DNA of 64,000 nucleotides. It comes from Ianthella basta. Its lineage: Eukaryota > Porifera > Demospongiae > Verongiida > Ianthellidae. Both the position numbers and the translations under genes were made by a program. A model generated the notes under the pieces. It ran no database searches, was not told the origin of the DNA, and saw only the letters and a list, made by a program, of their open reading frames with translations. The DNA lies in the NCBI GenBank assembly GCA_964019415.1, contig OZ025871.1:787129-851128 (forward strand), written 5' to 3'. Positions 1 through 64,000 of this stretch are shown piece after piece. Numbering within the stretch: position 1 is the first letter of the stretch; each line of letters opens with the position of its first letter.

Positions 1-159
1 TGGCTCCGCCTTCCCCCCCAAGAACTGACTGGAAAGGAAACTACAGCTTTGAAGCAGCTCATTCGCAGCTACAGAGAGTCAGCTTGGTTTCTACTACGAG
101 CAGCAGAACAACTTGAACAGACTCTGCCTAAACCAGGGTCATCCTCCTCAGCATCATAG
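1..159 (+). pseudogene. 3' end of the duplicated tail unit (previous array member), partial
   Basis: This is the last part of a terminal exon continuing from outside the window. From base 22 it reads in frame as ELTGKETTALKQLIRSYRES and ends in SSSSAS with a stop at 157-159. The same segment recurs after gene A (24423-24704) and gene B (41234-41535), so a further array member lies to the left. The C-run before base 22 has 7 Cs where the open gene A copy has 6, which puts the upstream part out of frame. The family is not recognised. The predicted C-terminus is helical and rich in Leu, Gln and Arg. It could be a live exon with a homopolymer error or a decayed copy. Confidence 0.55.
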
Positions 160-1882
160 TGTAGTCACCATGGCAACACATCAGTTGTTTTCAGTCACTC
201 GTTTCATCACATGACAGCACTTAATTGGCTCATCAATTCAATTCATAAGTGATGTGTGTTCTTGTTTTTATCCCTCATTAATTGTTGGTTAATTGTTGCC
301 TGAGTCAGTTGACAAGTTCACTATAATTATTCACACCATAAAGTGTGTGAATGGCTAATTGGAGCTGTTTAGCTACGTAATTAAATGTCAGACAGTACTG
401 ACAACTGTTATCTCTGGTATGCGCGCCATTTTTATATGCACGCCCCCCCGTGGCCTTATTTGGATTGAATGACGTCATAAAGCTTAAGGGGAGCGAGCCT
501 AAGACGGAACCACACGGAGTTAACTACTTCTTCTGCCACAACAGAAGATTCTCTGCGTGCGCAGCCGTTTAAATTTTGGACGCAATTGACTCCTTGCTGT
601 TTCATTCGGAGGATACAGTTAACCTAAGAGAGTTTGGTGTGCCAAGTTGAGGGCGGAACGCATTCCATTTCGGCACCTATTAGCTACTGGCCAGCGTCGG
701 TAGGAACAGTGAGTTGTACAGCGATGGACGTATTAGTTGTTTTCGCTATGTTTAGCGGTACTGCATATACCGGTATATAATTGGTATATCTGCTATTGTT
801 TAACACATGTGGGTTATGTCCACTCTGTTTACACAACGTGAACCTTGTGGTATTCGCGCCTTGAGGTGTGACATTCCTGTGTTGCTATGGCAACGCCTGC
901 GCTGCATGTGATGTGCGCGTGATTGAAGAGGCCTGTGCAATCAAACGTCATATCCGGTGATGGCAAGAAACGAGCTTTCAGGGGACAACAAAGAGTTGTG
1001 GTAAGAGGGAATCAAAGATGAAATCTTCACCGTTCTTAAACTTTAAAAGTATCAAGGTTTCATAGCTTTCTGTGAATGAATCCTGCACTTCGAATACGAC
1101 GAATGTGAAATGACGTCATAGCCTTGCTTTCGTTTTGTATTCCATATATGGCATGTCACGAGATTGTCGTGTGACTGAAGCATTTCGAGATGGCAGAAAT
1201 GAGTTTTGCAGTAAATCGCCTTCCCGACTTTGAAGGACACCAGCCCTTTGCGCGATGAGACCAGGTATTGCAACTTAAGGACGCTTTACAACTTCTCCAT
1301 GTGACCGCTTTTAGTACGAGGTTCCTATCGTGAGTTATCCAATGCCAAAGGTTCAGCTGCGAAGGAAGAATTTAGTTTTTGCAATGTAACTCTGCACCAG
1401 ATGGGTTTATCAAAAGCGGTCACATGGAAAACTTTGATGATGTGATTGTGCATGGTTCTGTGTATTTTCATTCACTTTTAGCCTCTCCCATTAAGTCGAT
1501 CGGTGATTTTCTGCGTTTTCATAGGTACTCTTGTCGGCGGCGAGTCTCCGTCAAGGAAGCCGTCAATGAAATACTTGTTGCACAGAATTGAAGTACAAGA
1601 ATGCAGCTTCAATTACATATACAGCTTGCTTTGTGCAGATTTTATCTGCAGGAGAAAGAGCAAAGAATACGAAGGTCAAAAATCGGCCCGCATTGTTTAC
1701 ATAGGACATAACCCACATGCGAATACCATCTTCAGAGCTAATGACTGTCGGGCAGTTGAGAACTCGACTGTCGTTGTAGCTTGCTCTTTCCTGTTAGCTG
1801 GCTAGCTAGTTCTTGCTGTGTCAGCTGCTCTTTGAAGCGGTATGAATCTATCATCACAAGCCTTGTTCCATCCTTACTGCAG
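160..1882. other. inter-unit flank, first part; no recognised gene
   Basis: Bases 160-300 are nearly identical to 24720-24880 and 41525-41690, so the tandem duplication extends past the tail exon. The rest is unique-looking. A 70-codon ORF at 1379-1591 matches nothing I recognise. The stretch near 1773-1830 resembles 42700-42760, which lies just upstream of the conserved noncoding exon in another unit. Confidence 0.5.
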
Positions 1883-2153
1883 GTTACACCTCTCTCCACT
1901 GTCCCTTTAAGGTGCCCTGTCCACTAGCTACTCTCCTCCAGCAGACGAAAAACTGTGCATTAACAGCACTGTACGAGGTCTACACTGTTCAACCATCACA
2001 TGCTGTATATAATTCATAGCACAACACTAACAGACAAGTTTCCCCTCACCTGTCAACAGTCAATAACGGCATTCATAACTCTACACACACCCGTGACCTC
2101 TGACTCAACAGTAGCAGCCAGACACGTGAAACTCCCTTTGCAATAAGCAACTG
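1883..2153 (+). promoter_or_regulatory. candidate 5' noncoding exon, copy 1
   Basis: The block is flanked by an acceptor-like site (ctgcag at 1877-1882) and a consensus donor (CTG then GTAAGTGCTCTTAT, intron from 2154). The same acceptor and donor flank related blocks at 25884-26322 and 42806-43254. None holds a shared reading frame. The inside is rich in CCACC/CACTC-type repeats that vary in length between copies. I infer an untranslated 5' exon of the downstream array gene. It could instead belong to another gene on the duplicated unit. Confidence 0.4.
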
Positions 2154-2749
2154 GTAAGTGCTCTTATGTTAATGTATGCGTTGGACAGAAATGACAGTGA
2201 CAGTGAATGGTGTCATTTATGGTGATGTTATGGAACATGACACACACAAATGAAAGTGACTGGTTTCGTTCCTCGTGAATTAAACCTGTCTCAATATTTC
2301 CACCTCACAATATCCTCAGCAAGCTGAATAATCAGTCACATCCTGTACATGGTGTTTGTCTCGCACAGCTCACTGCTTTCTCCCCTCCATTTTTAAAGTT
2401 ATGATGTCTTCAGTCGGGGAGAAAGGGTCTAGTGAATAGCCTATACATGCTTTTGTACAGAGTGCACCCCAATTTGTCACTTCTGTTAACAGAAACGTGT
2501 ATATAGCTACTCAATAGTTTCGCAAACAGTAATCTCCTTGTGCACTCACCGTAGAGGGCTGAAGTGGCATTGTTCTGGCTGCGTTTGCTTAGACAGTGGC
2601 ACTGCCATAGCTATAGATGTCTTCCATGATACTGTACACCTCGATTATGTCGATGACATAGATGCATATGTCGTATGGGGTTGATGATTCCTGGATGACT
2701 TCCAATTGACTCTCTCATAACCCAACAAAGACCAAATGTATGTTGATCC

Positions 2750-3395
2750 ACTCTTCTCGTTCATTGCATCACTCGCTATCCATCAACCTTGAAAGCTTAT
2801 GTTCTGCCTTCCCTTGATTATTGTTGTACAGTGTGGTATGGTTGTTCTAGAAAAGACAGTCAACGTCTCCAGAGGCTTGTCAACTATGGATGTAGAATAG
2901 CACTACACAAGGATCGCCGGTATTCTGCATTTGCTCTGTATACATGCTGACCTGGGACTCACCACTCTAGAAGGCGAAGACATGCAGCTATACATCTTGT
3001 ACAGATGGTGTACAAGTGTCATTCTGCAGCACCTCCATATTTGGTATCTCTCTTCCATACTCCTAAATACCACCACAACACTCAGACACGCACACTAGTA
3101 AGCCTGAGAAAGACAAAGACCACTTTTGGGCAAAAGGCATTTCGTTTCGTTGGAGTAAGCATGTGGAGATCACTACCAACATCAGTTAGGGATGCCAGTT
3201 CATTTCATGAATTCACCAGTCTCGCCAGGAACCTCATATTTTAATAACTGACATTATTCTATTTGGACCTAAACTCTGCATGATTATTATTGCATGTGTA
3301 TATGTACATTATGTTGTACTGGGTGCCTGAATAGTACGCTCTATGGCTAAAGGCTTCCCCGGAATAACAAAGCTTTCTTATCCTATCCTATCCTA
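2750..3395 (+). mobile_element. LINE 3' end: RT C-terminus remnant with TCCTA-type tail
   Basis: A broken frame from about 2800 reads like the end of a CR1/L2-type reverse transcriptase (LPSLDYCCTVWYG, then RLQRLVN). It continues at 3005-3244 with FGQKAFRFVGVSMWRSLP and SLARNLIF, the usual C-terminal block of such elements. The tail ends in a short tandem (ttatcctatcctatcctaa at 3376-3394), as expected of a LINE 3' end. A stop near 2950 and the lack of upstream domains show a 5'-truncated dead copy. The clade is uncertain. Confidence 0.6.
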
Positions 3396-4110
3396 ACGAA
3401 TAACCAAATAGCCAAATATTCATTTGGTAACCCAATATTTGATGAATAATTCTATTTGTTCTATTATTTTGTGGGTTTCTGTCGTAAAAATGGCCTCTAA
3501 TGCCCCCAAACCTCGTTTCGTTCAATGAATCAGTCGATATGTACGGAATGAAATGCCACACAATTCTCACATACCACGGAGAGACAACTGCAAAGTGATT
3601 TCCTCAGGTCAAATGCACCCATTTGTTATGTCTTATGGCTTTCTCCTCCTACTTCCAGTATTCACTACACAACCAACTGCCATATTCTGTTAGCCCTTCC
3701 AGTGGAACAAATATTTGACTATTCGTTCATTGCAGACAACGAATAGTCGACTTTGAACTATAATATTCAGTCGACCCTTCAACTTACAGACATTTTCGGG
3801 TTGGTTGTTCACACCGGGCACTGGGTACCGGAGTTGAAATTATGGTATTATGCACATAAACATGAGCAGTATTGCTGTATAAAATCTCTAGCTCGCAATT
3901 TATGTCAACTCTACATTTTGCAATTATACTGTATGTGTATGAATTCGTATAATATCATGCAAGCCGTTCCCGGATATCAGTATGGTGTAGACGAGCGATT
4001 AAAAGAAGGTCTGTAGAAATTGGCTCGAATGCTCTCCAGCTTCATTCAACATTAGCATCCTGTGCACTACACTGGTTGCTATCATTTGCTGTTATTTAAC
4101 CCTCTCTAAG
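3396..4110. other. duplicated inter-unit flank; no gene seen
   Basis: Low-complexity ATTCG-rich sequence is followed at about 4035 by sequence shared with 26560 and 43438 (the motif ttcaacattagcatc). No coding signal was found. Confidence 0.4.
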
Positions 4111-4570
4111 TACTTATATGAGAACATCGCAAAGAGGACCAGCCTCACAAGGGAAAGGATTAGAGAAGAGTACAGTCAGAAGGTGATGCTGTCACAGTGT
4201 GCCACAGCACGGCAAGAGGGAGACCTGTACCGGTCATTTGATGTCAACCAGTGGGCCAAATCAGTGACATTAACAAGGAATTTAGCACCTCACCCCACCA
4301 TTTTCTTTTGATTGGCCACACCCCCTGTACACACAACTATGTATCTGATTGGCTAAACACATGTACACCTAATCCTAGAATTTGATTGGCCACACACTAG
4401 CTGTCACCCTTAGCTATATTAATCAGTCTCATAATGTACATTCTCAGTTTTGTACGCAGCTGACAAAGGCCTTTGTGGACGAAACATCCTGCAATGCAGT
4501 TGCTGATTAATCTGATACATCATTGTTCATGAACTATTTTTTCCCACATTGAGTAACGTAGCAACGATCC
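4111..4570 (+). mobile_element. insertion present only in unit 1, with a coding-like fragment
   Basis: Aligning unit 1 with the same place in unit 3 (about 43500-43530) shows about 460 extra bases here. The first 200 bases are open and charged (ENIAKRTSLTRERIREEY, then DLYRSFDVNQWAKSV) and end at a TGA near 4309. The 3' part has tgacaaaggcctttgtgg followed by acgaaacatc, a linker sequence that recurs in animal retroelements. The host family is not recognised. Insertion by a retroelement or by gene-fragment capture are both possible. Confidence 0.35.
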
Positions 4571-6836
4571 TCTTCTTCTGCATTTAATTTATCTACCACT
4601 ACTGTCACTGTAGGTACCATTATCATAGTGACAGTGCAGTAGGCTCTTGGTGATGTTATGAAACATGTATTGTAACCAACAGAACATGACCATCACTGTC
4701 ACTGTTATATCTACCATAGCATGACACTATGTACGCAGTATTGCATTACTATGCCCAATACACATGGTGTTGAATCTGTGACCTGGATCGTAAACACTGT
4801 AATTTTTAAGGTAAGTTTCAAGATTGTGCCCTGCACTGAATTGCTGCTTTTAGATGGTAGTGCACAGGAGAAATCCTTGCTCCATGCACATTTTCATACT
4901 TTCTGGCCATTTCTGGGATAGTATGGTGAAGAAGAGAAACACGCTGTTTGCATTGTCATTGTATCTCAAGTGATACCTTTCTCCCTTTCAAATGGCCATG
5001 CATGCAAACCATGTCATCTGTTCACATGCACATGGTTGTGAGGTGACCTACCTCTTTCCTCACTTAACGATATGCATATACAGTTAAACTATGTATGGAT
5101 ATCATTTTCTGAACAGGGAATATTTTTTTTACATGTATCATGATTTCTATTAACACTGCATACAATATGCAACCATGCCATATAGAGGGTAGTATTGATG
5201 GGATTTAATATTTGGCAGATTTCGATTTTGAATTTATATTTTCACCAATATTTTCATCAGTGTATGAAGTATGGCGTCTGGGCAGCGCCATTGCATGGCA
5301 GTCAACACATGTTTGCAATGGACCACTTGCACACAAGCTACGGGTGACGTCACATCTGCCAACGCCTGTGCGGCCATTTTACATACAAAAAAGTTAGGCG
5401 AAATCAGCATTTCATTCTCTTGACGCTCGCGTGTTTCTAAACTGTTGCCTTTATTACAGGTTTGATCAAATGGCGTTGCAGTACAGACTTTACACTTGAC
5501 AACAAGGTTCGGGGAATGGAAATGAGCCAAAGTGTGACAAAAAAGAAGGTAATTTAGTGTAGCTGTCGACAATGCCTGTGTGGTGTTCTGTGACAAGCCA
5601 TCACACAACCCCAAAGTTTTCACTCACTGTTTTTGGGGTGATTCACATGGAAGATGAGGATAATTTCAAGAGTTTAGGACACTTGAGGGCTGGCTAGGCC
5701 ACCAGTCATCCCTGTGTCACAGGCACTTGCCACACTCTTTCAAGGCCTCGCAAACACCTGCTCCAAGGTTGCCTTCAACAACTGACACCACGGAGATACG
5801 GCCATAATGACTGGGCTCTTCAGATTGTGTGGGCATTGCATGGCTACACACCTTTCCGCGCACAGAATCACCTTGTTTTCGCTTGCGCACCGACGGATTT
5901 CCACCATTCGTACATTATTGCCTAGCATGAAGTCTGTACTGTGTCTTTCACACCATTTTTCGTAACTGTGCAATAAAGGGCACGGTTTAGACATGCGCGA
6001 GCGTCTAGAGAATGGAATGTGCATTTTGCCTATTTTTGCCTATCTTTTGTAACATGGCCACACAGCTGGTGCCAGATGTGACACGATAGGTGTGTAATTC
6101 CTTAAGGCTTGCGTGCAAGTCGGCCATTGATATAGACCTGAGAATCTACAAAGGAAAGTAGCTGTGGACAAGTGTAATGCTCTCTAGGAGAAAGAGACAG
6201 AGTAGGTGAATGAACACATGCTTGCAGGGGCAAGTTCTTGTGATGAATATTAATGCTGGAAAGAAGTGCAGTGTGACTCGCAGTGTGCACCTACGTCTGA
6301 AGATAGAGGAATCCCTAGTGCATTAGCCAAATTGTGTGCTGCCAATATTTTCCACTACATATGGTATAGAGCTATACTTTTCAAGAAGATAAGCAGTGTT
6401 CCAAATTGAGTCATCAATATATGTTGGAATTTACTTCATATGCTAGTGCTCTCTGCTTTATATTCCACCACTTTGAAACCTGAGTAAATGATCCACTGAT
6501 AAGTCTTCTTGTCAACTGGATGAGTACACACATAGTACTGCATCATCCTTACAATTATAAGCTATTAAAACACATTTTTATTAAGCTATTTACATAAGCT
6601 TAGATTTACCGACTGCGAAATAGTGTTTAAACTAATCTGGGGCAGGTTGTGTAAACTGGTTTCACAGAACCACTTCAGAGGTGTGAAATTAAATGGTGGA
6701 ATTGGAATTAATACAGGGATATGTGGCGAGTATGAGGCACATTTTGATGTCGTCCAGGGCAAAGAAAGGAATCCAGCTGGCAGCTTCAGGGGCTGAATGC
6801 AATGATCTTGCATAGAGCAAAATGTCAAGAGAATTA
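4571..6836. other. inter-unit flank with shared repeat; no gene assigned
   Basis: Bases 4600-4730 (ctgtcactgtaggtaccatt and following) recur at about 26640, 31660 and 43540, so they belong to the duplicated unit. ORFs at 5234-5623 (-) and 5740-6024 (-) have no recognisable domain. I see nothing else. Confidence 0.4.
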
Positions 6837-8422
6837 TGGGGTGTTCACACAAGGGCTGTAATGCACATTGAACGTGCATTCGATCCAGATCCGTGCGTTC
6901 ACACTGGGATACTCATTGGTTTAACCCTCCTGCCCTCAGCCTATGCATTTTTGGACTAAAAAGTCCACATTTTCTGGAATATTTCCAGCTTGCTGACAAG
7001 GGGGGTTCTCTGCAGTTGCGGTTATATTGTACTACATTGTTGGGCTATTCATTGATTGAGTCAAACCCTCTCAGATGAAAGCGCTGCTCGGACCAAGCCC
7101 ACTGTGAATATGCCTATTGTTTGATATGTTTGGCAACGTGATATTCTGCATAATCTATTGTATAACATTGGATACACTCTGTAATTTGTAAACAAAATGG
7201 CCGACCGTCAAAAATGGGCTTGTATCAAGACGTGATACAAGCCTTCTAAGGAGATGAATCTGTAATGCTGTTAGTGAACCTGAATATGAAGAATTTGAGA
7301 GTTGTATTGTAGATTTAGTCATTTGTATACTTTTCAGCTACAAGTTTTGACTGCGTATGGTCTGCCAACTTTGCATAAGCGCAAGTCAGTACTTACTGGT
7401 GAGGTTGCACTGTGCTTAGTATTATTAGATAGACAATTACCAGAGCTATTCAACGCTGTAACTGAAATGCCTCCACACCTGTTCACAAGGCTTACAAAAA
7501 TACTGAAATATGTTGCCTGTTTATTCGCGATAATTTTACATTTTTAGTTCGATTGCATCTCGGTTGCCATTGGAAACCAAAAACCATCATGAGCAGATAG
7601 TCCATTCTTCTGTGAACAAAATGGTACCAAACTCAGTAGTCTGCCTCACTCTATGGAAGGAAATGTGCCCTAAAAAGGCATACATGTTCAAATATACAAT
7701 ATATATGTGAGGGTAGGAGGGTTCATGTGCATCCACGAGGTGCTTTTGCCTTTGATCTGGCTTTGCGTGTTGATTACGTAGGCAATTATTCACAAGATTG
7801 CATAAATTGAAGCGGCTGCGATTTGATTCAGTGTTAAGCAAAGTGACAGCTGGAAGTGACAACATTCACGTACCAATGGCTGGTGTGGGTTGGAGCATTG
7901 AAGAGACCAGAACGCTAATCATCCTTTGGGAACAGGCAAATGTTAAGGCCAACTGGATGAGAAACTGGGCACTTTATGAAAAAATTGCGCTTGATATTGC
8001 TGAAGCAGGCTACGACAGAGCCTGGTAGCAGTGTAGGACCAAGATAGAGAATCTGACCCAACGCAAAGCGCTGGCAAGCAATTCCTGTGACAAGTATATC
8101 TTTACTTGCAAATATGTCTTCTGCAAAGCAAAATTCTTCTGTCAGCTCATCTTCTTAATCGTCTAGTCTCCCTCATCCTTCTATCTCTTTCATGCTTTTA
8201 GGCACAGCTGAGAGCAGTTGCACAATGAAATAACGAGCACGGCAACTGCTTCACTGTAGGCCATTTTCTCAAAAGTAGTTGTGTAACCATTAGCATGTGA
8301 TGTGCATCGCCCACAAATTACAAAAGAAAAACAATGTGAACAGGATTGATGCACAGTCAATGTACTTCTGATTCGCTAAGGTCTGATGTGCATTCCAAAG
8401 CACATCAAGTGTGAACACGCCT
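6837..8422. mobile_element. PIF/Harbinger-type DNA transposon, degraded
   Basis: The termini match as inverted repeats: the left end reads TGGGGTGTTCACAC and the right end is AGGCGTGTTCACAC on the other strand. An identical TTA flanks both ends (6834-6836 and 8423-8425), the 3-bp target duplication of PIF/Harbinger elements. Inside, a Myb/SANT-like frame (7798-8028), the usual accessory protein of this superfamily, is broken by a stop. A weak frame at 7302-7547 (MPPHLFTRLTKIL) may be a transposase N-terminal scrap. At 1.6 kb with no DDE domain, it is non-autonomous. Confidence 0.8.
7798..8100 (+). pseudogene. Myb/SANT-like DNA-binding protein remnant of Harbinger element
   Basis: The frame reads GWSIEETRTLIILWEQANV, then NWALYEKIALDIAEAGYDRAW, a TAG stop, then QCRTKIENL. 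This is the trihelix/MADF-like pattern: a Trp near the start, Trp in helix 2, and W-x-QC-xx-K in helix 3. The stop sits exactly between the conserved W and QC, so the domain cannot be made whole. It lies inside the TTA-flanked Harbinger element, where such a protein would help transposase bind the ends. Confidence 0.7.
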
Positions 8423-11208
8423 TTACACTGTAGAAACAGTGGTGGAGCACACAGTGATACCACTGAGGGGTTATGGCAGCTTGTAATGTATGGATATGTA
8501 TGGATATACCTGTTTGCTGCATGGCATTGTTCTATTTCTTCAATGCAATGTTGATCAAATTCTTGCCAAACAGGATAAAACCATGAGCAAAATCATGGAC
8601 TGTGTCATTATCACCACCATCTCATTTCACAGCTGATGAAATGGGTATAGTAGTCACATTCATGATAGTGAAGATGACAGCGACACAATAGTCACTATTT
8701 CCTGGTCACAAAGTGGATTATGAAATGTAAAATACGAAAGACCATGACAATGGCTGTCATGCATGGCAGCATGCACTTGCAGTGATGGTAGAAATGACAT
8801 TTGAGCAGAGTGCAAAGTGCAAAGAAGTGTCCTGTCAGTTAGAAAATCAAGCAGCAAACAATGGCCACACGACTGAAGACAGTGACGTGGATGCTGAAGT
8901 AGTGAGGAGGAATAGTGAAATCTGAGACCAAAAAAGCAATTAATGTGCTCATTGATGTACAGCTGCTAAGAACATACACTCTCTTGGTAACATTAATAAG
9001 GCTGATCAAGCTATACCATAAATTCCTACACTTGTCAACACAAGGTACAGGATTGAACCATCTAAGTGCTGGGGGCAAAGAATGGGAGAGACGGCCTAGC
9101 AGCAGTATAATACAATTATCTTATTATAATAAATGTAACGCACATTTTTGTTTTTCGGGATATTCTCCTTCAATTCTGGACAGAACGTCACGAAAATTGG
9201 TAGGATTACGAAGAGGCATACTGTGAGTAACCTTGCCAAGCCGAAATTTGCTTTAAGGCCGTTCTGTCTGAGTTCTTGCCACTTTTACAGTCGCTGCCAT
9301 ATCTAAGAGATAGGGAAAGATTGTGTTTCGTTGTCCAGAAACTCCTTCAATTTTCCACCGATCGTCACCAAACTTGGAAGAGTATATCACGGCAATATGG
9401 GGGTGACCTAAGGTGGTTGGTGCCTTCGCCGCTGGACTTCTTTAGACGAAATGGATTAATATATGTGAATTCTGTACGCACAGAGTTTTACGGAGCGATT
9501 CTACGGTTTGCTCCCAATCAAATGGACAATTCTGACTGAATAAACACTCAACTTTCAAACAGTATGCTGGGAACCCACCCGAAGGGCAGGCATTCAACTA
9601 GTAATAGTAATTAATGCACACCTTTGCATTATCAAGGTGACTCCTATTATTGCGTGTGCATTTCATACTAAATATACTACACTATATGTGCATATTTCAG
9701 GCAAACCTTACGTCAGATGAGACAGTACAAGAGAACACTTTTGTAATTGCTGCTGCTAACCACTAGAACAGAAGTACATGCTGTTGAAGACCAGTAGGCT
9801 GACTGTAGTTAGAGAAGTAGTTGCGACAGCTCAATATGAGACCAAGGGATAAAGTGGCCTGTGTTGTTCTTCTAACAGTGTTTAAGATTCAGAGCACGAA
9901 GCAAGGAAGTGCACGTTGTGAGATACTGCTACCAGCGTATTCTTCCCAAGTTCTAAATGAGTGAAGTGGCCCACTGCAACCCTCTCTGCGATCAGTCGAT
10001 CAATCTCCAGCCATGAAGTGATCCAAGAGCAGCACTGGAAGAATAGAGTGAGAGATAGCTGAGTCTCAAGCCATCATCAATTACCAAATCCAGAGCTAAT
10101 AGATACAGCTGTGAAGACCCGCTCTTGCTTCTTGACCAATGAATATGTACTATTAGCATAAATTCCTGCCAAACGCATCTGATTGGTCAAATAGGTGTGA
10201 ACTAATCGTTACTGGCCACTAGATCATCCCTTCCCTGCCTAAGCGCCCTGCATTTTAGATGGATGGTGTAGCAAGCCAGACTAGGAGAGACTATGGAGTG
10301 AATGAACAAATTATTCAGTGGCAACTCAAAAATAACAAGTGAAAACACAACCCACAGTAAGTACACCACTCCATCAGGCAACAGCCTGCATAAACTCAAA
10401 GCAAAGTGAAGTACTGATTAGAGAGGTTTGGCATAGCGTAAAACAATACAATTTACGATAACATATTGTGCAATCACAAAATACAGTAAAACACTTCCGT
10501 ATTTTACAATAGAACCGAACTTTATCGTTGCTCTTAAACGTTATGCACTTCACCATCTTTTCAGTGTCTGCGAGCGTCCTAGGCACTTCTACAGCGTCTA
10601 TGCGCATGTCACTACTCACCCGGTGAGCGGCGCACAGCGTAGTTTCCAGTTAGCAAGTATCCAGCTTTCTCAGTATGAGCGTGTGCCTTGGACCGTTCAT
10701 GCTCCTTCTGCGAGGTTCCTCTCGCTTATACAGCTGTCGCTCTTCTTACAAGGATACACACAGCTTCACCTGTACTTTTTAGCATTGCTGGCGACGTCTT
10801 CCTGCTTCGCGAGTTCGTCGGACATGAGCAGACCTACCTGTATAGTATCACCTGCCTCAGTGGAACTTGCTACCGGTCTAGCTGCTTCTTGTACTCGATT
10901 GCGAAGGGCGACGTCTTATTGCTTCTCGTTGTCTTCTTGCTTTGGCAAGTAATCTTCAGTCAATACGTGAGTTCCGTTGCCGCCATCTACTAGTTCTACC
11001 GTTTTTACCAAATTACCCTATGCCAAATGCGCTGAAGGCATCGTAATAACGGTACGATATCCACGGTATCCATGGGATACCGTAACATTATTATGCTATG
11101 CTGAAGCTCTCTAATAACACTTAACTGGTATATACAGATATGATCATCCATACCAAGACACATAAATAACATTATAAAACTTGTGCATCATGCATAACAT
11201 GGTGCATC
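8423..11208. other. upstream flank of gene A, shared with other units
   Basis: Long stretches resemble 32690-33900 (upstream of gene B) and 46480-46900 (upstream of the dead copy). Examples are the block at 8690-8890 (gacaatggctgtcatg and following) and the block at 9130-9590 against 33430-33870 (ctccttcaattttc, then ggtggttngtgccttc). The ORFs here (9276-9539, 10623-10952) show no recognisable domain. Nothing else seen apart from the MITE at 10219-10287. Confidence 0.45.
10219..10287 (-). mobile_element. truncated MITE related to 30275-30377
   Basis: Read on the other strand this matches the element at 30275-30377: the end agcaagccagacta plus the internal tcccttccc and taagcgcc segments. 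Only one terminus is clear, so it is a one-ended remnant. Confidence 0.5.
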
Positions 11209-11448
11209 ATGCAGTCTTATTGCCTTGTTGCTTACGTCACCATCATCTTGATCTCAAAACGTTTTGGCCATGCAAAGTCTGCATGGTCAACAGAAAGCAG
11301 TGTTGACGACCATATATATAACCAGTTCATGTTAAATAAGATTGTGTCTTCTGTAGGTCACATCTTCATATTTGCATGGCAGACAGCACAGTGGTTCTTT
11401 TTAGATACCAAGTGACTTGGAGATAGAAAGGCACCCCATTTGACTGAG
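11209..11448 (+). promoter_or_regulatory. conserved 5' proximal region of gene A with candidate splice acceptor
   Basis: The sequence before the ATG is conserved before genes B (about 33980-34246) and C (about 55700-55834) and before the dead copy (about 47060-47315). Shared pieces are cttgacctcaaaa..gtttt.gccat, a pyrimidine-rich stretch ending in TAG 35-70 bases before the ATG, and gacttggagag-like sequence. The TAG (ttctttttag at 11395-11404) could be the acceptor of a 5' UTR intron. No TATA box or initiator can be assigned with confidence. Confidence 0.4.
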
Positions 11449-14400
11449 ATGGATAAAGTTCGTATGGACTCAACAACATGTTTGATACAGGCTGCTTACA
11501 TGGATGATGACCACATGGTGCATGAGCTCATCAGAGCAGGTGCTAGTGTGACTGCAATGAACCAGCAGCAGAAACAAAGAGCCCTTCACATTGCCTGCAA
11601 GGAAGGCCATTCCAGTGTTGCCAAAGCACTGATTGAGGCTGGGGCTGACATCAATGGACAAGATGAAGATGGAACAACACTTTTAATGCAGGGTGCTTAC
11701 AGGGGTGATGACCAAATGGTGCATGAGCTCATCAGAGCCGGTGCCAGTGCGACTGCAAAGAACAAGAAACTACAAACTGCCCTTCACCTAGCCATCAGCA
11801 GCAGAAGCAGGCAGGCCCAAGGGAAGGGCCATTCCAGTGTTGTCAAAGCACTGATTGAGGCTGGGGCTGACGTCAATGGACAAGATGAAGATGGAACAAC
11901 ACCTTTGATGCAGGCTGCTTGCGGGGATGATGACCAAATGGTGCATGAGCTCATCAGAGCAGGTGCTAGTGTGACTGCAATGAACAAGCAGTGGAAACAG
12001 AGAGCCCTTCATATTGCCTGCATGGAAGGTCATTCCAGTGTTATCAAAGCACTTGTTAAGGCTGGGGCTGATGTCAATGGACAAGATGAAGATGGAACAA
12101 CACTTTTGATGGAGGCTGCTTACAGGGGTGATGACCAAGTGGTGCATGAGCTCATCAGAGCAGGTGCTAGTGTGAGTGCAAAGAACAACAAACAGCAAAC
12201 TGCCCTTCACACAGCCAGCAACAGTGAAAGCATGTGGGCCCCCAGGAAGGGCTTTTCCAGTGTTGTCAATGCACTGATTGAGGCTGGGGCTAAAATCAAT
12301 GGACAAGATGAAGATGGAACAACACCTTTGATGCAGGCTGCTTACAGGGGTGATGACCAAATGGTGCATGAGCTCATCAGAGCAGGTGCTAGTGTGACTG
12401 CAAAGAACAACAATCAGCAAACTGCCCTCTTTCATCTAGCCATCAGCAGCAGAAGCTGGTGGGCCCATTCCACTGTTGTCAAAGCACTGATTGAGGCTGG
12501 GGCTGACATCAATGGACAAGATGAAGATGGAACTACACCTTTGATGCAGGCTGCTTACAAGGGGCATTACTATGCGGTGCTTGAGCTCGTCAAAGCAGGT
12601 GCTAGTGTGACTGCAATGAACCAGCAGCAGAAACAAAGAGCCCTTCGTATTGCCTGCAAGGAAGGCCATTCCAGTGTTGTCAAAGCACTCATTGAAGCTG
12701 GGGCTGACATCAATGGACAAGATGAAGATGGAACAACACCTTTGATGGAGGCTACTTGCGGGTATGATGACCAAATGGTGCATGAGCTCATCAGAGCAGG
12801 TGCTAGTGTGAGTGTAAAGAACAACAAACAGCAAACTGCCCTTCACACAGCCAGCAACAGCGAAAGCATGTGGGGCCCCAGGAAGGGCCTTTCCAGTGTT
12901 GTCAAAGCACTGATTGAGGCTGGTGCTGACATCAATGGACAAGATGAAGATGGAACAACACTTTTAATGCAGGGTGCTTACAGGGGTGATGGCCAAGTGG
13001 TGCATGAGCTCATCAGAGCAGGTGCCAGTGCGACTGCAAAGAACAAGAAACTACAAACTGCCCTTCACCTAGCCATCAGCAGCAGTAGATGGGCCTACAG
13101 GAAGGGTCGTTCCAGTGTTGTCAAAGCACTGATTGAGGCTGGGGCTGACGTCAGTGGACAAGATGAAGATGGAACAACACCTTTGATGCAGGCTGCTTGC
13201 GGGTATGATGACCAAATGGTGCATGAGCTCATCAGAGCAGGTGCTAGTGTGACTGCAATGAACAAGCAGCAGAAACAAAGAGCCCTTCATATTGCCTGCA
13301 AAGAAGGCCATTCCAGTGTTATCAAAGCACTTGTTGAGGCTGGGACTGATGTCAATGGACAAGATGAAGATGGAAGAACACTTTTGATGGAGGCTGCTTA
13401 CAGGGGTGATGACCAAATGGTGCATGAGCTCATCAGAGCAAGTGCTAGTGTGAGTGCAAAGGACAACAAACTACAAACTGCCCTTCACCTAGCCTTCAGC
13501 AGCAGTTGGTGGGCCCACCAGAAGGGCCGTTCCAGTGTTGTCAAAGCACTGATTGAGGCTGGGGCTGACATCAATGGACAAGATGAAGATGGAACAACAC
13601 CTTTGATGCAGGCTGCTTGCAGGTATGATGACCAAATGGTGCATGAGCTCATCAGAGCAGGTGCTAGTGTGAGTGCGAAGAACAACAAACAGCAAACTGC
13701 CCTTCACACAGCCAGCAACAGCGAAAGCATGTGGGCCCCCAGGAAGAGCCTTACCAGTGTTGTCAATGCACTGATTGAGGCTGGGGCTGACATCGATGGA
13801 CAAGATGAAGATGGAACAACACCTTTGATGGATGCTGCTTACAGGGGTGACGACCAAATGGCACATGAGCTCATCAGAGCAGGTGCTAGTGTGACTACGC
13901 CGAACAAGAAACTACAAACTGCCCTTCACCTAACCATCAGCAGCAGTAGATGGGCCTACAGGAAGGGTTGTTCAAGTGTTGTCAAAGCATTGATTGAGGC
14001 TGGGGCTGATATCAATGGACAAGATGAAGATGGAACAACACCTTTGATGGAGGCTGCTTGCGGGTATGATGACCAAATGGTGCATGAGCTCATCAGAGCA
14101 GGTGCTAGTGTGACTGCGAAGAACAACAAACAGCAAACTGCCCTCTTTCATCTAGCCATCAGCAGCAGAAGCGGGTGGGCCCATTCCACTGTTGTCAAAG
14201 CACTGATTGAGGCTGGGGCTGACATCAATGGACAAGATGAAGATGGAACTACACCTTTGATGCAGGCTGCTTACAAGGGGCATTACTATGTGGTGCTTGA
14301 GCTCATCAGAGCAGGTGCTAGTGTGACTGCAATGAACAAGCAGCAGAAACAAAGAGCTCTTCACATTGCCTGCAAGGAAGGCCATTCCAGTGTTGTCAAA

Positions 14401-17400
14401 GCTCTCATTGAGGCTGGGGCTGACATCAATGGACAAGATGAAGATGGAACAACACCTTTGATGGAGGCTGCTTGCTGGTATGATGACCAAATGGTGCATG
14501 AGCTCATCAGAGCAGGTGCTAGTGTGAGTGCAAAGAACAACAAACAGCAAACTGCCCTTCACACAGCCAGCAACAGCGAAAGCATGTGGGCCCCCAGGAA
14601 GGGCCTTTCCAGTGTTGTCAATGCACTGATTGAGGCTGGGGCTGACATCAATGGACAAGATGAAGATGGAACAACACTTTTGATGCAGGCTGCTTACAGG
14701 GGTGATGACCAAATGGTGCATGAGCTCATCAGAGCCGGTGCCAGTGCGACTGCAAAGAACAAGAAACTACAAACTGCCCTTCACCTAGCCATCAGCAGCA
14801 CAAACAGGCGGGCCCAGGGGAAGGGCCATTCCAGTATTGTCAAAGCACTGATTGAGGCTGGGGCTGACGTCAATGGACAAGATGAAGATGGAACAACACC
14901 TTTGATGCAGGCTGCTTGCGGGTATGATGACCAAATGGTGCATGAGCTCATCAGAGCAGGTGCTAGTGTGACTGCAATGAGCAAACAGCAGAAACAAAGA
15001 GCCCTTCATATTGCCTGCAAGGAAGGTCATTCCAGTGTTATCAAAGCACTTGTTGAGGCTGGGGCTGATGTCAATGGGCAAGATGAAGATGGAAGAACAC
15101 TTTTGATGGAGGCTGCTTACAGGGGTGATGACCAAATGGTGCATGAGCTCATCAGAGCAGGTGCTAGTGTGAGTGCAAAGGACAACAAACTACAAACTGC
15201 CTTTCACCTAGCCTTCAGCAGCAGTTGGTGGGCCCACCAGAAGGGCCGTTCCAGTGTTGTCAAAGCACTGATTGAGGCTGGGGCTGACATCAATGGACAA
15301 GATAAAGATGGAACAACACCTTTGATGAAGGCTGCTTACAAGGTTAATGACCAAATGGTGCATGAGCTCATCAGAGCAGGTGCTAGTGTGAGTGCAAAGA
15401 ACAGCAAACAGCAAACTGCCCTTCACACAGCCAGCAACAGCGAAAGCATGTGGGCCCCCAGGAAGAGCCTTTTCAGTGTTGTCAATGCACTGATTGAGGC
15501 TGGGGCTGACATCAATGGACAAGATGAAGATGGTACAACACCTTTGATGGATGCTGCTTACAGGGGTGACGACCAAATGGCACATGAGCTCATCAGAGCA
15601 GGTGCTAGTGTGACTGTGAAGAACAACAAACAGCAAACTGCCCTCTTTCATCTAGCCATCAGCAGCAGAAGCTGGTGGGCCCATTCCACTGTTGTCAAAG
15701 CACTGATTGAGGCTGGGGCTGACATCAATGGACAAGATGAAGATGGAACTACACCTTTGATGCAGGCTGCTTACAAGGGGCAGTACTATGCGGTGCTTGA
15801 GCTCATCAAAGCAGGTGCTAGTGTGACTGCAATGAACCGGCAGCAGAAACAAAGAGCTCTTCATATTGCCTGCAAGGAAGGCCATTTCAGTGTTGTCAAA
15901 GCACTCATTGAAGCTGGGGCTGACATCAATGGACAAGATGAAGATGGAACAACACCTTTGATGGAGGCTGCTTACAGGGGTGATGGCCAAGTGGTGCATG
16001 AGCTCATCAGAGCAGGTGCCAGTGCGACTGCAAAGAACAAGAAACTACAAACTGCCCTTCACCTAGCCATCAGCAGCAGTAGATGGGCCTACAGGAAGGG
16101 TCGTTCCAGTATTGTCAAAGCACTGATTGAGGCTGGGGCTGACGTCAGTGGACAAGATGAAGATGGAACAACACCTTTGATGCAGGCTGCTTGCGGGTAT
16201 GATGACCAAATGGTGCATGAGCTCATCAGAGCAGGTGCCAGTGCGGCTGCAAAGAACAAGAAACTACAAACTGCCCTTCACCTAGCCATCAACAGCAGAA
16301 GCAGGTGGGCCCAGGAGAAGGGCCATTCCAGTATTGTCAAAGCACTGATTAAAGCTGGGGCTGACGTCAATGGACAAGATGAAGATGGAACAACACCTTT
16401 GATGCAGGCTGCTTGCGGGGATGATGACCAAATGGTGCTTGAGCTCATCAGAGCAGGTGCTAGTGTGACTGCAATGAGCAAGCAGCAGAAACAAAGAGCC
16501 CTTCGTATTGCCTGCAAGGAAGGTCATTCCAGTGTTATCAAAGCACTTGTTAAGGCTGGGGCTGATGTCAATGAACAAGATGAAGATGGAACAACACTTT
16601 TCATGGTGGCTGCTTACAAGGGTTATTACCAAGTGATGCATGAGCTCATCAGAGCAGGTGCTAGTGTGAGTGCAAAGAACAAGGAAGTACAAGCTGCCCT
16701 TAACCTAGCCATCTGCTGCGTATACGTCCACAGGAACGTTTGTTCCAGTATTGTCAATGCACTGATTGAGTTAGGGGTTGGCATCAATGGACAAGATGAA
16801 GATGGAACAACACCTTTGATGCAGGCTGCTTACAAGGGGCATTGCTATGCGGTGCTTGAGCTCATCAGAGTAGGTGCTAGTGTGACTGCAATGAACCAGC
16901 AGCAGAAACAAGAAGTCCTTCATATTGCCTGCAAGGAAGGCCATCCCAGTGTTATCAAAGCACTGATTGAGGCTGGGACTGATGTTGATGGACAAGATGA
17001 AGATGGAACAACACCTTTGATGCAGGCTGCTTACAAGGGGCATTACTATGCGGTGCTTGAGCTCATCAGAGCAGGTGCTAGTGTGACTGCAATGAACCAG
17101 CAGCAGAAACAAAGAGCCCTTCGCATTGCCTGCAAGGAAGGCCATTCCAGTGTTGTCAAAGCACTGATTGAGGCTGGGGCTGATGTCAATGGACAAAATG
17201 AAGATGGAACAACACCTTTGTTGGAGGCTGCTTGCGGGTATGATGACCAAATGGTGCATGAGCTCATCAGAGCAGGTGCTAGTGTGACTGCAATGAACAA
17301 GCAGCAGAAACAAAGAGCCCTTCATATTGCCTGCAAGGAAGGCCATTCCAGTGTTATCAAAGCACTTGTTGAGGCTGGGGCTGATGTCAATGGACAAGAT

Positions 17401-19604
17401 GAAGATGGAAGATCACTTTTGATGAAGGCTGCTGGCAAGGGGCATTACTATGTGGTGCATGAGCTCATCGGAGCAGGTGCTAGTGTGACTTCAATGAACA
17501 AGCAGCAGAAACAAAGAGCTCTTCATACTGCCTGCAAGGAAGGCCATTCCAGTGTTATGAAAACACTCATTGAGGCTGGGGCTGATGTCAATGGACAAGA
17601 TGAAGATGGAACAACACCTTTGATGAATGCAGCTATGGAGGGCCATGAACAGATGGTACTTAAGCTCATAAGAGCAGGTGCTAGTATTAATGCCATCAGT
17701 ACACAGTTTTATTGTTATTCCTGTCTTGCAGCTAAAGGTTCAACAGCACTACATTTTGCTGCTCAACGGGACAAGATTAAGTGTGGAGTCCTCCTTGTGG
17801 AGGCAGGAGCAGATTTGACAGCAAGGAACAATGACTCCAAATCTCCCCTGGATCATGCATCAGTTGACTTCAAACATCATATTCAACAGGCGCAGTCTGT
17901 TTCTGCCAAACGCATTGTTGCAGTAATTGGCAATGCTGAACACGGCAAGAGTACACTGATAGCAGCTCTGAAAGCTGAGGGCAACAGCCTGTGGACGAGG
18001 TTCATCAACAGGTTTGCAAAAGTGCAGAACGTCAGCCAGCGAACAACTGGAATCGAAGCAGTCCAGTTTTCCAGTCAGAGATATGGGGAGACACTGTTCT
18101 ATGACTTTGCTGGTCAGTCTGATTACCACGGCCCTCATCAGTCCTTCCTGGAGGCCATGCTAAGCAAGCCAGGATTGACTGTGACTCTGTTAGTTCTTGT
18201 GAAGGCAACTGATGAAGCAGACATCATCACACAGCAAATCAATTGTTGGTTGCAACCTCTAGCGCTTGTTTCAACTCCATCCACTCCACAAGTGATACTG
18301 GTTGGCAGTTTCCTGGACCAAGTAAATTCCAGAGAAGAAGCAACTGAGAAGCTGGTGCTATGCACTCAGACAGTGCAAAAGGAGTTGCCATACAACATCC
18401 AGGGTACCTGTCTCCTCGACTGCCGCTATCCTGAATCTGAGGGTATCAATCAGATTTGCAGCTTCTTCGTAGAGAACCAACCTCTTCTATTGAACTCCAA
18501 CATCTTTTCATACAACCTTCACTGGGTTCTAGTACAAGTGAGGCGAGCATTCTCCATTCCAGCCATCACACTCCACACTTTCCAGTCATGGGTTCTGGAA
18601 AGTGTTGAACTGCTCCCGTTACATCTACCCCCACCTGAGGAGGTGTGTCGTGACCTAACAGCAGTTGGTCATGCCCTTTTTCTCCCCAACAGGCAAGACC
18701 CCTACCAAAGTTGGCTCATTCTGGACCTCCAAGCTATTCTCCACGACGTGTATGGCACTCTGTTCTCCAGCTCCAAGGGTAAGGTCAACAAGTTTGGTCT
18801 CCTACATTGCAGCCAACTGGCTGAACTGTTTCCCAAATTGGATCAAGCAATGATCCAAGAGGTGCTGATCAGCCTTGAGTTCTGCACCCAAGTTGATCCT
18901 TTGCTCATAAAAAAAGAGCTGTTGAAGCTGACAACAAATGATGATGTGGAAGGCTGGCTGTACTTCCCTGCCCTGGTGTCAGCCCAGCCACTTGAGGTCT
19001 TCCCAGGTGATCTAGATCCACAGCACCTCCAATGGGTATGCTGGCAGCTGAGGACAATGGAGAAGCACTTCATCTCTGCTCATCTCCTTCAAACCATCAT
19101 CCTCCGTCTTGCTGCCAATCATGTGTTTACCCACGAGTTATCTCCCAGTGTGAGAGAGCACTGCTGCAGTGTTGGGGTGAATGGCCTTTCATGGAGGTCC
19201 ACCAAAGGTGTGGACATAGCGGTCCAGATAAGTGACAGCAGTGTGGTCCAGGTTGTTGGACGCAGCAAGGCAGGACCAGAGGAGCTTTACCAATACACCT
19301 CGACTGTTGTCCAAACTGTCATCCAGACAACTACCCAGCAGACTCCGAAGCTGGAGGCCACATCCTACATTGTCCACCCGTACGAACCTGAAACATGGGA
19401 TGACCCCAAAGTCCCTCCCCCTGACTCCCTGTATCCTGTTTCAAGTATTGTTTCCTGCATCAATGATCAACACAACTATGTCCTATCCCTGCCAAAACAG
19501 GATGGCCGTCTTCCTCACCAGATGAGTCTTCCAGAGTTGTTTGGAGGATGGTCTCCTCCTTTGTCAGTTGTGGAGGACATGGACTTTAAGAGGGAACCAC
19601 AGAG

Positions 19605-19643
<39 letters not shown>

Positions 19644-20955
19644 CGCACACTTGTCTCCCTGCATGTCTGCATGGCCAAGGGTGCTGTGGTGTTATTTATA
19701 TGGTGTATACAATGTGTATACATCATATAAAGTAACATCATGGCATTACACATGTGTAGACTGATGTTGACCAAACTAGACACATGTTCACTGTGTTAGG
19801 TAGCCTTAGAGTTGAAATCTGACTTTATGGTCCTCCTTTGTACCTGCAGCTCCACTGCCCTCAGTACCGTCATCCTCCAGCTCCCAAAATGGAGCTACCA
19901 CTGCTGACAAGGGACCCTCCACAGAGATGGAGGCACTGACTGCAACACAGCAAGGTACGCTTCATGCAGTGTCACTACATATGAGTACACCACAGTGTAT
20001 CGAGTGTGGGAGGTGTGTCCCCATTCATTGGTGGTACTGTTAAATGGTGTGACTAACATGGACGTGCTCAGTGTACAGATGGCTCTGGCTAATTTGATAC
20101 ACATGCCCCACCCCCCACCCTGCCCCCATTCCATTACTAACTACTCCTTCTCTCATTACTGCAGTTGAGGTGTCCCCAGAAGGTGATCTGTCTCTATCAC
20201 AAGAAGGCTCCTCTCCAGAGACAGTAAAAGATGAGGAATGTGTGTGTGGTGTTGTCAGTGAAGCCACCACTGCTATTTCACAAAACCAGACAGTGCACTC
20301 TGTGGGTAAGTCTCTCCATCCTCAGTGTATCTAGGTCTCTGAAAATTTGCTCATTCCACCTCACAGTGTACTAAATGCAACATGTGATGGATTATACTTT
20401 GAGTGTGCAAGGACATTGTGTGATTTAACAACATTTGCTGCCATCACTATAGAAGCCCTCCCCATGTACTTGAAGTGCCTGTACCTCTTGAGTAAATCAG
20501 ATGTTTACTCTAACGTCCATGTTTACACAGCTGCCATGTGTTATAACAGTAGGTGACATTGCCTGATGACATATTTGTGTGTAGTCCATGGAGGTTCATT
20601 CTCTGTATCTCACCTCATGTACACATTGAATACCTATTGAATGTGTGCCATGTGTCTTCCCTTTCCTTGTAGCTCAACAAGTTCTTGACCACTTTTGGGA
20701 CCAGTTCATTGACAAAATGGACGCAGAGACAGTTATCATGGAACTTCACCACAAAGATATCATTGATAGAGGTGATCTGAGAACGATCTCAAGGAACCCT
20801 AACCCAAGACAACAGAATGAGTACCTTCACTTGTGCTTGAAGGACAAGTGCACTGAGGGAGCCTTCAAGACTGTATGTGACATAATCAGCTCAGTGCAGG
20901 GCAACCCGAAGATGAAAGCACTGGGTGAAGCTATGAAGAGGAGACTAGAGACAGG

Positions 20956-21035
<80 letters not shown>

Positions 21036-22231
21036 GTGTTTATGTACGTATGTATATGCATGTGTGCATATGTTGGTAAACTACCATGATTGGTGGGGAC
21101 TATGCAAGGACCTTGGTCGTGCCAACCCAATCTCTCCCTGTAGGAGACACCACCAGTCCCACTGCCCTTTGCTCAGAGTCACACATGACACACAACACAC
21201 TGTCACAGGTGAGTGTGGACATTACTGTTGTACCAGTGAAGCCATAGCAGTGAAGGCAGCATGTACCACCAACCATCCTGTAATACTGCCTCTCCTGGTT
21301 GCTATAGTTACTGGTGGGAAAGTCCCTTTGGTTGTAGGACCACCTCTAATGGTACAGACTTCTGTGTTGTTGCAAAAGAAAGTTGAAATCCGTATGCCAT
21401 GTGATGTACGTAGTTTGGCCACTCTATGCTCAGTGATTGGTCCATGTGACTGTCACATGGACCAATGGACATCCTTAATTGAAAGTCCCTGCACTTAGTA
21501 GTCTTGTAGCCAGTCCACGTCTAGTCACCATTTTGCAAATTGTCTGTAAGGTGGTTTGGCAAGCCTTCTACTGTCTGCACAATCCTCTCCTTCAGACCTG
21601 CCCTCAGTACTGTCATCCTCCAGCTCCCCAATGTGGAGCAACCGCTGCTGACAAAGGAGCCTCCACAGAGATGGAGGCACTAACTGCAACACAGCAAGGT
21701 ATGCTCCATGCAGTGTCACTACACACGAGTGCACCTCACAGTGTACCGAGTGTGGGAGGTGTGTCTGTGAATGTGTGTACATTTACATTGTCTAGTGTGT
21801 TTGAGTGGATTGACACAAGTTTACACTAATTCACTTCACACTGAACATAGCTACAACAGCACACAAGTGTGTGATTCCAATAACACCTACACTCTGGTCT
21901 CAATCCCTCCACAGATGGACCCGCCCCCTTTGACATTGACTCCACCCCCACTTTACAAGCCATCAGGAAGTTCGTTGTCTGTGAAGTTGCTACCCACTGG
22001 AGCCTAATAGCCCTCAGCCTTGGCTTTGAATCCTCTGCTGTTCCCACAGTGGCTGAAACAGATCGTTGTGAAGATGCGTGCACAGCCATTTTTGATCAAT
22101 GGTTGTCATGGGAACCAGGCACAGGGGAGAAGAGCAGAACATGGTGGACTATCCTGTCCTCAATGGAGGGTGCCGGACACAAGACCTTCGCACAGCGACT
22201 CAAGAGAGAGTTGTTCCACCTAGTCACCTAG
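11449..22231 (+). CDS. gene A: giant ankyrin-Roc-COR-CARD-Death protein, 7 exons
   Basis: Proposed exons: 11449-19606, 19850-19954, 20165-20305, 20673-20954, 21144-21208, 21596-21698, 21915-22231 (9171 bases, 3056 residues). The ATG at 11449 matches the starts of genes B and C; an upstream TTG is ignored. Residues 1-2140 hold about 60 ankyrin repeats in paired units (TALH-type alternating with DEDGTTPLMQAA). A Roc-type GTPase follows: P-loop GNAEHGKST from Gly2161, DFAGQ from Asp2219, G4-like GSFLD. A COR-like region (about 2390-2560) comes next. Exons 2 and 6 are homologous Ser/Thr-rich linkers, exon 4 is CARD-like, exon 7 a Death domain. Exon 5 lacks one base found in genes B and C, and exon 6 has one extra base; together they keep the frame. 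DAPK1 has the same order but also a kinase. Likely a cytosolic GTP-controlled adaptor; function is inferred from domains only. The alternative is several separate genes, made unlikely by matching intron phases. Confidence 0.85.
12424..17660 (+). repeat. near-identical ankyrin-coding tandem array with higher-order repeats (gene A)
   Basis: Ankyrin pairs of about 200-215 bases recur with only scattered differences. Above this lies a higher-order period: the variant unit beginning ccctctttcatctagccatc occurs at about 12430, 14150 and 15650, each followed by the same ordered set of variants (KGHYY or KGQYY, then SESMW-type, then KKLQTALHLA-type). Spacings are about 1.7 and 1.5 kb, that is 7-8 pairs. 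This points to recent unequal crossing-over or gene conversion inside the exon. Copy number may be wrong in short-read assemblies and may vary between individuals. Confidence 0.85.
17890..18480 (+). other. Roc-type GTPase domain of gene A
   Basis: The segment starts at RIVAVIGNAEHGKST (G1, P-loop), continues with RTTGIEAVQ (candidate switch I Thr), then YDFAGQSDYHGPHQSF (G3, DxxGQ, with Gln as in Roc and Rab proteins), then VTLLVLVKATDEAD and VILVGSFLDQV in the G4 position. G4 lacks the classical NKxD Asn-Lys, so base specificity may be relaxed, as in some Roc domains. The same motifs occur in gene B (GNSEHGKST) and gene C (GNAEHGKST), so nucleotide binding is likely retained. Confidence 0.8.
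18510..19606 (+). other. COR-like and C-terminal region of gene A exon 1
   Basis: After the GTPase comes HWVLVQVRRAF, then DLTAVGHALFLPN, SWLILDLQAILHDVYGTLF, GLLHCSQLAELFPKL, EVLISLEFCTQVD and WLYFPALVSAQP. This order (Gly-His-Leu-Phe, Trp-Leu-Ile-Leu-Asp, winged-helix-like segment, Phe-Pro-Ala-Leu) is the pattern of COR modules, which follow Roc and mediate dimerisation. A further 150 residues (NGLSWRSTKGVDIAVQI, then LPHQMSLPELFGGWSPPLS) are strongly conserved among the three genes without a domain I can name. Confidence 0.7.
19607..19646. repeat. (GT)n/(GC)n microsatellite at the intron 1 donor of gene A
   Basis: The alternating GT tract begins at the first intron base after CAGAGAG and runs into GCGCGC. 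Gene B has a shorter version at 37967-37998; gene C has only GTGTGC. The donor is therefore embedded in a repeat that offers several GT dinucleotides. Confidence 0.85.
20673..20954 (+). CDS. gene A exon 4: CARD-like domain
   Basis: An acceptor (ccttgtag) and a donor (acag then gttagtgtgt) bound 94 codons, phase 1 at both ends. The sequence shows the CARD helix pattern: DHFWDQFIDKM, ETVIMELHHKDIID, DLRTISRNPNPRQQNEYLH, KCTEGAFKTVCDIIS, PKMKALGEAMKRRLE. CARDs bind one another in apoptosis and inflammasome-type assemblies. Gene B (39202-39483) and gene C (61957-62238) have nearly identical exons, the best conserved part of the family. Another death-fold type (DD, DED) is possible, but the RxxN...L...L.KC...F pattern favours CARD. 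Confidence 0.75.
20955..21032. repeat. (TG)n microsatellite after exon 4 of gene A
   Basis: GTTAG is followed by about 70 bases of pure TG. The same intron has about 115 bases of TG in gene B (39484-39604) and about 25 in gene C (62239-62265). Confidence 0.9.
21596..21698 (+). CDS. gene A exon 6: linker exon, duplicate of exon 2
   Basis: The exon is homologous to exon 2 (19850-19954): shared ccctcagta.tgtcatcctccagctcc and GAT.ADKG.STEMEALTATQQ. It starts after ccttcag. An extra base near 21633 means the first 12 codons read TCPQYCHPPAPQ instead of LPSVLSSSSSP; this fits because exon 5 ends in phase 0 here and not phase 1. Gene B has lost this exon. Gene C has lost the equivalent AG but offers another acceptor downstream. 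Confidence 0.65.
21915..22231 (+). CDS. gene A exon 7: terminal Death domain
   Basis: The exon starts after ccctccacag and reads GPAPFDIDSTPTLQAIRKFV, then THWSLIALSLGFESS, CEDACTAIFDQWLSWEPG, RTWWTILSSMEGAGHKTFAQ and RLKRELFHL before TAG. The W-x-LIA-x-LGF, FDQWL...W and TW..IL..ME..GHK..A pattern is that of a Death domain, with helices 1-6 identifiable. Being last, it matches the C-terminal Death domain of DAPK and many adaptors. The stop lies in a CACCTAGT repeat; a second TAG follows one repeat later. Confidence 0.8.
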
Positions 22232-22252
22232 TCACCTATTCAGCTGGCCTTG

Positions 22253-22280
22253 TGCCCCCCCTCCCCCCCCCCCCCCCCCA
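22253..22280. repeat. poly-C tract after gene A
   Basis: An almost pure C run lies 22 bases after the stop codon; gene B has a shorter C-rich tract at 40324-40338. Prone to length error. Confidence 0.9.
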
Positions 22281-22673
22281 AGTGGTGGACCTCATGGTCA
22301 CTGTACTGGACATTGGCCTGGATTCCCCGACTAACATGGAGTACCCAAAACTACTTCATGCCCAGAAATGTTTGTCGTCTTGTTTGCACTCCACACCAAG
22401 CCTCTAAGATCCTCATCGAAGAATGATTTAGCCAACTGGGAAGAGCTCTGGCCAATGTACCAAGGTAGTGAGAGTGCATTGCTGTGGTGTGAACTGGCTT
22501 GTGTTTGTGCCTCTGCATACTCATACATGTTCATGACCTTAGCACTGTTACATTGGCTCTGCACTTAGTGAGTGACCAACTCACCAATGGAAGTAATTGT
22601 GCCAGTGTAGCAGTTGTCACCCTTCCCTCCTCTCCCCTCCCCTCCCAATTCAGCACCCACCCAGCCCACCATG

Positions 22674-22737
22674 TTGACTGCACTACAGATGGTACTTACT
22701 GACTGCACTACAGATGGTACTTACTGACTGCACTACC
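22674..22737. repeat. 25-bp minisatellite, about 2.5 copies
   Basis: ttgactgcactacagatgg plus tactta is repeated head to tail. Gene B's matching place (40766-40795) has a single copy. Confidence 0.8.
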
Positions 22738-24281
22738 TGGCTTCCGCATACTCGTCCCACAAACTAAGTCCCCAAAGTGGAGCTGTCTCTGAAGGAATGC
22801 CGGTTGAGAAAAGGCAGTAATTCATGACACAGTTCCACCATTCAACCGCCTGAGGTGTTCATCTCCACCAGAAATGTCTACTACCGGTTTAGAGCATGGG
22901 GACCCTTCCTCCAGTCGCGAAATTCCCCAGATGGTTGTGGCGGCGACTGTACCAAAAGGCGACCCACACCACCTCCTGGCAGAGGAACAGACTGCTGCTG
23001 CCACCCTCTCCTCCCTCATGTGATACGTGTCTGCGTCGACCGGCACATCTCAGCCATCTTGGGTGAGGCGGGGAGAGTGAGTCCTCACACTGAATTATGT
23101 ATGAGCTTTATTTGTTGTGTTCGTGTGTGTGAGGTAGTCCTAGTGTGGGGCTCTGCGTCATTAATTAAAGGAAATTACTAATTGAATGTCATTGTGGTGG
23201 ATGGGACTACATTGTGTGTGTGTGTGTGTGTGTGTCTGTGCATGCGCACGTGTGTGTTGTTTGTGGAGAGGGTGTGTTATACACACTTAGAGCTTAGAGT
23301 ATTGTGTCAGTGAATGCAGTGATGGCTGTGTCGGTGTGGTGTATACCTTGTGATCACGCCTCAGGGGTGAGTAGGCTTAGAGTGAATGCCTCAAATGTAG
23401 TGGCAGTTGTGTGAGCAGTGGCAGGCAGGTCCCCCAACACCCTCTACTCAATCATCGCATTTTCTTTGGTAGTTATGTTCTCAGTAACATAAGGCCACTC
23501 TGTTAGACATGGTCAGACCTGTGGTGTACATCGAGATAGAGAGCAGAGAGTGCTTCAGTGAATGGGGCACACTAGTACATGTTCGTGACCTTAGCACTGT
23601 GCACTGGCTTTGTCACTTAGTGAGTGACCGACTCACTCACTGGAGTAATTGTGCCACTTTGCAGTTGTTACCCCCTCTCCCCTACCTCTCCCCTCCCCCC
23701 TCCATCCCTTCCTCTCCCCTCCCCTCCCTCCCCTTTCCTATTCAGCCACCTGCCCAGCCCACCATGTTAACTGCACTGCAGATGGCCACCAGTTCACAGT
23801 CACTGACATCATTGAAACTTCTCTGCCTCCCTCAAACTACAGCTCCACCGTTGCTGGTAGCCTCCCTCAGGAGACAAACCCCTCTTATTTGCCTGGGGGT
23901 GTGTCCACAACCGACAACTCCAGATTTCAGGCTTTAAAGTCAATGGTCCATTCTGTGGTGAATAGCCGTTTGGAGCAAGGAGTGACCTTCTCCCAGCAGC
24001 CCCAGCAGACTGTCGGTGAGGTGATTGTGACAGTGAAGCAAGTGTTTCCCGAGTACAGTGACAGTGTCATCCACGGCCTCATTGTGTCAGAGCTCAAATC
24101 AAATGTGTCAAAAACACCTAGTTCAAGTCAGCTCAGCTGTGCTGTGGTTGCCAATGGCAACGGTGGTAGGACAGACACAGGACTTGTCACCCTCTGCACG
24201 GTAGGCTTGCTGCTGATGTTTGTGTAATGAGAACTCACTAGACACTTTTGTGTTCATAACATGTACATTTTGTTTGTAGTA

Positions 24282-24315
24282 GACACACACACACACACGC
24301 ACGCAAGCACGCACG

Positions 24316-24370
<55 letters not shown>
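24282..24370. repeat. (CA)n/(CGCA)n microsatellite
   Basis: A CA tract with a CGCA-rich segment in the last intron of the tail unit of gene A. Confidence 0.9.
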
Positions 24371-24372
<2 letters not shown>

Positions 24373-24720
24373 AATAAATGCATATTCAACTTCCCCTCCC
24401 TCCCCTCTCCCTCCCCATTCAGGTCCCTGATCAGACATATGCAGAGGAGCCACCTGCCAAGAAAGTAAAGGGGGAAATCCCTCGTTCCCTCAACCTCCAC
24501 CCAAAGGTCCCCACAGAGCAAATGTGGAAGGGGGTGTGGTCTGCCACTTACGGGATGTGCTCGTTGGCTCCACCTTCCCCCCAAGAACTAACTGGTAAGG
24601 AAACTACAGCTTTGAAGCAGCTCATTCGCAGCTACAGAGAGTCGGCTGGGTTTCTACTACGAGCAGCAGAACAACTTGAACAGACTCTGCCTAAACCAGG
24701 GTAATCCTCCTCAGCATCAT

Positions 24721-25390
24721 AGTGTAGTCACCATGGCAACGCATCAGTTGTTTTCAGTCACTCGTTTCATCACATGACAGCACTTAATTGGCTCATCAAT
24801 TCAATTCATAAGTGATGTGTGTTCTTGTTTTTATCCCTCATAATTGTTGGTTAATTATTGCCTGAGTTGGTTGGCATGCTCACTATACACACTACTTAGC
24901 TATAGTGTGTGAACAACTAGATCTACTGATTGATTATGATAACGTAATGGTATAAACAGAGCTGGAGCCGTGGAGGTACATCACATCAATACATGATGAA
25001 TAACACTATAATACATACATGCAAATCAAATGAAGACATTAGGAACTCAAATCACACACACTTTAATGTTTAATATATAATCAGTTTGAGCTACAAAACT
25101 CCCAAGACAGCTATATATATACAGCATTGCTCTTGTGTGTCTGCAAAATACAGTGTCACATGAGCTGGAACACTTAACTAAGAACACCTAGCTAGCTACA
25201 TGTAGCTAATACATCCCATGACATGTGCATGTGTTGCTAGCCAGTGCTGTATAGAAATGCATTCAAAAGGGAAAACATAATTATGCATGTTCAAACCGCG
25301 TGCTGTATACATAGCTATATACATAATTATAATTATGTTTGTGCATGAATCTCTTGTAATGAAATGAGAATGAGAACAAGTGCATATACA
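24721..25390. other. flank after tail unit; no gene seen
   Basis: The first 160 bases repeat 160-300 and 41525-41690. The rest is AT-rich sequence without coding signal. Confidence 0.45.
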
Positions 25391-25396
25391 TCATAG

Positions 25397-25642
25397 GTGA
25401 TACCCGTGAACTGCCATTCACACACCCACTGCCTTATTTGGGATAGTTGCGAAGTCATAGTAGGCACCGAGAGTCCTAATCCAACCGGTTTCTTTCCGTT
25501 GGCGGTTGACTTCTGTGGCAACAGAGATTTTAGTGTCTGTGTTCGTTTGAACGATTCCTTGTCTCATTTGGTGGACACCTCAACGAGAATCCAGTCCAAA
25601 GTGCGAGGCTGGGTGTGTGGGCCATTTGTGTGTCAACGACCA
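25397..25642 (+). other. candidate first exon, unit 2
   Basis: Open frame ending at a donor-like gtgagtttctgtg (intron from 25643). A related segment in unit 3 (42171-42484) ends at gtgagtttgtctg, and parts align (gtttgaacgattccttgtctc against gtttggacgtctcgctccct). The coding frames do not agree over their length, so it may be noncoding. It lies 240-320 bases upstream of the conserved noncoding block in both units. Confidence 0.25.
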
Positions 25643-25883
25643 GTGAGTTTCTGTGTAGCTGTCACTGTCGCGACGTTTAAAGGTCATGGGTGCCCGCTAC
25701 TGTTAACTATCTGTTTTAGAAATAACGGCTGTCGAGTAGTTCAGAACTCGACAGTCGTTATAGCTAGCTAGTTAAACTTCTCACTAGCTTGCTGCTTGTT
25801 ATTGCCTGTTAGCACGATGTCCGCGGCTTATTGTAGAGGGGCGAATCTGTCTCAATATAAACATTGTCTTTTCCTTAATGCAG

Positions 25884-26322
25884 GCCACACCTCGCTCCAT
25901 TGCCTCCTTAAAGGTGCCCTGTCCACACCCAACTGACTACTCTATCGCCCTCTAGCAGAGGAAACGCTGTGCACTCCTCCAACGCCCACCACTACCGTCA
26001 CTGTTACTCTACAAGGTCTGCTCTGTTCCATCACCATAGCAGCAAACACCAATACCACACTGTCGGACAACTCGTCCCTCATCCACCTATACCAGCACCA
26101 CCTGGCAACACTCCACTCCTCCACCACCACCAGACATAGCACTGGTCAACAGCTCTACAGTCCCCCAGCATCCGTCAAGAACTACACCATCTGAGCTCTA
26201 TCTGCTTCTCTTCTACCTCCAGAAGTGGCAACATCCTATAGGAACATTGTGATTATTTCATCCTCCACCACCTAACAATAGCAACCCAACACATCTGCAG
26301 CTTTCTGTGCAGCAAACAACTG
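25884..26322 (+). promoter_or_regulatory. candidate 5' noncoding exon, copy 2
   Basis: Acceptor atgcag before gccacacctc, donor CTG then GTAAGTGCTCTTAT. It is longer than copy 1 because of CACCACC-rich insertions also found in copy 3. Frames are not shared among copies. Confidence 0.4.
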
Positions 26323-26827
26323 GTAAGTGCTCTTATAGGCACTGGTCATGCTGGGCAGAAATAATGGTGACAGTAACGGTGAGATTTACAGTCATGTTAA
26401 GAAACATGTAACATAAAAGTAAAACGGGCTAGCCTTGTTCCTTGTGAAGTTTACATAAGACTCTCACTGTCTCACTGTTTCAGCTTTGGCTTACCTTTGG
26501 CAAGCTCAATAATCACTGTCACATCCTGTGCTTGGTGTGTGCTCAAATGCCATCCAGGTTCACTCAACATTAGCATCTTATACTCACTATAGGTTGCTGT
26601 CCTCATGGCACCATGTACCCACCACTGAATGTGCTGTCACTGTAGGTACCGTTATCATAATATCATTATGACAGTACAGTAGGCTCTTGGTGACATTACA
26701 AAACCTGTAGTGTAACTAGCAAATATGACTGTACCGTCACTGTCACTGTGATTTCTACCATAGTGTGACTGATGTTTTATAATGTATTGCAGTGGTATAC
26801 CCTACACACATGGTGTACACAAGTAAA

Positions 26828-26941
26828 GGCTGTTACACAGTGGAGCATTAACCATCGTCCCTACATTCAAGGATGTAGGACCTTATGGTGCAACATTCTT
26901 GCATGTAGGGACTATGGTGAATGCTCCACTGTGTAACAGCC
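26828..26941. mobile_element. palindromic MITE-like hairpin
   Basis: The arms ggctgttacacagtggagca and the reverse complement of tgctccactgtgtaacagcc match end to end, and the arms extend with few mismatches to ccctaca. The core is about 35 bases. No target duplication is certain. Confidence 0.65.
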
Positions 26942-26959
26942 ATTACTTCTTTCTATACT

Positions 26960-28548
26960 TTTTATGCCGTCCCTACATGCTTACAATTTTTGTAGAAAAT
27001 GTTTATTATTTCTAGTTTCTGTACTTTTTATAGTGGGCAGCTAAGCTGAAGCAACACACTTAGTCTCAACCATAGGGCATTGGTGCAGGAATTATACCTC
27101 ATTTCTGTAATCCTGGAGCTGAAGGTGTGAACTAGCACCTAGGTTCTGCGTTACCCCAGTGAGGAACGGCGACCGGAAGCCAACTGTGGTTGGGAAATGC
27201 ACGCACGACTGCAAAAGTCCTTTAAATGGTGCGCAAGCTAACTGCTGCAGCTGCTAACAATGGCACCAGTCACTCCGATTTCATCCAGTTTAATTACGTG
27301 ATTTGAAAACGGTGTCCGTTCCGATTGGCCAAGCAACACGGCAGGAGTCGTGGCAAGCGCCGTCTTCCACACTAACTCGCGCCGCCTTCTAACCTACAAA
27401 AGAATGCAGCCAGCCAAAAATGGTGCAATATGGTGCGAGAAGTATTTTCCTGGTCCCTCTGGTTCGTGCGCTATGGCTGTCAAAGAAGAAGAAGAAGAAG
27501 AAGAAGAAGAAGAAGACGAAATGCGGGAAATGTTGAGGGCGCTATCTACGTGTAGGCGCACCTTCACTGCGAAGTAAGGTTAGTTATGTGCACTGTTCAG
27601 TCCCCGCTTCGTCATGGTAAGCTTCATTTGTCGTTTTCTGGTCCTGTTCAGGAGTAGCGCGACTTGGTTTGTATTACAGCATGCAAACAACCACTGCCAT
27701 CCCTACATAGACAGCACTACCGTGCTGTCTGATACCATACATGTACTAGTTATAACATGGCCGCGAGGGTGCTGGCTGATTTATCACACAAGGACGCGAA
27801 GCGCCTGAGTGCAATAAATCAGCTAAGCGCCTGAGCGGCCATGTCACAACTGACTTGTTTCGATTCAAACAGCAGCGATTAGCGCTTGAATTCGTTCGCT
27901 GTCGAATGAATTTACCGAACAAACCTGACTGAAGTTACTATAGAAACAAGAGAACACGCTCTTCTCGGAGCACAAGGCTCACCCCAATAATTTGATTCCT
28001 GTGCAGCCACAGCAGACTCTACTAGGCAAATGCAAGCATTGTGGGGTGAACTGAGTGAGCGTCACGGACATGTGCAGTGATTGTGGCCCAGAGAGTGGGC
28101 GATGACAGGAATGGTGCACACATGCATAATGGGTATAGGTGAATGAAACAGATTAGGATGTGTGGATGGGTGTACTGAGGACGGGATGGACTGTGCATAG
28201 CTACATGGTTTTCAGTACAGTGTGTGTGCATCAGAGCCAAGTTAGAATCACACGCACATGCAGACATATGCATATGCAGACCCTTGCAGCAACTATGCAG
28301 CTATTAATAGGCGAGAAGCGGTGAGGTTGATGCACATTGCATGCATTATCCATGCATGTTGTGTACTTCATTTCTCTGCATTCAATTTTGCATGATATTT
28401 CATTTATGTGGACATATTATTTCACATTGTGAGCTTCAATGTAAAATGCTGGGCAAGATGGTGACTCTCCGACTGTCTTTCTCAGCATAAATGTGCTAGA
28501 CACTATGGCAACAAGGCGATATCTGGAGTGCATGGGCAGATGAACCAC
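26960..28548. other. unique region with one glutamate-run ORF; no identified gene
   Basis: An ORF at 27405-27577 reads through a (GAA)n tract as a Glu run (27483-27517) and ends in EMREMLRALSTCRRTFTAK; GTAAGG overlaps its stop and could be a donor. It could be a first exon or a chance frame. A short inverted repeat lies at 27758-27843 (catggccgc and gcggccatg, with ctgatttat and ataaatcag). Nothing else is recognised. Confidence 0.3.
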
Positions 28549-28550
28549 TA

Positions 28551-29002
28551 GTCTAGCCGCTAGCCCCTACTTTGTCGTCGCGCGCGGGGGCAGAAGAAAA
28601 GTAGGGTCTAGCAGAATGTGTAAATTCCACACCTCGTGCTGACCAATGAGATTGCTGCTGCTTCAGATCACAGCAGCAATTATGGAGACACTGGAGCTTA
28701 TTGTGCCAAAGTAGAGACAGGGCGATGGTTGTAACTGAGACAGTAATACGTTCGCTGCAGGCTGTGGAGCCAGCGATCCTTAAGCTAGGGAAGCATATGT
28801 GTACATGACAACGTTTTCCACCCTCTGGTTGTCGTTTTTCCCTCATTACCGAGTATTATTTGTCGACGTTGTTCGTAATCAATGTTCTTGATAAACGCCC
28901 AGTAGCGTGTTCATTGCGAGGTGTGGAATTTACACATTCTGCTAGACCCTACTTTTCTTCCGCCCTTGCGCGCGATGACAAAGTAGAAGCTAGCGGCTAG
29001 AC
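28551..29002. mobile_element. MITE with long TIRs and TA target duplication
   Basis: Inverted repeats of about 85 bases begin GTCTAGCCGCTAGC and end GCTAGCGGCTAGAC. TA flanks both sides (28549-28550, 29003-29004). The arms share gtagggtctagcagaatgtg and gtaaattccacacctc. The 280-base interior has no ORF of note. The TA duplication suggests a Tc1/mariner-type mobiliser. Confidence 0.8.
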
Positions 29003-29656
29003 TAATGGACCACTTACTCATGCTCACAAATATACCGGCAATGTCATACATCAGCATGAATGCACTAGATGAGCAACCTGCATGTTCGAAGGGAACGCGC
29101 TGAAGCCAACTTCAATCTCTGAAGCAATCTGGTCCCTGCAGCTGCATGGCTAGAACAATAAAAGAATAACTGGTGTTCTTTGTCTTTCCAGTGGAACGTT
29201 CACTGTAGCTAGGCTTCTGATCATGAAGAGCACGGGAAAATACCTGCATTGAAGATCGGCACCCCAGCTGATGTGGGTAGCCGCTGCTTTTCCATACAGA
29301 TGAGCAGCCATGCACGAATAGAACTAGCTGCAGCCAACTTTGAGATCGCTGAAGACAGCACCCAGAAAACCCTGCATCTATTATCGGCACTCTAGCTGAC
29401 CTTCCAACTGGGTATGTGTGGTTGGTAAGGGAAGTTCTGGAAACTGTAGGAAGAACGGTCACTGATCTTCTTCCAAAGTCACTCCAGGAAAGGATGGGTG
29501 CGGTAAGGGTAGCAGGTCTTCAGCGTGTTGTTGCATAACTTACCGTTTGAGGCTATCCATGGCAAATATTCAAGGTGGTGCATGAGCGGCGGCCATTTTA
29601 ACGGTGATGTCACGAAAGAAATTGGCCCCGGGGGCCAAACAGCCGTACCATCTATA

Positions 29657-29716
29657 CATAATAATAACAATAACAATAATAATAATAATAAGAAGAAGAA
29701 AAAATAATAATAATAC
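29657..29716. repeat. (AAT)n/(AAG)n microsatellite
   Basis: ataataataacaataac followed by AAT and AAG units. It may be the tail of a short retroelement starting near 29570, but no clear head was seen. Confidence 0.7.
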
Positions 29717-30274
29717 AGAGACTTTCGCACCACACTTCACGCTAGAGTGGGGCTCGCTCAGGCTCGCCCCAACTAGACGAATGCAGAGCATTGTGGGGTG
29801 AGCCTGAACAGTGCATGTGCTGTTTCTGTGGCAATCAGCAGCAATTGTAAGTGACTGTGCAAAGCACAACACAGTAACATAAAGCTCGACTGTTTGGTGC
29901 TGTGCAGCCATTTTAAGAAGAAAATGTGCCTGGCTTGCATAGGAATTGGGCAAGTGGATGTGTTGCAAGAGATGGAGAGTTAATGACTGACAGCTGAAAT
30001 ATTGATGCTTAAAGTTATGAAGACTCAGCAGGATGCCTTGGGCATCGACCAGGGGTGGCAGGGGAACGGTACTGAAGCTGGAGGGAGAGAAATTGTCGCC
30101 ATACTCCATGTCTCTTCAGATAACGTTGAGCTAGAGCACGAGTGATAAGCAGCCAAAGTGCGTTCACGCAGTGTACCCCGTGCAGCTTTCTGCAGCGAGT
30201 ATGCACTACTTCCTATAGATAAACTACGGGTGGAATGTAGTGATGTCACATCCGGCGATGCCTGTAGTAATATA

Positions 30275-30377
30275 GTCTGGCTCGCTAGATAATCCCATCT
30301 AAATGCCAGGCGCTTAGGGCTGGGAAGGGACATTTATCACATGGGGCGCGTAGATGGGACGGTCTAGCAAGCCAGAC
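30275..30377. mobile_element. short MITE with TA duplication
   Basis: The left arm GTCTGGCTcGCTAGA and the right arm TCTAGCaAGCCAGAC are inverted repeats; TA flanks both sides (30273-30274, 30378-30379). A half copy lies at 10219-10287. Confidence 0.75.
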
Positions 30378-30882
30378 TAGTAGTAATAGTATGCCGTGCC
30401 TATCGATATGCAAAATGGCCAGTATAAATGGGATTCAGAAATAGAACAATATGATGACGCCTTGCAGTCCCCTGTGCCCAAAATGTGTTGCAGTCCTTTG
30501 GTGTGTCCACAAAATATTACACCAAAACTTTACCTCGTGGCCCAAACAGATGGCCAGTTATTCACACTACGCTGGCACTTCCAGCTACACTACACACTAA
30601 GTGGGGCTCGCTCAGGCTTGCCCCAATTAAGCTTACACCAGCTCCTCTAGAATTATTTAGATGGTTTAGATCATTAACCTTTTACCGGTCCATGAGCCAC
30701 TTAAGTGGCTTGCACGCTCCTGGTCACGAGTTGCCAATTATTTTCTTTTTATAATTATTATTTCAAACTAGGTAGGCTTAGTATCAGTTAAAAAGTTCTT
30801 ATGTACAGTTTTAGCTTCGTCCATTCAGTATAAAGTTGCAAAGGACAATGAAGAAGTCAAAAATGCAAGATTATGTATTAGT

Positions 30883-30978
30883 TATACCATGGCGCTTCGG
30901 TGTATATAGATTTTAGGTGTGCAAGGCCCAAGGGCGCGTGCGTCTAAAATCCATATACACCGAAGTGCCGTGGTATAA
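30883..30978. mobile_element. palindromic MITE, copy 1
   Basis: Left arm ttataccatggcgcttcggt and right arm accgaagtgccgtggtataa are near-perfect complements, followed inward by gtatatagattttag and ctaaaatccatatac. A diverged copy is at 44953-45066. Confidence 0.7.
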
Positions 30979-31139
30979 GTGATATATACTCTGTCTAAGT
31001 GCGTCTAGGCTCTTATTCGAAAGGCAGGCTTCTTCCAGGACGGCAGCTCTGAAGAGTGGCTGCCAAGTTTTGTTGAATTTGCAAGTGCTATGACGTTTTT
31101 GCCTTACGTTAAGCCACTGGAGCAACACTCTAAGGGTAT

Positions 31140-34000
31140 ATGTATCTATCAACTTCACTAGCCAAAACTTTGAATAAAACCAAACGTTTCCACAACTATA
31201 CAGTTGTCATCGTCAGTGGTGAATACAAAACAAAGGATAAGCTCGCTTTAAGTACACTAAAAAAGGCGGGAAAAGGTATGAAATCAAAACAGGAGTGACA
31301 GCTAATGACATATATGAATATATTAACAGTTGAAATTAAGGGGGGACAGAGTTAGTGATCTAATTAGAAAACAAAGAATTGTATAGCTGGGGCATAGAGC
31401 CTTTGTCCCTATTTAATGGTCTGACCTGTGATCTAATGTGCACGGATTCTAAGATTAGTCTCTGGTGCAAATGTGGCTGGTGTTCTAGTACCTTGACGTT
31501 GTCCCAATCTACTGGGTGGTGGGCCAGCCACATTTGCACCAGATACACACCCTCCAACACCCTTGTCATTCCGACCACATTTACTGCAAATTCTTGGGTC
31601 GGTTTCAGAGATTAGTGTGAACAAATAGTCGGCCTAGCTCCATTATAATAAGTACTGTATATAGGTACCATTATCATGGCGATAGTTTGATAGGCTCATA
31701 GAGATCAATGTTATGGGGCATGTATTGTAATAAACAAAACATGACTGCATATATACTATCACTATCACTATTATTTACTATAGTGTGATGCCTAACACAC
31801 ATAGTGTTGAATCTGTGCCCTGGAGTTTTTAGTCATTGTATAAGTTTCAAGTTGTGCCCTGCACTGAGTTGCTAATTTAAGATGGGAGTCTTGCATGCCA
31901 TACCGCCCTGCAGAAGGGTCTGGTAGTATTGTATAAGCCAAATTGTGCCACAGGAATGTAATTATTATTGCACAATTATGGTTAATTCTTACACAATGTC
32001 ATCCATAGTGCAGCGAGCTAAGTATGGAGTGCCCGAATTCACTTTGTTTCACTTGTATGGCTTGTTCTTGCTCTGTCTTGAGAGTGTACCCTAGCGAAGT
32101 CGCAGCGCATCCAACCATATCTTTCGAGCGAGCCAATGCCATGTCATGTGTGATTCACAGGCTATTCAAGGCTCTGTGTGCAGGCTATGGTATATAGCTC
32201 AAGCAAGTATTATGGTCATGTCCACATGCACGTGCTGAGCCTTATCTCTGACCCAAACGGTCAAAGTGAAGAGTGCACTGCTTGACACTATCACATGCAC
32301 AGAAGAACAGAGCCTACTTTCTGTACTTATTGAAGCATCAGCTGCATAAAGGTTTGGTATTAGACTTCTAGTGACAATTAAAGACACTCACAATGCGCAA
32401 ATGTTATCAATTACTTGTATGTCACAGAAGCAACTAAGAAAGCAGGTATGGTTGCTGATGAAGGCTCTGCCACAACTATATGGGTGATCTGAAATTGTGC
32501 CTACTTTCTCTGATGCTAAACGTGGTACATCACATTTGCCGTTAATATATTTTATGCATGACCACTTTAGAAGTCATCCATATTCATGTTTAAGGCATTA
32601 AATGTACCCTGTGCTTGCATGTGAATTAATGTGAATCTAGTAAAAGCTACTATTGGCCTCAGTCCTATCTTTCCTTGGTTGTGGTCACCCTACATCAAGA
32701 TCAGAAATGATGGCGATGTTGACATTACGGTCAAGTTCGCTGTTCGCACCACACTTTAAGGAATGTTAATATTGCTGTGACAATGGCTGCCACATTCACA
32801 TTTGCGTTGACGGTAGAAGTCAAGTGTCACAAAGTTCAGGGACAATTTCCCTTTGGCTATAGTGAGTTAAACAAGAAGCCCATGGTCACAGAACTGAGGA
32901 CGATGAAGGAGAAGTGGGATGCCAAAGTGCTGGTGAATGCTCATAACATCTAGGTCTAAGGACAAAATGTACCCAGTGATGTGCAGCTCCTACACTACAC
33001 AGGCTCCATTGGCAGAGAAGAAGCTTTCTAAGGCACTGGTGCCCATTTCTTCACTTGCCAAAATCTAAAAGGCTAAACGAGGCTAAACGAGAAACAAGAT
33101 AGATCTGCAAAAGAACAATTGAAGTCTGCCATTTTTCACTCAGGTGTGACCGACTCATCACATCAACAAGCAAAAATAATAAGTTAGAATTATCAGGTTC
33201 TGATATTGATTCCTGCACTTACAGTGTCCACATGAGGCCAAGAAGTGGTATAAAGAAGAGGTAGTTCCTGAAAGCATGAGATTGACAGTGTATAGTATCT
33301 ACTATCACAACCAGAGAGACTACATGGAGTGAACAATAATCCAATGGCAACTCAAAACCAAGCAAGCAAGCATAGCATAACACAAGCACATAGTGCTGCA
33401 TCGTCTATTATAATGCACGTAACACACATCATTATGTTCAGTAACTTCTTTGTTTTTGATGTTTGGTTGCTGAATGTGGTAGGAATACAGAGAGGCGTAA
33501 TGAGAGTAGCATGGTCAAGCCAAAATTTGGTTTGAAGTCCTGTCTGCATTCCTGCATCTTTACAGTCGCCGCCATCTGAGGCATAAGGTAAAGATCATGT
33601 TTGGTTGTTCACGAATTCCTCCTTCAATTTTCAACCAATCTTCACTAAAATTGGAAGTCCTATATAGAGTGTATCACTGATTCAGGGAAACTTAAGGTGG
33701 TTAGTGCCTTCACTGCTGGACTCCTTTGAAGAAATGAATCAACATATGAAAATTCTGTGTTTACAGAGTTTACAGAGAGAGTCTATAGAATGCCCTCAAT
33801 TAAATAGAGAGTTTTGTTTGGTTAAAATGCTCAAATTTCAAACTGTAGGCTGGAAACCCACCCATTCCGCTAGTACATACAATGCAGTATGACCACTGCT
33901 CATGGTCATAAGTTTGTTCTTTACTTTAATTAAATGTAAATGTAGCTATCACTGTTGTTCTCAGCATAGTGTGGTTGCCACATACGCAAGCCATCTTGAC
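31140..34000. other. upstream flank of gene B; no gene seen
   Basis: 31660-32400 is shared with 43540-44040 and 32690-33900 with 8690-9590 and 46480-46900, so this is duplicated flank. A perfect palindrome, tctggtgcaaatgtggctgg with ccagccacatttgcaccaga, lies at 31459-31542. ORFs here show no domains. Confidence 0.4.
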
Positions 34001-34246
34001 CTCAAAAATGTTTTAGCCATACACAAATCGGTGTTGAAGTGGTTTCAAAGCTGGTACATATGCATGTTATTCAAGCAAGACTTTTGCAGTGGTGCCACTG
34101 CACAGGCTCAGTTGGTTTGTTAAGTGGGGGTTGTAGCTTCTCTATGTACATGAAACCTTAATGTTTGCATAGCAGAGAGGTGGTTCTTTTGGATATCTTT
34201 GTAGAGACTGACTTGGAGAGAGGGAACGAGGCATGACATTTGAGAT
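34001..34246 (+). promoter_or_regulatory. conserved 5' proximal region of gene B with candidate acceptor
   Basis: Matches the region before gene A. The candidate acceptor is atctttgtag (34195-34204), then agactgacttggagag, then ATG at 34247. Confidence 0.4.
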
Positions 34247-40276
<6,030 letters not shown>

Positions 40277-40395
40277 TCACCTAGTCACCTAGTCACCTAT
40301 TCAGCTAGTCTTGAGCCCAGCCCCTCCCCCCTCCCCCCAAGTGCTAGCCCTCATGATCACTGTACTGGACATTGGAGGAGAATTCCCCGGCTAGC

Positions 40396-41535
40396 ATGGA
40401 GTACCCAAAACTACTTCATGCCCAGAAATGTTTGTCGTCTTGTTTGCTTCTTCTCCATGGTGGGGCTGCAAGGTGTTCTTCATCACTCCACACCAAGCCT
40501 CTAAGATCCTCATCAGAGGATGATTCAGCCAACTGGGAAGAGCTCTGGCCAATGTACCAAGGTAGTGAGAGTGCATTGCTGTGGTGTGAACTGGCTTGTG
40601 TTTGTGCCTCTGCATACTCATACATGTTCATGACCTTAGCACTGTTACATTGGCTCTGCACTTAGTGAGTGACCAACTCACTAACGGGAGTAATTGTGCC
40701 ATTATTGCAGTTGTAACCTTTCCTTCCTCTCCCCTCCCCTCCCAATTCAGCACCTGCCCAGTCCACCATGTTGACTGCACTACAGATGGCCACCAGGCTT
40801 CCGCATACTCGTCTCACAAACTAAGTTCCCAAAGTGGAGCTGTCTCTGAAGGAATGCCGGTTGAGAAAAGGCAGTAATTCATGACACAGTTCCACCATTC
40901 GACCGCCTGAGGTGTTCAAGTCCATCAGAAATGGCTACTACTGGTTTAGAGCGTGGAGATCCTTCCTCCAATTGCGAAGTTCCCCAGATGGTTGTACCAA
41001 AAGGTGACCCACACCACCTCCTGGCAGAAGAATAGGCTGTCGCTGCCACCCTCTCCTCCCTCATGCCATACGTGTCTGCGTCGACCGGCACATCTCTGCC
41101 ATCTTGGGTGAGGCGGGGAGAGCGACTCCACACTGAATTATGCATGAGCTTTCTTTGTTGTGTGTGTGTGTGCATTACCCCATTCCCCCTCCCTTCTCCT
41201 CCCCCCCATCCCCCCTCCCCCTTCCCCATTCAGGTCCCTGACCAGACACATGCAGAGGAGCCACCTGCCATGAAAGTAAAGGGGGAAATCCCTCCTTCCC
41301 TCAACCTCCACCCAAAGGTCCCCACGGAGCAAATGCGGAAGGGGGTGTGGTCTGCCACTTATGGGATGTGCTCGTTGGCTCCACCCTCCCCCCCCAAGAA
41401 CTGACTGGAAAGGAAACTACAGCTTTGAAGCAGCTCATTCGCAGCTACAGAGAGTCGGCTGGGTCTCTACTACGAGCAGCCGAACAACTTGAACAGACTC
41501 TGCCTAAACCAGGGTCATCCTCCTCAGCATCATAG
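40396..41535 (+). pseudogene. duplicated tail unit after gene B
   Basis: An open 5' exon (40396-40561) starts MEYPKLLHAQKCLSSC, includes RSSS..D.ANWEELWPMYQ and ends at a phase 1 GTAGTG donor. Middle exons are broken by stops (after MPVEKRQ at 40877 and in LLAEE near 41028). The exon equivalent to 23746-24200 is absent; about 1.27 kb is missing compared with gene A's tail. The last exon (41234-41535) is split by a C-run two bases longer than in the gene A tail, giving a stop at 41404, then reopens as ELTGKETT to SSSSAS. I read this as a decaying hitchhiker. Confidence 0.45.
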
Positions 41536-42170
41536 TGTAGTCACCATGGCAACGCATCAGTTGTTTTCAGTCACTCGTTTCATCACATGACAGCACTTAA
41601 TTGGCTCATCAATTCAATTCATGAGTGGAGTGTGTTCTTGTTTTCCTTCTTCATTAATTGTCAGTTAATTATTGATTGTGCGTTCTTGGTTGCTTGACAT
41701 GTTCACTATATACACACTACATAATGTTTGAATAATAATGGATTGCAATTGGCAGGCCGCAAGGGGTTGAGGGCCGGAGCCAGGTAGATGAAGTCACAAA
41801 ACTGCTTAACTCTGCTTGCATGGTTCATGGCTGTGGCATGGTGAAGAGTTAATGCTGCAATTTAAATACTGCACAATAGTAAAGTTATATGTAGTCATAT
41901 ATAGGAACTCGAAATCACATGCTCTTAATCGCCAAGTATGAACATCTAGCTATGTAGCTAGCAAATCACAGTCAGCTACGAAACACCCATGCCATGCAGC
42001 TGCAGGACATACAACATTGCTTTTAATTGTGTCTCTGCAGTGTATAAAATAGTGTCACGTGTAGTCAGTGATACGTCTTTTACACCAGTGTGCATGTGAG
42101 AAATGCGACAGCCACTAATTGTGTGCTGTGTACTAAATAATGTTTGCAACGAAAATGAGAGTGGGAACCA

Positions 42171-42484
42171 GTGGCCGTCAGAATACGTGATGCCTTATTT
42201 GGACGCAAGTTTACTGTCCTACAACTTCCTGAGTTCCGCGCAAGTTGGCAACTGGTCCTTAAGCCAATGATTTTCCTCCAGACAGTTGACTACTGCGACA
42301 TCAGAGGTATTACTGCCAGCATCCGTTTGGACGTCTCGCTCCCTGTCTCATTTGGAGGACAACCTGACGAGGATTGGAACCCACTCGCAATAATCGATCG
42401 CGAAGTGAGGGTGGAGCGTGGACCAGCACCGTTTCGCTATTTAAACACTCACTGCAGCTCAACTGGACAGCTTCGACACGAACA
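42171..42484 (+). other. candidate first exon, unit 3
   Basis: Open frame of about 105 codons (MAVRIRDALFGRKFTVLQLP and following) that runs to a gtgagt donor at 42485, the same donor context as 25643. No known domain. Confidence 0.25.
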
Positions 42485-42805
42485 GTGAGTTTGTCTGTTG
42501 ATTGTATAATGTTTTTCTTGCGACGTTTTAACTTTAGAGTGCCGCAGTAGCTCTGCTAGCTACACATTAATTACCGCCTTTAGAGTTGTTGGCTGCCTGT
42601 GAAATAATTGAGAGCTTGACAGTCGTTGTAACCTTGGTTTATCTGCTGCGACTAATCCACTGAAACTGCAACAAGTACTGGGAAGGCCAAGTACAAGTCT
42701 TGTGTGCTTGCCTTTTCCCAGTAGCTAGCTAATTGTTGCTGTGTCAGCTTCTCGTTGTAGAGGGAAGAATGTATCTTCACAATCCTTTACCTACCCTTTA
42801 TGCAG

Positions 42806-43254
42806 GCCACACATCTGCACTGCCCTGTTTCCACATCCAACAGACTCCTCTATACTCTCCTCCAGCAGAGGACACATGCACCCTCCACAACAGCAACCAT
42901 AACAGTCTGAAGTCTGTAGCTACTGTTCCACCATCGTAAACTTCACCATCTAGTACAGCTCTGTCAGACCACTCCTCCCTCATCCACACATACCAGCACC
43001 ACCTGGCAACACTACACTCTTCCACCACCACCAGACACTGTACTGTTCAACAGCTGCACAGTCCCTCCATTTCTCTTCCACCACCATCAGCAGTACCAGC
43101 CATTATAGCATCATCTTTAACCAAAATAACTCTGCACTCCTAGCTGTCATTCAACAGAAATAGCACCATTGGCTACATTGTCCAACACACAACTCCACCC
43201 ACCTCCACCTCCCAACAGTAGCAGCCCAACACAGCAAACAACAGCAAACAACTG
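42806..43254 (+). promoter_or_regulatory. candidate 5' noncoding exon, copy 3
   Basis: Acceptor tatgcag before gccacacatc, donor aactg then gtaagtgctcttata. Same layout as copies 1 and 2. Confidence 0.4.
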
Positions 43255-44950
43255 GTAAGTGCTCTTATATTTAAGTATACAGGGCAAAAATGACAGTGAC
43301 AGTGACAGTACATGACATATTATCAGTGAAACACACAACAGAAAATGGCTGCATGGTCTCAATCCTCGTGAATTAAACATGTCTCACCTCAACAAGCACT
43401 GCCACATCCTCCATACATGGTGTGTGCTCAAATGCTTTCATTCAACATTAGCATCGTATAGTCCACACCAGGTTGCTGTCCTTGTGGCACCATTGTTTGC
43501 TGTTATTGTAGCCCACTCCGAGTATCTACCACTACTGTCACTGTATATAGGTACCATTGTTATCATGGTCACAGTTTGACATCTGATGGTGATGTTATGA
43601 AACGTATTGCAGCCAGAAAAACATAACTGTATACCATCACTGTCACTGTTATTTTTATTATTCTGTGACTTACACATTATACTGTATTGCAGTAACTAGT
43701 TAGTATGTTCAACTTACATGGTGTTGAATCTGTGACACGGATAAAACTTTCAGATTCAGAGTTCAGTTTCATTGTATGAGTTAAAATGGCAGTGCACCGG
43801 AGGAAATTGCTGCTCTACATTTTCACACATTCTGACAACTTCTGCATGTTAATGGTGTATGGCAAGGAAGAGGTGTGTGTGCACTGTTTGCATTGTCACA
43901 GAGTGTGATTTACAGGCTATTCCAGACTCTGTGTGCAGGCTATGGTAGCTAAACAGCTCCAGCAAGTATATATGGTCATGTCCACACTCGCTGAGCCTTT
44001 TCTCTGACCTACACAATGAATTTGAAGAATGCACTGTTTGACATAATCATACATCATGCTCATGATATACATTTAGGAATGTGCCTAATAGAAATGGCTA
44101 CTCCAATCTTAATGTATTAGCATGCTTCAACGAAAGTAGCCAAATGGCGTTGGCGAAGAACAGTTGAAGGCCACGGATGGCTTCTTCAATGTAATGAAGA
44201 CAACAATGCAGCTAAAGCTAGCCTGGAGTGCATGCACGTAGCAGTAAAGCACCATAGGCTGCTGTTACCCCATTTGTTCTTGTCATATAATATCTATTTG
44301 TTTTTCCCACTGAATTTTTGCACGCTCCTAGCACATGAAGCAAGACATCAATGGACCCAGTTCATATGCAAGGACTCATGTAGGAATGTGAAGGATTAGG
44401 ATCTGAGCGCCGGTGGCAATTCAATTGTCACAGCACTGTAGAGAGTTTGAAGTTTGTTTTCCCGTGTATTAAAGATACACCAATGCCACCATTTTGTTGT
44501 ATTCGCATACGGTACGGCCTTAATTGCCAGCTCAAGAAGAAATTGATGTAGCATGGTTCTTCTGAATGCATGTGACGTGATAGCCACACACAAAACATAA
44601 TTTGCGGTCAGCCGTGAGAATTATCAGGACAGACACCTCTCCTCTCCTCTTGTGCCGACTTGTTTGTCCCTTACCAAATTGCAGGACTGCTGGCTGTCCT
44701 TGCTGGTGCAGCGCTGCTTCTCCAGAGTAGCTAGCTAAGACTTCAGACATTTTTCTTGCTGCTGAAAAATTCTCTTGGCATTTTGTGCAATTGGTGACAC
44801 ATAATCTGGGAAAGAATTATCTGTGAAATCATTAGTGCACAAAGAGAAACAGCCATGACGCTAGCTGAGCCATCCTAAATTCACTACACTTAAAATTGCT
44901 GCGACCCTCCTAAACGGTAGTATAATCCCCAGCAATGGAGTATATATCAC
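43255..44950. other. inter-unit flank; no gene seen
   Basis: Contains blocks shared with 2154-2450, 26323-26780 and 31660-32400. 44040-44500 is also repeated at 50040-50480, which shows an extra local duplication between genes B and C. Confidence 0.45.
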
Positions 44951-44952
44951 TC

Positions 44953-45066
44953 ATACCATGGCACTTCAGTGCATATAGATTTTAGATGCACTTGTCCTCA
45001 TGCACTATGTGCCCTCGGGCCTCGTGTGTCTAACATCCATATACGCCTCATGCAGCGGCATGGTAG
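44953..45066. mobile_element. palindromic MITE, copy 2
   Basis: cataccatggcacttcagtg and the inverted right arm (catatacgcc..gcatggtag) match the element at 30883-30978, with more decay in the right arm. Confidence 0.6.
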
Positions 45067-45165
45067 TGTTAATACACATAACCTGCCAATTATTGACTGG
45101 TACCAGTTATCAACCAGGAGTATCCCAAATCCTCTGTGGAGGTGTGGACTTTCAAAAACTTCATA

Positions 45166-45359
45166 CAGTGGAACCTGTCTAAGATGGTCACTATATATGG
45201 CTAGCTGTCACCACTCTAAAACAGCCAGCCTCCCTGGGCCAACTGCATGGCACTAACATAGCACTAAAGCATTTCAGCCTACCTCTGTAATGCAGCCACC
45301 TCTATATCAAGGCCAATTATAACTGGCCCAGAGATGGCTGGTTTAGACAGGTTTCACTG
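45166..45359. mobile_element. Tc1/mariner- or Tigger-type MITE
   Basis: Ends CAGTGGAACCTGTCTAA and the complement of TTAGACAGGTTTCACTG, with TA on both sides (45164-45165, 45360-45361). 194 bases, no ORF. Confidence 0.8.
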
Positions 45360-45983
45360 TATGGAGTAATGGACATTGTGGATGAGTAAAGGACCAAATG
45401 CATAGGGCACGTGTGTCTGTGTGCATGTGTCATTCTGTTTCTGCAAGTAATGGTGCTTTACTTTGTGACTCATGAATGTCAGCATGAGCCAAATGTGGTG
45501 TGAATGTTGCCATGACAATTTCTGCATGGTGACAGTAGAGTGCTGTTTGACAAAGTGTGCATAAACCATTCCTTCTTTAGCAAATTGCCACATTGCCATG
45601 GTCACAGGAAGACTGTAAAGGCAAAGTGGAATGCTGAAACAGAGGGAGGATTAGTGACATCTCGGACAGAAAACACACTGTAATGTATGCAGCTCTTAAG
45701 CAGACTCAGTTTAGTCTTGCATATAGCCAGGCCACCATGACAGAATGATGCTGTTGATCCAGACCGTCTTCTGGGAAGGCAGAGTCTGAGCAAAATGGCC
45801 GTCTAGCTATGCAAGATTAGACTCAGTTGGTGGTGAAGGATTGTAGCTTCAGTGGGGATTTCTACACTTACAAATATTAGCATGAGGCTGAGAAAGTAAT
45901 ACAAGTTATATAGCATAAATATTGATTGGTACTAAATGATCAACCAGGAGTACCCCGAGTCTTCTGTAGAGGCCGACCTAGGT

Positions 45984-46277
45984 GCAGGGGCAGATCCAGG
46001 GGGGGGGGGGGGGGGGGGTGCGCCCTCCTCCTTGGCCCAGACCTGGAATATTTTTTATCAGCAATTTGCTCTAAAGTGTGCATCCAAAAGTACTAAATGG
46101 CCTAAATCATACGTCAATAACATTAGAGGAGTATTAGCTTACTAGAGCCTGGTGTAACTGCATAGGGGCTTACTCACTCCTGGTTGCCGGCAGCCATTTT
46201 ATTACATTATAATTTGATTGCATAATAACTGATATAGGCACTGGGCCCCCTCTAGGGTTGGGCCAGATCCGCCACTG
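45984..46277. mobile_element. short TIR element with long poly-G
   Basis: Ends CAGGGGCAGATCC and the complement of AGATCCGCCACTG. The paralogous flank at 45121-45160 lacks it, which supports insertion. A run of about 20 G starts near 45999. AGGTG on both sides may be a partial target duplication. Confidence 0.5.
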
Positions 46278-47315
46278 AGGTGTACAAGATTTTAAGGACT
46301 TTTTATGAACCAAACGTATGAAGGGTATGGGACTGTGTGGGGGAATAAAAGAACAAAATTTAGTAACATCGAAAGTGTTTGAATGTGCACTGAAACCAAC
46401 CGCAAAGTAGTTCAATAAGTGCTCTGGAGCAGGTTTGTTTAAACCTGTTTCACTGTCAGAGACACACAGCACGTCTATGAAATGCAAATGTCAACATGAA
46501 TGAAATGTATTGTGAATGACCAAACAATGGCTGTCGTGACGATATTCACAGTCATGGTAGAAGCAGCGGCATTTGATATATTGCAAAAGAGGCTGTCCTG
46601 TCAGTTAGCAAATCATACAAAGCACCACAGTATGTACTGAAGACAGCAAACTGCAGTGTAATGTTGAAGTAGAGAGGATAATTATATATACATAAATGCA
46701 TATATCTCTTAAGCACACCCGTTACACACTTGGCTTGTAGCAGAGATGGTTAATCAACACTGATGTTGATTTCTGCACTTGCAAAAGCAAGTGGTAGAAG
46801 AAGTAAATTCTTGAAAGCACGAAAATTATAGTGAGTAGTGTCAAGTGACGTATGCTGATCACAGCCGGAGAGACTAAACTGAAGGAACAAATAATTCAAT
46901 TGCAACATAAAGACAATAAGCAAGCATGTATACTACCTGCATGCATGAGTACACAACACTCTGTCTAGAAAACAACCTGAACTCAAAGTATACATGTGTA
47001 GTAACACCTCAACACTCCATCACCACCGTTTGCACTATATATATGACTACCGCGTATAGGCAAATCATCTTGACCTCAAAGACGTTTCGGCCATGTGGTC
47101 AACTTAAACAAGTTATAAAATGGTTTCGATACTAGCTCAACTGTTCATGTTTAAATGTGGATTAATTGTGCCCTTTGTGGGCTACTCCTTCATACGTATA
47201 TTTGCATAGCAAAGAGCATTAATTATAACTAGTTGGGTCTTTTTGGATATCTTGTGTAGAGAATAACTTGGAGAGAGTGCAGTATCTCATCTGAGATAAC
47301 GTATGAACACCAAAG
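46278..47315. other. flank and proximal region of the dead copy
   Basis: Shared with the upstream flanks of genes A and B, including cttgacctcaaagacgttt (47070) and the acceptor-like atcttgtgtag just before the dead first exon. Confidence 0.45.
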
Positions 47316-47586
47316 ATGGACTTAACAACACGATTGATGCTGGCAATTGACAGGGGTCAGGGTCAAGTGGTGCATGAGCTCATCGAGCAGGTGCTAGTGT
47401 GACTGCAAAGAACAACAATCAACAAAGTGCCCTTCACAGAGCCTGCAGCAGCTGGAGAGACCATTCCAGTGTTGTGAAAGCACTCATTGAGGCTGGGGCT
47501 GATGTTGATGGACAAGATGAAGATGGAACAACTTCTTTGATGGATGCAGCTTACAGGGGACATGACCAAGTAGTGCATGAGCTCAT
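47316..47586 (+). pseudogene. dead head of a fourth ankyrin-Roc gene
   Basis: The ATG at 47316 (MDLTTRLMLAIDRGQGQVVH) is equivalent to the starts of A, B and C. One base is missing in ctcatcgagcagg (others have ctcatcagagcagg), which shifts the frame near 47384. Ankyrin sequence continues as QQSALHRACSS and DEDGTTSLMDAAYRGHDQVV. At 47587 it stops abruptly against LINE sequence, and no Roc or later exons follow. This is clearly a truncated paralog. Confidence 0.85.
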
Positions 47587-48960
47587 CGTTATTTCTCTGT
47601 CATCATCTGTTACTACCTCACTATACTGCAGGTCCTGGCCAGACCCTTCCTCAACCCCAAATAGCCCCTTAAAATGCTTCTACATCTCTCAATAACATCT
47701 GCCTCATCAACCAAAACCTGGCCATTCTCATCACGGATGTGGTTCATACTGTCCTTTGGACTTCTGCTATTGACTCTGGCCCAAAATCTCCGTGGGTTGG
47801 CACTCACATCTTTCTCCATTTCTCGTCCAAATTGAACCCATTCCTCATTCTTAGCTCTTCACCCTATTTGCCTCTATCTTTGTCTCCTTGTATTTCTCCT
47901 TAGCTTCTTCAGTGCCTAAGTTCAGTAACCTTCTATTTTTCGCCTCACTGCAACCTTCACCTCATCATTCCACCACCTTGTATGTTTCTCACTCCCTTTT
48001 CTCCCCTTGACTACTCCACATACGTTCCTAGCTTTCCTTACAATACATTCTTTCATCTCTTTCCATGCCAATTCAACATCTCCCTCCATCCAATACCTCT
48101 TCACCTTATGCACCTCATACAGTTCACCCAATCTCTCCTGATATTCTCTCCTCACTTCATACTCCTTCATCTTGTCAATTTTGATTCGCTGTCTTCCCCC
48201 TTCTATCCACATGTAAACCCCTTCTCTCCACCTTCAACTTAAACTTCAACAGCACCAGGTAGTGATCACTCCCCATCTCTGCCCCTCTCACAACCCTTAC
48301 ATCGACCACCTGCTTCCTAAACTCCTTACCAATCAGGAAGTAATCAATAAGTGACCTGAGACCACTTCCTCTACATTCCCATGTGAACATGTGTATTCTC
48401 TTATGAGGGAACCATGTGTTGGCAATCAGTAGGTTGTGTTCACTACTAAACTGTAGCAACCTGCTCCCATTCTCTTTGCATAACTATTCACCGTGCCTCC
48501 CAAGGACCTACCCCCAAATGTCTGTCTCATTGCCCACCCTGGCATTCACAATCAGCAGGTCCCTTTGTGCTACTCCCCCAACAGTATCTTGCAACTTTGC
48601 ATAGAACTTATCTTCAACATCCTGGCTTCTATCTTCTGTTGGTGCATATACCTGTATCAGACTCGCCCAGACACCCTCTACTTTCAACCGAACCAGCACA
48701 ATTCTTTCGTTATTACACTTCAACTCCTTCAAAAAGGCTCCAAAACTCATCGACAAGAGAATCGCCACCCCTCCTTTCGCCCTTCCTTTCTGCACACCAG
48801 AATACACACACACTACATCTCCAATCTGCTTCACTCCGTTTCCCCGCACCTTTGTTTCGCTCACTCCTAATACCTCCAGTTGATACTTCTTCATTTCAGC
48901 AACCAGTTCCTCTTCTTTGCCATTCATTGACCTCACATTTCAACACCCGAATCTTGTAAT
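47587..48960 (-). mobile_element. non-LTR retrotransposon fragment: AP endonuclease and linker
   Basis: Minus-strand frames run from MRSMNGKEEELVAEM (48936) through GVSETKVRG, GGVAILLS, LIQVYAPTED and LLIVNARVG to SLIDYFLIG and GSDHYLVL (48175-48459), then linker frames (HTRWWNDEVKVAVRRK; NPRRFWARVNSRSPKDSM). These are APE-type endonuclease motifs of RTE-like elements; the GDF before NARVG is missing. The element is frameshifted and ends before the reverse transcriptase, exactly at the ankyrin junction. Confidence 0.8.
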
Positions 48961-49079
48961 CATATTATCTATTCTCTTTCTCTCATTACTCCCCATTGTC
49001 CCCCGTTGCTGACCGGCTGTCTTCAACAAAGACCAAGTGCAGCGCTCAATCCGCCATTTTTGAGCTTTTCACTGTTTTT

Positions 49080-50612
49080 ACTTATTCAATGAGGTGGAAG
49101 CGGGCTTTGCGGCCCACATTCTGGCATTAAGACTCCATTCGGGCCAATCCAGATGAAATTTAGAACAACAATTTTTTGAGCGGATACGGTACTCATGGTA
49201 GCCTCTCACCATCATTTTCATACTGAAGAACACATGCTTTGTACCAGCTATATGGTAAGTGGCTAAGGCTACACACATGGAACTCGGATAATATGATTGC
49301 GCAAAAATGAGAATCACAGACATTGAGGACTCTCTCAAAGATTCACAGTTTCCTCTCCATAAATATTTCTCACCATACAGTACACAAAACAATTTCAATG
49401 TGTCAATCAGTGTCAATGCCTCTTATATACTTCACAGCTAATCAAATATGGTTGTAAGGTGCCGAAGGCGAGGCAAGTAATCGCAATGTGGTGTCGTCCC
49501 TCGTTTGTATGTATTTGTATGTATGTATTTGTATGTATGGTATATATGTATTTCCGTCCCAGTTAACCCGAAACACCTAGATTGTGCAATAGCCCAGTGT
49601 TCTCTGCAGGCGCTCACAACAACTGAATGCTCTACTTGGCCACCAACTGCCATGAAACTCTCAACACTCCACTTTATTGCTGCGCGCCACATTCAGATTG
49701 TTGTTAATGGCGCCCATTGCTTCAGCGTGGGCTACAAGGCCTGTTGCACTTCTACCATATTGACTGATGTCATTTGCCCTGCGTGGCCGGGAACACTTCC
49801 ACTGTCCCCTCAGATGAAGTGCAACATGTGCACTGTGTTAGCAGGAAAAGGCTATATGTAGGTGGCGATTGCACAGCAAGCTTGTCCGTGTTGGCCAAAG
49901 CTCACCTGTGCCAGTGGGTAGGCTAGTTTCTTGCATTGTGTTGGAGCGGCCATTTTGATTATGTCATCAGCGGCCGCAACGAGGCCTACTGCATTCTTAT
50001 GTATGCCCTAGTTACCATATAGTGAAAATGCTGGCTGAGAGACATTATGATTATCAGATGTCTATTTTAGGAAGGTGCGCAATAAAAATAGCTGCTCCTA
50101 TCTTAATGTATTAGAGCACTTTGGTGAAACTAGCCAAATGGTGGCAGCGAAGAACAAGTAAGGGTCATGGATGGACTTCTTTGAATGTATTGAAGACAGC
50201 AGTGCACCCAAAGGCTGCCTGGAGTACACATAAGAGAAATGCATCACAGGCTGATCATGCTCCATTTGTTGTTTTCATATTATTCTCCGTCTTCCCACTG
50301 AATTTTTGTGTGCTTCTAGCGCATGATATAGGACACCTATGGGTCCAAGTCCTGTACAAGGACTCACGTACGGACGTGCAGGGCGAATAGCTGAGCACCG
50401 CATTGGCAATCCAATCAGTACAGCACTGGAACCAGTACGAAGCCTATCTGCAACGTGCATTAAGATACTGCAATGTTGCCATTTTGTTGTGCTTGCATAC
50501 ATGGCCATTGTGGCAAGATGGCAGCTGGTTTATCTCAAGTAGAATAATTGTGCTTGATGTTCTGCACACAGGGATTAATCATAGTCCTCAGGTATGGAAA
50601 AAGTGTGCAAGC
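49080..50612. other. repeated flank; no gene seen
   Basis: 50040-50480 copies 44040-44500. Short (GTAT)n at 49506-49550. ORFs at 49078-49416 (-) and 49505-49861 (+) show no domain. Confidence 0.4.
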
Positions 50613-50614
50613 TA

Positions 50615-50919
50615 GTGTATGAAAGGACTCCTTTAGAATGAATAAGGATTTAGGAATGTCCAGCAGAAAAAGCACAGTAACTCAACACCTTGATAAACCA
50701 CATTTCCGTGGAGTTCACTCTGCATTCCTAATTTCCTTGTAGCTACATGGACCCAAATGTGTAAGGTCAGCTAGCTAGTTAGTTCCATGTTTGGAATGTA
50801 GAGTGAACTCCACGGAAATGTGGTCTGATATTCTGCTGAGTAACTACTGCTTGTTTCTATACTTTTTCTGCTGGCCATTCCTAAATCCTTTTCAATTCTA
50901 AAGAAAATTTTTAATACAC
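50615..50919. mobile_element. long palindromic MITE with TA duplication
   Basis: Arms of about 135 bases: GTGTATGAAAGGACTCCTTT on the left and the matching inverse ending ATACAC on the right, TA on each side. The inner arms share ccacatttccgtggagttca perfectly with tgaactccacggaaatgtgg. Confidence 0.75.
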
Positions 50920-51014
50920 TAGATATTTTATGTTGTGACACATGAATGTGAGTGTGTGCCGTAGTGTGAATGTTGCCATGACAATGACTTGCCATGGCAA
51001 CATTTGTGGTGACA

Positions 51015-51105
51015 GTCAAATCGCAAACATTAAACCTTGCAAACGTTCCCACTATACGGTATCGTATAGTGGGAACTTTTGCAAGGTTTAATGTTTGTGA
51101 TTTGA
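51015..51105. repeat. near-perfect palindrome
   Basis: gtcaaatcgcaaacattaaa and tttaatgtttgtgatttgac are the ends; the centre is ctatacggtatcgtatag. It would form a 45-bp hairpin, probably another small MITE. Confidence 0.7.
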
Positions 51106-51547
51106 CCAGATTTGTGAATTTTTCCTTCACGAAAAACTCCCCTATCATTATAATTATATGCAAGCATCATAATAAGATGGCCACCACATAGCGCAGAAGT
51201 GGTTTATTCATTTAAGTGCTATGCAGCTGTTCCTGTTCTGTGCCAAAAATTACCCTTCAACTTAGCAGTTGGTCTGCCAAGGAGTTCTTTTGGAGGCCAT
51301 GGAGAAATCGCAAAATTAAAACTGCAAAATGCTTGGTTTTCAGTAACAAAATTGCAAAACTTTTCCCGCTATATGGTATAGACATGATGTTGGCGAAGTG
51401 CACAGAAACTTTTCCATCTTTAGAAATATCATCATCAATCTTTACGGCTTTATCTCCTTAGCAGGAGGTAGCCAAAATAGAAAACAAGTACAGTATACAC
51501 AGACATGGAATATAAAAGACATTGTATAGTTATGATAATGTTTATAT

Positions 51548-52320
51548 TAGAGTTGCACCGATATAAGTGTTTACCAATTATCCAATTTCCAATTTTAAGT
51601 GCCGATAATGATCCGATATTCCGATCTTTGCTTCACAATGTGTACCTTGATTTCTTCGATCTACTGCCTGAAGCCCTGGTCCTCAGCCACAGAAAACAGC
51701 TGACAATGAAGTGCAATCATCTCACCAGTTCTCCCGTGAATACGCTGTGTGCGCACATCACTAATAGAGTTGCACCGATATAGGTTTTTACCGATTATCC
51801 GATTTCCGATTTTTAAGTGCCAATACCGATCCGATATTCCGATCTTTGCTTCACAATGTGTACCATGATTTCTTTGATCTACTGCCTAAAGCCCTGGTCC
51901 TCAACCACAGAAAACGGCTGACAATCGAGTACAAACATCTCACCAGTTCTCCTGTGAATACGCTGTGTGCATGCATCACTAATACAGCTTAGCCTACAGA
52001 TTCATATGCGATCTTCACTTTCAGGCTCAAAGCGATATTTTTTTCCAGAAAGGTGCTGGACTACTTGATAAAGTCGCTGCATTCTGCACCTCACCTGCAC
52101 CCTTTTCTTCCTGGCGATTCCATGTGCCGCAGACCCAGAACAATCCAACAGCAAATGCTGCAACAACGTAACCACTCGACATAACACTTTACTCGCAAAC
52201 GTCACGTGCTTGAGGTGACATAATTGGTAGGGGACGAAGGAAAAACTGATTACCGATAAGGTTACAGAGACCCAATATCAGCCAACACTGATTGCTGATC
52301 CGATTATTGGTGCAACTTTA
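51548..52320. mobile_element. hAT-type non-autonomous element with perfect 8-bp TSD
   Basis: GTTTATAT occurs directly on both sides (51540-51547 and 52321-52328). The ends TAGAGTTGCACCGATA and the complement of ATTATTGGTGCAACTTTA are inverted repeats. Inside, about 220 bases are tandemly duplicated (51550-51771 and 51772-51990), each copy starting with the same TIR-like agagttgcaccgata. No transposase frame. Confidence 0.85.
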
Positions 52321-52432
52321 GTTTATATACAATCATTGAGTCATTCATCAATAATAGAGAAATTCTCTTGCCATCTCTTTCTGGGTCTTCCCCTCGGTCT
52401 CTTTCCCTTTGCTTCCTCTTCATACACTATCT

Positions 52433-52870
52433 TCACCTGTCGTCTCTCATTCGTTCCAATTTTGCCTTCCACTTCCTCTGCTTCTCCTTTACCATCTCAA
52501 TCACTGCTTCCTGCCCAAGTGCCTCCCTCACCTCCTCATTTCTGACTCTATTCATTCTTGTCAAACCTTGCATTCTTCTCAAACACATCATTTCAAATGC
52601 TTGCAGCTTGCTTACATGTCTCCTCTGCACTGTCCACGACTCACATCCATATAGAAGCGTTAGCACCACCATAGTATTGAAGACCTGCATTTTTGTTTTC
52701 TTCCGCAATTCTCCTCTCTCCAATACTTCTTTCCTCATTGCTCCCACCACTCTTGCTGCTGCACCAACTCTCTGCTCAATCTCATCATCACATCCACCAT
52801 CTTCACTTATCACTCCAAGGTACTTCAACTTGTCCACTTCTTCAACTTCCTCCCCATCAACACCCCTCAC
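52433..52870 (-). mobile_element. LINE reverse transcriptase C-terminal fragment
   Basis: A minus-strand frame reads VDKLKYLGVISEDGGC, then VLTLLYGCESWTVQRRHVSK, LQAFEMMCLRRMQG and RNEEVREALG. These are the standard post-catalytic blocks of RTE/craTA-like reverse transcriptases. The catalytic YxDD region is absent. It may be the other half of the element whose endonuclease lies at 47587-48960, but order and distance do not fit one simple copy. Confidence 0.8.
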
Positions 52871-52899
52871 CAGTCCTGCTAACCATCTTTAGAAAAAAA

Positions 52900-54249
52900 T
52901 TAAGCAAAAGCCAAGGCCACAGGAAGACAGTGAAGACACAGTAAAGGTGAAGCAGAGGGAGAATTAGCGACATCTTATACAGCAAATGCACAGTGATGTG
53001 CAGCTCTTAAGCAGACTCAGTTTAGTCTCACAGGGCGCTGGAAGCTATTTGGCATTGATCTGGCAGATGTAATAATAGCAAAGTGTGTGTAAGTGTACAA
53101 CCTGCCCTTCTAGGTGGGTCTGGGGGTATGCCCCCCCCCCCCCCCCCCCCCCCCCCCCAGGAGATATTAGGCTATCGGAGAGCACTTTTGTGCAATTTTG
53201 AGTTGTATACAAGGTAACACAGTAGCTGCCTCTAGCTCCCATTTAGTGATTTAGTGCTCACACTCACAAGTATAGTCAGTTGAATTAGCCTAGCAACTAT
53301 GTATCCAATATGTACTGGAAACGAGTAGCCTTTCAATGGGTGAAACTTCACAGGAACCTGACCAGCAGGCTCGCTAGCTACTGCATAGGTGTCAACCTAT
53401 GTACATAGCAACTTAGTAAAGTGGGACAAACTGCTGAAAAAGAGGGACATTGGCAGAAGAGGCAGGACAAAAACGAGCTTTTCAGACTATGGACTGGGCT
53501 CGAACTTAGTACATCCCATAATACCGAATCTTGAACCTTGTTGCTTTAGGTTCGAGGGTACCAACACTAACCCTGAGCGTTTAGAACAGCTATCCATATT
53601 GAGTATCTAAGTAGGTCGCGCAATAAAAATGGCTGCTGATCGCTGCTAGGGTTAGGTGGGTTTGTGAAGCCAGGACTGAGTATCTGCCTCTTGCAGACTG
53701 GTTCCGGCATCCCTGAAACCATAATTTGGGAGGGTAATATGTCTAAGCAAAATAGCAATCCGGCTAGGTGAGACTAGACTTGGTGGTGAATGATTATCAA
53801 TTCCAGCATTGATTCCTGCACTTACAAGAGTTAGCTTGAGGCTGAGAAAGTAATACTAGTGTAACCTGCAAATTATGCCATAGCTACCATGCAGTGCTTT
53901 AGTTGGTAGTACATTGTTCCGATGACTTCCTCTTAAAAGTTTCACAATTCTTCGTGCTTCCACATCCCAACAGTGCTTCACTTCAGATCAACGCCCCACT
54001 GCTTGGAGTACATCGCTATACTGCTGGTTATCTAGCATGGCATGCTTCCCAGAACCATTCCAAGAAATCGTGTTGGCCCAGGTATAATGGCCGGTATGAA
54101 CACAATATAATGGTAGCGTGACTGATTATCTTGCATCTTACAAGGTAGGGAAGAAGGCTTCTTAGGTTCTGCATGATGTTGGTTTTCACTGTAGTGTGAC
54201 AGCCAGCTAAACAAATTGTGACCTCATAATATACTTGGTCATAGCCTCG
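52900..54249. other. upstream flank of gene C with poly-C tract; no gene seen
   Basis: 52921-53035 and 53740-53870 repeat 45600-45720 and 45785-45910. A run of about 30 C lies at 53129-53158. No coding signal. Confidence 0.45.
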
Positions 54250-54342
54250 TTCCCAGGCCGTCTGCAATAATTAGCGTGGGCGGGAAGGACAGCCTGGTGT
54301 ACACTGTTTGTGCATGCGCAAACTTTCCCCCAAAAGTAGGGA

Positions 54343-54645
54343 ATGGAATCTGATCGTATATTCTCTGTACAACTCAACTACAGCAAATGGCTACCATGCA
54401 CAGGGACGGACGAAACTGGTGCTCTATCTTACGCTTTTTCTCGTGTAGGACTTCCTGGTATCACAATTAAGCAAGAACAGTTGACTGCTATTCGTTACCT
54501 GTATGCTCAGAAGGACGTATTTTTGTGGTTACCGACTAGTTTTGGGAAGTCCGTCTGCTATGAGGTGTTGCCGATCCTTTTCGACTTCGCTGGAAGTAAG
54601 TCTGGCAGCGTATTGTCTCCCCTTGTATCCTTGATGGTGCACTGA
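54343..54645 (+). pseudogene. RecQ-like helicase N-terminal fragment, copy 1
   Basis: GITIKQEQLTAIRYLYAQKD, then PTSFGKSVCYEVLPILFDF (motif I, GKS, as in RecQ-type DEAD helicases), then SPLVSLMVH in the motif Ia position (usual SPLxSLMxDQ), then a stop. The start is frameshifted relative to copy 2. A GTAAGT follows FDFAGs in both copies and may be an ancestral donor. Confidence 0.6.
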
Positions 54646-54777
54646 GTGTGAAGCCTCCGCAAACGTTTCTGACTGTAGGGTGAAGCTCCTACCCCAGTAG
54701 AGTCCTTGGGGAGCTTGCTTCCTTGCACCTGTAACTTTCGCAAGCTTTCCTGAGCCACCTCACAGAACCTCTGGTGC

Positions 54778-55089
54778 TTACATTTGATGGACTGTTCTGA
54801 GTGATGCCAGGCAATTCCTGCACACGTACGATGGCAAACCATCGTCATTCTCGATTGCCACTAACAGCAGCCGACTAAGGCACCCAGGAAGGTCTTTCTT
54901 TAGCCCCTTTCGGCTGAACAACAAGGAAACATCCGACGAGCAAACTCTGCATTTGTAGAGCCTTACGAAGGCCGCACACACTGCCGTCCATTGATTAGTC
55001 AACTTTATACATGCGCAAAATTTCCCCCAAAAGTAGGGGAACGGAAACTGACACGTCCGTATATTATCCTTAAAATTCAACTGCGACAA
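54778..55089 (-). pseudogene. ZAD-like four-cysteine domain frame, copy 1
   Basis: CRVCSSDVSLLFSRKGLKK, DLPGCLSRLLLV, then GLPSYVCRNCLASLRTV. Two CxxC pairs about 45 residues apart with an LP..I/L..L core are the pattern of ZAD zinc-binding dimerisation domains. The frame is intact here but carries no DNA-binding fingers. Confidence 0.5.
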
Positions 55090-55313
55090 TGACTACTGCA
55101 CAGTTTACGGAGGACAGGCTATTCACTGATGCTCTCTCATATGCTCTTTCTTGCGTTGGACTTTCTAGTATTACGCTCAAGCAAGAACAACTGACTGCTA
55201 TTTGTTATCTCTATCAACGGAAGGGCGTATTTCTGTAGCTAACGACTGGTTTCAAAAAGTCGGTCTGCTACGAGGTGTTGCCGTTTCTTTTCGACTTCAC
55301 TGGAAGTAAGTCT
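55089..55313 (+). pseudogene. RecQ-like helicase fragment, copy 2
   Basis: MTTAQFTEDRLFTDALSYAL, then SSITLKQEQLTAICYLYQ, a TAG after VFL, then TTGFKKSVCYEVLPFLFDF. The stop and the loss of Gly before KS in motif I (FKKS) mean it cannot act. Confidence 0.55.
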
Positions 55314-55324
55314 GGCAGCATTGT

Positions 55325-55638
55325 TCTTCGATGGGCTGAGCTGTTGCTAGGCAATTCTTGCACACATACTACGGCAAACCATCGCCATCCTCGATTGGCA
55401 CCAAAAGTAGCCGACTGAGGCGCCCGGGAAGGTCTTCTGTCAGCCTATTTTGGCTGAACAATGAGGATGATCGATTTAGAGACACGTCTGACGAGCAAAT
55501 TCTGCATGTGCAAAGCCTTACGAAGGCTGCGCTCATTGCAGTCCATTGAACCTTATCCGCCGTCGACACGCCATTTCGATACGGAAGTATGACGTCACAG
55601 AACAGTGGCTCCCAGACCCTTATTCTTTTCCCCCGCAA
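55325..55638 (-). pseudogene. ZAD-like four-cysteine domain frame, copy 2
   Basis: CRICSSDVSLNRSSSLFSQN, DLPGRLSRLLLVP, then DGDGLP and a stop before YVCKNC. Same module as copy 1, broken by a nonsense codon between the two Cys pairs. Confidence 0.5.
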
Positions 55639-55660
55639 TTAACGCTAAGGGCCTGGGAAT

Positions 55661-55834
55661 GTAACTAATTTGGTCATTACTTTATCAACACCATCTGGTT
55701 CATGTAATCAGTGGGATTGTGTCTTCTATAATTATGTAGGTCACACCTTCAAACTAATAAGCATCAGAGAGATCTCTTTGGATTGTTTGTATAGAAGGCA
55801 ACTTGCATTTGTGGAGTGAGGCAGCTCATTTGAG
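55661..55834 (+). promoter_or_regulatory. 5' proximal region of gene C with candidate acceptor
   Basis: gattgtgtcttct..ta.gtaggtcacac is shared with 11340-11365 of gene A; gtttgtatag (55786-55795) is the equivalent of the TAG acceptors before A and B. ATG follows at 55835. Confidence 0.4.
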
Positions 55835-58800
55835 ATGGATACCAAATATGGAGTAACGGAACTCATTAGAGCAGCTACTAGTGTGACTGCAAAGGACAAA
55901 AAGCAACGAACTGCTCTTCACATAGCCAGCATTTGGGGTCGTTCCGATGTTGTCAAAGCATTCATTGAGGCTGGGTCTGATGTCAATGGACAAGATGAAG
56001 ATGGAACAACACCTTTGATGGAGGCAGCTACCAGGGGTTATGACCAAGTGGTGCATGAGCTCATCAGAGCAGGTGCTAGTGTGACTGCAAAGAATAACAG
56101 ACGACAATCTGCCCTTCAGTTAGCCAGGAGAAAAGGCTATTTTAGTATTGTGATAGCACTCATTGAGGCTGGGGATGTTGACGATCAACAAGATAAAGAT
56201 GGTACAACACCTTTGATGGAGGCAGCTTACAAGGGATATGACCTAGCAGCGCATAAGCTCATCAGAGCAGGTGCTAATGTGACTGCAATGGACAAGAAAC
56301 AACAGACTGCCCTTCACAAAGCCAGCCTGGCCGGCACTTCCAGTGTTGTCACAGAGCTCATTGAGGCTGGGGCTGACGTCAATGGTCAAGATGAAGATGG
56401 GACAACACCTTTGATGGAGGCAGCTACCAGGGGTCATGACAAAGTGGTGCATGAGCTCATCAGAGCAGGTGCCATTGTGTGTGCAAAGAATGACAGACAA
56501 CAATCTGCCCTTCAATTAGCCAGGAGAAATGGCTGTTTTAGTATTGCCATGGTACTCATTGAGGCTGGGGATGTTGACAATGAACAAGATGAGGATGGTG
56601 CAACACTTTTGATGGAGGCAGCTTACAAGGGATATGACCTAGCGGCGCATAAGCTCATCAGAGCAGGTGCTAATGTGACTGCGAAAAACAACAAACAACA
56701 GACTGCCCTTCACAAAGCCAGCCTGGCCGGCACTTCCAGTGTTGTCAAAGCACTCATTGAGGCTGGGGCTGACGTCAATGGACAAGATGAAGATGGGACA
56801 ACACCTCTATTGATGGCAGCTGATAAGGGTCATGACCAAGTTGTCCGTGAGCTCATTGGAGCAGGTGCTAGTGTGACTGCAAAGGACAGTAAACAACAAT
56901 CTGCTCTTCACATAGCCAGTAGCAGCTGGAGACAGCATTCTAGTGTTGTCACAACACTCATTGAGGGTGGGGCTGATGTCAATGGACTAGATGAAGATGG
57001 AGCAACACCTTTAATGATGGCAGCTGATAAAGGTCATGACCAAGTGGTCCGTGAGCTCATTGGAGCAGGTGCTAGTGTGACTGCAAAGGACAACAAACAG
57101 CAATCTGCTCTTCACATAGCCAGTAGCAGCTGGAGACAGCATTCTAGTGTTGTCACAATGCTCATTGAGGCTGGGGCTGATTTCAGTGGACAAGATAAAG
57201 ATGGAACAACACCTTTGATGGAGGCAGCTACCAGGAGATATGACCAAGTGGTGCATAAGCTCATCAAAACAGGTGCTAGTGTGACTGCAAAGGACAACAA
57301 ACAACAGACTGCCCTTCACAAAGCCATCCTCGCGAGCACTTCCAGTGTTGCCAAAGCACTAATTGAGGTTGGGGCTGACGTCAATGGTCAAGACGAAAAT
57401 GGGACAACTCCTTTAATGATGGCAGCTGATAAAGGTCATGACCAAGTGGTCCGTGAACTCATTGGAGCAGGTGCTAGTGTGACTACAAAGGACAACAAAC
57501 AACAGACTGCCTTTCACATAGCCAGAAGGTTGGGCCATTTCAGTGTTGTTAAAGCACTCATTGGGGCTGGGGCTGATATCAATGAACAAGATGAAAATGG
57601 AACAACTCTTCTAATGGAGACAGTTTACAAGGGTCATGATCAAGTGGTGCATGAGCTCATCAGAGCAGGTGCTAGTGTGACTGTAAAGGACAACAGACAA
57701 CAGACTGCCCTTCACATAGCCATCTTCAGAAACCATTTCAGTATTGTGAAAGCACTCATTGAGGGTGGGGCTGACATCAATGGTCAAGACGAAAATGAGA
57801 CAACTCCTTTAATGATGGCAGCTGATAAAGGTCATGACCAAGTGGTCCGTGAACTCATTGTAGCAGGTGCTAATGTGACTGCAAAGGACAACAAACAACA
57901 GACTGCCTTTCACATAGCCAGAAGGTTGGGCCATTCCAGTGTTGTCAAAGCACTCATTGAGGCTGGGGCTGATATCAATGAGCAAGATGAAGATGGAACA
58001 ACACTTTTAATGGAGACAGTTTACAAGGGTCATGATCAAGTGGTTCATGAGCTCATCAGAGCAGGTGCTAGTGTAACTGTAAAGGACAACAAACAACAGA
58101 CTGCCTTTCACATAGCCAGAAGGTTGGGCCATTCCAGTGTTGTCAAAGCACTCATTGGGGCTGGGGCTGATATCAATGAACAAGATGAAGATGGAACAAC
58201 ACTTTTAATGGAGACAGTTTACAAGGGTCATGATCAAGTGGTGCATGAGCTCATCAGAGCAGGTGCTAGTGTGACTGTAAAGGACAACAAACAACAATCT
58301 GCTCTTCACATAGCCAGTAGCAGCTGGAGACAGCTTTCCAGTGTTGTCAAAACACTCGTTGAGGCTGGGGCTGACGTCAATGGACAAGATGAAGATGGGA
58401 CAACACCTTTAATGATGGCAGCTGATAAGGGTCATGACCAAGTGGTCCATGAGCTCATTGGAGCAGGTGCTAGTGTGACTGCGAAGGACGACAAGCAACG
58501 AACTGCTCTTCACATAGCCAGCATTTGGGGTCGTTCTGATGTTGTCAAAGCATTCATTGAGGCTGGGTCTGGTGTCAATGGACAAGATGAAGATGGAACA
58601 ACACCTTTGATGGAGGCAGCTACCAGGGGTTATGACCAAGTGGTACATGAGCTCATCAGAGCAGGTGCTAGTGTGACTGCACTGAACAGGCAGCAAAAAC
58701 AGAGAGCCCTTCGCTTTGCTAGTACGGAAGAGCACTCAAGTGTTGTAAACACACTTATTGAGGCTGGGGCTGTTGTCAATGAACAAGACAGAGTTGGAAG

Positions 58801-61800
58801 AACTCTACTGATGTTGGCAAGTGAAAGCGGTCATAAGCAAGTGGTGCATGAGCTCATTAGAGCAGGTGCTTGTGTGACTGCATTGAACAGTCAGCAAAAA
58901 CAAAGAGCCCTTCTCTATGCCATCTGGGAAGGCCACTCCAGTGTTGTCAAAACACTCATTGAGGCTGGAGTTGATATCAGTGAGCATGATGAAGATGGGA
59001 TAACCATTTTGATGGATGCAGCTCTGAAGGGACAAGACCAAGAGGTACATAAGCTCATCAGAGCAGGTGCTAATGTGAATGCTGTCAGTAGATGCTATTC
59101 CTGGTTAGTTGCTGCTGGTTCAACAGCACTACATTTTGCTGCTGATACTAACAGTATTAATTGTGGGGTCCTCCTCGTGGAGGCAGGAGCAGATATGACA
59201 GCAAGGAATAAAGACGCTAGATCTCCCTTGGATCTTGCATCAGGTGACTTCCGACAGTCCATCCAACGGGCCCAACATTTCTCAACCAGACGCATTGTTG
59301 CAGTAATTGGCAATGCTGAACACGGCAAGAGTACACTGATAGCAGCTCTAAAGGCTGAAGGTAAAACCCGATTAAGGAGGTTCACCAACAGGTTTGCAAA
59401 GGTGCAGGACATCAGACATCGAACAACTGGAATTGAAGCAGTCCAGTACTCCAGTAAGAAGTATGGAGAGACACTGTTCTATGACTTTGCTGGTCAGTCT
59501 GATTACCATGGCCCTCATCAATCCTTCCTGGAGGCCATACTAAGCAAGCCAGGAGCGTCTGTGACCCTGTTACTTCTTGTGAAGGCAACTGATGAAGCAG
59601 ACACCATCACACAGCAAATCACTTGTTGGCTGCAACCTCTAGCTCTAGCATCAGCCCAATGTACTCCACAAGTGATCCTTGTTGGCAGTTTCCTGGACCA
59701 AGTAAAGTCCAGAGAGGAAGCAACCAGCAAGCTGTTGCAATGCACCCAGTTAGTGCAACAAAAATGTCCTTTCAACATCCAGGGCCCCTGTCTCCTTGAC
59801 AGCCGCAAGCCTGATTCTGAGGGCATCAATCAGATTTGCACCTTTTTTGTGGAGTCTCAACCCCCCCTATTAAACTCCGACACTTTCTCATACAACCTTC
59901 ACTGGGTCCTAGTGCAAATAAGGAAAGCATTCTCCGTTCCAGCCATCACACTCCACACCTTCCAGTCATGGCTGCTGGAAAATGATCAACTGCTCCCATT
60001 TCATCTACCCCCACCTGAGGAGGCGTGTCGTGACCTAACAGCAGTTGGCCACACCCTCTTTCTCCCCAACAAACGAGACCCCTCCAAGAGTTGGCTTATT
60101 TTGGACCTCCAAGCTATTCTTTACAATGTGTATGGCACTCTGTTGTCCAGCTCCCAGTGTAGGGTCAATAAGTTTGGTCTCCTCCATTGCAGCCAACTGG
60201 CTAAGCTGTTTCCCAAATTGGATCAAGCAATGATCCAAGAGGTCCTGATTAGCCTTGAGTTCTGCATCCAGGTCGACCCTTTGCTCATGAGAGAAGAACT
60301 GTTGAAGCTGACTGCAGAAGACAAGGTGGAAGGCTGGCTGTATTTCCCTGCCCTGGTGTCAGTCCAACCACCTGAGGTCTTCCCAGATGATCCAGACCCT
60401 CAGCGCCTCCAATGGGTGTGCTGGCAGCTGAAGACAGTTGAGAAGCACTTCATCTCTGCTCATCTCTTGCAGTCCGTCATCCTCCGTCTTGCAGCTAATC
60501 ATGTGTTCACCCACAAGTTGTCTCCCAGTGTGAGAGAGCACTGCTGCAGCGTTTGGTTGAACGGCCTTTCCTGGAGGTCCACCAAAGCTGTGGACATAGC
60601 AGTCCAGATAAATGACAGCAGTGTGGTCCAGGTTGTTGGACACAGCAATGCAGGACCTGAGAAACTACATCGATACATGTCGACTGTTATCCAAACTGTC
60701 ATCAAGACAATTACTCAGCAGTCACCGAAGTTGGAGGCCACATCCTACATCATCCACCCATACACACCTGCTATGTGGGAGAATAACAAAGCCCTTCCCC
60801 CTGACTTTCTCTATCCTGTTTCAAGTATTGTCTGTTCGATCAAGGGTGGAGATGACCACATTCTATCCCTGCCAAGACAGGATGGCCGTCTTCCTCACCA
60901 GATGAGCCTTCCAGAGTTGTTTGGAGGATGGTCTCCTCCTTTGTCAGTCGTGGAAGACATGCACTTCCAGAAGGATCCGCAGAGAGGTGTGCATGCTTCT
61001 TATTCATGCATTTTTGATGGGCCAATTTTTTGTACAGAATATCCCTGCGCATGCATAATGGCTACCCATTCAAATAGTGCATGTGTATGGTGTTGTGTTG
61101 GAGTAGCCTGTAGATTGGATGCTGGGTTCCTCCTCCTTTATATCTGCAGCTCCACTCTCTTCAGACCTGCCCTCAGTACCGTCATCCTCCAGCTCCCAAG
61201 GTGGAGCTACCACTGCTGACAAGGGACCCTCCCCAGAGATAGAAGCACTGACTACAACACAGCAAGGTATGCTCCATGCAGTGTACTACACACAAGTACA
61301 CCTCATTGTACCCAGTGTGGGAGGTGTATTTCACCTCACAGTGTACTAAATGCAACTTTTGATTGATACACATGAGTGTGCAAGGATACTGTGTGATTTA
61401 ACAATGTTTGTGTTGAGTCTAATGAAAGTCACGATTCGGAAGAAATGTTGGAAAGAAAGGGAAAATTGGCATCAGCTGGCAGCCGAACCCAGGACAACTT
61501 ACGCCCTAGCGCGAGGTTTCAGCAGCCCAAGCCAACCAACCAGGCCGGAACAATTCACCCTTTCCCTCCTTATAGGCTAGTTCCGAACGATGGAATGGTT
61601 TGACTAACCTTTGCAGGTGTGCCACTAACTGCTGCCACTTAGAACCTGCGTACAACAAGTCAGTACAGAACGATGACAAGGTTACAACCGACTCATTCAT
61701 CTTACGTAAAATTAGCAGTGTTACTGTCATCACTAGAGAAGCCTTCCCCATGAATGTGCTTGAAGTGCCTGTACCTCTTGATTAAATCAAATGATTACTC

Positions 61801-63456
61801 TGACATGATCACACAGTTGCCATGTGTTATAACAGTAGGTGGCATTGCCTTATGATAAATTTGTGTGCAGTCCATACATTCATTCTCTGTGTCTCACCTC
61901 ATGCACACATTGAATACCTATTGAATGTGTGCCATGCGTCTTCCCTTTCCTTGTAGCTCAACAAGTTCTTGACCACTTTCGGGACCAGTTCATTGCCGAA
62001 ATGGATACAGAGACAGTTATCATGGAACTTCACCACAAGGATATCATTGATAGAGGTGATCTGAGGACAATCTCAAGAAACCCTAACCCAAGACAACAGA
62101 ATGAGTACTTTCACTTGTGCTTGAAGGACAAGTGCACTGAGGGAGCCTTCAAGACTGTATGTGATGTAATCAGCTCAGTGCAGGGCAACCCGAAGATGAA
62201 AGCACTGGGTGAAGCAATGAAGAGGAGTTTGGAGACAGGTTAGTGTGTGTGTGTGTGTGTGTGTGTTTGGTGTTTATGTACGTATGTATTTGCATGTGTG
62301 CATATGTTGGTAAACAACCATAATTGGTGTGGACTATGCAAGGACCTTGGCCATGCCAACCCAATCTCTCCCTGTAGGAGACACCACCAGTCCCACTGCC
62401 CTTTGCTCGGAGTCACACATGAACAAACAACACACTGTCACAGGTGAGTGTGGACATTACTGTTGTACCGGTGAAGCCATATGGCAGTGAAGGCAGCATG
62501 TACCACCAACCATCCTGTAATACTGCCTCTCCTGGGTGCTATAGTTACTGGAGGGAGAGTCCCTTTGGTTGTAGGGCCACCTCTAATGGTACAGACTTCT
62601 GTGTTGTTGCGAAAGAAAGTTGAAATCTGTATGCCATGTGATGTAGTTCAGCCACTCTGTGCTCAGTGATTGGTCCATGTGACTGTCACATGACCAATAG
62701 ACATCATTAATTGACAGTCCCTGCACTTAGTAGTTATGTGCCCAGTCCACGTCTGGTCACCATTTTGCAAATTGTCCGTAAGGTGGTTTGGCAAGCCTTC
62801 TACTGTCTGCATAATCCTCTCCTTCAAACCTGCCCTCAGGACCGTCATCATCCAGCTCCAAAAGTGGAGCTACCGCTGCTGACAAGGGAGCCTCCACAGA
62901 GATGGAGGCACTGCCTACAACACAGCAAGGTATGCTCCATGCAGTGTCACTACACACGACTGCACCTCACAGTGTACCGAGTGTGGGAGGTGTGTCTGTC
63001 CATGTGTGTACATTTACATGGTTTAGTGTGTTTGAGTGGATTGACACAAGTTTACACTAATTCGCTTCACACTGAACATAGCTACAACAGCATACAAGTG
63101 TGTGATTCCAATGACACCTACACTCTGGTCTCAATCCCTCCACAGATGGACCCGCCCCCTTTGACATTGACTCCACCCCCACCTTTCAAGCCATCAGGAA
63201 GTTCGTTGTCTGTGAAGTTGCTACCGACTGGACCCTAATAGCCCTCTGCCTTGGATTTGAGCAACCTGCTATCATGAAGGCCAAATCTCAACAATCCATA
63301 CATTCATGCACAGCCATCTTTGACCAATGGTTGTCATGGGAACCAGGCACAGGGGAGAAGGACAGAACATGGCGCACTATCTTGTCCGCAGTGGAGGGTG
63401 CCGGACACAAGACCATCACACAGCAGCTCAAGAAAGAGCTGTTCTACCTCCAGTGA
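55835..63456 (+). CDS. gene C: ankyrin-Roc-COR-CARD-Death protein, intact
   Basis: Proposed exons: 55835-60986, 61150-61266, 61957-62238, 62378-62443, 62840-62929, 63146-63456 (6018 bases, 2005 residues). About 35 ankyrin repeats fill residues 1-1110, more diverged than in gene A (TRGYDQ, DKGHDQ and ETVYKGHDQ variants). The P-loop GNAEHGKST starts at Gly1159, then YDFAGQSDYHG, GSFLDQV and the COR-like region (GHTLFLPN, SWLILDLQAILYNVYG, WLYFPALVS). The exon equivalent to exon 3 of A and B is absent: about 370 bases are missing near 61335, with no frame effect. At exon 6 the usual AG has mutated (ccttcaa), but an AG 14 bases later keeps phase 1. No tail unit follows, so the protein plainly ends at the Death domain. 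Same inferred role as gene A. Confidence 0.85.
61430..61735 (-). mobile_element. possible tRNA-related SINE in intron of gene C
   Basis: This 300-base stretch has no match in the same intron of genes A and B. On the minus strand gggttcggctgcc resembles a B box and the preceding ggcttgggctgctg is a poor A box. The ends were not resolved. Confidence 0.3.
61957..62238 (+). CDS. gene C exon 4: CARD-like domain
   Basis: 94 codons, phase 1 to 1. Changes from gene A are conservative (FIAEMDTETV for FIDKMDAETV; KRSLE for KRRLE). Followed by a short (TG)n in the intron. Confidence 0.75.
63146..63456 (+). CDS. gene C exon 7: terminal Death domain
   Basis: TDWTLIALCLGFEQP, CTAIFDQWLSWEPG, RTWRTILSAVEGAGHKTITQ, QLKKELFYLQ and stop. 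Two codons shorter than in A and B. The loop between helices 2 and 3 is replaced (IMKAKSQQSIHS for VPTVAETDRCEDA), the most variable part of the exon. Confidence 0.8.
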
Positions 63457-64000
63457 ACTCAGAGCCTGGCTGAAGTACAGAGCGTGTTGTTGTGTTGTGT
63501 ATGATTTCTTTGTATTGAACCTCACCTCTTGTACCATAGCCTGTTTTGCATGTTTGTACACTGTATAACTGATTGCACAATTTGAATTTTTTGTAGTCTT
63601 GCATAATCATTGATTTACTTATCATAATGCATAATAATTATAATGGGAACAATGATCATAAGCCACATGAAAGCCATCCATGCAAGTATATGTATTTGCC
63701 TTGCAATTTTGACAGGAATTTAATTCAATTATTTGGCGTGGGTTAAATTATTGTGCAAATTATGGTATATTAAAACATTGCAGATTTTACTTGAGTGGTT
63801 GGGCAAGCCTTATATATATATAATGGTATTAGCTGTTTGAAATTTAAAATTTGAAATAATTATTGATCTCCATCACATGATAATCAGAATTGCCAATGCA
63901 ATCCCAATCACAAATTAATTGTACCCCTTGCCAAGATATATAATTTCCAGCTGTATGATAATAAGTGCAGTGTGTGTACATGTGTGTGCATGCATGCGTG
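63457..64000. other. 3' flank of gene C; no tail unit, AT-rich
   Basis: No match to the tail units found after genes A and B. AT-rich with ataatgcataataattataa. Possible 3' UTR; no clear polyadenylation signal chosen. Confidence 0.4.

Follow-up and report, generated by a model that had tools for sequence, protein, structure and literature searches.

A tandem array of kinase-less ROCO genes with ankyrin, Roc-COR, CARD and Death modules in the sponge Ianthella basta

The 64-kb window analyzed here (C4:787129–851128, in a genome of 209 Mb in 96 contigs) carries three genes head to tail on its + strand (Table 1). Each begins with a very long exon 1 (8.2, 3.7 and 5.2 kb in genes 1, 2 and 3, respectively), which in all three runs from ankyrin repeats through a GTPase into about 370 further residues, and which is followed by a linker exon of 35–39 residues, a 94-residue CARD exon, and finally an exon of about 103–105 residues that carries the stop codon. 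All inferred junctions are GT-AG and of phase 1, such that an internal exon could be added, dropped or skipped with the frame preserved. Joining the four exons yields a single open frame in genes 1 and 3, of 2952 and 1953 residues, respectively (1983 with the optional second linker of gene 3). An earlier note on this DNA had described three long genes in a row; three genes are indeed present, but gene 2 is not intact, its ankyrin frameshift being seen as two overlapping frames (34244–34816 and 34753–38082). The same two frames, and thus the same frameshift, recur in a near-identical copy of gene 2 located 122 kb upstream. This repeat, about 122 kb away, is the source of the mirror copies mentioned below. 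Identity between repeat and window is 99.93% over three compared stretches of 2.8–10 kb and 99.1% over a fourth, which points either to duplication in the very recent past or to an artefact of assembly.

Table 1. Positions in the window of the exons and Roc-COR regions of the three genes.
Feature	Position	Strand	Basis
Gene 1 exon 1: ~61 ankyrin units, then Roc-COR	11452..19606	+	Open frame of 2782 aa; Pfam Ank/MMR_HSR1; donor GAG/GT (exon/intron), phase 1; units counted by pattern
Gene 1 Roc-COR	17884..19605	+	Alignment: 86% identical to gene 2, 79% to gene 3
Gene 1 linker exon, phase 1-1, rich in Ser/Thr	19850..19954	+	AG/GT borders, frame kept
Gene 1 CARD exon, phase 1-1	20673..20954	+	Family evidence; exon borders
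Gene 1 second linker-like exon	21608..21698	+	Probably skipped, since inclusion would introduce a stop
Gene 1 Death exon with stop codon	21915..22231	+	Family evidence; frame, stop
Gene 2 exon 1: ankyrins and Roc-COR	34247..37966	+	Broken as assembled: ankyrin frameshift at ~34.75–34.82 kb
Gene 2 Roc-COR, the stretch modelled	36223..37965	+	Structure prediction
Gene 2 linker exon	38202..38318	+	Exon borders, frame
Gene 2 CARD exon	39202..39483	+	Family evidence; borders
Gene 2 Death exon with stop codon	39960..40276	+	Pfam Death E 0.034–0.041, sub-threshold
Gene 3 exon 1: ~32 ankyrin units, then Roc-COR	55835..60986	+	Open frame of 1799 aa; Pfam
Gene 3 Roc-COR, used to query the genome	59267..60985	+	Alignment
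Gene 3 linker exon	61150..61266	+	Joined reading frame
Gene 3 CARD exon, sequence modelled	61957..62238	+	Pfam CARD 12.2 bits, below cut-off; model pLDDT 92.5
Gene 3 second linker exon, optional and in frame	62840..62929	+	Joined reading frame
Gene 3 Death exon with stop codon	63146..63456	+	Pfam Death E 0.08, sub-threshold

The same arrangement recurs elsewhere in the genome. Among 30 loci around the best CARD matches (24 on C4, three on C16 and three on C2, including the window's three genes and five mirror copies), inspected with 1.5-kb flanks, 27 have the end of a Roc-COR region upstream, 28 have a linker, and 26 have a Death exon downstream. Ka/Ks among the three genes is 0.25–0.33 for Roc-COR, 0.19–0.38 for the CARD and 0.52–0.60 for the Death domain, with medians over pairs of C4 paralogues of 0.46 (CARD) and 0.45 (Death). 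Values below 1, together with the same exon order at other loci, indicate that the gene structure is more than chance. The exons could instead belong to separate neighboring genes, such that no ANK-Roc-COR-CARD-Death protein is made, in keeping with the shortness of the linker exons and the stop that the second linker of gene 1 would introduce. We consider this very improbable, as the exon order is the same at 26–28 of the 30 loci, and on five contigs, as one frame stays open over four exons in genes 1 and 3, and as the CARD and Death frames of these two genes, inspected by eye, have no ATG before the conserved part.

The earlier note had read these genes, by eye, as encoding ankyrin repeats, a DxxGQ-type Roc GTPase, a COR-like region, a CARD-like exon and a C-terminal Death domain, with no kinase seen, and this domain reading is borne out by profiles and predicted folds. 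For the ankyrins, the support is overwhelming: Pfam Ank_2 matches the exon-1 frames of the three genes with E from 0 to 7e-79, giving 56, 10 and 30 ankyrin stretches in genes 1, 2 (scanned from 34753 on only) and 3, respectively. In the commoner ankyrin unit type of gene 1, variation is greatest at positions 10 and 13–17, which we take to be the usual ligand-facing positions, and is lower at positions 19, 31 and 33; the units of gene 3 vary more diffusely than those of gene 1. A positive-selection test on the ankyrins had a mixed outcome.

The GTPase matches Pfam MMR_HSR1 above cut-off in all three genes (25.9–41.8 bits), and Pfam Roc below it (17.3–23.4 vs 27 bits). Across 58 aligned sequences (55 out of 120 listed homologues plus the window's three), the motifs GxxxxGKST, DFAGQ and GSFLD show little or no variation, and switch I reads (T/A)GIE, such that, judging from the retained nucleotide motifs and DxxGQ, the Roc GTPase is apparently competent. 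Pfam COR-A has no match in the window or on C4 below 11 Mb, with 24 matches elsewhere in the genome, and a search of the PDB with a Roc-COR profile found nothing. The predicted structure of the gene 2 Roc-COR region, in turn, matches the Roc-COR of LRRK2 and LRRK1, with the LRRK2 Roc fold and COR directly after Roc; this moderate-confidence model aligns over LRRK2 residues 1328–1791, which we take to cover Roc and most of COR. No kinase was found by Pfam in the exon-1 frames of the three genes, nor at E ≤ 0.1 on the + strand at 2001–11451, 24702–34244 and 46000–55821.

Single-sequence PDB searches with the CARD and Death exons gave nothing useful, and paralogue profiles were then used. For the CARD, sequence relatives were found that place it among the CARDs, and the gene 3 exon is predicted to adopt a six-helix death fold with a split helix 1 (pLDDT 92.5). 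Pfam CARD and DUF4420 each matched 11 of the 21 members of the window-CARD alignment, which took in 18 of the 30 CARD loci besides the three of the window; a second alignment joined 22 other CARDs to two from the window, and a third joined 19 of 22 CARD homologues to the window's three. By eye, no overlap was found between the Pfam CARD matches in the genome and the window's CARD family, which is divergent. Pfam matches of single exons to DUF4420, Beta-lactamase and Abp2 were weak and below cut-off, and were set aside.

The last exon is likewise assigned from sequence comparisons, as a Death domain. Pfam Death matched 12 of the 23 sequences in an alignment that combined 20 out of 30 Death loci with the three of the window (best E 0.0013), and a transitive link within the genome is provided by a sequence at C8:776.8 kb, which reaches E 3e-16 to the window and E 2.8e-8 to Pfam, exceeding the Pfam Death cut-off. 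Furthermore, a protein from another assembly (P0146), 62% identical over 74% of the query, has a precomputed Death assignment. The Death profile against the PDB was not significant, with CRADD at E 0.16 behind a primase at 0.086.

The ROCO family is far larger than the window. Searching the genome with the gene 3 Roc-COR region gave 283 candidates, of which 76 were scored, all at least 71% identical (31 on C16, 27 on C4, 14 on C2, and two each on C11 and C23). Among the CARD and Death matches listed (150 each), 44 of these 76 copies have a CARD within 4 kb and a Death domain within 7 kb; the remaining copies have, among the same matches, Death without a CARD match (10), CARD without Death (5) or neither (17), and some of these gaps may stem from neighbors beyond the 150 listed. 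Once the five mirror copies are set aside, 40 of 71 copies have both neighbors among the matches listed, and 37 of 68 do so when the window's genes are also left out; 500 control slides that moved the CARD and Death places along the contigs gave a mean of 5.0 and a maximum of 13. A first neighbor count used 74 of the 150 Death matches, and its repeat with all CARD and Death matches on the five contigs gave the same counts. In addition, a Death domain lies within 4 kb of 60 of the 150 CARD matches listed (mean 6.9 and maximum 15 in 200 trials with slid Death places).

An array of this kind could consist of decaying duplicates that are mostly pseudogenes. We regard this as highly improbable: the frameshift in gene 2, the frameshifted Roc of the C4:1060 kb copy and the ankyrin relic at 47.4 kb are what such decay would leave, but in 73 of the 76 scored Roc-COR copies the match is free of stop codons (leaving frameshifts aside), and Ka/Ks is well below 1. 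The relic, at ~47.39–47.59 kb in the window, is perhaps what the earlier note called a dead head.

We note that the window's CARD also has relatives beside NACHT domains. A search with the CARD of a related subgroup recovered 40 CARDs with ≥65% identity, of which 30 lie on C17, and 10 of the 40 have a NACHT 1.4–4.0 kb downstream on the same strand (control mean 0.79, maximum 4 in 1000 slides). The corresponding numbers are two for the other 110 CARDs of that list (control mean 0.15, maximum 2) and only three for the 150 CARDs nearest the window's own (control mean 0.32, maximum 3 in 500 slides), with 102 of 469 NACHT candidates scored for these counts. Listed members of the NACHT-associated subgroup are 45–49% identical to the window CARD (E about 1e-20 to 1e-22). 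One example of a CARD next to a NACHT is found at C17:1111575. At two CARD-NACHT loci inspected by eye, the CARD exon has the borders and phase found in the ROCO genes and the following NACHT is well above cut-off (89.6 and 85.7 bits); the NACHT exon seems to start in a different phase from the CARD exon, such that a further exon must intervene if the two form one gene. The simplest reading of these comparisons is that ROCO and NLR-type genes came to have a common CARD exon by exchange or common descent, and, since the window CARD and the CARDs just upstream of NACHT are members of one family, both types of sensor may feed a common CARD-dependent output.

DAPK1 has the domain order ANK-Roc-COR-Death, with its ankyrins ahead of Roc-COR. 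The window genes resemble it in having ankyrins before Roc-COR, a C-terminal Death domain and no LRR, but differ in that no N-terminal kinase was found, in that a CARD precedes the Death domain, in that they form a multicopy tandem family, and in the ~61 ankyrin units of gene 1. The calmodulin autoregulatory segment of the DAPK1 group would be expected beside the kinase. In the passages cited, DAPK1 represents the ROCO group that has a Death domain, its kinase lying ahead of Roc-COR (PMC6337361). The name DAPK-like, used for the window genes at the outset, thus fits the ANK-Roc-COR-Death order but not the missing kinase that defines DAPK, and kinase-less ROCO is the safer name; identity as DAPK1 itself was rejected, as no kinase was found. 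A DAPK1 lineage that lost the kinase and acquired a CARD, acting as a general regulator of cell death or autophagy and forming no receptor family, would explain both the shared domain order and the 10 of 76 copies that have Death but no CARD match among the matches listed. We consider such a lineage unlikely, as the copies scored number at least 76 (71 once mirror copies are set aside, from 283 candidates) and have widely varying ankyrin arrays, which is unusual for a housekeeping regulator, as no kinase was found in the stretches scanned, and as the CARD family is common to NACHT loci.

Taking these observations together, we favor, as fairly probable, a multicopy ROCO immune-type sensor, in which an ankyrin arm acts through a Roc-COR switch on a CARD and Death output. 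Each gene would encode a large, presumably cytoplasmic ROCO protein whose ankyrin arm could bind a foreign, damaged-self or non-self protein. Binding would shift the GTP/GDP-dependent dimer state of Roc-COR, and this shift would bring CARDs and Death domains together to nucleate death-fold assemblies, which could recruit caspases or adaptors; the set would be diversified as genes duplicate in tandem, ankyrin arrays lengthen, and exons are gained or lost. Roc-COR proteins are described as dimerizing in a nucleotide-dependent manner, and CARD and Death domains as joining like with like (in part, PMC6337361). The genome has 54 matches to caspase-type peptidase sequences, such that an executor is available. 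Instead of antimicrobial defence, the same switch mechanism could serve allorecognition, in which tissues of one species tell each other apart; this would suit a large tandem family with death-fold domains and the mention of suicidal allo-incompatibility in sponges in the passages cited (PMC8195603); we rate this as distinctly unlikely.

The analogy to NLRs and the apoptosome, drawn when the locus was first described, gains from the membership of the window's CARD in the same in-genome family as NACHT-adjacent CARDs, but the immune-sensor role of the ROCO protein is one that we infer. Like NLRs (CARD-NACHT-LRR) and APAF-1, the favored sensor combines a repeat sensor, a nucleotide switch and a death-fold output, but it uses a Roc-COR GTPase where these have the NACHT/NB-ARC ATPase, carries ankyrins rather than LRR or WD40, and has its death-fold modules at the C-terminus. 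Thus, of the features of an NLR, the death-fold effector is present, whereas Pfam found neither a NACHT/NB-ARC ATPase in the exon-1 frames or ten exon pieces scanned nor an LRR sensor in the exon-1 frames scanned.

Among known ROCO systems, those reported from the early-branching animal Trichoplax, with at least 17 genes, likewise combine Roc-COR with CARD and death domains, but TPR, LRR and AAA companions are described for them; ankyrins, CARD and Death in one protein are not stated in the passages cited (PMC4104024). Brown-algal LRR-ROCO genes, described as candidate immune receptors, likewise form an expanded family with variable repeats and same-phase exons, but their LRR exons are of phase 2 and death-fold domains are not described in the cited passages (PMC11378527), whereas the window genes have their ankyrins in one giant exon and inferred junctions of phase 1. 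Prokaryotic AP-GTPases, placed in immune conflict systems, share Roc/AP-GTPase with COR, a repeat sensor that evolves rapidly and a C-terminal module that varies, but the cited text gives bacterial effector domains in place of CARD and Death; the same text counts 357 Death-like/TRADD-N proteins, many with ankyrins, in Amphimedon, also a sponge, an expansion that is centered on TRADD-N and for which it does not mention Roc-COR (PMC8195603). Further ROCO combinations are described in sea anemones, where genes join Roc/COR to TIR and one of them adds death and kinase domains, and in Aplysia, where TIR proteins and a MyD88-like protein contain ROCO domains (passages of PMC5094078, PMC9334734).

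The ANK-Roc-COR-CARD-Death architecture was not found in the literature searched, which mostly excludes subscription journals. What appears to be new is this combination, its scale, and the CARD exon family common to NACHT loci; the novelty is smaller than the earlier note suggested, because CARD and death domains had already been reported in ROCO proteins of Trichoplax, as the passages cited show (PMC4104024). More tentatively, we suggest as possible rather than probable that some early-branching animals have a second large intracellular receptor system beside NLRs, with a Roc-COR GTPase dimer for the NACHT ATPase wheel, an expandable ankyrin recognition arm, a paired CARD and Death output, one phase-1 CARD exon family used by ROCO and NLR genes alike, and common death-fold assemblies that either receptor class could seed. 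If so, early animals would have tied death-fold signaling to two switches, the ATPase of NLRs and the GTPase of ROCO proteins, through one CARD exon family, and LRRK2/DAPK1-type ROCO proteins would gain an ancestral setting in host defence. This would open up direct tests of the co-assembly of the ROCO CARD with an NLR-type CARD and of its control by GTP state.

Finally, homologous Roc-COR proteins and CARDs in another assembly lie on contigs of equal size, namely 1,579,253 bases (P0002, P0003, P0122) and 161,695 bases (P0001, P0004, P0007, P0124), and likewise with Death domains at 414,223 (P0087, P0143) and 456,345 bases (P0099, P0144), which suggests that Roc-COR is linked to CARD and Death there too.

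Two parts of the window (25.5–44.9 and 54.9–64 kb) recur on the same contig, C4, at 690–710 and 720–730 kb (loci L069–L071), about 122 kb upstream, with an identity of 99.93% that falls to 99.1% in one 6.6-kb part, and the upstream stretch also carries ~0.65 kb of its own that is absent from the window. This repeat is either a very recent segmental duplication or an assembly artefact. The ankyrins of gene 2 are frameshifted, and this frameshift is common to gene 2 and its duplicate. A further copy of gene 2 at 1060 kb on C4 (L072), which is 97.9% identical, has open ankyrins but a separate frameshift in Roc.

In both gene 1 and gene 2, additional open pieces lie 3' of the Death exon, among them a tail that the two genes have in common and, beyond the Death exon of gene 1, a sub-threshold NOL4-like helical match (E 0.0012); these pieces may belong to a separate gene or form an alternative 3' end. 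An orphan ankyrin relic, perhaps the head of a dead copy, stands between genes 2 and 3. We also note GT microsatellites at intron 5' ends, which begin directly at, or a few bases past, several donor sites.

Features in and around the three ROCO genes (window positions)
Feature	Position	Strand	Remark
Myb/SANT-like DNA-binding domain	7888–8079	+	5' of gene 1; 35.6 bits, exceeding the cut-off
Donor sites leading into GT microsatellites	19607, 20960, 37967, 39490, 62245		
Open piece, gene 1	23649–24701		
Gene 2 ankyrin frameshift	34750–34820		
Open piece, gene 2	41036–41532		
Orphan ankyrin relic	47393–47587		Pfam Ank_2, E 7e-9
Candidate LINE-type reverse transcriptase end	52433–52888	-	open frame; likeness by eye
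DEAD-box helicase match	54475–54672	+	sub-threshold; 21.1 bits, E 2.7e-4

Across the genome, the open frames holding Roc-COR copies range from 554 to 3346 aa on C4 and from 598 to 873 aa on contigs C16 and C2; ankyrin-array length is far more variable in the C4 cluster than in C16/C2. Contig C20 holds a separate Roc-COR gene cluster (3.93–4.36 Mb), whose genes do exceed the Pfam Roc and COR-A cut-offs, with open frames of about 1170–1360 aa. Finally, the homologues P0005 and P0006 have two tandem ANK-Roc-COR modules within one open frame.
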